A DNA stretch of 64,000 nucleotides. It comes from Ananas comosus. Its lineage: Eukaryota > Streptophyta > Magnoliopsida > Poales > Bromeliaceae. This document shows, piece after piece, positions 1 to 64,000 of the stretch. Position 1 is the first letter of the stretch. Each line of letters starts with the position of its first letter. Location: positions 14,576,797 through 14,640,796 of the forward strand of contig NC_033622.1 of the NCBI RefSeq assembly GCF_001540865.1, written 5' to 3'. The notes beneath the pieces are model-generated. The model was not told where the DNA came from and ran no database searches. It saw nothing but the letters and a program-made list of their open reading frames with translations. Both the position numbers and the translations under genes were made by a program.

Positions 1-720
1 TTTCTCCTCTAAAGTGCCGAACTCGACTTTCACTATACTCAACCTCGTCTAAAAAATTTATTAAACAGTAAAATCTAAAGTCTAGTTCCTTTATAATGGA
101 TTAGAATTACCTTATTTATAATAAATTAGAATTATCTTTAAATAATAATAAAAAAATTAATTATATAATAGATTAAATTTTATAGTGATAAATTTATTAC
201 TATATTTAGGAGATAATGAGATTCACTTACTTACATCAAAACAAACAACGGAACTCAAAAACTAATTTTACCAGCACCAAGTTACATCAAAACAAACAAC
301 AGAAGTGATTGAATTTAACTTTTAGGCAGTACGAGTTACGTCAAAACAAACAACAAAAAAATAATCACACTTCAGGAAAACTCAAACACCAATACACTTG
401 ACTTACGTTGAATCTACAAATACGTCAATCCAAACGCCCCCTTAGTCAACTCATCGACCAATGAAATCTTTTATTCTGATACTACATTAAAAATAAGGGA
501 TAATTGTCTATATATCGCTCAAAACTTCGAAAATATTTCATTTGCCTCTACTTTTTTTTTCTTTCCTATATACCCCTCATATGTTCCTTCGTTATTCCAA
601 AACACTCCTACAGTTATCATCCGTTAAGTTAATTTTGGATTAAACGTGAGTTAAATATCTACCAGAGTTAAAAAAAATTCAAAATGTCTCTTTTGTCCTT
701 AATTTAAGGGCAAATAAGAA
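1..720. other. AT-rich intergenic DNA
   Basis: No coding potential is seen. A short phrase ending in ACATCAAAACAAACAAC recurs at about 235-250, 285-300 and 340-350, which suggests a small degenerate direct repeat or the edge of an old transposon. Confidence 0.4.
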
Positions 721-1099
721 AACAACTTATGAGTACAAAGGATTACGCATGGGCAATATTAAAATTGTACTTTCCAGTGGTATCGCTGTCGTTTTTTTTG
801 CCCTTTACTTGATGAACTTTATTATGATTTCGAAAAATTACAAAATTTATTTTTTAAAAGTTTCAAATACTCTATATCGTATTTAGCGGAGTGGATCGTT
901 GATTCAGAAGCACCATCATCAAAAATAACTTATGAGTTCAAAGGACTTTCTACTCATAACTTTTGGATCAAACACTATTCCACCTACCACCACGTACCAC
1001 CACCTACAACCATCATCTCAACCCTGCATCTCTCCTTCCAATGGCTAAAAACTCAAAAACACCAACCCTTTGATGTTTTTGAGAGTATTTTAGCTCAAC
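719..1099 (-). mobile_element. Compound foldback-MITE remnant
   Basis: Bases 790-958 match the terminal part of the long foldback family found complete at 15401-15952 (shared phrases around TTTATTATGATTTCGAAAAA and GGAGTGGATCGT). Bases 959-1099 match, in reverse orientation, the short family found at 4812-5032 and 19650-19868 (shared GGATCAAACACTATTCCACC). The outer end carries a stem-loop with arms CTCAAAAACA and TGTTTTTGAG and runs straight into a TA microsatellite. This is either a fusion of two elements or a nested insertion that lost its internal ends. Confidence 0.6.
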
Positions 1100-1121
1100 T
1101 ATATATATATATATATATATA

Positions 1122-1385
1122 TAGTAGGACTACTGTGCTATTAGGAGCACAGCAATCCCTATGCTCCTAACTTTCTAACCACCCATCAAGTTTGATGGAT
1201 GGTTAGAATGAGAGGAAAAAAAGATATTGGAGAGAAATTGGGTGTCTCAATTTCTCTTCTCCTTAAATTTCTCTCCAATATCTTTTCCCCCTATCATTCT
1301 AACCACCCATCAAGTTTGATGGGTGGTTAGAAAGTTAGAAGCGCAAAGGCTGCTGTGCTCCTAATAGCACACTAGCCCTGCTCTA
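1122..1385. mobile_element. Palindromic MITE in a TA microsatellite
   Basis: This element of about 264 bp folds back on itself almost end to end. The left arm (about 1165-1245) and right arm (about 1262-1345) are inverted copies, and each arm contains its own small palindrome around CATCAAGTTTGATG. The subterminal stem-loop key TTAGGAGCACAGC occurs at the left end and, inverted, at the right end. TA repeats flank both sides (1100-1121 and 1384-1396). No coding capacity is seen, so it is a non-autonomous element. Confidence 0.75.
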
Positions 1386-1395
1386 TATATATATA

Positions 1396-2687
1396 TTGTA
1401 ATTGAATGGATGGCCTCTGCATGCCAACAATTGTTCCTTCGGTGCACTAAAGAGACAAAGATACACTTATTTATTTATTTTTTGTTCCTCCCTTTTGTTT
1501 TATTATTTCTTGCATGTCACCAAACTAGGCCAAACTCAACAATTTGAAACACCGAGCACGCCATTTCCAATATTTTTTCAACTATATAAATAGGTATCCT
1601 TTTTTTAACACTCCTTCACTTGCAAAATCTCGAGGCCATCATAAAATCTCACAAAACGTAGTGTGAAATTTGTGTTGGATTAAATTAAATCAATCCGAAT
1701 AAACCTAGTGTGTGTGTGTGTATTCTTGCGTTCGTTGGATCATTCTAAGTCACCCATAACAAGCCACAAAGTGAAAGAGCTAGCATATTAATGTTATAGC
1801 AAAGAAACCCATATTTTACACTCCAATTACGAAGCTCGTAGATTTAATAAATCTAAAGGGATTATCAAGATGTGGGCCGAGCCATTAATATGAACCAGAA
1901 AATTGGACTCTACTATGAATGCACACGTTACAGTACCACACCATACCACACGAGGAGCAACTCTATATAAATACACACGTTCATGGACGCGCCCTTTATT
2001 TTTTCTTTTTAATCTTATTTCTTTTAGTTCAAGAGGAAAAGATGGGTTCTTTTTTAGCTTATGGAATTGTTATAAAATTGCAAAGTGAACTTGTTAACCA
2101 ATCTTAAACTGGAGCATGATGTTAGAATTTTAGGTCACATTTTTAAGGCGAGACGGAAGCTTAAATTAGTAACAAAGCTTTTGCTCAACTTGGTTTTATT
2201 TTTTGTTCTTACTTTGTTAGTTTTAGTTTTAGTTCTTTCACGTAAGATCCGACGCAGCAGTGGCGTGCCGGAGAGAGAGTCTCGAAGAAATGCTTTTTGA
2301 TTAATGGTGCATGAGCATACACAAATGAATTATTAGATCAGCGTAGTGTTTCTTAACTATACTTTTTGTGATTGCGTCTTTTACGGATGAGTAGATGTAT
2401 CAATAAATATTTATTGATGAGTCAGTATTAATTAACTCCCATGTCGGGTTTCATTTTGGAAATTAGAAAGATAAATTCAATCACAATTAGAACTATATGG
2501 TAGGGCCATCTAATGTACAAGCATAGTTTTTGTTTTTTTTTTTTTTTGTTTTTTTTTGGTCACAGATGATACCTTTAAATTTCGACCATTAACTAAAATT
2601 GACAATTCTGCTATTGTTTTCACGCTCCACTCGCTTACTCATGTTAGAAAATATTATGTTTACTCTCGTTTACATATCGTCTATATA
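1396..2687. other. Intergenic DNA, no gene seen
   Basis: AT-rich sequence with short spurious reading frames only. It contains a short GT run near 1711-1720 and a T-rich tract at 2527-2558. Nothing here resembles a conserved protein. Confidence 0.4.
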
Positions 2688-2910
2688 GGCTTAGTTTGGT
2701 ATTGAGGTGGATTTAATGCTATTAGATAAAATGGAGTTGAAAAAAAGCATACAGGAATATGCTTGTGCATTTTCCGATTGGATCGCAGAAAGTAACCAAC
2801 TAACCGCAATATGCAAAACATAATATTACGTACGAAAACAAATAAGGTATTTTTCCATCGTCGTTTCTCACCGCACGTAACGCAATCTCTCCGCAATCCC
2901 AAACAAAGCC
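2688..2910. mobile_element. MITE with GGCTTxGTTTGG terminal repeats
   Basis: The left end reads GGCTTAGTTTGGTATTG and the right end, inverted, reads GGCTTTGTTTGGGATTG, so the two termini match at about 15 of 17 positions over a 223-bp element. The trinucleotide ATA lies immediately outside both ends (2685-2687 and 2911-2913), which fits a 3-bp target-site duplication of the PIF/Harbinger (Tourist) type. No open frame of useful length is present. Confidence 0.6.
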
Positions 2911-2913
2911 ATA

Positions 2914-3212
2914 GTCGGATAGAAGTGTGGTTTTAAATTTCTAATGATGGGCCGCTAATTGAAAGTTATAATTTGGGCTGAGACACGGCCCAAAAAAACC
3001 CGGCTCGATCAAGGCACGAAAATTTAACATAATGGGTTGACCAATGATCAATATAAACACATGCAAGGTACTAACCTATCATCTTTTTCAAATTTGAAAC
3101 TTAACCGAAGAAATTTTAGAAGAAGACGAAATAAGATTCAGTCGCTCAAAATTTCACACCTTGCGATTCTCACGACTTAATGGGCCTAGAAGCTAAAAGT
3201 ACGTAGAGAGAA

Positions 3213-3248
<36 letters not shown>

Positions 3249-4183
3249 GTGATGGCAATATTATATAAGTTCCTCTTGTCATAGTGGAAGGGAGAAATAA
3301 GAAAAAAAGAAAAAAAAAAAGAAAAAAAAACTAAGCCAAATAAGAAGGACGTGTTATGTGATAGAAAATATTTAATCTGTTTGCATGAAAATATCACAAT
3401 TGTGTAAACTATAGCGGCCGGGGCACGATATGATTTCATGCATTTTCACCAAAAATATAACTTTATATGCTTTTTATCAATTTTTTTGGCCCAATATCAA
3501 ACAAGATTAAGAAAAATGAATGTCACAGAAAAGAACAAAAGATCATTCTTTGATGGTTAGTGAAATTTCTTGCTATAGGGGATCAATTAAAATGTGCTGC
3601 GTAAGAAATCACCGGGCTTTTTCTCCACTTTCATTTGGGTTTCTCTGGTCGTTTAAAATGTGCATGTAACACAATTCAAATTTCAAATAAAGCCTTTGTC
3701 GTAATCGTAAGCGGGTTTTTATCCGAGAGAGAGGTCGTGATGAATTAAGTAGATACAGATATACGCCGTAAAATAGCAGATATGAGAATTGAATTCAAAA
3801 CCTCCTGAAATTGAAAAAAAAAAAAAAAAAAAACTTACGACGAGCATAGTTAGCGTGTAACAAAAAAAAAAATCGATTTAATGCAAAATTGTCGATAATC
3901 CACCACGTAACATGCATCCCTTTTGTTCTAACTTTCAAAAATGTTGGGCATGAAAAAAAAAAGAGCAGGAAATTGCTGGATAGGCGTGGGTCGACAAAGA
4001 TGGCTTTCGGCTTAAACTTCCAACAAGGAGGAGAAAGTGAAAATTGCACGAGTAAGTGGTGGGGGACTCACGTGTCACTAGAAAGCCATCCAAGTACATG
4101 CGTATACGTCACACGTGCGTAGTTTCTTAGTCAATAATGTAATGCAATAATTATATGCTAATAATAGTAATATTTACTTAAGT
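2914..4183. other. Intergenic DNA with simple repeats
   Basis: Contains an (AAT)n microsatellite at about 3212-3246, a purine-rich A/G tract at 3300-3332 and poly-A tracts near 3815-3832. Nothing resembles an exon. Confidence 0.4.
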
Positions 4184-4410
4184 AGAGTTATTATGCTATC
4201 TGAAATATAGAGGACCTGACATTTTCGATTTTTTAGCCCTTAAATCAACTTCTTTGATAATTTCTAATTTTTAGAATAATATTATTATCCTATGGGGATC
4301 ATTCAATTCTAGAGAAGGCCGCAATCATCCTAATTGTATAATTTTTTTATCTAAAGGTTAAAAAGTCAAAAATAATAAATCATATATGCTTCCGATAGCT
4401 TAGTAGCTCT
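4184..4410. mobile_element. Degenerate short foldback MITE
   Basis: The interior resembles the element at 63594-63842. Shared motifs are a 'TTTTTTAGCCCTTAAATCAA'-like block, a GGGGATCATTCAA block and a TATCTAAAGGTTAAAAA block near the end. Termini are eroded, and the end GCTTAGTAGCTCT is recognisable. It is an old copy. Confidence 0.4.
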
Positions 4411-4549
4411 ACACATATTTACTTTGTTAATTAACAAATCACAAGACAAATTTAGTCTTTGCAACTCTAAAGATGGTCCCCACACAATCTCACAGTAGGG
4501 TCCCAATAAGGCCACTTTAAGTATAAATAAATAATAATCAATATAAGCT

Positions 4550-4685
4550 TATGAAAGGGCGATAGGGTTGGAGCCCTCCCCGCGTTTTGCGCTCTCCGCC
4601 CTCCCGTACGGCGCCCCCCTCCCTTCCAATTTTTTCCCCCCTCCGTTTCGTAGCGGCGATAGGGCTCGAGCGCACATTATTACAT
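4550..4685. other. Isolated GC-rich island
   Basis: About 130 bp of strongly C+G-rich sequence sits inside AT-rich DNA. It is bounded by two related phrases, GGGCGATAGGGTTGGAGCCC near 4557 and GCGATAGGGCTCGAGCG near 4654, so it may be a repeat unit or an inserted fragment. No coding frame is convincing. Confidence 0.35.
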
Positions 4686-4774
4686 TACTCAGCTCTATCA
4701 AATCTAGTTAGCTAGAGTTTTGAAAAGTATATAACACTTCAATAGTTTCATATCAAATAATGTGAAGAGTGTGA

Positions 4775-4811
<37 letters not shown>

Positions 4812-4815
<4 letters not shown>

Positions 4816-5032
4816 TAGGGCTAGAATACTTTTACAAGTATCACCTAAGTGATACTTGTGTGTTTCTAGCCCTTGGATGGAGAGATGGGAGGTTGAGATG
4901 ATGGGGGTAGGTGGTGGTAGGTGGAATAGTGTTTGATCCAAGGGCTATTTGTAATCAAAAAGTAGATCTAATGGCTAAAAAGGTGATAGCAACTTGGGGA
5001 TGATACTTGTAAAAGTATCCTAGATCAACTCT
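4812..5032. mobile_element. Short foldback MITE (ca. 220 bp), TA-flanked
   Basis: The left end CTAGAATACTTTTACAAGTA and the right end, inverted (CTAGGATACTTTTACAAGTA), match at 19 of 20 positions. The left subterminal stem-loop has arms ACAAGTATCAC and GTGATACTTGT. The interior carries a GGTAGGTGGTGGTAGGTGG block shared with 19650-19868. Long TA microsatellites flank both sides (4776-4811 and 5033-5044). Confidence 0.75.
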
Positions 5033-5044
5033 ATATATATATAT

Positions 5045-6492
5045 AATAAGCATATTAATACTAATAACTGAATTTGTTGTTTGGACATAATAAATTATTA
5101 GTGCTAGTTAATTAGGTGTGAACATAAATATTAGAACGGTGTGATTACCGTTTGATTGTACAGTTTGATAACCGAAGAATTTGATTTAAAAAAAAAAAAA
5201 AAAAAATTCCTTGGTGCATGACACGAGCCATTCAAGGGACCCGGAGATACTGTCTCCGGCCCCCCGGAAACAGGGGAGTTGTTTATTTCGATCTGTTTAC
5301 CGCTCAACCCTACTAAACGGTTAGGTTTTTGGTTTGTTCTTTCGCTTTGACAAATGTGCACCCAATCAAAGTTAGGATTGTGTCAGTTCATATACCAAAA
5401 AGGAAAGTGAAAAAAAAAATTCATGAATTAGTTTTGTGAATATAAAATTTAGTGCGCAATTTAGACTTATAGGTTGATTTGATTGTCTATCCATTGTCCT
5501 GTTTGAAATTTGATAGTTAGATACTAATCACTTACTGTCACGTCTGTAAGACTGATCCATCAATAATATTCAAAAATAAATTTTTAAATACTTGTAGTCT
5601 TAATTACAGAATTTGTAAACAATAGTACTGCGATGTTAGGCTTGTTTTGAAGTTGGTGGATGGAATGGTAATTTGTCGGGAAATGATCCATTCCAGGGAT
5701 TCATATATATGGAGCACATATGCAAAACATTGCTCACGTTTGCATATTATTTGTGTATAGCGTATGTACAAACAAAATAACCGTTAAGTCCAAAGAATTT
5801 GAGATAGTAGTTAGTAGGTTGATTCGACTGTCTCACCATGGCCCATAGTTTGGACTATATGCAATACCACCAAATAATAATAATCTAATTTAGTGCAGTA
5901 AATTATGATGAACACATTGTGATTGATATTAAGTTCTAAAACTAAATTATAAAAAATTCTCTTACACTTTAGTCCTAGTCTTTTTTTTCCCTATATATCA
6001 CTATTTTATACTTTATTATCATCATCTCAAAAAGATATAGAAAAATTAAAAAATTGACAGGTTAGACCATAAAATTTCATTAAAACGAGTTGACGTATCA
6101 TATTATTCCATATCTCAACATATATTCAATTCGCAGTTCAAAACATATATAAAACATTTAAATAAATGAGATTTTCCATTTCGATAGTACTCCAAAAATT
6201 GATAATTTATTAAACAATTTATTCAATTTATATGATTAATTGTATTGCATTACATACAGATAACTTTGTTTGTAACTTTATTTTATATAATCTTATAACT
6301 GAATTTCATATATAATTACCCCAAATAGTTAAATCAATTTGAGATAATGTAATATTTGTTATGCATGAGAGTAAGTGAGATAAAAGCTTAAGTGGTAATT
6401 TACCCTAAATTCTACAGTTTTGTGCAATGCAAATGCAGTGTGGAATCGTAATAATAACAAGTAAAATCGGTCCAACTGTTCTATCCGCAGCA
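5045..6492. other. Intergenic DNA, no gene seen
   Basis: AT-rich, with a poly-A run at 5188-5206. A small C/G-rich patch at 5225-5275 shows no conserved reading frame. No RNA gene is evident. Confidence 0.4.
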
Positions 6493-6700
6493 GTGTGAAA
6501 GGTATCATTGTCTTTTTTTTTTCTTTTTTCTTTTTTTTTTTTTGAGAGATAGGTAGCACGCTATCCGCTTCGTTTATTTTATTTAGAAATAAACTTAGCT
6601 AGAAATGTGAATCAACTAGAATTCGAACTTAGGTCTCGGGTACCAACCGCCAAGCCCTTTGCCACTTGCTCTAGGGGTCGGTGTGAAAGGTATCATTGTC
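6493..6700 (-). mobile_element. tRNA-derived SINE with 20-bp target duplication
   Basis: The element (6513-6680) lies on the minus strand, with a T-rich tract at the left (the poly-A tail of the minus strand) and the tRNA-related head at the right. GTGTGAAAGGTATCATTGTC occurs exactly at 6493-6512 and again at 6681-6700, a perfect 20-bp target-site duplication. The head carries a box-B-like GTTCGAA-type motif and a box-A-like TAGAGCAAGTGG-type motif on the minus strand. The perfect duplication implies a fairly recent insertion. Three relatives lie at 10060, 25278 and 54467. Confidence 0.9.
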
Positions 6701-8369
6701 GCTTTGAGATTCGTACGACTTGAGTGAGATGGAGGGCCCACAATACCGGTAATGTAGAAAGACAAATTTCTGGTAGATAAATGGCACATCAAATGGCCAC
6801 TTATAGAGATAATAACAAATGTTTTGCGGCTCCCCGATATCGCGCACCTAGCTATGCGGCATTTTAACAGAGTCAAGCGTGACAATAAATAAATTACCGA
6901 GGATGAGTTCGAAAATTTGTCACAAAATAACACCTCATGTTGCACTAACAATAAGGTTAAGAACTACCCTTAGTAATTGGGTTTGGTCCAGTAAAATAAT
7001 ATAATAACTTGTTAGAATGGAATGTAGGTTCCTTTCAAAAGGCTAACCTAATTAAAAGTGGGGGGGGGGNGGGGGGGGGCTTATAAATCCATCTAAACTT
7101 TAACTTAGTTTATTACTGCCATTGGAGCAATAAAAGTAGCATAAGGTTATTATCTGAGTAATTTACGTGTCGTCTTCTTAAACACAAATTTATGCACTAG
7201 GGTGGTTCAATTGTGCCACCTCAGCATTGAATTTTTCTTTATTCTTTTTTGCATTAATAAGTGTTTATGTTCCATTTTAGTTGATGCTTATGATCTGGCT
7301 ATGAAAATTATGTATCAAAAATTCATGTCCACTGCACGTTAGGCCTAATAATAACATACTCATTATTAACCGCAACCTATATACCTACAAAATCTAATCG
7401 TAATCGCATATCATGTGCAATAAATACTCTTCCTTTTGGTTGACCATCCCACCTCACAATGTGTTATAAAATTTACGATTTGTATGCGCACTCCTCTTAT
7501 TTTTCTATTATAGATTTTTTTTTTCTTTTTTGGCTTATAATGTTTGTACTATATATTTTTGTTCTTATTTATATGCAACTTAATGTAACTTAGTGTACAT
7601 ATATTCTTAAACACCTTCGGAATCTTGTATATAAGTTAAGATTTATTATTCAAATCACTATGAATTATTCATGTCAAATTAATATTTTTGTTCTTAAATT
7701 GATTTTACTTAATTTCAATCCTAACAAATTTCACAGATTTTACGAACGAGGTAATTTATCATGTGCCAAATTGAAATGACAATGTGTGTTGTTCTAACTC
7801 TATAAGATACAACCTCTTCATCAACTACTACGTAACGCGGTAACGCACCCTAAAAGAAACCTACTCTTCTTATTAATTCATAAATAAACAACTTAAACAG
7901 TTATAATTACCTAACCTCGAGCTTGACGCAATAGCTAATAAATTTGGCTCGGGCCTAAAGCCTAGGGGAGCTAATTAAACTATGTCTGACCCAAACCTAT
8001 GCACGGCTAAAACCAAATCGACTCGGTCGCACTCCGCCGACTATTTAACCCAGTCGCAACTTAACGCAACCCGCCACCATTTGACTAGTCTACCACGTCA
8101 GCAGTGGACCACAGATTGATCTACGTGAAGACCTAGTCCCGTTCCATAGTTTGAAATAAAAATCAAGTTATTAAGTTGGTTGATGCGATCTAAATCTAGA
8201 AGGATTTACCTATTAAAACATAATAATAAATTATTATTAGCAATAATTTTCTCATTGGAATGGGATGAGGTAATGTGAGTTCCAAGGCCGACGTGGTGGA
8301 CCGAGTTCACCCAGATATCTGACGCCGCATTTATACAACCCGTAACGGAAAGGCCCCTTGTGAAAACTC
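6701..8369. other. Intergenic DNA upstream of the PADRE gene
   Basis: No gene is recognised. It contains a G homopolymer of at least 19 bases (7060-7079) interrupted by an undetermined base at 7070. The last few hundred bases probably include the promoter of the downstream PADRE gene, but no clear TATA box stands out. Confidence 0.4.
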
Positions 8370-8591
8370 GAAAAACAGAGCATCCCGTCAAAGCTCTAGA
8401 CCTTCCACACGCACAAACCAGGCCAGAAATCCGTTCCGTTCCGTTCCGTTCCGTTACGTTCCGTTCTCTGTCCCTTTCCCTCCCCACCATCCCACCCGTC
8501 GCCTCACCGCTATTCCGAAGAGAATAAGTATAAGGAGAATAAGGATAAGAAGGGAACCTGGGATAAATGGGGAACAGCATAGGGGGGAAGC
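8370..8591 (+). repeat. Direct duplication, copy 1 (gene 5' end)
   Basis: This 222-bp block is repeated immediately at 8593-8814, separated only by one undetermined base (8592). It contains the 5' leader with TTCCG pentanucleotide repeats and the first codons (MGNSIGGK) of the PADRE protein, then stops. The flanking parts of the two copies are identical, while a pyrimidine-rich stretch of about 40 bp in the middle differs. An assembly join or two unmerged haplotypes is more likely than a biological duplication. Confidence 0.8.
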
Positions 8592-8592
8592 N

Positions 8593-8814
8593 GAAAAACA
8601 GAGCATCCCGTCAAAGCTCTAGACCTTCCACACGCACAAACCAGGCCAGAAATCCGTTCCGTTCCGTTCCGTTCCGTTACGTTCCGTTCTTATTCCCCTC
8701 CCCCCTCCCCCCTCCCCCTCGTCGCCTCACCGCTATTCCGAAGAGAATAAGTATAAGGAGAATAAGGATAAGAAGGGAACCTGGGATAAATGGGGAACAG
8801 CATAGGGGGGAAGC
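8593..8814 (+). repeat. Direct duplication, copy 2 (continues into gene)
   Basis: Second copy of the 222-bp block, with the leader and start codon that run on into the complete exon. Its middle pyrimidine tract (about 8690-8730) is richer in C runs than the matching part of copy 1. Confidence 0.8.
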
Positions 8815-9509
8815 GGCGCACGGCGAAGGTGATGATGATCGACGGGACGACGCTGCGGCTGAAGGCGCCGGCGCAGGCCCTGGACGCGCTCCGAGACCAC
8901 CCGGGATTCGCCGTGCTCGAGTCCGAGGAGGTCAAGCGCGTCGGACTCCGCGCCCGACCCCTCGACCCCGACGCCCCGCTCAAGCCGGGGAAGCTCTACT
9001 TCCTCGTCGACCTCCCCCGCGCCGACCCCGAACCCGACCACCGCCGCGCCCCGCCGCGCCGCGCCAGGTCCCCTCGAGAGCCTCATGCTCTCGCGCCGCT
9101 CCGCCTCCGACATGGCCCTCGCGCGGCCCCGCTCCGCCGCCGCGATCGTCGCCGCCGAGCCGGGCCCCGCCGCCGACGCGGGCGCCGTGCGGATCAAGCT
9201 GCGGCTCCCCAAGTCGCAGGTCGCCAAGCTCATGGAGGAGAGCCGGGACGCGGCGGAGGCCGCCGAGAGGATCATGGAGCTCTGCGTCGCCGCGAGTCCC
9301 GACCCCATCGCCGCGTCGGGGAACGCGAAAGCCGAAAGGAAAGAGGTACGATCGCTCGATTAGGGTTCCCATTTTTTTTTCCTTCTTCTTTTTGCGTCGT
9401 CCAAGCGGGTTAACTCGCTGAGTTCGGGGATCGAAGCGGAGAGCACTTTCCCCGTTATGCAATTTTGAAATATTAAATTAAATTTCTCATTTTAAACTAG
9501 GTTTGGGGG

Positions 9510-9541
<32 letters not shown>

Positions 9542-11927
9542 AATCATGTGAGTTTGTTACGAATGACGAGGAGAATGGACGTGGTTAGTTGAGAGATGTG
9601 GTGATAAGGTATAATAAAACAAACCCCGAGTCAATTCAACTTATCGCCTCTCTCCGGGCTCACCGGAGCTTTTGTGGAATTTGTGGTAGCGATTTTTGAA
9701 AAATAAAAATTGTAACAATTGAACAAAAACGAATGCTCTTAATTTGAGTTGAAACTGATAGAGACGATATTTTAATATACAAATATTTCTTTCTATTTCA
9801 ATAAATTTTTAAATTCGATTTAAAAAAGTACAATGAATAAATAATAAAGGATCAAAGAGCAATGTTAAACTACAAGTACAACAGTATCCATGTGCTTAGG
9901 CTTTGGAATTCTACAACTAACCATATTCTAATCTCTTTGATGTGACACTAATCTACAGGATTCACTTAAATAATTCATTCCTGTGGTGTTTCTGTACACT
10001 ACTGTATTATATATAATATATAGTAAAACCATTTAGATTTTTCTATTCTTCGTACATTGTTTTTTTTTTTTTATTTGAGCAATAGGTATAGCATGCTATC
10101 CGCTTCGTTTATTTTATTTAAAAATAAATTTAGTTAGAAATGTGAACAAATTAAGATTCGAACTTGGAACCTCGATCGGGTACCAACCATCAAATTTTTT
10201 GCCACTTGCGTCAGAAACGGTCGGTTTCATGCATCGTTGTATCTAATTATAAAACAATGCATTATAAACTTTCGGAGCCAAACTGTTTGACAATACCTGT
10301 GCGTCTAAAATCAGATCATCCGATGGTCCCACTGAGCTCCGATTAGTCAATCAGAGTTCTGTTTGGTATGATGGTGAGCTAGTTGCAATCAAATTTTAGA
10401 TCTTGTTGCGGTGTAGCTCAACCTTTTCGAGGGGACCAACATATATTTGACGTATTTTTTTGGCCACAGGAATTAAGTCAAATGGATGACCTAATCGATC
10501 ACTTCATTTACGAGCATATATTTTGCGTTGCTCATTAGTCTACTTGCATATTTTTAAATGTCAAAAGATGTAGTTAGCTAATTAAAAATGTAGATATGTA
10601 TATATGACTCATTACGCAATGGCATTTGGTTTTTGCTGTTCTCGACTACTCAAAGTCAAATTTGTGTTATTTAATCCATTTTTCGCGGTCTATGAGCCTG
10701 CTTATGCGGCTTAATATGCGTAAATGGTTGGTTGACCACCCCAACTTGCATAGGTCATGAAATTTACTTTTAAGTCTCGGCAATACTAGTATCTTCATAT
10801 GGATCTATTTACGTCTCTTTAGAATTTTCTCTTATTAGTATTTTACTTTCCTATATTACCTAAACTCACCGCATACATCAATTGAGATTTGTGGTCCCCT
10901 AGCAACATGTATACTGCGCGTACCTTTGAGAACATTAAATTGATTTGTACTTGATCATCTTAACTTATTTATTTGTTAGTTATCATTAATTGTGGTTTCA
11001 AACTCAATCACGTCAAACTCCTGTTGCTTCAGATAAAAACTACTGTTCATTAGCCTGGTATTAATTTAAATACTTAGCGTAGAAGTTAGCATCTTAATAT
11101 CTGCTTGCTTTCATATTTATTTTTCGTTAGGTGACCGGACAATGAAAGAGATACTTGCTTCTGTCCTTGTCCATATGAAAACAAGACAAGAATTCCCTTT
11201 TATAGAAGGCTTAATGTGAATGAATCATGTTGTTCAACTAGTTGTCTAGTGTGCCGATCCTTCCTCGGAATATTAATCTCATACTTTTAGAAAATAACAG
11301 TTATAATATGCATATAATGTTTTAAGTTTTTTCTTTTTTAACTTGTCAGAACAAATTTTTGAATTGGTTTGTAAGTTCTTCTAAAAATATAATATGATAT
11401 CACAGCTTGGTTCATACGTACCCTTGTTTCTAGTTTTGTTTCTTTCCGTTTAGTTATGTTTCAATTTGCTTTCGTTCTTGTCTTGGCCTGGTTTCATTCA
11501 GTTTTTTTTAATCCAGTTTCATTCATTTGTGCTCGTTTGACTTCGTTTGCTAATCGTTTGACTACAGCGTATGTGCCTTACATGCTAGTATTTTTTTAAA
11601 AAAAATAATAAAAATTGACCTAGACCCTTTCGACTTCGCCTAATTACTAATTTCTTTTGCAGTTTGAAAGGGAAAATTTGTTTCATTTCTTGCATATAAA
11701 GATCCACCTAGTTCTACACAATCACTCAATTCCACATGTTGGATGAACTCTTACATTCTCTCTCCCATTTGATGGTTAATTATTTATCGTACCTTTCTGA
11801 AGTGCACTTTGAAAACAGATGCCATGTCATTCAACAGTTTATTAACCAAGTTTTAATTCTTTTTTAATGTAAACTTCTCCAGAAGAGAACGAGGTTCGTG
11901 GAACTGCCAGATGAGATAATCGCGTGA
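8790..11927 (+). CDS. PADRE (DUF4228) domain protein, frameshifted exon 1
   Basis: Small plant-specific PADRE-family protein; members are often stress- or pathogen-responsive, and their biochemical role is not established. The start is the ATG at 8790 (MGNSIGGKRRTAKVMMIDG). Family hallmarks are the N-terminal MGN, the basic patch followed by a hydrophobic strand, the block LKPGKLYFLVDLP, then LESLMLSRRS and a C-terminal helix KSQVAKLMEES. Exon 1 ends at 9345 (GAG before GTACGA). The intron is 9346-11882. Exon 2 (11883-11927) gives KRTRFVELPDEIIA and a stop, matching the usual basic/DEIIA-like tail in phase 0. The reading frame changes by one base between about 9030 and 9072, in a CG-rich tract, so exon 1 as written encodes the two halves in different frames. 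Corrected length would be about 199 residues, normal for the family. A sequencing error is more likely than a real mutation, because both halves are well conserved. Confidence 0.8.
9346..11882 (+). other. Long intron of the PADRE gene
   Basis: Inferred from the GT donor after GAG at 9345 and the CTTCTCCAG acceptor ending at 11882. It is AT-rich, with a poly-A run at 9511-9537 and a SINE at about 10060-10220. The unusual length (about 2.5 kb) for a small gene is partly explained by this insertion. Confidence 0.7.
10060..10220 (-). mobile_element. tRNA-derived SINE, diverged copy in an intron
   Basis: Same family and orientation as the copy at 6513-6680: T-rich left end, a shared GCTATCCGCTTCGTTTATTT block, a GATTCGAACTTGG box-B-like region (minus strand) and the head ending around GCCACTTGCGTCAGAA. 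It has several substitutions and no obvious target-site duplication, so it is older. Confidence 0.75.
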
Positions 11928-14804
11928 CGCGCGGAACAAAGATTTATAGGTTTCAATCCATTTCCTTTTAGAAGGAATTGCGGGTCGAACATGAGAAGCT
12001 GCTTGTGGCTTCCTTTCTCCCCCAACAAGCTGTAGCTCTTCTTCTTCTTCTTCTTCTGTTTATTTCTCTTTTTCGTTTTTCCTTATTTAGGTAGCTCTGT
12101 AAAAGTATGTGCTTGCTTAATGGATGTCTCTTTCTTAGCAGTTTGCTTACATTTTCTCTTCTGTTTTTTTTCTCCTTCCCTAAGTATATATATATAAATA
12201 TATATTATCTCATGGACATATAAAAAGTGGATTCACCATATTATTCTTTTCACATAACTGCTTGACACAGTTCGGTGTTTTCTCACCGAACCATCGAAAC
12301 TAGATTTTGCATTTAATAGAAATGGTTCGCAACAGTGACTTTTAGAAGCTATCTAATTCGATGAGATTATTATCGCGATGAGATTATTATGAATATATGC
12401 TTTTTATGGTTTTTGTGTGTTGGTTTAAATGGAATGGGCCAAGTCATGTTCAAAATGGCGTGAGACTGGATAGGCCGAATTATTTTCGAAATGGCGTGAG
12501 GTTGATTGGGTCAAATCACAATCGAGACCCGTGGGCGTTATATCTGTACGCTTTAAGTGAATTGGTTGCGTATTTCTAACAGCCCGAGCTTTGGATTAAT
12601 GGTTAGTGTTAACGATCCAACATTGTGTGGGTGTCAGCTGCTTTGAGAACTTATCTACTCTGTGAAGCTGCAGTAATCATGTGGAAAATAAAACGTTCAA
12701 ACCTAGTAGTTCCAATAACACTCAGATCTTCTTCTTCTTTTTTTGGCCTTGCTTTTGCTCTCATCTGGAGTTATCTATAACAAAGCACTTGCTTATCAGA
12801 AAAGTTTGGAGTTTTCGTTGTTGCGGAAAGCAAAGTTTTGATTTTGGCCTCAAAAGGCAAAATTTTCAATTTGAAATACCCTAGACTACTAGGGAGAGAA
12901 ATTATTAGAAAAACTTGGAGTTTTTGACGCTGCGAAAAGCAAAAAATTGAGAATCTTATTTATGTTTCCCACAATAGCAAAAACATCAGCTGGAAACAAC
13001 TGCTAAGAAGAGCAACAACAAAAGCCTCGGACTCGATTTTCCAGAATAGGAATCATAGACAACAACTCGGCTCACCAGGCTCAGTATTCCTGGGCTAAGC
13101 TCATCCAATTTAATAAACGAGTTTAATTAACTCAATTAAACATGTGGACTATGATGGGCTACATCGCCTAAGATTGATTTGTAAATGATCGCTTATTGGG
13201 CTAGTGCGAACGTTGAGCCCATTATTGGCCAATAAGATGGCCCTATCTTTTAAAGCTCGTACGTAGTGGCTGAGCCCGGCCCACGAGGTTGGGCCCAAAT
13301 GTAGATCTACACCTGGTAAAAAACGAGCCTTGATTGGGTTGGATCGACCCATTTGGACCCCCAATTTTAATTTATTGAGCACAAATTTTGTCTACAATCT
13401 GCGCACCACTGGCTATCAGAGGAGGCGAGATGCACCTAGGCCATTAGACATGAGAATAGCTAATCAAATTTATTCTTCGGAGCTGAGCCAAACGTTAACC
13501 ACTCCAATTTGGCCAAAAAAAAACGACTTCAAAATGGTTTTAAACCGAAGACCGAAGAATTTTCCGACTTAATGCCCCAGTATGTATTAATTATTTCAAT
13601 TTTTGTTAACTCGCAAACTAAAATTATAAATACAACTTCCATTGATTAATTTAATTTAACACGCGAAGTTGACGAAGTGTCGACAATTTTGATGACTTAG
13701 CTTTTAGATTTGGGAAAGTTTCTTTCATTTCTATTTTATGATGAAAAACACAGAGGAACTTATCTCTAATTGGAACATGCCCCCTCAATGCATGTAAGGC
13801 CATCAAGTACTGTACTGGTGTGTCCTTAAAGCAAATGTTGGGGTGTGCATTATGAAAAGTTAAAAACTACTGCCGCAAATTTACTCACTCTCTCCGTACG
13901 CTTTTTACTTACAGCAATTGAATTCAAATGAAGCATTACAATGAAAATGAGTACGTGCGAGAGCCGACAATTCAACAACAAAATCTTCGAACTTGTCGCA
14001 TGATAGGTCTTTCGTTGTGAAAGCTCAGCAATTTATTAATTATCATATGTACTGGACCGACTCATCGATAATATGGGATGCTACTACATTGCTAAAAGGA
14101 TAATAAAGTTTAAGTTTATGAAGCATCTCTAGCATGTAAGAAAGGGCTACATAGTACATGCCTAAATATCAATTAAACACTCTATATATAGGCCTCAAAA
14201 TAATGGGGCATAAATAAGTGTTTCCATTTTGGACCAAACTTAAGCTTTCATGGTAGTTGTTCTAAAAAGCCAATCCAACTTCTACAATATGGCTCTCTCC
14301 TTTCACTTTATATTGAGTGTTTTATTTGGATACGTAATAGAAAAAGAGGAGAAAAGGTTAAGTGAAGAGAAAAATCAGCTATATTGTTTCTACTTATCAA
14401 TGAAATATCTGCTTCATATTTTCTTTCTCGTCACATCATAGCTTTGGTTTATTCTTGGTCGCATATATAGCTTTGATCCGAGACAATCTAAAAGATCTAT
14501 TATGTGCACATATTCTCATTTTCATTTTCATTCATTGCTAATGTAGTCTAAATTTTCGAGTAAATAGTATGTTGTATATCTTGAAGATTTAAAGCTTATT
14601 ACTTGTTATTATCAGTAACTGTAATAGTTTAAAGTTTGCTAACCAGTTATTGAAATCTTGACGAATGGCGTGATTTACCTTTTGTATGGCTTGTATATCA
14701 CAATGATTAAACTATTAATATAGGTCGCAAATAACATGCTATGTACACCTCTTATCTTAATATTATCTTGATCTCTACAATATATATATATATAGAGGGA
14801 GAGA
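11928..14804. other. Gene 3' end and intergenic DNA
   Basis: The first few hundred bases probably hold the PADRE 3' UTR (a CTT repeat near 12040-12055 lies in it). Around 12427-12510 the phrase AAATGGCGTGAG(A/G)(C/T)TG recurs twice in a short tandem arrangement. Bases about 13070-13340 are unlike the surroundings and resemble dispersed-repeat DNA, with no conserved protein. Confidence 0.4.
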
Positions 14805-15346
14805 GAGCTAGGCTGGTATACTATCGCACGGAGGTCTCCGTGCTACCAAGTTGTTTTCAATGATCCGGTTTTCAAATCGACGATCGGCTCCGTTAGACTT
14901 GATCTACACTATTAAAAGTATTTGGAAACTAAATTTCATAATTTTCCGACATCATTTGGCTACTGATCCAAAAGTCTCAAAATTGATAATTTTAATGGTA
15001 GATGTGGTGCGTTTGTGAATTTAACGGTGTAAAATAATCCAAATCTGATAAAATTTTTATAGAAAATTCTTTTCACTATTTAAAGTAAGATTAATACCTC
15101 TGATCTTAAATTCAAGTCGCTTATCATCATTTTTTATAATACTTTTAATTTTAGCCGTTCATTTTTAAACTACTCGTTTGATAGATAAATGATGTCGAAA
15201 AATTATGAAATTTAGTTTCCAAATACTTTCAATGGTATAGATCAAGTTTAACGGAACCGATCGTCGATTTGGAAGCTATATCATTGAAAACAACTTGGTA
15301 GCACAGAGGGCTCCGTGCTACTGATAGTATACCAGCTTAGCTCTCT
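14805..15346. mobile_element. Long foldback MITE (ca. 540 bp), key GTAGCACGGAG
   Basis: Inverted halves: the phrase GATCGGCTCCGTTAGACTTG near the left end returns inverted near the right end. The subterminal stem-loop near 14830-14850 has arms resembling GCACGGAG and CTCCGTGC. The right end (15297-15325) carries the matching inverted hairpin. It is preceded by (TA)n(GA)n and followed by (CT)n(TA)n, so the compound microsatellite looks like part of the terminus. No coding capacity. Confidence 0.75.
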
Positions 15347-15400
15347 CTCTCTCTCTCACTCTCTCTCTCTCTCCTCTCTCTCTCTATATATATATATATA

Positions 15401-15945
15401 AAGTCCGGCTCGGCTACTATACTCTTATGAGTACGATCGCCCTCGTACTCATAAGTAATTTTCGATGGTAGAGCTTCCTAATCGACAATCCACACCGTTA
15501 AACGTTATCTAGAACATTTAAAACGTTTATAAATCAAATTTTATAATTTTTCGACATCATTTACCTTACGATCAAAAAGTCACAAAATTGACAATTTTTA
15601 ACGACCGGTATGTGATATTTGCTAGTTTAACAATGTAAAAAAAATAGAATAGATTGAATTTTTGATAGAAAATTCTATTCACTACCTAGATAAAGATCAA
15701 TAACTCCGATCTTAAATTGAAGAATCCGATCATCCATTTTTAGGATGTCGTTCGATTTTGACTGTTCATTTTATGCCCGTTTGATGGACTTTATTATGAT
15801 CTCAAAAAATTACGAAATTTATTTTTTAGAAGTTTCAAATACTCTAGATCATATTTAACGGAGTGGATCGTCGATTCGAAATCCTATCATTGAATACAAC
15901 TTATGAGTACGAATGGCCCAATACTCATAAGAGAGTATAATAGCC

Positions 15946-15952
<7 letters not shown>
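15401..15952. mobile_element. Long foldback MITE (ca. 550 bp), key TTATGAGTACG
   Basis: Same body plan as the preceding element, but the subterminal stem-loop has arms TTATGAGTACG and CGTACTCATAA. The same key is present inverted at the right end (15900-15932). The inner arms share GATCGTCGATTCGAAA-like blocks. A (CT)n(TA)n tract (15951-15997) follows it. Confidence 0.75.
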
Positions 15953-15997
<45 letters not shown>

Positions 15998-17781
15998 CTC
16001 AATACATGCAGTCGGACATGTTTTGTCCTTGTGGAGTGCTAACTTTTTCCTGCATGCCTTGGACTTGTGAAGAGAACATCAAAAATGCATGTCCAGATAA
16101 TGTTCAACGTTTGCATGCCAAAACATTTATAATAATAATAAAAAAAGTTTATCCATTGTTCATTGCTGATGCGTTTCCAGATACACAGTGGGTGTTATTC
16201 TTAAGTGTTAGGTAGCAGGTGATGTCCCCTTGATGTTGGCCCAAGCGCTTATTTTAAAAGTATCAAAAGCGTATATATACATTAATTGAATGTAGATATA
16301 TAAGTTCTTCACGTCGATCTCCTTCCCCATAGCTTCTTCGTAATGTATATTATTATTATTATTATTTGAGAGAGGTTGCTTATCTTAACATTCGTAGATA
16401 TATACTTGTTAAATTTGATCAGATTTAATAAATTTGATCTACTCTTGATAATTAAATATGGCTTTCTTAAATGTCTGAACCGAGGAGTCTCGAATAAATA
16501 ATGTGGTCTCGTAGAGCTTAAGGAATGTTGATTGGTGGGATATGCGTGTTCGACGGGTTACTTTAAATGGAAACAGTACGAATTATTGAAAAAGATGTTA
16601 GGCACAGTTTGGAGAAAGATGAGGAGCTCTAATTAACTTCTAATCCATGGGCCACCTTAGTTAATTGCCTTCTCCTCTTTGGACTAAATTTGATATTTGA
16701 TAGAGACATTAAAGGGTCCATCCACTTCAATAAAGTAGCATGTCAAGTTCACCTGTTCTTAAAAGAAAAAATAAAAAAAAGTAAAAAAAAAAAAAAAACC
16801 TAACTCGATAACTATAGGATAGAATTAATCCCAATTTTTAAATAATGTTTTTTAATGGCGTTTGTTCAAATTCAAATTATTTTATTATACCTTAGCTACT
16901 AGTCATAAATTACTGTCAAAAATATTAAAAGAAAAAAACGAGAGATCTATTCAGAATTGCCAGTATAGTCAAAACCTCTTTGCTTACATACAATTCTGAA
17001 TATTATGAAACTATTGTTTCGCTTAATTCGACATGATGTTAAAATATGAGATTTGAATCTCATCAGTTTGACCCGTCACACTATTCTCAAATAATTTAAA
17101 CTTTTAAAAGCACATGATTGTTAATTCCACTTAATTTAATATCTCTTCTTATAAAAAAAAAAAAGTAGGAAAAGGATAATAATCATGTGGAATATTACGT
17201 ACATGTATTAATTAGCTAGGTAAGATATATCTCTATCAAGATTTAAGTCCAAGAAATAAACTACAAAGCACTGCAAAGTGCTGAAAAGGACAACACCGAA
17301 AGCAGCTATCCATGTTGTTCTGAAAGGTCAAAAAAAAGAAAAGAAAAGAAAAGAAAAAAAGCCCTAGCTTTTTTCTTAATGTTCGATTCACATGAGCTCA
17401 AATCTACGTTGGATTGAAGTGATCTGAACCCAAACAACTCAAAAAAGGCTCATGCAAAAGAGAGATTCTACTATATATCAGTCATATCATATAATCTGAT
17501 TGGCTCGCTATAGCAGCAACATAATTAATGCATTTTAGATTTTATTTTTATATATGTATGTACCATTTTGTTTGCTTTGTGGTCAAATTTAAGAGCACAG
17601 TGTCCAGTAATGGGACAATAATAATTGGGTGCCATTTTGCTAAAATTAATTTACATTTTGCGCTATTTTAATTATGGCTTTGCTTCGGTTTTTGGGTTAC
17701 TTTTTCGTGACTCGATCTTAGGTTGTTTGTTCTTAAAATAAGTATAATTTTTTAGATAAGCAGGAATTAGTTCAATTTTGT
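15998..17781. other. Intergenic DNA, no gene seen
   Basis: A 69-codon open frame begins near 16006 but resembles no known protein. Bases 16328-16366 hold a TTA repeat and 16775-16798 an A-rich tract. No RNA gene is evident. Confidence 0.4.
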
Positions 17782-18475
17782 GTTTGGACGAGAATCCAAA
17801 TATTTAGAGGAATAAGAAGAATAAGAAAATTATGTTTGGATGATTGGATTGGAATAGTAGGAATAAGTGTAATTATGATTGAAAATAAAAATAAGCATCT
17901 AAGTATTAGTGAAATAATATTTTAATAAGTTTATAAATAAATTAATTAAAATTATTATAAGAGATGATGAAGATCACGTTAATTAATTAGTAAATAACTA
18001 TAAAAAAATAGTCAATATGTTAATATTAATTAATTATTTAATTTTTTACATTTTTAGTTAATATATTAATTATATAAATTAAAATATTAATTATTTAAAT
18101 AATAGAAATATTAGTTTATGATTGAATAAGGCATATCAAACCGCTAGCTATTTAATTAGATAATTAATTATAAATTATAAATAAATTATTATTTAAATAT
18201 TTGGTAATTTAATAAGTTAAATAATTAGTTAGTTAGTTATTAAAAATTTAATTGTATTATTTTACTATAATTTATAATTATTTATAACTTAATGAGTAGA
18301 GGAATAAAGTAGAGAATTAATGGCTTGTTCTTTCCTCTTAACGGATTATTCAAGAATAACCCGTTAAGAGGAAAGAATAATAGTTCTTAGCAATTTTTAG
18401 GACTGTTTCTGTTTGGAAGGATAAAGAGAATAAATTTCTTATTCTTTATTTATCTTTTGAATCAAACATTGTCTT
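17782..18475. mobile_element. AT-rich MITE-like element with internal hairpin
   Basis: Begins near GTGTTTGGACGAGAATCC, with GGAATAAGAAGAATAAGAA following. It ends with an inverted relative (AATAAATTTCTTATTCTTTA then TTGAATCAAACA). These loosely inverted ends fit the GTTTGGAT...ATCAAAC type of plant MITE. A near-perfect hairpin (18327-18378) lies inside. Boundaries are approximate and no target duplication is clear. Confidence 0.45.
18327..18378. repeat. Near-perfect 25-bp inverted repeat
   Basis: Arms 18327-18351 and 18354-18378 pair at 23 of 25 positions with a 2-base loop. The core CTTTCCTCTTAACGG pairs exactly with CCGTTAAGAGGAAAG. Confidence 0.85.
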
Positions 18476-19045
18476 AATGACTCGGCTAGAGATCTTCAGA
18501 ATCATTTGGAATTGTCTATATCGGATAAATTAATTACTGTATACGACGAATAAATGATGTTGCCTCGAAGTCTCATTTTATCATATCCAATCCAGGTAGT
18601 CGAAAAGGTCATCTGTTGAGCACTCATTTTAGATCAGCACGAAATATTCTAAATTAAGCAAAAAAAATAAGATGGCGTAAAGTGCAAAATCAATCTAAAC
18701 ATGGTTTTTTTTTTAAAAAAAAAATTTCCAAATAATTAAAATGTGGGGAGTATTGTGGTGGAGCCATTACGTGCTAGCTTGTTGAAGAGCACCGCCCCTG
18801 AGCTGTTTATGGTGTAAGGAATCTGCTTTTGATGGAAGCAATTTTGTCCGCTTTGTTAATTTCTCGCTGAATTATTATTGCCTTGTATGCATTTTCAAGC
18901 TCGTTCTCTTGATAATCAATGACTTCCTTTTTATAAACTATGATTGTGTTTCATACTTTCAATGCAAGTCGGGGAGAAATTGTTTTTTTTTTGAGAAATG
19001 TCGTGGAGAAATTGTTATCTTTATATGTATATATATAGAGAGAGA
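18476..19045. other. Intergenic DNA, no gene seen
   Basis: AT-rich sequence with A/T homopolymer tracts near 18703-18724. No coding or RNA feature is recognised. Confidence 0.4.
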
Positions 19046-19596
19046 GAGGTGGGTTATTATATTTTTATGAGTACGATCGACTTTCGACTCATAAGTCGTT
19101 TTTTTATGATAGAACTTCCGAATCAACGATTTATATCGTTAAACATTATATAGAGCATTTGAAACTTCTAGAAACTACATTTTATAATTTTTTGATATAA
19201 TTTATCTTATGATCAAAGAATTTCAAAGTTGACAACTTTAATGACCGGTATGCGTGGGATGCTCGTTAGTTTAATGATATAAAAGAATCAAAATTTGTTG
19301 AATTTTTAATAAAAAAAAATTATATTTACTATCTAGATAAAGTTCAATAACTCAATCTTAAATTGAAGAATCCAATTATTCATTTTAGGATTTCCTTTAA
19401 TTTTGATCATTTATTTTATATCCGCTTGATTGATTTTATTATAATTTTGAAAAATTACGAAATTTTTTTTTTAGAAATTTTAAATGCTCTACATCATATT
19501 TAACGGTGTGGATCGTTAATTCGAAAGTTCCATCATTGAAAGTAATTTTCGAGTACAAAGAGCTTTATACTGATAAGAGTATAGTAGCCTTACTCT
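19046..19596. mobile_element. Long foldback MITE (ca. 550 bp), diverged
   Basis: Same family as 15401-15952 (shared TTATGAGTACGATCG left hairpin, TCATTTATTTTATATCC-like interior and GGATCGTTAATTCGAAAG right arm), with more substitutions and weaker right-end pairing. Flanked by TA repeats with GA on the left and CT on the right. Confidence 0.7.
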
Positions 19597-19609
19597 CTTT
19601 CTCTCTCTT

Positions 19610-19649
<40 letters not shown>

Positions 19650-19652
<3 letters not shown>

Positions 19653-19863
19653 TTGAGCTAGAATACTCTCAAAAGCACCAAGGGGGTTATGCTTTTGAGT
19701 TTTTAACCATTGAATTAAGAGATGTATGGTTGAGATGATGGTGGTAGGTGGTGGTAGGTGGAATAGTGTTTGATCCGAGGGGTATTAGTAATTAAGGAGT
19801 AGATCCAAGGGCTATAAACTTAGAAGCACCAAGGTGTTGGTACTTCTAAAAGTATTCTAGCTC

Positions 19864-19868
<5 letters not shown>
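19650..19868. mobile_element. Short foldback MITE (ca. 220 bp)
   Basis: Terminus GAGTTGAGCTAGAATACT, inverted at the right end. The left stem-loop has arms CTCAAAAGCA and TGCTTTTGAG. The right stem-loop has arms near AGAAGCACC and GGTACTTCT, so here the two ends do not share one key. Interior GGTAGGTGGTGGTAGGTGG is shared with 4812-5032. Confidence 0.7.
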
Positions 19869-19903
<35 letters not shown>

Positions 19904-19907
<4 letters not shown>

Positions 19908-20444
19908 GGGCTACTATACTCTTATGAGTATAGAGCCCTTCGTACTCATAAGTTGTTTTCGATATTGGGCTTTTCGAATCGACGATCCACACCGTTAAAC
20001 ATGATCTATAGTATTTGAAACTTTTAAAAAATAAATTTCATAATTTTTCGAAATCATTATATAGTCCATCAAGCGGGTATAAAATGAACGGTTAAAATCG
20101 AACGACATCCTAAAAAAGGATGATCAGATCCTTCAATTTAAGATCGGGGTTATTGATCTTTATTTAGGTAGTGAATAAAATTTTCTATCAAAAATTCAAT
20201 CTATTCCAATTCTTTTTCACTGTTAAACTAGCAAATATCTCATACCGGCCGTTAAAAATTGTCAATTTTGTGAGCTTTTGATCGCAATGTAAATGATATC
20301 GAAAAATTATAAAATTTAATTTCTAGAAGTTTTAAATGTTCTAGATAATGTTTAACGGTATGGATCGTCGATTCGAAAGCTTTATTATCGAAAATAATTT
20401 ATGAGTACGAAAGCGATTGTACTCATAAGAGTACAGTGGCCGGT
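19904..20444. mobile_element. Long foldback MITE (ca. 540 bp), key TTATGAGTA
   Basis: Close relative of 15401-15952 in largely inverted-body arrangement. Both ends carry the CTTATGAGTA / TACTCATAAG stem-loop. It is preceded by a TA microsatellite (19869-19903). Confidence 0.75.
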
Positions 20445-22869
20445 ATGATCTGTTGGGGAGTGTTTGATTCCTAGAGGAGAAAAAAAGAAATTCTTTTTAA
20501 AAAAATATAGTACCAATACCAAACAAGGGCAAAACTCACACTTTGACTAGCTTTTGACACTACACATGCATTATCATAATCTAGGGTTCAAGATATTCTG
20601 GTTGCAATTTTTGAAATTTTAATTTGGTTGGTTCAAAATTAAGTTAGGTCATGGAAATAAAACATATTCATGCAATTTCACAAAACTTACACTTAAAAGG
20701 TTATTCTCCACTTTACGTTTCGAAAAATGTAGATCATGTGGGCATGTGATCTTTTATGAAATTTAGCATGGATGTTACCATGTGGCATTGTACCAAAGTT
20801 AGGCCAAATTGCTTCAAATAATAATAAATATTTTTGTCTCCTTTACTCCAAGTTAACATACCTACCACTAGGAATAAAAACATCAGTATATAACTACAAA
20901 ACATGTACCATTTTTTTTCCTCTCCTCAAAACGAGGACTAATATATAGGAACTACAAATCTAGAGTATGAGAAAATTGTACATAATTAAAAGTATTTAAT
21001 CATATATTTATATATATCCACATGAATCATGCAAAATACATGAAACCCCTAAAATGCCCTTTTATCAAGAGTATGTAAAAGCGCACCAAAAGGTTACAAG
21101 AACAACTTTTGTTTTTGTAATAGAATTGTATGGAGCCCACGTTGTTTGTGATATAGCTGGGAACAGTTACAAAGCAAATTAATGGGCCAAAAATCCATAC
21201 ACTTGAAGCCGAAAGAAATTAAGCTCAAACTACTTATTTTGGTCTACTCGAGAGGCGCTTACTATGCTAGCGCGCTTAATATTTTACATTCAACACTCTG
21301 TATCATATTTGAGATTATCGATTTTCTGAGAACAATTTAAAAGTCCGCATTAATCGATAACATGCATGCATATGTGATATTTTTATGTAGGTGCAATTTG
21401 GACATTTGAATTGGTTCACTGTTCTTTAATTATATGCTTTTGAGGGTCTTCTCAATGTGCTCGACATGTCCTAGCTTTCATTTGTGACTTTAATTTCCTT
21501 TTCCAATTATATCAACCCAATGATGTTGAGATATAACTAAAATTTTACAGCTGTGTTGCTGCAAAAAATGCACATATTAAATACTCTTATGTACTATTCT
21601 GATTCAACAATTAATAGATATTTTTCAAATTTGCTTTTCCGTAGTGTTACTTCAATTGACTCTGAACTTTTTTTTCATTTCTTTTAATAGCTGGAAAGTC
21701 CGTAATTAAATTAATTGCAATAGTTACATAATTTTTAAAATTAATGTACTTAAGTTAAAAATAGAGGTACCAAATGTAATATATATCCAACTACCACACT
21801 CATAATATATGCTTCATAATTTCGCTAGAACTATAACACATTTACAACAAGCCCATTGTAGTTATTTAATGATCATAATGAAAAACATTATGAGTGTTTT
21901 TTTAAATAATACTTAGGTTCGACATTAAAGTTTTCTAGGTGTATTTGAGAATTAAACTAACATTTCTATGAACTTCATATCCTACTTCAAAAAAAGGATC
22001 AAGTGATTGGTGAATAACAAGGTGAACAAAATTTTACAGTTTTTATTTCGCATGATTTTGAAATTTTTGTGCGGTGTTTTTGTACCGGATTTTTCTTTGA
22101 AATGATCTAAATTTTTTTATAAAATTGTATAATATAATAAAAAATTAGCATTTTTGATACGAAAAGCACATCACCAATATGTTTTTAATAAATAATATAG
22201 TAAAAGTAACAAAGTTTGATTTGTCTTTAGTTTTTCTTTTTAATTTTTTAATGTATCATCTTATAATCAATCATATCCTGTTGGATGTGTGCTGTACGGA
22301 AAATATAAGCTTATCCAATCTTTTTCTCTTTTTATTTACTTGTTTAAAAAATATCATTTTCAATTAGTAAGGCGATGCTTTTGAATGTATGCTACAATTT
22401 AAAAACCCACTTGTGTGTTAATTATACATTAAAAATGCATTATTATGTTATTAATGTGATGCTTTTTAGTTCCCGACATGTTCAAAAGGACAACGAATGT
22501 GTCCAAATTAGACTAATTATTGGTCAAATTACAAATTTTTCCACAAACGTGGCTCGAGTTTATCACAATGGTCGGGTCAAAAGAAAATGAAATTAATAAA
22601 TATCTAAATAAATAAATAAAAATTGGCTCTGCGAATTTTCGAGGGTCAAAAATTCACTAATGCTCAATTTGATTTACAAAAAAGAATTAGAAATTTTTAA
22701 TTCGAGAAAAATAATAATTTTTTTAATAAAAAATAACATTTATCTGCTTCATTCATTAAAAATATGAATTAAACAATATGGGTGAGGTGAAAAAACCTCC
22801 GCATAAGCAAGAAGCAAGAAAAAAAAAGAAAAGAATCTAAGAACGTTGGCTTTTAGACGATAGAATAAC
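20445..22869. other. AT-rich intergenic DNA, no gene seen
   Basis: Only short spurious frames such as those near 22179-22590. No homology to a known family is seen and no RNA gene is evident. Confidence 0.4.
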
Positions 22870-23330
22870 ATCTCACTAGTTTACCAGCGCCCTGATCTTA
22901 GCTACCGTCATCAGAGGGGTTGTGTAAGCATTTCTAAAAATAGCACTATTTTTTGAATTCCAGATGACCATCAGCAGGCTATAAGACAGGTCAATCTTGT
23001 TTGAATAGGCTACAATCTACTTTTCCTTAATACCCAACTATTCCATGTGCATCTCATGCCGTCCTCTAAATTCCTAGACTAAACCCTCTCGGGTCATCGC
23101 AATTAGAAATTTACTAGCAACACACTGTATGAATAGATGATTCACGTACCGTCTCTTCTTCGACCCTACATAGATGTGTTTTCCGTCCACCCTCTTTTCA
23201 AAAGGTTGTCCGTTATAGGTGTTCTCTTCTTAACAACAAGTCAGGTAAATACTTGAACATTCAGGAATATTCCTAGTGTCCAAATTTTATTTGCGCGAGC
23301 ATTCTTCGTACCCCTATCATTCAGGGCCAA
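22870..23330 (-). pseudogene. LINE ORF2 C-terminal relic (zf-RVT region)
   Basis: Reading the minus strand from about 23260 downward, fragments of the zinc-binding region at the end of plant LINE reverse transcriptases appear in successive frames. They are TDNLLKRGWTEN near 23190, YVNHLFIQCVASKFL near 23120, and SLLMVIWNSKNSAIFRNAYT near 22940 ending at VAKIRALVN and a stop near 22880. The NHLFIQC and IWNSKNSAIFRN motifs are typical of this region. Frame changes and stops separate the pieces, and no catalytic domain is left, so it is a dead remnant. Confidence 0.6.
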
Positions 23331-25260
23331 AAAAAATGATAAAATTCTTAGTCTGATCTATATTTTTTTTAAGAAAAAAATTGATCTTTCGACACTAGAT
23401 TTGTATAGCAAAGCTCTGATCATTAGATTGTTGTTATCTATAGAAACATTTCGAAATATGTAAATTTTAAATTCCCCACACTCACTTTTACACCGATAAA
23501 ATTGCAATAAATCATTTTTTTTATGTTCGCCGAACTGCTACAGAGCATGAGTGTAACCAAATTAGAAGTTACCGAACCTCATTTTAAAGCCAAAATTTGA
23601 ATCACTGAACTCCTAAAATTAGCATCTGAATAGCAATGGTGAATCTAATTCGTAATTATTTAGTGGAACCCCAAATTGGATTAATTGCCGGAAACAAAGG
23701 CGTTATACGATGTACGCGCAAATCCATGCATCAAAATTCGCACAGAATTAATTAATATAAAATCATGATGCGGGGAATCTTATAAAAATGCATTGTGACA
23801 TGCCCCGCTCCTACTTCACGTGGACGTGACTCGATTACAACGAGGATTTAATAGCACGAAAAATTAAAAAAGAAACGTCCCCAAAATAGAGGGCGGCGCC
23901 ACCCTCCTCCTTTTCACGTAATAATGTTTGCTTCACTTTTTTCATTTTCTATCTATTTAAAACCTATTTAAATATATAATTATTTTGTTTGATATTATAT
24001 AATTATTGGAACCGGTATTTATTCTGATACTACTTGTTCGAAGCGTGATTTTTTTCTAATACCACTTACTGAAACTGGTATTTGTGCTGATACCGATTAT
24101 ATAACGTAAGATCTAAAAATAAAATAAAATAATATGGAGAAAAGATATTGGAAGACGAAGAAATAACTAAACTAATACTTTATCAATAAAAAATAATTAA
24201 TTTACATTCTAGACAACACCTACATAGCTATGTATATTATAACTTATTTCTCTAATTAATCTATGCCTAACTATATATAACCATTAAATCACAACAGATG
24301 ATAAATCCAATTTTACTTTGGATAATTACATATCCTAATCATAATTAAAGAAAAGATTATAACTTATCTGTAGCTATATTTTAATTCAGTTTGGATTATT
24401 ATTTCCAAGATATGTCATTTTAGTTTATTTTTAAAATTTTTATATTTTATTAATAAAAAAGTGTGATACAAATATTACATTCAAAAGTATAATTATTTTA
24501 CAAATAAAATAAAAATATGTTATTTATAAAATTATAAATAGCAATACTTTTGGAGAAGTGAAAAAGTCAGACTTGTTACTTATAATTACATTTAAAAAAT
24601 AAAAATAAATTTTTTCAAAATAATTTATTTTGATATTTAAGGATAATTTTAATGTTTATTATTATTAATTTTGTTTTAACTATATATTCTTCTCGGATAG
24701 GATGAGCACGCTTTTTCGAGAGCGGGGGCTTGTTGGACGAGACGTACGAGACATGGGATTTGGTTAATTTCTCATAAAATCATAGAAAAAAAATGTTCGT
24801 AAAAAAAAAAAAGAGTTTTTATATAAAATTATTTTTTCAGTTTTCGTTCATTTGGTTCTAAAAAAAATTAGTTTTTTAAAAATTTATTTTCTAAATTTTA
24901 TGAAAATTTAGTAATTTTTTAAAAACTTCAAAAAAAAATTGTTAATTTACCATAAAATTTAGAAAATAAATTTTTTTTAAACCAAACGGATGCAAAATTG
25001 ATAAAAATAGTTTTCATAAAAAAAAAATTTTATTTTTATTTTTTCATACTTTTCTGACGAATCAAACACCCTCAAACATAACGCACTCACATGGTTTTTT
25101 GTGTGTGGAGGTGTGTGCGTTATAGTTATATTGCTTGTAGTTTATGCATGACCATGTATTTAATTATCATGGAATAAAAATTTGATGGTGGGATCTAAAA
25201 ACCATAGAAACAGTAGATGAAATGAACCCACATCGTGATTAGCCCAACATTTAGAGAAAT
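23331..25260. other. AT-rich intergenic DNA
   Basis: No gene is seen. A moderately GC-rich patch at about 23795-23930 is of unknown origin. A perfect 23-bp inverted repeat lies at 24880-24902 and 24951-24973, in an A/T-rich tract that could be a small MITE. Confidence 0.4.
24840..25075. repeat. AT-rich inverted repeat, possible MITE
   Basis: AAATTTATTTTCTAAATTTT at 24880-24899 returns inverted in the segment ending at 24973. Outside it, TTTGGTTCTAAAAAAAA pairs loosely with TTTTTTTTAAACCAAAC. An outer ATCAAACACCCTCAAA phrase resembles plant MITE ends. Confidence 0.4.
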
Positions 25261-25448
25261 AACAACTTTTGATTTATACCGACTGTCTCTAGAGCAAGTG
25301 GCAAAGGATTTGGTGGTTGATACCCGAGACCCAAGTTCGAATCTTAGCTGATTCACATTTCTAGCTAAGTTTATTTCTAAATAAAATAAACGAAGCGGGT
25401 AGCGTGCTACCTATCTCTCAAAAAAAAAAAAAACAACTTTTGATTTAT
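25261..25448 (+). mobile_element. tRNA-derived SINE with 17-bp target duplication
   Basis: Plus-strand copy. The head begins near 25278 with TAGAGCAAGTGGCAAAGG (box-A-like), then GTTCGAATC at 25335-25343 (box B), a conserved body and a poly-A tail (25419-25431). AACAACTTTTGATTTAT occurs at 25261-25277 and again at 25432-25448, a perfect 17-bp target-site duplication. This is the best copy for reading the promoter boxes. Confidence 0.9.
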
Positions 25449-25584
25449 CAAAATTAATCGGATTTGATTGGTAAATATTGGTTGAATTTTAAAAAATAAC
25501 TATCTACCTATACCCAAAGCTATATTTATCAAAAAATATTAGTTGTATTATTCTAAAAAAAATAATAATATTAGTTGTAACCGG

Positions 25585-26175
25585 AGGTGTTTGGTTGGGG
25601 TATAAGGGGTGGGATAAAGTGTTATCCCACCTCTTATACCAAAACAAAAAAAAAGGGGTGGTTTTGCTATCCCAACCCTTAACGGGTTATCCAAGCATGA
25701 CCCAAATCAGGTCCATATTCGTTTTATCACAAACCAACCTCATTTATTTTATTCTTCCTATCACCCACCAATATTTATCTTTTTATTATTATAACGGGAG
25801 AAATAATATAAACTTAATTTTAAAAATTTAAAATATAAATTTTAAAATTTACATTTATATATAGAGAATTTAAAGTTTTTATATATTAATTTTAAACTTA
25901 AATTTTTAGAGTTTAAGCTTTTAAGTTTCAAGATTTGAAAGTTAAAAGTTAAAATTTAAATTCTAGTTTAGATTTAAAATTTTATATTTTATAGTTTTAA
26001 ATTTTAATTTTTAAATTTTAATTTTTAAATTTTTATTGTTAAATTTAAAATTTTAAATTTTAAAATTTTAAGTATTAAATTAAATTTAATTTTTTAATTT
26101 AACCCCACCCTATCGATTAGGGTGGTGTTAAGAGTAAGTACCCACCCAAACGATAGGGTTGGGAATTGCCCAATA
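25585..26175. mobile_element. MITE-like element, TTTGGTTGGGG ends
   Basis: Starts near GGTGTTTGGTTGGGGTATAA and ends with an inverted relative (GTACCCACCCAAACGATAGG), next to an undetermined base at 26176. A small hairpin GGATAAAGTGTTATCC lies near the left end. The interior is almost pure A/T. The boundaries and class are uncertain. Confidence 0.4.
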
Positions 26176-26176
26176 N

Positions 26177-28929
26177 TAAATTTTTTCTAAATAATAAATC
26201 ATTTTTAACCATCTATTCAACCTTTTAAAATTTTATTTTTATTATCCAACTATTCTATATGTTAGATTTTAAAATTCACGTATAAAAAAATTATATATTC
26301 AAAATTTTTATAATAAAAAAATTTATGTTTGGATTTAAAAAAACATTAAAAAAATTAAAAAATAAAAAATTCAACCCCTAAAAAAAAAAAAAAAAAGCCA
26401 GCGCCTGCCCCCTTGCTCGCCCCCCACTCCCCTTTGCGCCACGTGTATCAAAACGGCCTATTCATATGTGTATATAGATATAGATAGAGATATATAGATA
26501 GAAATATCCTTGCTCCCAAAGATTTTAAAAAAATCTCAAACAGATTTGTAGTTAAAAAATATTAATAAAACTGGCGAATGATTAATCTTATTTATAGAAA
26601 ATTTAGATGTACATTTTACACCTATTTCTCTTTTTATTATAAGTCGCCCTATTAAATTTAACTATACATGCTAAACATCATTATTATTACGGCGATGAAA
26701 CTACAAATTTTGTTCTGATTCTAACTGTTGATAGCTAATAAAATTATTAATTTTAATTAATAACTAAAATTAGTTAAAGATAAAATAATAAAAGCCTTGG
26801 AAGATGTTAATAAAATATATAATTGTTTTAATTGTCTATTTCCAGATGGCTTGTAATTTTCACTTAACACAAAAAACGAAGAAAAAGACAATGATATTAT
26901 AAAACCTTGAGAGTAACATTAAAAGGAACGTAGGCATAATGACATCGTCACTATTTGCTATGTGACAAAACCATCCAAGATATTTAATAAGACATGAAAA
27001 GGATAATGTCAAAAAATATCATGCCTAGTGACAAAAGATGATAATAATAACAATAATAATAATAATAATAGCAATTAAGATTGATTTATTATTAAACTTG
27101 CCTAATCTAATAGGTTTTAATACTATTACATTACATGAGTAATTTTAGATTACATGTACGTAGTTAAGCTATAATAATAATTCTACTTTTTTCACCAATT
27201 TTAATATTTGTACATCTTGAACAAGGGAAAGCTCTTACGCTCCCTGTGTATTAATGCTTGCAAAATTAAATTAATGTATGCGCTATTCTAAGTTTTAACG
27301 CATGAAAACAGTAAGATTATGTAAGTTTTAATACTTTTTAAAAGATTCCAACTCAAATTATATGCTCAATAAATATTATCTACATTTATGTGTACACAAT
27401 GTTCGTGAATTGATTGATCTCTCTTTTGATTTGAAAGAATCCGAGTTGATCCAAATTAGCAACTTGATGTTTGCGACGTGTGAATAAGACTATTTTTAGG
27501 GAGTGACATTTTGTATTTAATTTAGCTTGTTGCATCCAAACTTAGATATTTCTAAGTTAATTACTAGCTAGCTTAAAATTATGTCCATTATTTTTTGTGT
27601 TAAATCTATTTGTGTTTCATAATCGTTCAAACCTTATATATATATATATATATTTTAATTAAATTATTTACGTAGTTTGTTTTTAAATAAGTGTATTTGT
27701 CATCTAAAATACATAATTTAGCTATTGATTAAGTGAAGAAAGTACTATACCAGTGGAATAATATTACTTGGAGAGTACATATAACTTCGCTAAAATATGG
27801 TTTAAAATTGATTAATGCTACGGCCTACTCGGTTTACATTTAAGTGGTTGATTGCAACCATTTTTCTCTAGTCAATATCATCTTTCGCTTTCGTAAACCA
27901 GATTTTTCTAAAATTTGTATAGTGACATTTTGCGGGTAAAGATATATATTTTTTCAGAGAAAGACACATAATAATATAATATGCTATCTATTTTATACAT
28001 TTTTTGCAACGAACTCATCTAATAATTTGAAATAATTACATTTCAAAAACAGGGCTAAAAATTTAATAATAAAGCTAATTAATGTCTATTTGCTTTCATT
28101 GCCTGTTTTTTTTAATTTTACGCTTGCATGCATGATGCTACTTAACCATACATGCATGCGCGAAAACATATTTTTTTGCTAAAAAAATTTAAAAATTAAA
28201 TTATAGATTACCAATTATCTATCATCATCCACGCACACATTTCATTACATAAAATTATCTTCGATCAATAGAACCAAAAAGAAAAAACAATATTAAAAAC
28301 AAAGGTGTTTTATTATTATTACTGCTGTTGTTGTATTGCAGGTGAATTGCATTTAATACCTTCATTAACAATACCACCCATTTTTGGTCCCAAACCGTAC
28401 GAATACATCACCGTGATTTTGTACGCAGAGTACAAATCAGTGTACAGCAATACCAAATCAACCTCACCAACCCATGCATAAAAAAAAGAAAAGAAAAGAA
28501 AAAAAAGTAGGGATTTAAATATTTTTAAATTTTCTTTAAAATGTTTTAAAATTCACTAGCATGTGGTGAGGGGATTCTCCGCGTTTAACTAACCAATCGT
28601 ATTATGCTAATTAGAAACCAAGCCTAAGCCACGTAATTAATTTGTAAGTTAAAAACTATCACAATAATTTATTTTAATTATTATCATATCTACATATTTG
28701 AGCATGTAACTATCACGTGATATAAAAATCTCTTTAAACTTTGGTTAGATTATGTTACGTTAAAATTCTATATATCTCGGCTTATTTAATTTATTAATAC
28801 TCTACAAATTTTGTTATATATTATTATTTAGATTCTAATTTTTAATTTTTACTTGATAGCTGTCAAGCAAATTATTTTTGGCGCAAAACTTTAGCTCAGA
28901 TAATTAATTAAAATAAATTAATTATTCAT
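26177..28929. other. AT-rich intergenic DNA, no gene seen
   Basis: Low-complexity AT DNA with an AAT-type microsatellite at about 27040-27070, a TA tract near 27636-27652 and RY-like CATGCATG motifs near 28126 and 28150. No coding feature. Confidence 0.4.
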
Positions 28930-29340
28930 CTAATGCGACAATCTACAAGGCTACAATGCGGCGTAAACTTTCCGACCAATAAAAACCTGCCACGTGTTCG
29001 GACGGAAGGAAATTCTCCGATACATTTTGCAGCGGATCCGTCGCCCGCTATATCTTTCTTACAGCGGTACAGTCCCCATCGCCCAATCCCTTTCCCGCAC
29101 TCTTTACCTAAAGCCCCAAAAAAAAAATCAAAAATGGAAAATAAAAAAAAATGTATATATAAATATATATATATATTTTATATTAAAAAAATATCTTAAA
29201 TATGCGTACAATCCATTTGACCTCATAAAGAATTAAATCCGATACCATATCTCTTTTTTTTTATCCCCACCGCTCTCACCTTTCCTTTTCCCTTTCCCTC
29301 CCCCCTCTCTTTATATGCTCGTCTCCATGGTGAGCCCAAG
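28930..29340 (+). promoter_or_regulatory. Putative FAB1 promoter
   Basis: Base composition shifts from AT-rich to mixed at about 28935. A G-box CACGTG lies at 28991-28996, a pyrimidine-rich patch at 29255-29310 and a TATA-like TTTATATG at about 29310-29317, upstream of a GC-rich leader. Transcription would then begin near 29340. The promoter is inferred from position and motifs only. Confidence 0.45.
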
Positions 29341-29365
29341 ATCTCTTCTCCGTTCTCGCCGGACG

Positions 29366-29455
29366 ATGAGAGCCTCCGCCGCCGCCGCCGCCGCCGGGGA
29401 CCGTAATGGAACTCTCGCGTTCCTCCTCCTCCTCCTAATACTCCCCCTCATCTAG
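29366..29455 (+). other. Upstream ORF in FAB1 leader
   Basis: ATG at 29366 opens a 29-codon frame: a short start, six alanines, then GDRNGTLAFLLLLLILPLI and a stop. It lies downstream of the TATA-like motif, so it should be within the leader. A second uORF of 15 codons lies at 29502-29549. Both could lower translation of the kinase, but neither has been shown to be conserved. Confidence 0.4.
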
Positions 29456-30043
29456 CGCTAACTCTCGCGGGCGCGCGAGATCCCCTCGCTCTCCCCCGTC
29501 TATGGTCGGAGAGCCGCTGGGGTTCGTGGAGCAATCGGGGGTCGGTTAGTGTGTTTTGCGCTCCTGTCGTCGTCATCGTCGTCGTTGTTGTTGGTGCTGG
29601 TGTTGTTGATTTGTTGATCGCGGTTTGTCCCGATTCGGTTTTGGAACGGAGGGGTTAAGAGTTTCGGGTTTTGAACGCTTTGTGTTCGACGTTTTGCGTC
29701 GATTGCGTGAGCGTATGTGTGTGTGTATATAATATATTAACCTCCCACTTCTTCTGGAGAAGTTTTGGTCTTTCAGGAGTGGCGTTTGTGGGATTTCTTG
29801 CTAATAATTTCCGAGATTTGGGGTTTTTGGTGGTTGCCTTCGGTTTTCTTTTTTTTTTGGGTTGCGAAGGATATAGTTATAGTGGGTTTTGTTACAGATA
29901 TAGCAAATTAGTGTGTTAATTGTAAGGAACGGGTAGAGAACGAAACCCAGGGGAGGGTTGTGGCGGGTAGGATCTGCTGGGTTTCTTTACTGATTGGTAG
30001 CAGTTTCGGCTGATTGGGAGTAGCAGAAATATCGGTTTTTGAA

Positions 30044-33000
30044 ATGTTTCGAAGGGTCAGATCTTGCATCTCTTTGGAATCTCTGATGAACGGCAGCCGG
30101 GAGCGCGTGATGTGCCACGCGTGCCGGGCTTCCCTCACCGTCGCTTCTCGTGTGAGCAGTTGCAGGAGCTGCGGCAGGGTTTTCTGCTGGAAGTGCATGG
30201 AAGGCGGAGGCCAAGAAGAGCTGCCAGGATTGTGCAGCTCCTGCTTTCGAGCTGTGAGAGGGAGCGGAGAACCAGTAGAGAAGCAGTTCGACGGAGAGGA
30301 AAGCCCTTTGGTCTCTGCCAAAAGCTTTCCTGAGTCGCCTCTGTCGAGATCTGGGAGCAGCAGGATTCCCCAATCACCGAGACCACGGCAGTTTCCTTCT
30401 CCACTTGCTACTTGTTGCTCCTCCGTGAGGTAATTCATTAATCTTTATAACTTCTTCTGTTATAGGATCATAGGAAACTTTGATAATTTCTGTAGTTAAC
30501 GTGCAATCGGCTTGCGAGTATTAATAGGAGAGAAGAAGACGGAGAGGATGAAGATTCTGGGAGGCAGTTCCTTACGCGGGTGAGTTCGTTCTCTCGTGAT
30601 ATTTGGGATACAGATTCCATCAGTATGAGCACTGGGAATGAGATGTATAGTGTCAGTTCAAGCCTCTTTGATAGTCCTTATAGGGAAGCAGAGTTGGGGG
30701 ATATCACTCCCACCTCCAGAAGGACTGCTTCGTTTGGTCAAGATTCTCCTACTTACTCGAGAAAACTCGATGTGGAATCCGCTGAATTGCCAGAAAATAC
30801 TAACAGCTCCATCTACGACGATCTTTCGTTTTACCGCAGCCAAGAAAGCCAAGAGGCTCAACAGCCGTTTGATTATAAGAGCGATGAGCAAATCTGGTAT
30901 CCTCCTAAACCAGAAGTCGAGGAGGATGACATGGAAACTGGGTTGGTCGATGAGGATGATGAGACTAGTGAGCCAGGGAAGTCCTTTAGGCCGACTAGCT
31001 TCGGTGACGGTGCACATGGTATAAAGGAGAAGAATAACGAAGTTCACAAGGATGTTCTAAAGAATGCTGTGCAGGGGCATTTTAGAGCTCTTGTGGCACA
31101 GTTAATGACAGAGGAAGGCGTCTCTTTTAGGATTGAAGATGATCAGGAGAAATGGGTACAGATCGTCTCTTCATTGGCATGGCAAGCTGCTAGCTTTGTG
31201 AACCCGGACACTAGCAAGGGTGGCAGCATGGATCCTAGTGACTATTTGAAGGTCAAATGTATACTCTCGGGGAGTCCAAGCGATAGGTAATATATTTTTT
31301 TTCCCTTTTATTTATGTATATTCATTAGCTTTTGCATGATTCTTTCTGAAGATTTTTTGTTTGTTCTTTTCCATTTATTGATGTGAAACTAATAAGAGTT
31401 CATTCTGCACAGCACCCTTATTAAGGGGGTTGTTTGCTCTAAAAACGTGAAGCACAAACGCATGATCTCGCAGCATATGAAGCCTAGATTGCTTCTCTTT
31501 GGAGGAGCACTAGAGTACCAGAGAGTCTCGAATAAGCTGGCTTCTATAAATGCGGTTCTTGAACAGGTTATATATATTTCTTGGTCTTAGCGTTAGCGTT
31601 AGTTTGCTTTTGATGTTTTCGCTCCTCTATATTTGATTCTAAAGATCTCACTGCAGGAAAAGGAGCATCTTGCAATGGCTGTTAAAAAGATCGAGGAACG
31701 TCGACCTAATGTTTTACTGGTTGAAAAAAGCGTCTCTTCATATGCACAGGAACTTCTGTCAAAAGATATTTCTTTAGTTTTGAATATCAAGAGGAAGCTT
31801 TTGGATAGAATATCACGGTGTACGGGCGCTCAGATTGCTTCATCAATTGACAATGTTCCTTTGGCAAAGCTAGGACAGTGCGAAATGTTTCGGGTAGAGA
31901 AAGTTAAGGAATGTTCATCTGGAAAGGATCCAGGCAACAAGTCCATTAAGACATTGATGTTTTTTGAAGGCTGTCCCATGCGTTTAGGGTGCACGGTAAT
32001 TGATAAACTTCCTCTTTTATATTATTGAAACACTTCAACAGTTCAAATATGGATATATTTTGACTTGAGAATCGCCTTATTTCATTTGTTGACACATCAT
32101 TAAATGGAGGACTTTGATGTGTCATAATTAGGTAATAGATCTGACATCAACTTAACCCTAGAATTAGAAACTATTTTTTGATTTACCAGTCACTATTATT
32201 TCGCCATAAAGATTTTTTACATTTTTCTAGATTGTAATGGTTGCCAAAATGTATATAAAGCTGATAAACCATGCAGAAAAAGAACTAATATTTCAATTAT
32301 TGGATTACTACGTACATATATGTTTTTCTTTCAACTCGTATGCATATCTAGGTATATCTATTTATATGTTACATACATGTATAATATAGGTACAGATGTT
32401 CAGATATTCACATATGTATATATTATAATATGTATGTGTGCGGATGTTCTCTGGAGCATGATTGTTATTTCAGGGCTTGGTAAGACTAGAATTATTTAAT
32501 TACACTACACCCAGTAACACTAAAGTAGGGAATTGGCTAGTGATCCATTTGATAAAAAACCAAATAAGTGTAGCATCAGTTTAGATTAGATTCAGTTAAT
32601 TTATGTCTAAAATTTGTATTTAATTCAGACTCCTAATTAGTCTAGATCTGAAAATCGAGTCATTTGCGTTAAAGTTTTGAAATATCAGTTGGTCATATTA
32701 TTGGGTTTATCCCTATGGTTGATCATGCTATAGTTTCCACTTCAGTAGTGTAAACTTATTTGTTGGAACGAGAGTTTGGCCTGATGAAACTGTTTAAAGG
32801 AATTTTATGTCACTCTTTTCCTATGTCTGACTTGATTTCAGCTTTATTTTGGATCCGAAATGGCATAGGTTTTTATTGATTTTGTTATACTTTGGCTCTT
32901 CGTTCTGACATGTCATCAGTAGGTTGTTGGAAGATCAGAATTATCTTTAGTTTCTCATGCCTGGCTTGATTCCAGCTATGGTTTGGATCTTTAGCGAGAT

Positions 33001-36000
33001 TTTCTTAGCTTCTCTGGTTTCCAGTTTCTTTTATGTTATGCGGATAATTGTCCTGAATAATTGTTCATTTTTGGCATTAGCAATGATGATTCTGTGGGGA
33101 TCAACCAGCATTAGAAGTAACATTTTCTGCTTAAGTTGACCGTGGGAGCATTTGCTGGAAATAGTTTTATGATCCAAAAGTATATGGAAAGTTAATACTT
33201 GCAAAAATATTTTTCTACCAGGCTGTACAGATAATATTAGCTCAATTCCTTAACAGAAGATGTGGGGTTTAGTGGTAATAGTCTGGTCATTGAATGGGTT
33301 AAATGTAATTTTTGATATCTTAAGTTTGCACTATGCTAATGGTGCTGTTTTTGAGGCAGTTTTCTGCATTTTAGTCATTAATTTTCTGCATTTTTTTTTT
33401 TCGCATTTTGTTGTATGAATAATTGTCTAACACTTAATGTAGGTTCTTCTAAGAGGCACAAGTTGTGAAGAACTAAAAAAGATTAAACATGTAGTGCAAC
33501 TGGGAACTTTCGCAGCCTATCATCTATCACGTGAGACCTCATTCCTTGCAGATGAGGGTGCTACTCTACCCAAGATTCCTTCAAGACCATTAATTTATGA
33601 TCCACAAATGCGTCAGGGTGCAGATTCTTTTGTCCCAAGGGCTTGTGATCCTAATACACATCCAACTATTGGGGGCAAAAATCTAGATGGGTCATGCAGC
33701 AAACCCTTAGAAGGCATTGATCCGTACTCAAATTCATCATCCTCGAACAAAGATCTTTTGCGGACTGGTTCTGAAGAGAAAGTGCATGATTTCTCCATTA
33801 AGCAGAGGGGTTCTAGTAATTTTTTTTACTCGTCACCTTTAAATGAGCCTCAAATTGATGCTCACACACATCGAGTTCATGCCTTGGAGAGACCAGAACA
33901 GGGAAATAACTCAGAGATTCAGTGGCATAATCGATCAGATGATGAACATAACAGGAGGATGGAACTTGATGATCAGAGATTCAGTGGCACAATCGATCAG
34001 AGGATGGAACTTGATGACTATCAGGAGTTTCCTCGTGATTACTTCTCAACTGCTGACAATCACCAGATCTTGGTTTCTTTGTCAAAAACTAATACGCAAA
34101 AGGGCACAGTTTGTGAAAGGTGGCAGCTCATTCGCATGAGGTTCTATGGTAGTTCAGATAAGCCACTTGGAAGATTTCTACGTGAAGATTTGTTTGATCA
34201 GGTAATTTCATGTTTTATGAAGTGTGCTTTTTTCCAACAAAGTTATAACATTTCCATATCTGATATATATTCCTGCTTGTTATCAGGCATCTTGCTGTCC
34301 ATCTTGTAAGGAACCAGCTGTTGCTCATGTTAGGTGTTATACTCATCAGCTAGGCAGCCTAATTATTAGGGTGAGGCAACTTCCCCAATCAGAGAAGTTG
34401 CCTGGTGAGCATGATGGAAGGATATGGATGTGGCATAGATGCCTCAAATGTAAACTTGAGAACGGGGTCCCACCTACGACACGGAGAGTAGTCATGTCTG
34501 ATGCTGCATGGGGGCTCTCTTTCGGAAAATTCCTGGAGCTAAGCTTTTCAAATCATGCAACAGCCAACCGAGTTGCTAGTTGCGGTCATTCTCTTCAAAG
34601 AGAGTGCCTACGTTTTTATGGGTATGTGATTGCTTCGAAAAAGAAAAAAGAAGATACTCTCTTTTCCTCAAAAATGGCTTCATAGGATTTTAATTAAGAT
34701 TTTCTTTTATTGTATATTCTGGCAGGTTTGGAAGGATGGTTGCTTTCTTTTACTATTCTCCTGTAGACATTCTATCTGTTTATTTACCACCTTTGTTGCT
34801 GAATTTCACTTGCCAGAATTCGCAAGAGTGGATGAGAAGAGAGGCAGAAGAGGTATGCTGTCGAATATCTTTTAGGCTAGACGTAAGGAGCCCCATTCTT
34901 CCCACCTAAATAAAAAACAAACAAACGGCAGGGATGCCACCAGGATGGGTCATTTATGAACAGTTCCCCGAGTACTATTCTTATGGTTTTTAATCTTGAA
35001 CTAACTTGTTATTGGGCTTCACAAAACCTTATTAGAAGCAGCAGTTTTGGTAAACTTTTGATGGGGCCAAGTTAGATGTTCCTTGGCATGATATTTCGTA
35101 TTTTTTATGGGCGGAAACCATTGCTTCTGATGGAACCTAATTGAAATCAAATTAAATGTTAGTTGGAGCATTTATTGCTTCTGAGGGAGCCTAATTGAAA
35201 TCAAATAAAATGTTAGTTGGTGCATTTAATCTAAAATATATAATTTTAGCCAGCTATATCTGAAAAAATTGAAGTTGACGGGGCCATTTTGTAATACCCT
35301 TACATTTTCATCTTTATTAAGAACCCATTTTGATTCTGTTTTCAGGTAGAACTCTACGCTATGAAGTGTAGTTTGAGTAGTGCTATTATTGATTGATAGA
35401 AGCACTATACTTGAATCCAGCCAATAGCTTCACTCTGCCGTGGAGGCAGAAGCTCCTGTTCGCAGAAGCTTCGAACCGGTGCTTTTGCTTGTGGTGCTCA
35501 GAATCTCAATTTAGATTCATGCTGCAGCAGAAGTTCCGGCCTCCAAGTGCTTGAGTAGAAGGGGCTGCTGCTGAAAGCAGAAGTGGGGCCAAACTGTCAT
35601 CAAGCCCTGTTCTCTTTCACGACTCCCGAGTTTCTGTTAATATCAGTGCACTAGTCAATTTCTGCATATGTGCTTTCATTAGATAAGTTAATTTCTACAT
35701 ACATACATTCATTAGATATCCAAGAGATTGGAATGCTTGCATGCTGAGGTCTCTGCTGTGCTTCATCGCTTTGAAAGAAATCTATCAACTTCTGAGGATG
35801 TACCTTTAAAGATGGGCATTTATAGACACATTAATGAGCTGAAGGATATGCTAAAAATGGAGAAAAATGACTATGATGTAAGCACCATCTTGTATTTGTT
35901 TTCTTGAATTTTTTTTTGTTATTCTTTGTAAATCTTGCACTTCATTCTCTTACATCTCCTTTGTTTTGATAGGTCTTGTTGCAACCACTGACATCAGAAA

Positions 36001-38371
36001 ATATTCAGCCCTCCCAAGTATCTGTTGAGATTTTAAAGCTTAATCGTTTGAGACGTGACCTCCTCTTTGATGCTTACATGTGGGATTGGAATCTATGCTC
36101 TATAGATTCACACTCTAAAGGTAACGATTATACTAGCAAAGATAATCCACTACCTATAGACAAGAAGCTAACAGAGTGGAAGTTTGGGGAGTCCCGTAAA
36201 GATGCGAGCCTTGCAAACCTGCCTGAAGAAAACATAACGAAGTCCTCAAGCCTGTCAGCAAGTCTGAGGAAATCAAGTCTATCTGAGCATCAAGAGGAAG
36301 TAAATTCACAAGTTTTAGAGTGTAATTCCAGCAACGCCGTTGAAATGGACTTGCCAATTGAGTCCGTTGAGAGTTATGTGGGCCAAGCTGGCCTCAATAA
36401 TGAGCGACCGCACATTGCTGAACCGATCACTGTTTCAACATCTTTGGAGAAGCTCCCTTCAAATTTGTCAGAGAAGATAGATTTGGCGTGGACTGGTTCA
36501 GGGCGGTTGGGAATGGACTCACCAAAAGGTAGTCCTGTAGATGATTCTGTTAGATCTCTTAAATTGATTGATAACCCACAATTCAGTAAGGTAATATCTC
36601 CTGTTCGAGTTTATTCGTTCGATTCTGCTACAAGACTGCGGCATAGAGTACACGCCGGATTATCACCCCCTTTGCATTTGTCTTCTCTGAAGTTAGTTGA
36701 TTCTTGTGGGAAATTTCTACAGCCAAACATGCGAAGAGCCTATTCTCAAAGGGCTCCCATGGGACTAGAAAGACTGAATATACCTTGTATTCAAAGACCT
36801 GTATACATCTCATCACCATGTCATATGAACAGTGATGGGGCTCGACTTCTACTACCTCAAATCAGTTCTGATGAAAATGTTTATGTTGCGGTCTATGATG
36901 ATGAGCCCACCAGCATAGTATCCTATGCTTTGGCATCCAAAGAATATGCTAGCTTCCTTGCTCGACCACCTGATTTGTCCGAGGATCAACAGTCTCAACC
37001 TTTTAGATTTTCTTTTGATGATGAATTTTCAGATCCTGCCGAGAAAACAAAGTTCTCCGTGACGTGCTATTTTGCGAGACAGTTTGACATACTTAGGAAA
37101 AGATGCTGCCCAAACATGATGGATTATATAGCTTCCTTAAGCCGCTGCAGGAGATGGGGTGCTCAAGGTGGTAAAAGCAGTGCTTATTTTTTCAAGACAT
37201 TTGATGAGAGATTTATTGTAAAACAAGTCACCAAAACGGAGTTAGACTCTTTTGAGCAATTTGCTTCCAAGTACTTCAAGCATTTGGAAGATTCATTTTC
37301 TTCTGGAAACCCAACCTGCCTGGCTAAAGTTGTCGGCGTTTATCAGGTTTACCTTCTGCTATATTTAATGCTGAACTTGTTTAGTTGTAGGTTTAACAGT
37401 ATAACATATATTATACTAATTTTTTCTCTGTGGCATTAGGTTGGTGTCAAGAGTGTAAAAGGAGGGCGGGAATGGAAGATTGATTTTATTGTGATGGAAA
37501 ATCTTTTCTTTAGTAGGAAGATATCGAGGGTCTATGATCTAAAAGGGTCATTGCGGTCCCGCTATAATCCTGATACTTCTGGTGACAACAAAGTTCTCTT
37601 GGATCTGAATCTGTTAGAGGCGCTTAGCACAAAGCCTATATTTGTGGGCAGCAGAGCGAAGAAGAGATTGGAAAGAGCTGTGTGGAATGATACATCCTTT
37701 CTTGCGGTATGCAAACCCTTCTGAACTCACGCTACTCATCTAAAAATGTTTTCACAGATTTCTTTTCCTTTTCTTTTTTTTTTTTTTTGAGGCCTCTTAT
37801 GTTTGACCTTCTTTCTACTTAAAACGTTACTTTTTCAAGTTCCAATCATTCGTCCCCTAGACTAATGAAATTTTCTTGGTGTCATTCAAATGATACTGTT
37901 GATAAAGGTCTTTTGGGTTTTGACGTCAGTTGTTTCCTTTGTTCTTATATTGTAACCACTAACCTTCCATCATTTCCATGTTCACCCTGAAATTGATACG
38001 TTAATGCTATTTTACATGTTTTATATTTTCCAGATTAATTGTAACACAAGTTTTACATATCATAACAAGAAAAGAAAGTAATTCCTTGATAGTGCCTCTG
38101 GATTTTATGGTTGCAGTCTATTGGTGTCATGGACTACTCACTCCTGGTCGGCATCGACGACGAAAAGAAGGAGCTTGTTATCGGAATCATCGATTACATG
38201 CGACAGTATACATGGGACAAGCAATTAGAAACATGGGTAAAGGCCGCGGGCATCCTCGGTGGCCCGAAAAATACATCCCCAACAGTTATATCCCCGATGC
38301 AGTACAAGAGAAGGTTCCGGAAAGCCATGTCACAATATTTCCTTCCCGTTCCTGACGAGTGCTCTCCTTGA
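30044..38371 (+). CDS. FAB1C: 1-phosphatidylinositol-3-phosphate 5-kinase, FAB1C-type
   Basis: Makes PI(3,5)P2 from PI3P on endosome/vacuole membranes. Eleven coding exons join in frame: 30044-30429, 30528-31286, 31413-31566, 31657-31995, 33443-34201, 34287-34621, 34726-34852, 35716-35877, 35973-37346, 37440-37706, 38117-38371. The product is 1638 residues, close to the remembered size of Arabidopsis FAB1C. Start ATG 30044 (MFRRVRSC). Residues 24-67 hold eight cysteines spaced CX2C-X12-CX2C-X4-CX2C-X12-CX2C, the zinc ligands of a FYVE-like finger lacking WxxD and the RRHHCR patch. About 425-660 is the CCT/TCP1-like domain ([24 protein letters not shown]). About 795-950 is the conserved Cys-rich region. 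About 1365-1638 is the PIP-kinase domain: ATP-binding lysine K1424 in [18 protein letters not shown] from 1497, MDYSLL from 1559 and [12 protein letters not shown]. All catalytic motifs look intact. Intron 4 is 1.45 kb. Possible non-coding 5' leader from about 29340. Confidence 0.93.
33915..34020 (+). repeat. Coding tandem duplication in FAB1 exon 5
   Basis: The phrase GATTCAGTGGCA(T/C)AATCGATCAG, followed by AGGATGGAACTTGATGA, occurs twice in succession in different lengths, encoding repeated RMELDD motifs (NRRMELDDQ, then DQRMELDDY). It keeps the reading frame and lies in the variable linker, not a catalytic domain. Confidence 0.75.
35121..35228 (+). repeat. 54-bp tandem duplication in FAB1 intron
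   Basis: Two consecutive 54-bp units (35121-35174 and 35175-35228) both begin TTGCTTCTGA and differ at about five positions. Confidence 0.8.
35380..35610. mobile_element. Possible MITE remnant in FAB1 intron
   Basis: Rich in GCAGAAGC / GCTTCTGC-like palindromic words and ending in GCAGAAGTGGGGCCAAACTG, a style seen at the ends of some plant hAT-type MITEs. Termini and target duplication are not clear. Confidence 0.3.
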
Positions 38372-39835
38372 GGCCCTATTAAAGGGATTTTTCCCATCCG
38401 GCGTGCAGAGAGGGGAGCTTGAGAGGAGGTGAAGGAAGAGAAATAGACTTCTGTTGTTTCATGATTAGTTCTACCATTTGAATCGTCATCCTAAAAATAT
38501 GCTGCAGAAGGATCAAGCTCTCTGTGGACATACAGAAATGCAGTGTCCAGACGCTATCTGGTAGGGTTTCGATCCGTACACATTCTTTTTTTTCTGTGGG
38601 ACGGTCAACATTTACCGGCAAAGAAAGGTGAAATTCTTTGATGTAATTTGGCCATTACAATATATATTGTCCATAGATAATCGCCTTCCCTGTTGATTCG
38701 CCTTGTTAATTCTTTGAAGGTAATTACGAGACTTTTATGTCCAATCACTCGCCCGGTTAATTTTTAATCCTCTCTCACTTCTAGTACTCTTCAAAGTCCG
38801 AACTCTCTCTCTGTTTTTTTGGAGCAGAAAACTTGTTAGTTTCTGCCGTCAAATGCTATTGCTTGTCATGATTAGTTATGGAACAAACACCGAAATCATG
38901 AACTTCAACATTTCAGGTTGTAGTTTGTTGTAACAGGAGCTGATATTTTTTAGCCATTCTACATTTCTGATAATCTTTGATTATTACTAGAAGTCTCGAG
39001 TTCTGACATGCGAGCTCTCGACGGTAATCATACAGTTGCAAAGGAACTGCATGCTAGATTGCAGTTTTGAATCGTCGATATATTGTAGCTAATATGGAAT
39101 GCTGCGTTTATAGATGGTTGATGCCATGCGTTGGCATGTACAAATAATTCATGCATCTTCAAAATATCGCATTAGGCACAATGCAAGAATTAGCTTTGTA
39201 TTTGTGACACCAAGTAATTTTTCATCCTCTCTCCTTTTGTTTCTTCATACAACAGGGAATTGCTTAGTGTTTGTTTTTAGGCACTTAAATAAGTACTAGG
39301 CATTTCTTTGTATCATTCTGTACGGGTGCGAGACTGATGCCTGGGCCCCACGCATGTGCGGCAAAGCAGGGCGAGCAATAAAAGCGTATGTGGAATCGTG
39401 GATCCAACCCAAAGCGCTCCAACCCATTTCAAAAATTTGGAGCACAAATTAAAGAAAGGGGGAAAAAAAAAAAAAGAAGAAAGAGAAAAAAAGAAAAGGA
39501 GCGGTATCACTTCCCAAATAAAGCCGAGGGAGAGGACGAAATATAAAAAAAACCAATAAAGGCGACGCTTATCGCCATCCCACGCCAGCGATCCGCGTGC
39601 TCCCAGATTCCACCAATCCTTACTCTCCGATCTCTCTCGTGCTGCATCATCTCGACCGCCCGTTGACATACCAATACGAACACCTCCCTCCCCTTTATTT
39701 ATCCTCTCGCATTTCTGTGTTTTTTTTTTTCCCCCCTTTTTTATCTTAATATAATAATAACTTTCCCTTTTTATTTCTTCTCCTCTTCACCCCCCATTCT
39801 CCGATCCATCTCCCAACCCCACCGTTTCAAATCCT

Positions 39836-39876
<41 letters not shown>

Positions 39877-39900
39877 TACGCAAAAGGAGCTTAGCTTCAT
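38372..39900. other. FAB1 3' region and HMGA promoter
   Basis: About 38372-38690 is probably the FAB1 3' UTR, ending near AT-rich sequence. 39300-39900 becomes mixed in composition, with a CCAAT-type motif near 39552, a TATA-like TTAATATAATAA near 39745 and a (CT)n tract at 39840-39873 just before the HMGA start codon. No additional gene is evident between. Confidence 0.45.
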
Positions 39901-39902
39901 CC

Positions 39903-40614
39903 ATGGCTACAGAAGAAGTGAGCAAGCCCCCCTCTCTTCCTCCGTATCCTGAGGTAACTAGTAGAAACTCTCTCTCTCTCTCTCTCTTTCTCTCTCTGTG
40001 CGTGTGTGTGTTTTCTTTTGTCCTGAGATTGCAAACCCTAATTTTGGTAAATTTGGTTAATTTTGGTGTGGTGGTGGGTGGTGGGGGTGGGGGAGTAGAT
40101 GATCATGGCGGCGATAGCGGCGCTGAACGAGACGAACGGGTCGAACAAGTCGGCGATCGCCAAGTACATCGAGTCCAAGTACGGGGGGGAGCTCCCGGAG
40201 TCGCACGCCTCGCTCCTCACGGCGCACCTTGCGCGCATGAAGGAGAGCGGCGACCTCCTCTTCCTCAAGAACAACTACCTCCGCCCCGGCGTCGACACCC
40301 CACCCAAACGCGGCCGCGGCCGCCCTCCCAAGCCCAAGGTCCCCGGCTCCGCCCCCGCCCCTGCCGCCGCCGCAGCCGCCGCCGCCTCGCCGCGCCCCCG
40401 CGGCCGCCCCCCCAAGCCCAGGGACCCCCTCGCCGCCGCCGCCGCCCGGGCCGCCGCCGGGATGCCAAGGCCCCGCGGCCGCCCCCCCAAGAAGGCCCGC
40501 GCCGCCGATGTCTCCGCCGTCCCCGCCGCCGCCGCCGCCGCCGCGCCGGGCGGTAAGCGGGGCCGGGGGAGGCCCCCGAAGGTGAAGCCCGCGGTCGCCA
40601 CTGACGAACAGTGA
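39903..40614 (+). CDS. HMGA: HMGA / HMG-Y-like protein (H15 domain + four AT-hooks)
   Basis: Nuclear architectural protein that bends and loosens AT-rich chromatin at promoters. Exon 1 is 39903-39953 (MATEEVSKPPSLPPYPE), the intron is 39954-40098 and exon 2 is 40099-40614, in phase 0. The product is 188 residues. About 13-81 form a linker-histone-like (H15) domain (PYPEMIMAAIAALNETNGSN, then KSAIAKYIESKYG). Four AT-hooks follow: RGRGRPPK near 88, RPRGRPPK near 116, RPRGRPPK near 141 and RGRGRPPK near 171. They are separated by alanine-rich spacers, as in plant HMGA. The intron ends in a strikingly G-rich stretch instead of a pyrimidine tract, so the acceptor is unusual even though it joins two conserved segments exactly. 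The long 5' leader contains a CT microsatellite. Confidence 0.92.
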
Positions 40615-43600
40615 CGATGGGGGCGGGTGGCTTGGTTAGGGAAGGTGGTTAAACCCTAATTATTAATCCTTTCAATCTTATCGTCCTTCTTATCCTTCTC
40701 CTTGTTGTTGTTGTTGTTGTTGTTGCTGTTTAGTTGTTCCTTTTTTTTTCGTTTTTCTTCTTATTTATCTCCCTCTCTCTCTCTCTCTCTCTGTTTAGAT
40801 TCTCTCTAATTGTTGGATGGCGTAGGATGCAAGTGGTGGGGGTGTTGTTGTACTCTAGCTTTAGATGATGATGATGATGCATGTATGTACATTATCCGAA
40901 ACCCTAAGCTGACCCTTCTATTGAAAGCGACCGAATTAATTAATTATTGACCCCTCCTCTTGTTGTTTGACTTCTTGTTTGCTTTGAAACATGGGTCTAG
41001 TACGCTGTACTTGTGTGATAATTGCTCCCTTTTCCATTTTTGTAGTGAGCAACATGATATGTGTTTTCTTTGCTTGGAGGCCTATATTTAATTTGATTGT
41101 GATGCATGCTTGCATTTGTGTTCTATAACAATGTGCTGGTATTGTTATTATGTACGTAAAAAAAAAAAAAAAAAATTACTGCTCACAATTGTGTGTGGTG
41201 TGTGGAATTTAGCTGTAAATGATTATGCTTTCATGAGCGTGTAAACATGTATTACAAGGTATGGTGCCTTTGATTATACATTCGTGTAAGTTTGTAGTCG
41301 CTACAAGAGCAAATTTTACACGTTGTGTGTGGACTGGAAAAGCGGGGCCATTATGAAATTGTTTTGCAGTGTTTAGGGTTTTTTTTCCCCCTTTTCGTGT
41401 GCGTGTGTTTGGCAGGGCCGAGGGCGGGAGTAGGGTTGTAAGGGAAGATTGGATTTCTCTTTATAGGAGGGTCGACTTGGTATTACATAGTTGTTTGCGT
41501 TGATTGTAGATGTATCGAAGGTATTGTTTGATTGGACATACCAGATAATGTGATTGAGTACTGGGCTAGAAGATTAAGGAAGAGTTTATTTAGCAAGGAT
41601 TTAGGATAAGCGTTACTTGGGAGAAGTATACTCAATCTTTCTTTTTGTAAATCAAGGCATCAGGAAAGATTAGTCTAATCTTTGTTAGGTGAGATTCATT
41701 AGGTAGAAGACAAATTAGCTTGTGTTTAACAATTGCAGCTTGCTGAAGGCCAATTAGCTTGTTTAACAATTGTAGCTTATTAAAACAAGTCCAAATGGGA
41801 GCTAGTTATTCTATCAAGAAATCTTTTTTTCTACACCTGTTTTAGGTTTCTATTTTTTTATTTATCAGATGTGAAACTTCTTTTGAAAACCATTCTGTTC
41901 CTTAGTACAATTTGGCACCTCTCTTGTTTAGACTTTAGAGTGGGCCTGGTTCTGTGATCACTAGAACGTGTACTCCTGGATAGTGCCTTGTTCTGTTTCA
42001 AGTATGTATCAATTTTTTTCCCCTTTTTTTCTGGGTAAAGTTTGCTGGTCGCTATTGTTGAGATAATGTGCTTACTCCTGGTTATTTTGACTAATTAAAT
42101 TCGGAAGTGAAAGCTTTGTGCTTATGGGTTCCACATTTGGTTTGTGTACCACCTACCAATTTTTCTCGGTTGTTTCTAGGCTCATGAAGACCCCATGAAT
42201 ATTTATTAACCAGTTATTTTGCAAGGTTGGTAATTATTTTTCTTGTACTTATAGCTAGATATTATTGGATCACCCTTTGTTACGTACGTGTCGGTGTCGA
42301 TGTGGCTTATCTGTTTTGGCAGAGGTGGAGGTGCATAGTTGAAAGTCAGAGTTCATTTATTCTCGCCTGTTTGGATTGAAAACATGTTTGATCTGAATAA
42401 GGAATTTTACCTGCTAGACTTGGAGCTGATATAAAGGTGTATCTCTTTTTCTGGTGTCAGTTGCAGTTTTTTTTTTTGAAAATTTATGAGGGAGAAAAGG
42501 ATCAAACTCTGAGGCTCAGTGGTAGAGAGACTTGAGAGAATGTTCATCTGGACAAGTTTTTTTAGTTTCCTCTTTGTCCTCGAGTCTTTTCAGCAGTCCA
42601 TGTGATGTGCGTGTTGTTGGCATGTTTGTCTGAGTTATTTCGGAATGTGTAGTGTGGAGTTCTTTTAGTTGAGGCGTAGATGTACAGCGAACGTGTTCTT
42701 ATCTGCAGTGTAAGAATTGAAATGATGCTTAAATATGTGTTCTTTCATTTTCACCAAATAATGTATGACTATTCATGGTTAGTTCTTTCCTTTTCATTTT
42801 CGGAGGACCGTCTTAATTTGTTGACTCTAGTAGAACATCTGCTGTACTTGCAGAGGTCAAAAGATGCATTAATGCATCTTCACTCTTTACAGTATAAGAT
42901 GGTTGCTTATCTTTGGCAAGTGTAGGATGTGAATGTGTTCATTGTGCGTTTTTATTACAATTATTATTATTATCTTTTGATCTAGTTACGTGGTCTGTTT
43001 AACAACAGTTTTATCCCAAAACTAATCCATTTATATTGAATAGCAGCGTGGGGAAAGCAGTCATAGAGGGCCTTAACAGCCCAGTTGTTTTAGTGGAGCT
43101 TTTGAAATAAGCGCAAGAACTTTTAATTAGTATTAGAGGAAAATCTCTTTTAAAACATGATGTATCAGCTAACTGATGTCGCATCAAAAAAAATATCGTT
43201 TTACAAATTCAACGAAGAAAATAGATTGCAAAAATGGTACGTTTCAGATTGTTTTATATTGTATGTTTTTGCCCATTATTATGTAAATTGCAACGTTGAA
43301 GCGTAAATTTTGGGAACATGTAACTAATTATGATACTCTTTTGATAATGAAAATTTACATATAATCTCTCAATTGAATAGAAAATCTGTACTGGCAATAG
43401 GAAAAACTGTATTTAGTCTCTAATACTGGGAATTTATAAATTTGCAAAAGTTAAATACAGATCTTAATTATTACTGGCTTCGTTTCCTTTGGAAACAAAA
43501 AAAAAGAAAAGAAAAAAAAGAGATATTAGCCTTTGTTTGAGAGATTATTACACGAAGATTATATTAGGCAAGGTGAGAAAATACGATAATTTATTTTTAT

Positions 43601-43860
43601 AAATAATATCAGACCTGTATATCACAATAAATAGAGTAAAATATAATATAAATTTACACACAATTTGCAGCTCCTTCTTACTTAAGAGGCATTTGATTAA
43701 TAAATTTAAGATTGGACTGCAAATTAAGTTTAATAAGAATAGAAATATTGATCTTACGTACTCCTGAGCTTAAATTCTCGAAAACAAATTGTATTTATAA
43801 TTGTCCTAACTCATCTATTTTAGAAGGGCCCGCAATTTTGTCTACAAATAAATAGATGGT
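40615..43860. other. HMGA 3' region and intergenic DNA
   Basis: The first several hundred bases probably hold the HMGA 3' UTR, with GTT and CT microsatellites (about 40700-40793) and an A16-type tract near 41159. At 41711-41780 a segment of about 35 bp around AATTAGCTTGT...TTTAACAATTG is tandemly repeated. The remaining 2 kb is T-rich but has no recognisable exon. Confidence 0.4.
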
Positions 43861-43899
43861 AAATATGATGTTAAACAAAACTATAGTTTCCCGAGTCGA

Positions 43900-44128
43900 A
43901 ACTGCAAATAGGCCTCTTACCATGGCCGGGCCCACTGAAATGCGCGCCAACGACAACTCCGAGGAGGATCTGGAGACTGGAGACTGGAGAGCGCGTTAAG
44001 GACGAGCCACGGGTCAACGACTCCCAGTTTTTCACCCACACTCCCCCCCACCCCCTTTTCCCTTCCCCCATAACCCCATCATTCCCCTCTCTCCTTCCAC
44101 TTCTAAATCTAATTCCCCAAAACCCTAA

Positions 44129-44165
<37 letters not shown>

Positions 44166-44166
44166 A
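43900..44166 (+). promoter_or_regulatory. Putative PUX2 promoter and leader
   Basis: Contains GGGCCCAC near 43928, a site-II/TCP-like element, then a C-rich region and a (CT)n tract (about 44132-44162) ending just before the ATG. No TATA box is obvious, in line with a housekeeping promoter. Confidence 0.4.
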
Positions 44167-47100
44167 ATGGACGACGTGAAGGATAAAGTGAAAGGCTTCA
44201 TGAAGAAGGTCAACAACCCCTTCTCCTCCTCGTCCTCTTCTTCCTCCTTCCGAGGCCAAGGTCGCGTCTTGGGCTCCGCCGCCGCCCCCTCCCCTTCTCC
44301 CTCCTCCTCCTCCTCCTCCTCTTCCTCTGTTCCTCCTCCGCCTCCGCTCTCTACGCCCCCTCTTCCCCCGTCGTCCAACTCACCCCCTCCAACTTCAAAT
44401 CCAAGGTACTACCAATCGCCCGCTCGATCTCTACTCCTTCCCCTCGATCGATCGATGTGTTGATCGACCTCTCTTTTCGATTTGAGTTTTTTTTTTTTTT
44501 TTTTTTTTTTNGCCTTCCTCTCCGGTCGCCGCGCGCGTCGCCGCGTTCTTGTCGGCGGCGCCCCCGCCCCCCGAGGGCTCGGTGGAGGTGGTGAGGAAGC
44601 TGCTCGGGAACGTGGTGCGGGAGCCCGGGAACGACAAGTTCCGGAGGATCCGGATGGGGAATCCCAAGATTAGGGAGGCGGTGGCCGACGTCGGGGGAGG
44701 GGTCGACCTTTTGGAGTGCGTGGGGTTTAGGATCGGGGAAGAAGACGGCGAGATTTGGGCGACGATGGGGGTTCCGGCGGAGGAGCAGGTCGCCGTGATC
44801 AGAGAGGCGTTGTCGTTGTTAGATCGCGGGCGGAATTCGGAGGAGTCCTCAAAGTCGCAGGCAACGTCGGATGTGGCCGCGGAGAGATCTACCGAGCCGA
44901 GGAAGATCGATAGGCGGGTGAGTTCCTATTAAAGGTTCTTTCTTGCTGCTCCCTAAATTGTGCTCTCTACACCGTTTGTTCATTCCCACTTTGTGCTTTA
45001 AGATCTTACGAGGGTTGAGAATTATATAATTGTGTGTATATTTGTTCAATTCCTTGTAACATTCTCGCGATCGTCTAAACTCTCCATGCCTATGCTGCGG
45101 ATTGTTCTCCTTATCATTTCCTAAGCTGATTGCTTATTTTTGGTGCACTAATTGGCTTTGCCTTGTCGTGGAAATCCACTTGATATAATAATTAGCCAAT
45201 TTGTAGTGCTGGGGGCTGCGTGCGAACACCGTACTGGGCAGACTCTGATTCTTCTTTCTCAGCACAACATTATTCTAGGAAAATGTAACTCTAGGATCGT
45301 ACGCCGAAATCCTTTCAACTTTAATAACATGCCTAGTTGCATGACAAGTAATCGTTGGTGTTTTGCTGCCTGGGATGGTGTCAACTTCGGCACGCTTTTG
45401 GCTTGCCATGCCCTTGTCACATTACGAACCAGCCATCCTAACATATTCATGACAAACACTCTCTCTTGTTTAAATTTAAAAGCCTTTAGCACCAAGTATT
45501 AGTTTTTGCAAATATGTTACCTTGACAGTGGTAATATTTAGAGCTGAGCCATCTAGACCTCTGGCCCTTGATGAGTCTAAGGGAGTGAACTGGTAAATTT
45601 TAGGTATGATGGTTAAATATTTCCGTTAGTTTCATGTTAGAATTAGGCCGGTGTTTCTGTTTTTCCTGACTGTGAGTGTTTTTGGAATGATCATCTGCTT
45701 AATATACCTAAGCTGCGCTATTAATCTGTTTCAGTTTATAGCTGGTTGCATCACAACTCATCATCTCTTGACTACTTGATAATATGTAAACTCTTTAGGT
45801 CCGGGTGTTCTTTTGTCTTCCTGAAAGCGTGCCTGCAGATAGTGATCTGCCAGACTCATTCTATAACCTATCTGTGGGAGAGGTAAAGAGAGAAGCTGAT
45901 ATGCGGAAGAAAAGACTAGAAGAGTCTCGATTGCTTATTCCTAAGTCATATAAGGAGAAACAGGCCTTGGCTGCTCGGAAGAAGTTCAAGAGGACAGTTG
46001 TTCGGATCCAATTTCCAGATGGAGTAATTCTCCAGGGCGTGTTTCTTCCTTGGGAGCCAACTAGCGTGTTATATGAGGTATGGTCAAATTTCATCTTGAT
46101 TGCTTACATCGCAATATCAAATACTTATTTTTGGTCTACGTGACTAAAATAGTAACTTTGGTTAATTAAATGAACCAACTCTAATTCTTGAATAATGAAT
46201 ATTTAAGATCGCATTATCAGTGTGCACGGCACATATTTTTGCTTTTATTGTATTGCTATTGACCAAGATTTGATGTCATAAAATTGAGATGACATAGCAC
46301 TAAAAGTAACCTCGTTACGTTAACTGTGCTTCTCCAAGATACAGCAAGCAGCTGGGATTCTTTGGATATGAGTTGACTCGTATAGCTTATCTGTTGCACA
46401 AATTTTTCTGCTCGAATCATATATTTGAGATGCTAAAGTTGACTTTTTTTTTTTTTTGGAAACACCTGAATGACTTGATTAGTTGGGCTTCGATGGGATT
46501 AGATAAAAATGCTTCAAAAACTGGTCATATCGAGGTCCTGAGCATCCTGCTGCTCTGAATTTGCTCTGGAAGTGACTATGGATCAGCAATATGGTTAAGA
46601 ATTATTTTGGCTGTTTTTATTCTTATCGAAATTAAAGTTATGACAATTGACATTTTAAAATATGGTATATTATTGAATAAAGTTCAGAACTGAAATTGTG
46701 TGGTTGAGAATTATTTTCAGCGAGGATTGGCTATGCCATTTAATCGTTGATGCCCCAATTTGAATCGAAGCTACTAATGTCCGTCTGAATAGATATAAGA
46801 CCATATATACCACGTCTAGTGTAGCAAGTGTTGTGTTTTGCTTCTGGAAATCTGTGACTCTGTGCTGATTAACTTGTACTGAGACTAGCTTTATTCCATT
46901 TGGTCATGAAAATGTGAGGGACTAAAATTATTATCTTCACTTGCATACCCAAGTGATCTTCATCATCTCCTGATTTAGTAATGCCTGAAAAATCTCTCTC
47001 ATTAATGCTGTTATATGTCGGCTTATCTATATTTTTATATGTCGACTTATCTATATTTACTTTGGCAGTTTGTGAGTTCTTCGCTGAAGGAGCCCAGTTT

Positions 47101-47353
47101 GGAATTTGAGCTTCTGCGACCAGCAATTCCAAAGCTTCGAGCAATTCCTCGCTTCCCGCGACCTGGGGATAAAGCGCCAACACTAGAAGATGAAGACTTA
47201 GTTCCTTCTGCGCTACTGAAGTTTAGACCCGTAGAGACGCAGTCAGTTGTTTTCACCGGTCTGACCAACGAACTACTCGAAGCCAGTGAGCCGCTTACGG
47301 CTGCAACATCTGTTTCCGATGAACTAAATGACAATGGCCATGATTCTCAGTGA
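44167..47353 (+). CDS. PUX2: PUX2-like UBX protein (PUB + UBX), exon 1 broken
   Basis: Adaptor that binds CDC48/p97 and membranes. The start [19 protein letters not shown], then [10 protein letters not shown], matches the plant PUX2 N-terminus. After a poly-serine run the sequence turns at about 44300 into an unrelated exon fragment (separate entry) up to the undetermined base 44511. Coding resumes at 44512 in another frame: [11 protein letters not shown], then a PUB domain ([37 protein letters not shown]) to 44917. Exons 45799-46077 and 47069-47353 follow, both in phase 0, with the UBX-like fold ([48 protein letters not shown]) and stop TGA at 47351. The region between the N-terminus and PUB, where Arabidopsis PUX2 is recalled to carry a zinc-finger segment, is missing. 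The gene itself is probably intact in the plant and broken by the assembly. Confidence 0.8.
44301..44510 (+). pseudogene. PDI (PDIL2-3-like) exon 1 fragment inside PUX2
   Basis: In the frame starting at 44301 the sequence reads a leucine run [16 protein letters not shown], then [19 protein letters not shown], and ends at 44405 on AAG before GTACTA. This is the signal peptide and start of the first thioredoxin domain of plant PDIA6/PDIL2-3-type protein disulfide isomerases, with a correctly placed intron donor. The start methionine and the catalytic CGHC exon are absent. The junction with PUX2 lies in a (CTC)n microsatellite, and 44406-44510 would be the beginning of the PDI intron, ending in a T run and an undetermined base. 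Confidence 0.75.
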
Positions 47354-49659
47354 AAAATCTCATATAATTCCATCATTGTGCTTTTTTTTTTTTCCCGAAT
47401 GATTGGCGATAGATGCAGGTATTGTACTGCAATTCAAAGGAATTTATCATTTTGATGTAAATAAATACTGGTTCACACGCAATGCTGTAACAATTGGTGA
47501 TGAGCTTCTAGCCTCTTTCCAGCTGCTCTGAATTTAATTTATCAGATATAACTGATGCTAGATGTACTTGTGCACATGTTTCCAAGAGAATAATTATATT
47601 TTGAGTGGGTTTGACATTTGGGTTCTCTTAATGAAAGTCATTGATGATCATGAAATTAGTTTCATTGCTTAAGCGTGATATGAACATAATAGTGTTGGAA
47701 AACAAGCTACTCTTTTCTGACTTAATAGTTTATGCAATCAGCTCGTGCATAAGCTTTGTTATCAAATGCAAAAGTGTAGGATTAATATACAGAAAAAAAA
47801 AGACTAAAATTAGAGTTTCGCCGCTTTGAAGCCCAAATATGTTAAGGCCTAATTTGATAATGTAGTAGCTAGAATCATCACTTCATACTATAAAAAATTC
47901 AAAAAATTTGAAAACGTTCGCAATCTTTTCTTCTGTTATGTTTAAAAATTGCTGTTGTAACTTTAACATACTTTTCCGGTGTCGATTATAATCACAATTT
48001 TATGGTGTAAAAGAAAGAAAGATCACAAATGCATATAATTTTTTTGATCTATTATACTAGTAATTTTAGACGCCACATTACCAACCTAAAACCTCAATGA
48101 ACTAACTATAGGGGATCCATGTTTAGGACATTCACATTGTTGAACAAACTAAAGCATTATTTCATCTAAATTCCGCTTTGTGTTAGGATTAATACATAGA
48201 CTAATTTTTACCATTCGTGCTCACGTGCATGGAGGATATCACTTTATGTTATGCAAGTGATCGACATAATAGGAATACCTAATTCTAATGGTTCCCGCAT
48301 CAATTGACATTTCATAATTAAACATCTTCTTTCATTGCCTATAAAATGGATTAGAGGATTTACATATTGGCTCGGGCCAAAACCAATTCGGGCTAACCCT
48401 TCATTTGGCCCATAAATTGATCCGTCCAATTTTAGGGTAAAGCTACAACCGAATGGGCTAAGTCATATCCAACGTGATTAGACCGACTCAATTTGAGTCG
48501 AGCGAGTCAAGCGGACTATACATCTTTGATGTGATCCGGTTGGCTAGTGAAATATTTTGGACTATTTTGTAATGAAAAATATCAGTTGTAGTGGCACAAG
48601 ATTCTTGCGCATAAACTTGAAATTTTTTTTTTTTTTATGGAACTCAAACTAAGAACATTCAATTTTGATACCATGTTAAATAATTCTAAATATTTACGAC
48701 ATTTTGACGTATGTGATAGTTTCTATATTGAACGACATGAATGACCATGTAATTTGTTTATATGCTAAATAAGTGACTACACGCCCCCGTCAGCAGAAAA
48801 GCAAGCCTAGCTACACGTGGCAAACTGAGAAGTACTGCAGAAAGAACCGCATTGAGCGATTCAAGAGACATCACCCTCCATCTTCTTTGAAAACGTGCTT
48901 GGAGATAAGAAACGCTAGCCACGAGTTGATCCCACGAGAGGGAGATGCCCATCACATGGGGGTTTAAGTCCATGTGGGGGCACTTCTTAAAGGGGTGCAA
49001 TAAATATCACCACATCCCTATATAGCACTTAAAACAGTCACTTCCCCTTCCTTTCAAGCCTTCTTACTATTGCGCATGCTCCTCCCCCTCCCTCCTCTAA
49101 ATTGTTTTGTCACACAAGTAAAGATAAGTGAAGGAAAAAAAAGAAAAAGAAAAAAAGTAAAAAGAAAGAAAGGGAAAGTTGAGATAAAGCCTCTCCAAGA
49201 GAGGAAAAGAGTGGAGGTGAAATTAAAATGTGGTGCCCCCACCAAATAGAAAGGATCAATTTTTGTGGCCTCCAATGTGGTCCAAATAAACATGAATAGG
49301 ATTGAATAATTGAGGCATTCAAGGAAATGTCCTTTATGTCCCTTAGCAAGAGGGGGTACAACATGTGGGTTTGTGGCCATGAAGCTGTAAGTTATTTTTG
49401 CATAGGGATTGGGGGGCCCCCCCCATTTTGCTTTCACTCCTTCACATGGCATTGCTTGAATGCTTGCTTCTTAGTACAAGTTTTCTTCATGCATCACATG
49501 ACTTGATTGAGACCCTTCATGAATCATTTTTGGTGTTAGATCACAAGATTGTAACTGCTAGTCTTTTTGGTTGCAAGAAGTCAATAACTCCTCTTCTTCT
49601 TCTTCTTCTTTTTCTTCTTCTTCTTCCTTTTTTCTTGTTTTTGAACATAAAATATCAAA
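47354..49659. other. PUX2 3' end and intergenic DNA
   Basis: The first part probably holds the PUX2 3' UTR. No other gene is recognised; open frames near 48773 and 49054 have no conserved features. A CTT microsatellite lies near 49591-49630. Confidence 0.4.
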
Positions 49660-49978
49660 ACATATAATGGCACCGTTTGGATTGAGGATAAGGGATGGAA
49701 TAATCTCTTATCCCCCTTTATACCCAAACGCTAATTTTTTACTCGAGAATAGTAGTTCTCGGTTACTTATAATAACCGGATATAACTATTCCTACCAAAA
49801 CTTTAATTTTCTATATATAATTGTCCACTATTTTTCTTATTCCATATTATCTATCCATATTTTTCTTATCCCCGAAAACAATCCAATTTTCATCCAAACG
49901 CTAATTTTCTTATCCTCATACTTGTACCTATCCCTGTAATAGCTAGTTCTTGCTTACACCCGAACCAAACGTTAGTAG
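49660..49978. mobile_element. MITE-like element, CGTTTGGATT ends
   Basis: Starts near CACCGTTTGGATTGAGGATA and ends near ACCCGAACCAAACGTTAGTA. Inverted partial matches (GAGGATAAG and CTTATCCTC, AACGCTAATTTT repeated twice) support a non-autonomous transposon of the same general class as 25585-26175. It abuts the TA repeat that leads into the next element. Confidence 0.45.
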
Positions 49979-50000
49979 TATATATATATATATATATATA

Positions 50001-50087
50001 GTTAGGCTGTTATACTATCAGTAGCACGGAGGCCTCCGTGCTACCAAATTGTTTTCAATGATGCGGCTTCTAAATCGACGATCGGCT
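50001..50087. mobile_element. Long foldback MITE, left end only
   Basis: Matches the left end of 14805-15346 (GTAGCACGGAGGCCTCCGTGCTAC hairpin given here as arms GTAGCACGGAG and CTCCGTGCTAC). It is cut off by the run of undetermined bases at 50088-50112 and preceded by a TA repeat. Confidence 0.7.
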
Positions 50088-50112
50088 NNNNNNNNNNNNN
50101 NNNNNNNNNNNN
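50088..50112. other. Assembly gap (25 N)
   Basis: Undetermined bases interrupting a foldback element. The rest of that element is not present on the other side. Confidence 0.98.
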
Positions 50113-50700
50113 TAAGGATTGTAGTCCTGTAAGCCTCTTTAGATTGTAGACTCAGCGGTATTTCTTCTCTAATAAGGGCATGTTTGATTTGGGTTATCTA
50201 CTAGGATTATAGGCAAAAATACAGAGGCAAAAATACAAGCATGTGCTCGAGTGGTATATGTGCTCGAGTGGTATATATAGTGCATTGTATTATTTCCTTC
50301 CCTTCTGCAAGTAAATCTCGCAAAAAAGTCAAGCCAAATTGGGAATTTTCTATCTCCTACTACCAGCCAAATGAACCGGCATTAAACAAGTTCGTCGTCC
50401 TCACGCCGCCATGACGCGGAAGATGGATTATCCTCACGCCGCCATGACGCAGAAGATGAATTATTTAACTAAATTATAGACGCTTTGTTGTTGCTCTTGA
50501 GTGGCGACCGCGCTTGATAGTCGAAAACGAGAAATTAAATGATGGGATAGATCAACGGATTCAGAATCAATAATAATAATAACATCCTACACTGCTCACA
50601 TTTGGAAGCGCGCGCGCCCTAAGGGAGTAATAAACTCTTCATCACAATAACAATCTACAACAACATTTATATAACGTATCAAATTGAACATAAAAGAAGG
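50113..50700. other. Intergenic DNA with short tandem repeats
   Basis: A 17-bp unit TGTGCTCGAGTGGTATA occurs twice (50242-50258 and 50259-50275). A 33-bp unit beginning TCCTCACGCCGCCATGACGC occurs twice (50398-50430 and 50431-50463). The end may contain the syntaxin 3' region. Confidence 0.6.
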
Positions 50701-50762
50701 AATTAAAAAAAGAAAGAAAGAAAGAAAGAAAGAGAAAAACTCTCAAATCCACTGCAAGAGCA

Positions 50763-50852
50763 AGAGAAGCACACACAAAAGAAAACAAAAATTAAATAGG
50801 AGAGAGGAGAGAGAAGCACACACAAAAGAAAACAAAAATTAAATAGGAGAGC
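50763..50852 (-). repeat. Tandem duplication in the syntaxin 3' UTR
   Basis: A unit of about 42 bp beginning AGAGAAGCACACACAAAAGA occurs twice in succession. It is followed by a GGA repeat (50854-50887) that directly abuts the stop codon of the syntaxin gene. Confidence 0.75.
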
Positions 50853-50887
50853 GGAGGAGGAGGAGGAGGAGGAGGAGGAGGAGGAGG

Positions 50888-51805
50888 CTATTTGTTGTTC
50901 TTGGTGGTGGTGAGAACGATGGGCAGGACGATAACGAGGATGATGATGAGGAGGAGGATGATGGCGAAGCAGGTCCACTTGCGGGTGCTCTTCTGGTGCG
51001 TGCGGGCGACCTGCAGCTGCTCGCGGCCGCGGTCGACGAAGGACTTGGCCCGGCCGACGTGGTTCTCGATGTCGTCGAGCTGCTCGCCCTGCGCCTCGAC
51101 GAGCACGGCCATGTCGAGGAACACCTGCTGCAGCTCCAGCAGGCTCCGCTCCAGCTCCGCCACCGCCCCGTGCCGCTCCTGTATCTCCGCGATCACGTCC
51201 ACCACCCTCCCCCGCCCCTGCTCCTCGATCGCCCGCTGCAGGAACCGCTCCCCCTCCCCCGTCGCCGCCAGCGCCTCCACCGTCGCCTCGTCCGCCTCCT
51301 CCCCGGTCACTGTGTAGTACCGCCGCCGCACCGTCTCCCGGTACTCCCCGGCCACCCGCTTCCGGAGCTCCGCGAACGCCTCCATCGAGTCCCTCAGCTT
51401 CTTGCGGAGCCCGGCCACCACGGAGGTGCGCGTGCGGTCCGTGGAGCTGCCGGGCCCGCAGCCCGGGGCGGAGCGGTTGGCGGCGTTGGCGCGGTCGAGC
51501 GCCTCGAGGCGGAGCTTGATGACCTTCGCCTTCTTCAGCGCCTGCGCCACGTCCGCGTCCATCCGCGCCCGCAGCCCCCGCACCGCCGCCGCCTCGTGCA
51601 GCGTCTTCCCGGCCTCGTTCGCCTCCTGCAGCCGCCGCTGGATCCGCTCCACCTCCCGCAGCTCCTCCTTTATCCCCTCCACGTCCTCGAAGAACCTGTC
51701 CAAGCTCGCCCCGCTCGCCCCCATCTCCACTCCCCCTCCCCCTCCCCCTCCCCCGGATTCCAGGTCGTCGCCGCGCCTCCACGACGACGAGAACAGGTTG
51801 TTCAT
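50888..51805 (-). CDS. SYP121: SYP12-class plasma-membrane syntaxin (Qa-SNARE)
   Basis: Target-membrane SNARE for secretory vesicle fusion at the plasma membrane; relatives act in cell-wall-associated defence (PEN1) and in stomatal and ion-channel traffic. Intronless, 305 residues. Start MNNLFSSSWRR at 51805, matching the MN(N/D)LFSSS start of the group. About 33-165 form the Habc domain (LDRFFEDVEGIKEELREVER, LEALDRANAANRS, CGPGSSTDRTRTSVVAGLRK). About 205-270 form the SNARE motif with the zero-layer glutamine Q239 in VEAQGEQ. Residues 279-298 are the C-terminal membrane anchor, followed by a short luminal or apoplastic tail (TTTKNNK). The SYP121/122/124/125 members are close to one another, so the exact orthologue is not certain. 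Glycine-rich codons near the N-terminus vary in this family. Confidence 0.93.
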   Translation of the reverse strand: MNNLFSSSWRRGDDLESGGGGGGGGVEMGASGASLDRFFEDVEGIKEELREVERIQRRLQEANEAGKTLHEAAAVRGLRARMDADVAQALKKAKVIKLRLEALDRANAANRSAPGCGPGSSTDRTRTSVVAGLRKKLRDSMEAFAELRKRVAGEYRETVRRRYYTVTGEEADEATVEALAATGEGERFLQRAIEEQGRGRVVDVIAEIQERHGAVAELERSLLELQQVFLDMAVLVEAQGEQLDDIENHVGRAKSFVDRGREQLQVARTHQKSTRKWTCFAIILLLIIILVIVLPIVLTTTKNNK

Positions 51806-51980
51806 CTCGCTCCGATGCCTACCTAGTCAATCAAATTTACAGAATCTCAATATCGAATTCGATTTCGATTTCGAATCTAGAGCGATTTGGGATTTGGGAT
51901 TTGGGATTTGAGGATCGGGTCGAGGGGGCGGTATATTGGGGAAGAAGAAGAAGAAGAAGAAATAGGTTATAGATAGGGAC

Positions 51981-52027
<47 letters not shown>

Positions 52028-52100
52028 AAACGCGGCTTTGAATGGGCTTGGAGGATGAAATTGGGCGACGCCACAATACTAGTATTATTATTACTTCTTC
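51806..52100 (-). promoter_or_regulatory. Syntaxin 5' leader with GA/CT microsatellite
   Basis: Upstream on the minus strand are a GAA/CTT tract (about 51942-51962) and a long (CT)n tract (GA on the plus strand, 51980-52022), as in CT-rich plant leaders. The GGGATTTGGGATTTGGGATTT triple repeat at 51889-51909 also lies in the leader or promoter. Confidence 0.45.
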
Positions 52101-52918
52101 TAAGTACTTGTTTATTAATTAATGACCTTTTCGTCGTCAATGGCGATGGGTGGGAAAATGGAGGAGGAGGAGGAGGAGGAGGGACCAGTCAAAGTATAGT
52201 TTAGAAGAAGGAAATAGAAGCTCTGAAAATGATAATTAAATATAAAAAAAAGAAATGTATTATTACTTTACATCTTGTTCTAAACGACCGGTGATATTCT
52301 CACCCATAGTTTGCAGAGTGTTACACGGTTGACTTGGAGATCCACTCCGTACCCCGACGAAAGAGGCAAAAGCTCTCTTCATATATTTTGGTAAAAATAT
52401 ACTAAATTTAACTTGAGTTTAAATCTAACCGAGTTATGGACCGTGTTCAGTCGGTTATTTCATTTTTTAAGATTTTAATTTTAGTAATAATTTTTTTATT
52501 TTTTATTTTAGTCAATAAATAATATTTTGACTTTAAATTTTGAATGTGCCGTTTATTTTTACACGTTTAGTCATATGTTTATACAATTTTCGTAACTATA
52601 AATATATTAAATGTTGGATGGTAAATTTAGAATTTTAAAATATTGGATAGTAGACTCAAAATAGTCGATAGTTAAAATAGCTTTTGCACGTTTTTATCTA
52701 AAATTAATTTTATCATTTGCCCTCATGTAATTATATTGAAATTTCATTGCAATAGTGGACCCTAAAACATAGCAAAGATTTACCTCTACTTCTTGTATTC
52801 ACTGGTGCTACATAGAAGCATATGCACGAGAATAAAAGAAAATTAGGTGAGTGACAATATCAAGTCTTAGTCTAATTGGTTTTGAGTTGATTATGAATTT
52901 ATGATCCTATTTTTGTTT

Positions 52919-52950
<32 letters not shown>
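52101..52950. other. Intergenic DNA, poly-T at end
   Basis: AT-rich sequence without a gene. A T run of about 32 bases (52919-52950) leads into the first copy of the 0.38-kb duplication. Confidence 0.4.
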
Positions 52951-52951
<1 letters not shown>

Positions 52952-52954
52952 TTC

Positions 52955-53342
52955 CCACTCCTATTTATTTATACAATAATAATAAATAAGTGAAGTCCAA
53001 AGTTTGACGTGACTTTTAAAGCAGTATCATAAGAGCTCTATTAGCTGGTGCATTTCCAAAATAAATTTATATATAGCTTCTGTACTTAGTCAAAGAAACG
53101 AAAATATTCTTTAAAAAAATTAACGGAAAATAAAATTTCCAGCATCATAAAAAGTGAAAATAAAAATTAGTTATTTAGAGCAATTTAACTTTTTTTTAAA
53201 ATAATACTTGCAGGGAATTATCCAAATTAGACTTTTTAATGAGCTAAATTTTTATCTTTTATTTTAAATTTTTACATTAGTCTTTCTTGCGTGCATGTGA
53301 AATATATTTCTCGGCCTATTTTCTTATTCTATATTTTCAAAG
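52955..53342 (+). repeat. 0.38-kb direct duplication, copy 1
   Basis: Nearly identical to 55957-56343, starting at CTCCTATTTATTTATACAAT and including GAAGTCCAAAGTTTGACGTG. Both copies follow a long T run. Only a few single-base differences are visible. Confidence 0.85.
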
Positions 53343-54466
53343 TAAATATAACAATTATTTTTTTTGCATATTTCTAATTCAAATAATGCGGTTTTGTGAT
53401 GGCTAAAATTCTACATAAATATTGAAACTTTTTTTTTCTCGTTTGATTTAAAAGTTGAAGAAGATAATTTTTTTTTTAAATTTTTTGAACAACAAGTTAA
53501 AAGCTTCTCCCTATAATCACTATAATAAAAACGGTCTATTGCGACACTTTTAAATGTAGNGAGCAGACATTAAATTTCTACCTTTTAATTACATTAAAAA
53601 AAAATCATACAAAATATGTTTTCATTCGGTTACTTATTGCGATATCTAAACAAAGCCCACAGTTATCGATTGTTTTATAAAGTGTATAACATGAGATCCT
53701 GAGGTAAGATACCAATAATAAACTCTTAGTTTCAACCTCATAATATACGAGGGAAACCTCCAGCAGCTAAGGTTTTTAGTATAATCGGTTGTTTCACAAT
53801 AGCACGTAAGATTGGTTAAGGCTTGCGGATAATTATTACCTTCTCTTGTTCATTGATCTAACAACCATTCTTTTTCTGCAATCAATTTCATTTCTAATGC
53901 TTTGATTTTATTGGAATAAGATTCACATGGCATATAATAGAGTCCAAGCAGGTGAGAAATTTGAGTCCTCTTGATTTCTAACTAATTTTGTTGAAAATGA
54001 CCATGAACTGAAATTCATACAAAAATTATTTTTCCATCCTTGGATATTTGATAGGAAGCTAATGACCTTTTTTTTAATTGGTTATGTCCGCTAATTTTTT
54101 ATTATATTTCTTATCCCTCCACCATCGCAACCAAATTAAACTAACTATGAGTCGAAAAAAAAAAAAAAATACAGACAAATTTAATTTACAAAAAAATAAA
54201 TAAATAAAATAAATAAATATTTTATAATCAAAAATAAATTCGTATTTTACTTTTCGTGAAATAAACATGCCCTGAAAAAAAAAAAAAAAACTGTCAAGCT
54301 CTCAGAAACACTTATCTGATAATTATTATTATTATGTCACCATCTTTGAAAACAAAGGCAAGGAAAATAGATGGTCTGAGCAAATTAAGTTTAGTGTCAT
54401 GTCGCTTTCATGGTGAATTTTTAAAAAGACACGCTTCCGCGTTGTAAACAACACAGTACTCTTGCA
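53343..54466. other. Intergenic DNA with a possible CACTA fragment
   Basis: No gene is seen. An undetermined base lies at 53560. Poly-A/T tracts at 54158-54170 and 54276-54291. Confidence 0.4.
53518..53559 (+). mobile_element. CACTA-like terminal fragment
   Basis: CACTATAATAAAAACGGTCT followed by GCGACACTTTTAAATGT resembles the ends of plant CACTA (En/Spm) MITEs. It is truncated by the undetermined base at 53560, and no matching inverted end is seen nearby. Confidence 0.4.
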
Positions 54467-54618
54467 TTTTTTTTTTATTTTTGAGAAATAGGTAGCACGC
54501 TATTCGTTTTATTTATTTTATTTAGAAATAAACTTAACTAGAAATGTGAATCAAATTAAAATTCGAATTTGGGATCTCGGGTACCAACCATCAAATCCTT
54601 TGTCACTTACTCTAGGGA
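54467..54618 (-). mobile_element. tRNA-derived SINE copy
   Basis: Same family as 6513-6680: T-rich left end, GAAATAGGTAGCACGCTATT body, AAAATTCGAATTTGGGATCT region and a head ending near TCACTTACTCTAGGGA. No clear target-site duplication, so an older copy. Confidence 0.8.
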
Positions 54619-55230
54619 CAGTTGGTAGTACCCGAGCATCTTTATTACGTGGATCGGGTGCTCGAGATGGACCCTGTATAAATTTAGACGGTGTCCATCC
54701 ATTAATTTCCACTTATAACCAATCCTTTTTATTTTTTAAACAGGATTTAAAAAAAAGACAAAAGTGTAGTGCACTAAATTGATTTTAAGACGAACAGTTG
54801 GTACGGAATTTAAAATAGTTAAAATAATAATTATTGTAGTTAGCTGCGAACATCGAATATTAGTTAGGCTGTGTTCAAATTTATTGCATTTTAGTGCTCA
54901 ATTATCAACAGATTTTAAATAGAATGTCATTTTTTCCTTCTTTATTATTATTTTTTTTTATCTCCCTGTTATGTCTTATTTAATCAAAATTTTAAGTACA
55001 AGCAAAAATTATGATATCGAAAAGATTATTAAAGAATTTTTTATATATGTCATCACTGTGTAACTAAATAATTGACGAATTTATTTTTTTAAGTCATATT
55101 TTTTGGCGAATCAAAAAGTTATTATGTGAATTTTATCTGTATTACATCGAATTTATATCGATAATATTTGAAAAAATATATATTATGGCACGAAAATTGA
55201 GGTCTTACTGAGCCAATCAGGGCGCAAGTG
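54619..55230. other. AT-rich intergenic DNA
   Basis: No gene or RNA gene is seen before the G-box-rich patch that starts near 55230. Confidence 0.4.
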
Positions 55231-55239
55231 GTGTACACC

Positions 55240-55860
55240 AATCAGAGCGGTCAAAAAACAGTAACCCGTGTACCCGACGCTCCTAACCCGACCCGTACCG
55301 TACCTTCCTCTGATAAAAAAAATCTCGCTATCCCAGCACGTGCCACAACCAGATCTGGCACGTGCTCCATCCCCTTCCCCTCTTATCAAGCTACGGCCCT
55401 GCCCAGCACGTGCATCACACCGAACAGCCCGATGGACCCGTCCTCCTCGCGCCACGTGTCCGCTACCAACTTGGGAAATTATTAGCTGAACCCGGTGTAT
55501 GCATACGCTCCGTAACACCAAACCTTATATATACATATATTTTAAAAAAATTCAATTCCATAAGAGATGTAACTTATAATCGGTAAAGAGCTTATACATA
55601 AAGAATCATTACTTACTTCATAAAAAACAAAAAATAAAAAATTAGTGATCAAAATTGTGCAATGTACGAGATATACTTATACACCGGGCGTAGGTAATAA
55701 TTTCCCGTTGCGACCCCGCACGTACATCGCTTCGCGTGCCCGTCACGTGCGCGCCTCGTGAAAACCGCCGCTGCGACACGTGGTTTTAGGTCGGCGGTTT
55801 TCGGGAATAAGCGCCCACGTCCTTTTCGAGGAAAAGGGCGTACGCTTTGATTATTGCAAA
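55240..55860. promoter_or_regulatory. G-box-rich patch, interrupted by a MITE
   Basis: CACGTG occurs at 55337, 55359, 55407, 55453, 55744 and 55777 in otherwise AT-rich DNA. The first two lie in a perfect dyad (AGCACGTGCCA at 55335-55345 and TGGCACGTGCT at 55356-55366). The patch is moderately GC-rich, as a plant promoter or enhancer may be. No gene is visible next to it, and a MITE (55473-55706) splits it. Confidence 0.5.
55473..55706. mobile_element. MITE with GGGAAATTATTA terminal repeats
   Basis: Left terminus GGGAAATTATTAGCTGAACC matches, inverted, the right terminus GGGAAATTATTACCTACGCC. The match continues through CCGGTGTATxxxTA for about 33 bp. Element length 234 bp. No clear target duplication was found. 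Confidence 0.7.
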
Positions 55861-55906
55861 CTCTTTGGATTTTTATAATAATAATAATATATGTTTTCTC
55901 AACCTT

Positions 55907-55908
<2 letters not shown>

Positions 55909-55953
<45 letters not shown>
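55909..55953 (+). repeat. Long T homopolymer
   Basis: A T run of about 45 bases that precedes the second copy of the 0.38-kb duplication, mirroring the T run at 52919. Confidence 0.9.
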
Positions 55954-55956
55954 CCC

Positions 55957-56343
55957 CCTCCTATTTATTTATACAATAATAATAATTAAGTGAAGTCCAA
56001 AGTTTGACGTGACTTTTAAAGCAGTATCATAAGAGCTCTATTAGCTGGTGCATTTCCAAAAATAAATTTATATATAGCTTCTGTACTTAGTCAAAGAAAC
56101 GAAAATATTCTTTAAAAAAATTAACGGAAAATAAAATTTCCAGCATCATAAAAAGTGAAAATAAAAATTAGTTATTTAGAGCAATTTAACTTTTTTTTAA
56201 AATAATACTTGCAGGGAATTATCCAAATTAGACTTTTTAATGAGCTAAATTTTTATCTTTTATTTTAAATTTTTACATTAGTCTTTCTTGCGTGCATGTG
56301 AAATATATTTCTCGGCCTATTTTCTTATTCTATATTTTCAAAG
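55957..56343 (+). repeat. 0.38-kb direct duplication, copy 2
   Basis: Second copy of 52955-53342. It stops at an undetermined base (56344), where sequence becomes unrelated, suggesting an assembly join. Confidence 0.85.
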
Positions 56344-56344
56344 N

Positions 56345-56513
56345 GATGGATAAAAGAACAATATCGAAAGTGCGTGAAATTTGATTTCTAGGTAGTTTAA
56401 ATGGTTTAGATCATATTTAATAGAGCCGATCGTCAATTTGGAAGCTCTATCATCGAAAACAACTCGATAGTAAAATGCTCCGTTTACTATCGAGAGTATT
56501 CTAGCTCAACTCT
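56345..56513. mobile_element. Long foldback MITE, right end only
   Basis: Matches the right end of 14805-15346 (GAGCCGATCGTCAATTTGGA). The right stem-loop has arms CGATAGTAAA and TTTACTATCG, a key unlike the other copies. The left part is missing at the undetermined base 56344. Confidence 0.65.
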
Positions 56514-56532
56514 CTATATATATATATATATA

Positions 56533-56758
56533 TGCTGGAATACTATCAATAGTACCAAGTTATTGGTGCTATTAGTTTTTTTAGCCTTTGAATTAAGAAA
56601 TATACGATTAGAATGATATGCGCCTCCTAGGGTTGAGTGGGTACATAGTTGGTTGAATAATATAATCTAACGGGTAAAAATAATCATAGGGGTTAATATA
56701 ACGGCAGAAAATTTACTAGCACCAAGTGTTTGATACTATCGATAGTATAGCAGCCGGA
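56533..56758. mobile_element. Short foldback MITE (ca. 226 bp)
   Basis: TA-flanked. The left hairpin has CAATAGTACC paired with GGTGCTATTAG-like arms, and the right end carries the same key inverted around GATACTATCGATAGTATAG. The interior resembles 63594-63842 (GGGTTGAGTGG block, inverted relative to ACCACTCAACTC). Confidence 0.65.
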
Positions 56759-56759
56759 C

Positions 56760-59060
56760 TATATATATATATATATAGAATTTGATGTCACCATTAATAT
56801 ATTTTAAAATATATTTTCATATCTTACAAATAAACATTATCGATAGATTTGTTCTGTGTCGGCGGCTTCTAATTATGAAGAAAAAAAATTTTGTGTTTGG
56901 ATTGATATTCCATTTATTCAAAGGACCCAGTTTTTCTCCGCATGCTCCAAAATAAAAAATTTTCCTTTATGCTTGTTCTGATATGAGTTTTCTTCTATTG
57001 TAAAACAGCTATTTTCCATGATAGTTTTATTGATGACGATATTAATTAAGCTTCGCAAGTGGACAATTTCTCGATCTGGACCCCGCGCTGACACCCAATG
57101 AGATTATATTTTTTGACGCAGCTCAAGACCTGTTCGTAATTTAGAAGGATAAAGATATGGATAAGGTTCGGATTAAATTTCCTATCCATTTCATTTACGA
57201 GTTCGTGAGCAAATATGAGTGTCACCTTGACTCAACCCGACCGGTTAATTAGTATCTTTGTAGCAACATTTAGTCTTAAATTGGATCATCATTGGTCGAA
57301 CATGTTTTTAATTTGAGCTACTCACAAATGCATTGGTGGGAACGGAGGGGGATTTATCCCCTGTTGGCGGTAACGGAGCGGGAACAAGGATGCTAATAAA
57401 ACACCTGTAGGGACAGAGATGGGAAAGGGGCCTATCCCTACCCCGCCGCGTCCCGTTACCATCATCTATCTGTACATATATATAGTACTTATTTACTAAA
57501 AATACTTGTGAGAAACAATTTTAAGATCGTAATTTTAATAGCTAGATGAGGGTTGAATATCCTGTGAAAATTAGAGTGAGCGTGAATACACTATTACTTG
57601 TTATTAAACTGGTTATTATATAGTTAAGAATGAACGTTACATTTTAAACCCCTAGCTGAGTTTTTCTTTTTCTTTTTTAAAACAAAAAAAATTCAACCTA
57701 ATGAGAGTCATAAATAATTAATACTCAATGATGTTGGATAGGAAGCATAAATGGCCATTATTACAATTAGCTCTTTTATTAATTTCTTTTAGGTATCTTT
57801 ACACATTGGCACGTTCTAATTGGCGAGGCTAAGTCTAACGACCGAGTACATAATTTAATATAATCATATACACCATTAATAAACATCCAATAATGTTTAT
57901 TTTTCCCTCGCGTAATTAATGGTCCCAATACTTATTTGTTCCACACGCATACTACATGTTTAATTTGGTATCTATCATGAGGCGTAGCTTCTATGTAGTT
58001 GCTACGTCCATTTCTCTATCTTGTCCCTACATTGGTGCTATCGTCGTTTCTTGTGCTTCGTAAGCTAACCAACTATGTATTTGCTTAAATATGAACACTC
58101 GCAGAATATCTATATCTATATATATATATATATATACATACATATATATATATATATATACATACATATATATATATATATACATACATATATATATATA
58201 TATATAAATAAAGCAGGTGGAGTATTTTTGATAATTCATTGATAATTACTTCCGATAGAAATGTGAGGTAGTTGATGCGGAACTTTCGTGCGTACTGCGA
58301 CATTTTAATCAATGGACCACTTCGTCACATTCTCATGATGCCGGTACCAAAAAAAGTATTGGGGAGCTAGAGCGATCTAAACATTTAATTCGACGGTATT
58401 TTTTTTATCTAACTAAACATCACTAATAGTGAGAATAGGAATGGAGATACGTGATGGGAAAGTATGTGAGTGAGTTTAACCTTTGCGCTGGAAAGGTTTT
58501 TTTTTTTTTTTTTTTTTTTAATCTGCTCTAAATATGCAGGTAAACCAAATAATAATATCATAATTTGTAGAATAATTTACAGCTAAACTAATGGATTAGT
58601 ACATGTCTTGAAAATTTGGGGCGTGAGTGAACGAGCTGAGTTGAGGCCAACTGTCGATCAGCTCGTTTATTTCTTTTGAGCTGAAAAAGTGAGCTCGTGA
58701 CCGATTCGATCTTTATTAAACTATCAAGCTAAATTTGAGCGAGATTTGAGTTGATGAACATAAAAAACTGAAACGGACAACAGATTAAATTGACAATCTT
58801 TACCGAAAGTAGGATTCTAGAGGCATTGATAATTTATCTGATTTATAACCCTTTCTTTTCGTACTAAAAAGGGCAAACTCGGATTAAAAATAAAAAAAAT
58901 GGTATATTCAGAGTAATTTTTAATATTATTGTCAAAATAGATATGTTATAGCTAATTAATAATGGCTTAAACATCTTCCATCTAACAATAATAAAATTTA
59001 CTTACTTTTGATAAATAGTACTAGTATAGAATAATAATATAATTTATATATATTTAATTT
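56760..59060. other. AT-rich intergenic DNA
   Basis: No gene is seen. A GC-rich fragment at about 57340-57470 and a GAGCTCG-rich fragment at 58620-58760 resemble dispersed-repeat DNA. A higher-order TA/CATA repeat lies at 58105-58205 and a T run at 58497-58519. Confidence 0.4.
58105..58205 (+). repeat. Higher-order TA/CATACATA minisatellite
   Basis: A (TA)n block interrupted by CATACATA recurs three times with a period of about 30 bp. Confidence 0.8.
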
Positions 59061-59471
59061 AAGTATTAATCTAGCACGTGCAAGATCCACGTGCCGGTGA
59101 AAGAACTGGACACGTGTACAGCGGACGAGTGATTTTTTTTCCCATGCGCCACGCCTCTTCGTTCGTAATCATTCCCTGGCACAGTGTTGGAACTGCTAAT
59201 AAATAGGCGAAGAATCTTTTTCCCATAAAAGGCAAAATAATGATTTTAAAAAAAAAGAAAATGAGAAAAAAAATATATATATATATATATATTTACGTTG
59301 TCACATGTCACATGCTTCTTCTATCCTCGACGATCCGCTCACCCGTCGCCCTCGTCGACGCGAATTTACCATTTTGCCCCTCTGACGCCGCGTTCGCCCC
59401 ATTACTCGGTCGCCAAATCCTCGCCGAGTATTTGCCGAGTAGTATCGTATTTTCAGCTCCTCGTTGTTTTT
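59061..59471 (+). promoter_or_regulatory. Orphan promoter-like region, three G-boxes
   Basis: CACGTG occurs at 59075, 59088 and 59111. A TATA-like AATAAATAG lies near 59199. A GC-richer stretch with CGTCGCCCTCGTCGACGCG follows to about 59460 and ends at an undetermined base (59472). The order (G-boxes, TATA-like motif, GC-rich leader-like sequence) suggests a promoter whose gene is not represented here. Confidence 0.4.
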
Positions 59472-59472
59472 N

Positions 59473-60730
59473 ATATCTTTGATCATCGTTAGACGACACA
59501 AATTAAACTCGGAAACTATAAATGTACATAAGTATGAATTACTATTGAAAGAGTGGTTATAGAAAACCTAATTAAGTCTACCATGTGAAGTTGTAATGTA
59601 AATGAATCAAGCACCTTTTTAATTCGAGTAATCCAATGAATCTGCTCTATCAAAATAAATGAGATCGTTTTTGCTCCCTTATAATATCAGTAAACTATTT
59701 GAAATTTATTATTCTTCATACTATTTAATTTTAAACTTAAAGCATATCTAATCTTTTTAACCTTGTAATGTATAGCTAGGGAGAACAAGCAATCACATTT
59801 GAATACCTCACTAGAAGAAAATGTTCAATTTAAGTGATTAGAAAGATATTATTCATTGGCCATAATAAATACCATAATTAATTCAAACTCTTTTCCAAAG
59901 TTATTTAATGTTAGTGCATAGTGACACCCTTGTGCTAAGATATTTTATCTTTGTCAAAGCATTCATGTGGGGCAAGTAACCCATTATCTTCTCACCAAAT
60001 TGGGGCTTAATCATATATATTAACAATAAGTTACATGGTTAATTAATTCGTAGTTGTTCATCCTTCATATTCAATTTGGATATTGGTCCTAGAAAAAGGT
60101 TAAAACCTACTAAGACATGTGCACTTAATATATAACCAATTTGATCTACTATTATATATAAAGCTTATTAATGATAGTTAAAACAAGAATCTAGGGTGAC
60201 CAAATCAAATTAGAATATTATTGCATTAATTATAAACAAAGGTGATAGATGACACCTCACTACATCTCTACCCATACCCATAGGAACAAGCAAAACCGTG
60301 ATTTGTATTAAACATCACGATTCTAAGTGTGTTTGACGAAATTATTCCTCGATTATTTATTCAGCTCGGAGAATTAGATACACTTCTCAACCATATAACT
60401 TCATTATCATAAATAGAGAAATATAATGAACCAACTGATTAATTAATGGAAAACTATATGATCTAAGCCCTCTAATAGAATAATTAAAGTGGCACTAAGT
60501 AATGGAGTTGACTCAAGCTAGCTAGAAAATTATAAAAGTCGATATATTTTATATGAACTTTTTTTTTTGGAGGTATAAGGACTTATGTTGTATATCTAGT
60601 CTAGTCAATCAGTGCTTTGTAAAATCGCGCCAAAAAATAAAATATATTTTTTAATTATTTGATATGCTATATATATTTATCAACATATTATTTGAATGAG
60701 ATGTAACTTTTCATAAAAAACTTTAGCTAT

Positions 60731-60745
<15 letters not shown>
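59473..60745 (+). repeat. 1.26-kb direct duplication, copy 1
   Basis: Begins ATATCTTTGATCATCGTTAG directly after the undetermined base 59472. It is repeated 1451 bases downstream with only a handful of substitutions and one indel. It ends in a TA microsatellite. Non-coding. Confidence 0.9.
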
Positions 60746-60764
<19 letters not shown>

Positions 60765-60923
60765 CGAGCTCAACTCTTGTATTTTTCTTTTCCATGGGAA
60801 ACTCAATGATTGAGCACGAGTTGTATTAAGGAAAAACAAGATACACAGTAAAAGAAGTTATTGAATCTCACTAATTTTTTACTTTTTTTTTCAGGAAAAT
60901 TAATCGGAAATGGTAAATCTGAA
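60746..60923. other. Spacer between the 1.26-kb copies
   Basis: Holds the end of a TA microsatellite and about 160 bp of unique AT-rich sequence. No gene. Confidence 0.5.
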
Positions 60924-62184
60924 ATATCTTTGATCATCGTTAGACGACACAAATTAAACTCGGAAACTATAAATGTACATAAGTATGAATTACTATTGAA
61001 AGAGTAGTTATAGAAAACCTAATTAAGTCTACCATGCGAAGTTGTAATGTAAATGAATCAAGCACCTTTCTAATTCGAGTAATCCAATGAATCTGCTTTA
61101 TCAAAATAAATGAGATCGTTTTTGCTCCCTTATAATATCAGTAAACTATTTGAAATTTATTATTCTTCATACTATTTAATTTTAAACTTAAAGCATATCT
61201 AATCTTTTTAACCTTGTAATGTATAGCTAGGGAGAACAAGCAATCACATTTGAATACCTCACTAGAGGAAAATGTTCAATTTAAGTGATTAGAAAGATAT
61301 TATTCATTGGCCATAATAAATACCATAATTAATTCAAACTCTTTTCCAAAGTTATTTAATGTTAGTGCATAGTGACACCCTTGTGCTAAGATATTTTATC
61401 TTTGTCAAAGCATTCATGTGGGGCAAGTAACCCATTATCTTCTCACCAAATTGGGGCTTAATCATATATATTAACAATAAGTTACATGGTTAATTAATTC
61501 GTAGTTGTTCATCCTTCATATTCAATTTGGATATTGGTCCTAGAAAAAGGTTAAAACCTACTAAGACATGTGCACTTAATATATAACCAATTTGATCTAC
61601 TATTATATATAAAGCTTATTAATGATAGTTAAAACAAAGAATCTAGGGTGACCAAATCAAATTAGAATATTATTGCATTAATTATAAACAAAGGTGATAG
61701 ATGACACCTCACTACATCTCTACCCATACCCATAGGAACAAGCAAAACCGTGATTTGTATTAAACATCACGATTCTAAGTGTGTTTGACGAAATTATTCC
61801 TCGATTATTTATTCAGCTCGGAGAATTAGATACACTTCTCAACCATATAACTTCATTATCATAAATAGAGAAATATAATGAACCAACTGATTAATTAATG
61901 GAAAACTATATGATCTAAGCCCTCTAATAGAATAATTAAAGTGGCACTAAGTAATGGAGTTGACTCAAGCTAGCTAGAAAATTATAAAAGTCGATATATT
62001 TTATATGAACTTTTTTTTTTGGAGGTATAAGGACTTATGTTGTATATCTAGTCTAGTCAATCAGTGCTTTGTAAAATCGCGCCAAAAAATAAAATATATT
62101 TTTTAATTATTTGATATGCTATATATATTTATCAACATATTATTTGAATGAGATGTAACTTTTCATAAAAAACTTTAGCTACTA

Positions 62185-62200
<16 letters not shown>
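60924..62200 (+). repeat. 1.26-kb direct duplication, copy 2
   Basis: Second copy, about 99% identical by eye. Differences include AGTGGTTAT versus AGTAGTTAT, CTCTATC versus CTTTATC and AACAAGAATC versus AACAAAGAATC. It ends in a longer TA microsatellite (62187-62222). Confidence 0.9.
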
Positions 62201-62222
<22 letters not shown>

Positions 62223-62224
<2 letters not shown>

Positions 62225-62730
62225 AGTAAATGGATGCCATACAACATGCTCCTTATATATGTAAATATTAAACTCTTAATGATCAATAAGAAAATGAAAA
62301 AGAGACCACTTTGCCAACTAGAGGAAATAAAGGCATCGTTGAGGGGCAAATAAAAAATAAATAGGTGATGATCAAAAAATTAACATGTGTGGCTAACACC
62401 CATTTTATGGGTGTTTGTGTTTAACTAAATTAATGAGAAAAATGGTCACATGGTCACCTCTTGAAAGATTTAAGTAATAATTACATGTTGCGATCGTGCG
62501 TGATTGTTTATAGAATAAGATCTATCAACGGTGCGTGGTCAATAAGAACGAGCACGTCCGTTGCTTTTTAATTAGAAGGATATTACTTTTATTTTATTTA
62601 TTTTACTTGGATTTGAGATGTGCATCCAATCATTTTTCTCCTTCTCTCTTCCTCTCTCTTCAAAACTATGGGGTGTAGATCCAAGAAGTGAAATGAACTA
62701 TAATACTTATAAATTTGATATATATATATA
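62223..62730. other. Intergenic DNA, no gene seen
   Basis: Mixed AT-rich sequence; a CTCT-rich patch lies near 62638-62660. No coding feature is recognised. Confidence 0.4.
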
Positions 62731-63060
62731 GAGTGAGGCTACTATGCTATCGGAAGCACGGAGCCTTCCGTGCTTCCAGCTCGTTTTCGATGTTGTGACT
62801 TTTGAATCGTCGATCGGCTCCGTTAAACTTGATCTAGAGTATTTGGAGTACCTAGAAAATAAATTTTATTATTTTTCGATTTCATTTGCCTAGTGATCGA
62901 ATGGGCTCAAAATCAACAAATTTCAACGGCCGTAGTGAGCCGTTTGCAAGTTTAACGGTGTAGAAATATCCAAATCACGTGAAATTTTGATAGAAAATTC
63001 TTTATACTATATAAAACAAGATCAATATCTTTGATTTAAAATTTTAATGTCATATTATTA
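62731..63060. mobile_element. Long foldback MITE, left part only
   Basis: Same body as 14805-15346 (GATCGGCTCCGTTAAACTTG). The left stem-loop has arms GGAAGCACGGA and TCCGTGCTTCC. Truncated by the gap at 63061. Confidence 0.7.
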
Positions 63061-63572
63061 NNNNNNNNNNNNNNNNNNNNNNNNNNNNNNNNNNNNNNNN
63101 NNNNNNNNNNNNNNNNNNNNNNNNNNNNNNNNNNNNNNNNNNNNNNNNNNNNNNNNNNNNNNNNNNNNNNNNNNNNNNNNNNNNNNNNNNNNNNNNNNNN
63201 NNNNNNNNNNNNNNNNNNNNNNNNNNNNNNNNNNNNNNNNNNNNNNNNNNNNNNNNNNNNNNNNNNNNNNNNNNNNNNNNNNNNNNNNNNNNNNNNNNNN
63301 NNNNNNNNNNNNNNNNNNNNNNNNNNNNNNNNNNNNNNNNNNNNNNNNNNNNNNNNNNNNNNNNNNNNNNNNNNNNNNNNNNNNNNNNNNNNNNNNNNNN
63401 NNNNNNNNNNNNNNNNNNNNNNNNNNNNNNNNNNNNNNNNNNNNNNNNNNNNNNNNNNNNNNNNNNNNNNNNNNNNNNNNNNNNNNNNNNNNNNNNNNNN
63501 NNNNNNNNNNNNNNNNNNNNNNNNNNNNNNNNNNNNNNNNNNNNNNNNNNNNNNNNNNNNNNNNNNNNNNNN
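63061..63572. other. Assembly gap (512 N)
   Basis: Undetermined bases. They probably hide the right part of the foldback element on the left, and possibly more. Confidence 0.98.
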
Positions 63573-63593
63573 TATATATATATATATATATAT

Positions 63594-63842
63594 AGCTGTA
63601 CTGGGCTATTATTAGTAGCAAAATTTTATTGTTGCTATCAGTTTTTTAGCCTTTGGATCAACTCTTTTCATTATTTCTAACCATTAGATTAAATACTATA
63701 ACCCAGTGGTGATCACTCAACCCTAGAGGGACCACTCAACTCTAACCGACTAATATCATCCTGACCATACAATTTTTTATCCAAGGGTTAAAAACTTGAT
63801 AGCAAAAAGAACATTTTACTATTAATAGTATTCCAGCCTAAT
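63594..63842. mobile_element. Short foldback MITE (ca. 249 bp)
   Basis: TA-flanked on both sides. The left hairpin is around TAGTAGCAAAA and TTGTTGCTATCAG, and the right end carries an inverted relative around TTGATAGCAAAAA and ACTATTAATAGTATTC. The interior has GATCACTCAACCCTAGAGGG, shared in degenerate form with 4184-4410. Confidence 0.7.
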
Positions 63843-64000
63843 TATATATATATATATATATATATATAAAGACAACATGATATAATATTATTATATAAAT
63901 AAGTATCAAACCAATTTATTGAAAGATAAATTTACTAATATTTTAAAATGTCAAAATATATTTTACTGACGCTTATCATAAGTGTCGATATATACGTGAT
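63843..64000. other. AT-rich end of window
   Basis: TA microsatellite to about 63868, then AT-rich DNA. No feature. Confidence 0.4.

Follow-up and report, generated by a model that had tools for sequence, protein, structure and literature searches.

Short stem-loops lie at the ends of MITEs in a 64-kb stretch of Ananas comosus DNA (the window, meaning the whole stretch analysed), and their letters change from element to element while pairing is largely kept, which raises the question of what maintains it. We use two terms throughout. The module is a 30-bp pattern, TRCT-N6-AGYA-N12-TRCT, made of three 4-bp half-sites that alternate in orientation, their centres spaced by 10 and 16 bp, and mostly preceded by GCT-N4; the key is the set of lineage-specific letters flanking the middle half-site, plus their mirror.

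Elements in the window and their family identity

In the window, we recounted 15 elements, some of them fragments, in line with the first-pass annotation, which had counted at least thirteen. All lie on the + strand unless stated otherwise. At 800..965 (left limit set by eye), the right-hand portion of a type A1 element terminates in its key hairpin, onto which a type B body with its right end (966..1099, key CTCAAAAACA) is fused directly, forming a chimera. Complete MITEs occupy 1124..1383 (260 bp of body type C with long inverted repeats, the left module at 1136-1165), 4813..5031 (type B2, of Ac-mMITE-2 size, left module 4827-4856 and right module 4988-5017, the latter with a poorly paired inner arm), 14800..15345 (type A2, of Ac-mMITE-1 size, right module 15300-15329), 15401..15955 (type A1, left module 15420-15449), 19650..19866 (type B3, modules 19664-19693 and 19825-19854, with unlike keys), 19905..20445 (type A1 on the - strand, inverted relative to the 15401 element, modules 19917-19946 and 20404-20433), 56534..56759 (type D, modules 56541-56570 and 56718-56747) and 63595..63842 (type Dp, right module 63801-63830). 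Two copies are old, namely an X/Dp-like copy at 4180..4414, bounded by a 10-bp direct repeat (4170-4179 / 4415-4424) in Mutator-like style, and a type A1 copy with partly broken stems at 19038..19605 (right module 19552-19581). The remaining three are partial. Elements of types A2 (left end, 50001..50088, module 50013-50042) and A2pp (left part, 62731..63060, module 62745-62774) are both interrupted by assembly gaps, and a type A3 element (right end, 56361..56514, module 56469-56498) has a type B-like tip.

These elements are microsatellite-targeting Mutator-like MITEs of pineapple, matching Ac-mMITE-1 and Ac-mMITE-2 in size, TIR length, (TA)n flanks and TSDs; no named family had been recognised in the first-pass annotation, and PMC8449440 describes them. 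According to that source (2021), Ac-mMITE-1 measures 510-570 bp with TIRs of 140-180 bp and Ac-mMITE-2 measures 210-270 bp with TIRs of 40-70 bp; both insert into (TA)n in clusters, have GA...TC ends with GA/CT slippage, show 9/10-bp TSDs in copies outside microsatellites, and together make up 3.86% of the genome. Our A-type elements are about 540-560 bp long with left/right identity to about 155-160 bp, as in Ac-mMITE-1, and the B, D and Dp elements of the window are about 215-250 bp long with left/right similarity over roughly 40-70 bp, as in Ac-mMITE-2. Body type C does not suit either family well: its 260 bp fall within the range of Ac-mMITE-2, yet its inverted repeats extend over about 115 bp, and we assign it to neither. 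A syntaxin gene is 99% identical to that of Ananas comosus, in agreement with the host.

A TA, GA or CT run was found in a flank of 117 of the 139 elements with both tips located. TSDs of 10 bp, within the 9-11 bp of MULEs, were seen at 4170/4415 in the window and in the sampled loci L019, L088, L090 and L093, the last three having been spotted by eye and then checked. A scripted scan found a TSD in one of the 139 elements, most of which lie in microsatellites, where a TSD is invisible, while the short loci L076-L095 are cut close. One pattern, that of the type A1 end, was searched for beyond pineapple and had 0 matches in the contigs of other genomes and 0 in viral contigs.

Terminal stem-loops

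The stem-loops at the element ends are real. The best hairpin score over 25 window ends averages 18.6, compared with 11.2 (sd 2.7) in 375 shuffles; taken singly, 13 of these ends have scores reached by at most 0.8% of shuffles and 3 have scores reached by 3.2%, while 9 are unremarkable. When tips were folded as single-stranded DNA, 9 of 10 had z <= -3.0, and the right tip at 63787-63841 had z -0.15. Palindromic ends of this kind place the elements among foldback elements, a term that describes a structure and not a separate family.

The six stems named in the first-pass annotation (15401, 62731, 50001, 4812, 19650 and about 1060) are present where it placed them. Pairing is not kept throughout: the stems of 19038-19605 are partly broken, and the right inner arm at 4812 is unpaired. 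In most complete elements, that annotation had the same key recur, inverted, at the other end. At 4812 it occupies three of the four arms, the right inner arm pairing at 6 of 14 positions, and at 14805 the left outer arm carries a 4-base gap. The element at 19650, set apart as a partial exception, has unlike keys at its two ends, each paired locally. Two further impressions had to be given up. The stems do not differ sharply in kind, since nearly all have an AGYA core facing TRCT, the differences lying around the core; and a key is not private to one element, as outer and inner arms agree by 78% across elements of one family and by 74% within the same end, compared with 50% between different families.

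An invariant geometry of the ends

We sampled 217 elements with 424 ends from the genome and, leaving out 18 ends with unknown bases, analysed 406; for typing, we set aside 61 ends whose clusters had one or two members, giving 17 end types. The module, which the first-pass annotation had not noticed, was read in the consensus of all 17 types, allowing a C at the end of the last core (TGCC in A4), and a changed spacing was found in none of them. The exact geometry is present in 247 of the 406 ends and in 301 allowing one mismatch; 159 have no exact match, and 79 fail even at two mismatches. Any other spacing of the grid had at most 8 matches in these ends, and 0 of 2030 shuffles matched.

All 16 exact module matches in the window fall at element ends, compared with an average of 0.24 matches (maximum 6) for 142 alternative spacings. 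Over 73 loci (300,727 bases) we found 308 matches, compared with a mean of 2.9 for other spacings, the top rival of which (140 matches at 11/12) is explained by TACT doubling in the tip; when GCT-N4 was required, the numbers were 239 and 0.58 (maximum 23). Of these matches, 35 lie outside known bodies (3 of them being window ends already among the listed elements), 31 with an upstream TA/GA run or GCT-N4 and 4 with neither. The module is common to three body classes that lack body-wide similarity, namely A, B/D/Dp/X and C.

Variation of the keys

Keys track body subfamilies. On a tree of 132 bodies, 24 key labels, which include some inner flank and hence are not a pure test of the key, require 24 changes, compared with 65 or more in 200 shuffles. 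Within 15 end types (A4 and B_R omitted), 3722 scored pairs contain 465 single and 23 compensated double changes; shuffling arms within types gives 16.4 (sd 3.4) doubles, a slight excess only. Within subfamilies, the two arms therefore decay nearly independently. Clustering the stems and testing their arms for covariation, as the first-pass annotation had advised, gave ordinary subfamilies with independent arms in resident copies. This is the outcome that it had itself named as refuting, and its proposal that four copies of a key change together by co-conversion, template switching or some other programmed process is not supported.

Between lineages, the arms covary, and pairing is indeed retained across differing bodies while the sequence changes. 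With type B_R omitted, own arms form 180 of 224 Watson-Crick pairs, compared with 125.8 (sd 6.9) for swapped arms (0 of 5000 shuffles, in permutations that ignore relatedness among ends); loop columns, an internal control, gave 11 of 32 compared with 11.1. Ends that belong to none of the seven body types (33 distinct ones) behave alike, with 6.7 of 10 flank pairs compared with 4.15 (sd 0.26) when swapped. Where left and right ends can be compared, the consensus ends of D, D2, Dp and B pair at 90 of 112 positions locally and at 83 when crossed, with four two-sided changes; these are small numbers, and D2 runs the opposite way (21 local, 22 crossed). The advantage of own over crossed pairing is absent in A1 (21.6 and 22.2 of 28), A2 (21.9 and 21.9) and C (20.0 and 20.8).

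Besides outer-inner pairing, the tip and the outer arm are able to form a second, competing hairpin. The six bases from the tip to the outer core are self-complementary at 31 of 48 positions, compared with 16.3 (sd 3.2). Tip-outer complementarity in the window is 11.0 for own and 9.3 for partners swapped across families, and with one end per family it is 12.9 compared with 10.2 (sd 0.8; 4 of 5000); it is real but weaker than the outer-inner one. In the - strand element at 19905..20445, the outer key arm is an alternative pairing partner for the left tip.

Key divergence only somewhat exceeds that of the bodies. Identity between A1a and A2pp is 46% in the key and 68% in the body, and within A1 the two are about equal. 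Replacement of keys faster than bodies was considered and rejected: Fisher p values of 0.03 (A1a-A2pp), 0.09 (A1a-A2) and 0.01 (A1c-A2) are too small, as key columns are linked, and three closer type pairs were not significant. We likewise rejected wobble polarity as evidence for a strand-specific RNA or ssDNA hairpin (27 wobble and 17 anti-wobble mismatches, p 0.17; 13 and 10 in a cleaner subset).

The B2 lineage offers natural amplified ends with poor pairing, in which structure and sequence are separated without engineering. Of the 21 left and the 21 right B2 ends, 5 each could not be framed, and framed ends keep their cores by definition; among the framed right ends, 15 of 16 pair at just 6-8 of 14 positions, in copies with 91-99% body identity to the one in the window. 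Since one amplified lineage has an unpaired stem at one end, stem pairing is not strictly required. The key ACAAGTATCA occupies three arms in framed B2 copies, all four in L095, and the right outer arm alone in L058 and L059; three copies of the lineage (L078, L082 and L086) have a different, unframed right tip. The unframed L094 resembles L095 by eye as to this key.

A candidate autonomous relative

One locus, L099, has a FAR1/MULE/SWIM transposase frame of 820 aa between long inverted repeats, with the module at each outer end and (TA)12 next to the right-hand module. Its key pairing is weak (7/14). On three contigs, that of L099 included, related transposase copies are bordered by a pair of such ends, and on one contig by a single end. 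The inner flank past the module scores 30 against the best MITE end, where shuffle maxima average 22.6 and the highest of 20 reaches 33. L099 is thus a candidate autonomous relative and not a proven partner. Of five MULE loci read, among 150 MULE-domain matches listed, it is the one with the module; the module is absent from L096, L097, L098 and L100, and as L097 has 2110 and L098 941 unknown bases, ends there may be missed.

What maintains the paired ends

We favour, at a probability of roughly 0.55, a reading in which the module is a putative composite binding site of a FAR1-type MULE transposase, the flanks were fixed at the founding of each subfamily, and no programmed exchange of keys took place. 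The elements are non-autonomous Mutator-like MITEs that insert into (TA)n of pineapple, and their ends would probably be bound by more than one transposase subunit in opposite orientations. An end that lost its cores or spacing would fail to transpose, and both would be conserved for that reason; the flanking letters would drift until a new source copy founds a subfamily and fixes them together; the mirror symmetry of the flanks would be partly a dyad read by protein and partly shared descent. The geometry of the ends, its presence on unlike bodies and at both ends of L099, the amplified but poorly paired B2 right ends and the 10-bp TSDs speak for this reading. Against it stand the ends without an exact match, the unframed right tips of three B2 copies and the four MULE loci that lack the module. 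Protein reading alone does not explain mirror-paired flanks when the two ends of one family differ, and common descent from one ancestral end could by itself yield the same cores and spacing.

This last thought leads to plain descent, the reading that we rank lowest, in which one ancestral end, itself palindromic, gave rise to the present diversity through a few source copies and the module is now functionless. The tracking of subfamilies by keys and the decay of resident stems by single changes agree with it, but subfamily consensuses are still mostly perfectly paired with unchanged spacing, even though A bodies differ by 14-35% between types, and the same module sits on unlike bodies and on a transposase-bearing element. 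Nearly as improbable is a mutational origin, by which template switching or quasi-palindrome correction within the hairpin, with gene conversion between ends, rewrites the arms. Template switching can make and repair stems, as PMC8794818 describes, a stepwise spread would leave the B2 key in one, three and four arms of different copies, and compensated doubles are in slight excess. However, resident copies have 20 single changes for each compensated double, and therefore correction is far slower than decay; moreover, the missing own-over-crossed advantage in A1, A2 and C speaks against this origin, which also leaves invariant cores and spacing unexplained.

Selection on the hairpin itself is unlikely, though it deserves more credence than these two. 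Here, any pairing letters would do, and the transposase or host machinery would read either a cruciform, whose extrusion the adjacent (TA)n would favour, or an ssDNA/RNA fold. Covariation across types and in ends outside the seven body types, the competing tip-outer hairpin with its self-complementary six bases, and local pairing despite unlike left and right keys in D, Dp and B point this way, whereas the poorly paired, amplified B2 right ends, the weak key pairing of L099, a wobble excess short of significance and core letters more constant than pairing alone demands point away from it. A doubtful extension of the same idea would make each end a two-state DNA switch, pairing either tip with outer arm or outer with inner arm, with flank letters selected for pairing and not identity, a transposase or host factor reading the structure, and (TA)n serving as an easily melted neighbour that lets it form.

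Returning to the composite binding site, such a geometry turns recognition by MULE transposases into a direct binding question. Strict end geometry is also a nearly sequence-independent search key for relatives, autonomous ones included, in pineapple itself and perhaps elsewhere, in genomes whose MULEs target (TA)n.

Comparison with known systems

Our elements agree with Ac-mMITE-1 and -2 in host, targets, ends, sizes, TIRs, TSDs and clustering, the match being one of description and not of consensus sequence. PMC8449440 presents two families and, in its account, reports no autonomous element, whereas we distinguish 17 types of end, describe their invariant module and have a candidate for an autonomous relative. 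The main text of that paper does not mention a hairpin, palindrome or stem, but "secondary structure" occurs in it five times and its consensuses were folded, so that its figures may show the foldback. By description and not by sequence, MuTAnT of Medicago (PMC4486113) is similar, being Mutator-like, with (TA)n targets, a 9-nt TSD, a foldback of four similar segments and an autonomous copy with a Jittery-like transposase; key covariation and spacing are unreported in the account that we cite. SaTar elements of guayule and rice, including Micron (PMC5907723), are likewise non-autonomous MULEs in (TA)n with clusters and 10-bp TSD copies, likened here by description, and the main text on them is without hairpin, palindrome or secondary structure. 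Muta1 of Aedes aegypti (PMC5225508), an active MULE of the foldback class, shares a palindromic terminal motif and subterminal repeats within a long TIR, but has nine direct 12-bp repeats, no apparent target sequence preference and, in the account that we cite, no covarying key. Compared by length and location and not by sequence, the 30-bp module recalls the MURA site in the TIRs of maize Mu elements (cited in PMC3310237), a conserved transposase-binding motif of about 32 bp.

Elements in the window and their families

We counted 15 MITE elements or fragments in the window, in line with the at least thirteen of the first-pass annotation, and their bodies sort into types A (A1, A2, A2pp, A3), B (B1-B3), D, Dp/X and C. 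The window is of plant origin and contains a syntaxin gene (50888-51805, minus strand), whose product is 99% identical to a syntaxin-121-like protein of Ananas comosus; we regard pineapple as the host. Similarity is common to the B, D, Dp and X bodies; the window sequence comparison gave no body-wide match between A, B/D/Dp/X and C, the exception being a 48-base A3/Dp match (E 5e-4). A 10-bp direct repeat lies on both sides of the copy at 4180-4414, and likewise in four genomic copies.

Judging from the descriptions in PMC8449440, the elements themselves are already known. The first-pass annotation knew of no named family described in this way, but Lin, Sharma and Yu (2021) described two families in pineapple, namely, Ac-mMITE-1 (510-570 bp, TIR 140-180) and Ac-mMITE-2 (210-270 bp, TIR 40-70). 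Both insert into (TA)n and have termini in GA and TC, and copies that lie outside microsatellites have 9/10-bp TSDs. In size, TIR and flank, the A elements agree with Ac-mMITE-1 and B/D/Dp with Ac-mMITE-2, both matched by description and not by consensus sequence, whereas type C departs from Ac-mMITE-2 in having a TIR longer than expected for its size class. This was the only paper found on Ac-mMITE, mt-MITE and pineapple MITE; its main text, figures and supplements aside, names secondary structure five times and contains no mention of hairpin, palindrome or stem.

At 960-970, an A1-type right hairpin is joined straight to a B-type body, a chimera that perhaps arose by deletion between neighbouring elements in a cluster. 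At 56469-56513, an A-type body ends in GTTGAGCTAGAATACTCTC, the very tip of the type B element at 19650, a sign of either tip exchange between families or an old shared tip. By eye, the stretches 60450-60763 and 61902-62222, about 1.45 kb apart and both ending in (TA)n, are near-alike and represent a local duplication.

An invariant geometry of element ends

We searched for genomic copies using a whole A1 element (30 loci), an A2 body without ends (25) and a C body without ends (20), scoring the best 40 candidates of each search; elements of other types near these loci came in unselected. Body-only extraction yielded 217 elements with 424 ends (72 loci and the window), and 345 of the 406 ends without unknown bases group into 17 end types of at least three members each.

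All 17 end types can be expressed as the module TRCT-N6-AGYA-N12-TRCT, the last core of A4 ending in C. Among the 406 ends, 247 match this geometry exactly, 301 with one mismatch allowed and 327 with two, against 0-8 exact matches at other grid spacings and 0/2030 in shuffled ends. The whole window has 16 matches, every one at an element end, compared with a mean of 0.24 (maximum 6) for 142 other spacings. In 300,727 bases we found 308 matches (272 at known bodies, 35 elsewhere and one unclassed); other spacings averaged 2.9, the highest count, 140 at 11/12, is due to the two copies of TACT within the tip CTACTATACT. Of the 35 matches outside known bodies, 31 are preceded by GCT-N4 or a TA/GA run, and with GCT-N4 in front the 300,727 bases hold 239 matches versus a mean of 0.58 (maximum 23) at other spacings. 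A literature search over titles and abstract openings returned no description of such an end module.

Of the three half-sites, the first corresponds to the tip, while the second, which is inverted, and the third are the outer and inner cores of the key, the lineage-specific stem sequence; centre-to-centre distances are 10 and 16 bp. Since the N6 spacer that separates the tip from the outer core shows self-complementarity above expectation (31/48 versus 16.3), a second hairpin is possible; it appears directly in the fold of 19908-19958 and is strong in type C (GGGCTACTGTGCT / AGCACAGCAGCCC). At locus L048 (minus strand, about 252, 508 and 764), three identical end modules recur at intervals of exactly 256 bases. 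They form a short tandem array that grew from a MITE and is possibly an incipient satellite.

Stem pairing between and within lineages

The stems of the first-pass annotation were recovered: as a set, window ends have a hairpin score of 18.6 versus 11.2 in shuffles, and 13 of 25 are singly strongly hairpin-like against shuffles. When outer and inner arms were aligned on their common core, agreement was 74% in the same end, 78% in different elements of one family and 50% in different families; with one end from each of ten families, the observed arm match was reached in 0/20000 shuffles. Because the core AGYA is present in nearly all keys, they are diverged versions of one segment.

The earlier proposal that pairing is kept while the stem sequence changes held across the 16 consensus types, where 180/224 stem pairs are Watson-Crick versus 125.8 (sd 6.9) with inner arms swapped (0/5000); the two loop columns gave 11/32 versus 11.1, and 10/14 stem columns contain at least two pair types. 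For three choices of six types, which are not six independent classes given the relatedness of B, D, Dp and X, the true pairing was the single best of 720. Likewise, 252 distinct geometry matches have 6.84/10 flank pairs Watson-Crick versus 4.40 (sd 0.09) when swapped, and the 33 outside seven body types 6.70/10 versus 4.15 (sd 0.26). As swapping does not preserve relatedness, these are family-level statements; arm covariation between lineages is real.

The keys are subfamily marks. The A body alone was found with seven named key types. Both ends could be typed in 119 A elements: in 90 the left and right ends share one named type, in one they are of two different named types, and 28 have an unclustered end. 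Mapped onto a tree of 132 A bodies, the 24 end labels are accounted for by 24 changes versus at least 65 in 200 shuffles, an agreement partly built in, as the labels contain the inner flank; mean A body identity is 65 to 86% between named types and 85 to 95% within them. The keys thus track ordinary body subfamilies. The 15 types with a defined stem have 3224 pairs intact, 465 one-sided changes, 23 two-sided changes still paired (14 distinct changes) and 10 changed otherwise. With arms shuffled within types, 16.4 compensated doubles are expected (sd 3.4, maximum 27 of 500), so that the excess in resident copies is slight. Hence, the suggestion that four copies of a key change together is not supported in resident copies, where the arms decay nearly independently (465 singles versus 23 compensated doubles).

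Stem pairing is not a strict requirement. For the B2 lineage (window copy and 20 of 39 other places), left ends are paired at 10-12/14 positions in 16/16 framed ends and right ends at 6-8/14 in 15/16, framed ends keeping cores and spacing by definition and 5/21 per side being unframed; three of these (L078, L082, L086) fell outside the frame because they have another right tip. Identity of the 20 bodies to the window copy is 91-99%, which points to recent amplification of a lineage whose pairing is poor at one end. The new key of this lineage occupies all four arms in L095 and one arm in L058 and L059. Left and right ends differ in D, D2, Dp and B, whose consensus ends (B right from three ends) have 90/112 positions paired locally versus 83 crossed; changes on both sides number four. 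The opposite trend holds for D2, and A1, A2 and C elements have no local-over-crossed advantage. Local pairing with differing ends, together with the self-complementary N6, leaves room for a structural role of the ends.

A transposase-bearing element with the same module

At least 150 matches to the MULE domain (PF10551) are present in the genome, and we examined five such places. At one of them, locus L099, inverted repeats of about 1.6-1.8 kb (97% over 1615 and 92% over 388 bases) enclose an open frame of 820 aa whose product combines FAR1 DNA-binding, MULE and SWIM domains; no solved structure matched the protein by sequence. The sequence GGTG-TGCT-ATTAAT-AGCA-N12-TGCT is found at each outer end; the right end is complete, has GGCTGGTG and adjoins (TA)12, and the left end enters an assembly gap. 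By eye, its tip and outer arm agree with type C in 18/20 letters, and a 26-base match joins an L099 end to the window C right end (E 0.005). Beyond the module, the highest-scoring MITE end reaches 30 against the L099 inner flank (shuffle maximum mean 22.6, highest 33); as this is below the highest shuffle, we regard L099 as a candidate autonomous relative and not a proven partner of the MITEs.

Judged by places and not by letters, related ends occur in pairs around related transposase copies on contigs C8 (L099 itself), C13 and C16, and singly beside one on C9. Inverted pairs of L099-type ends with no listed transposase match, likewise known by place, lie at G000:C24:4030646-4031632 and C300:5716-7033, about 1.0 and 1.3 kb apart, and are probable non-autonomous derivatives. 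Another MULE-domain gene, L096 (G000:C15:5137001-5145000), belongs to a group with several equal-scoring genome places; the 8 kb examined there have neither inverted repeats nor the end module.

We infer that a FAR1-type transposase reads the module as alternately oriented half-sites. In CACTA and hAT elements, the transposase is bound by alternately oriented subterminal repeats. Reading of the module by such a transposase fits reports on MULEs: MURA binds a conserved TIR motif of about 32 bp (cited in PMC3310237), the terminal motif of Muta1 is palindromic and is accompanied by subterminal repeats (PMC5225508), and in MuTAnT four segments resemble one another and the transposase is Jittery-like (PMC4486113).
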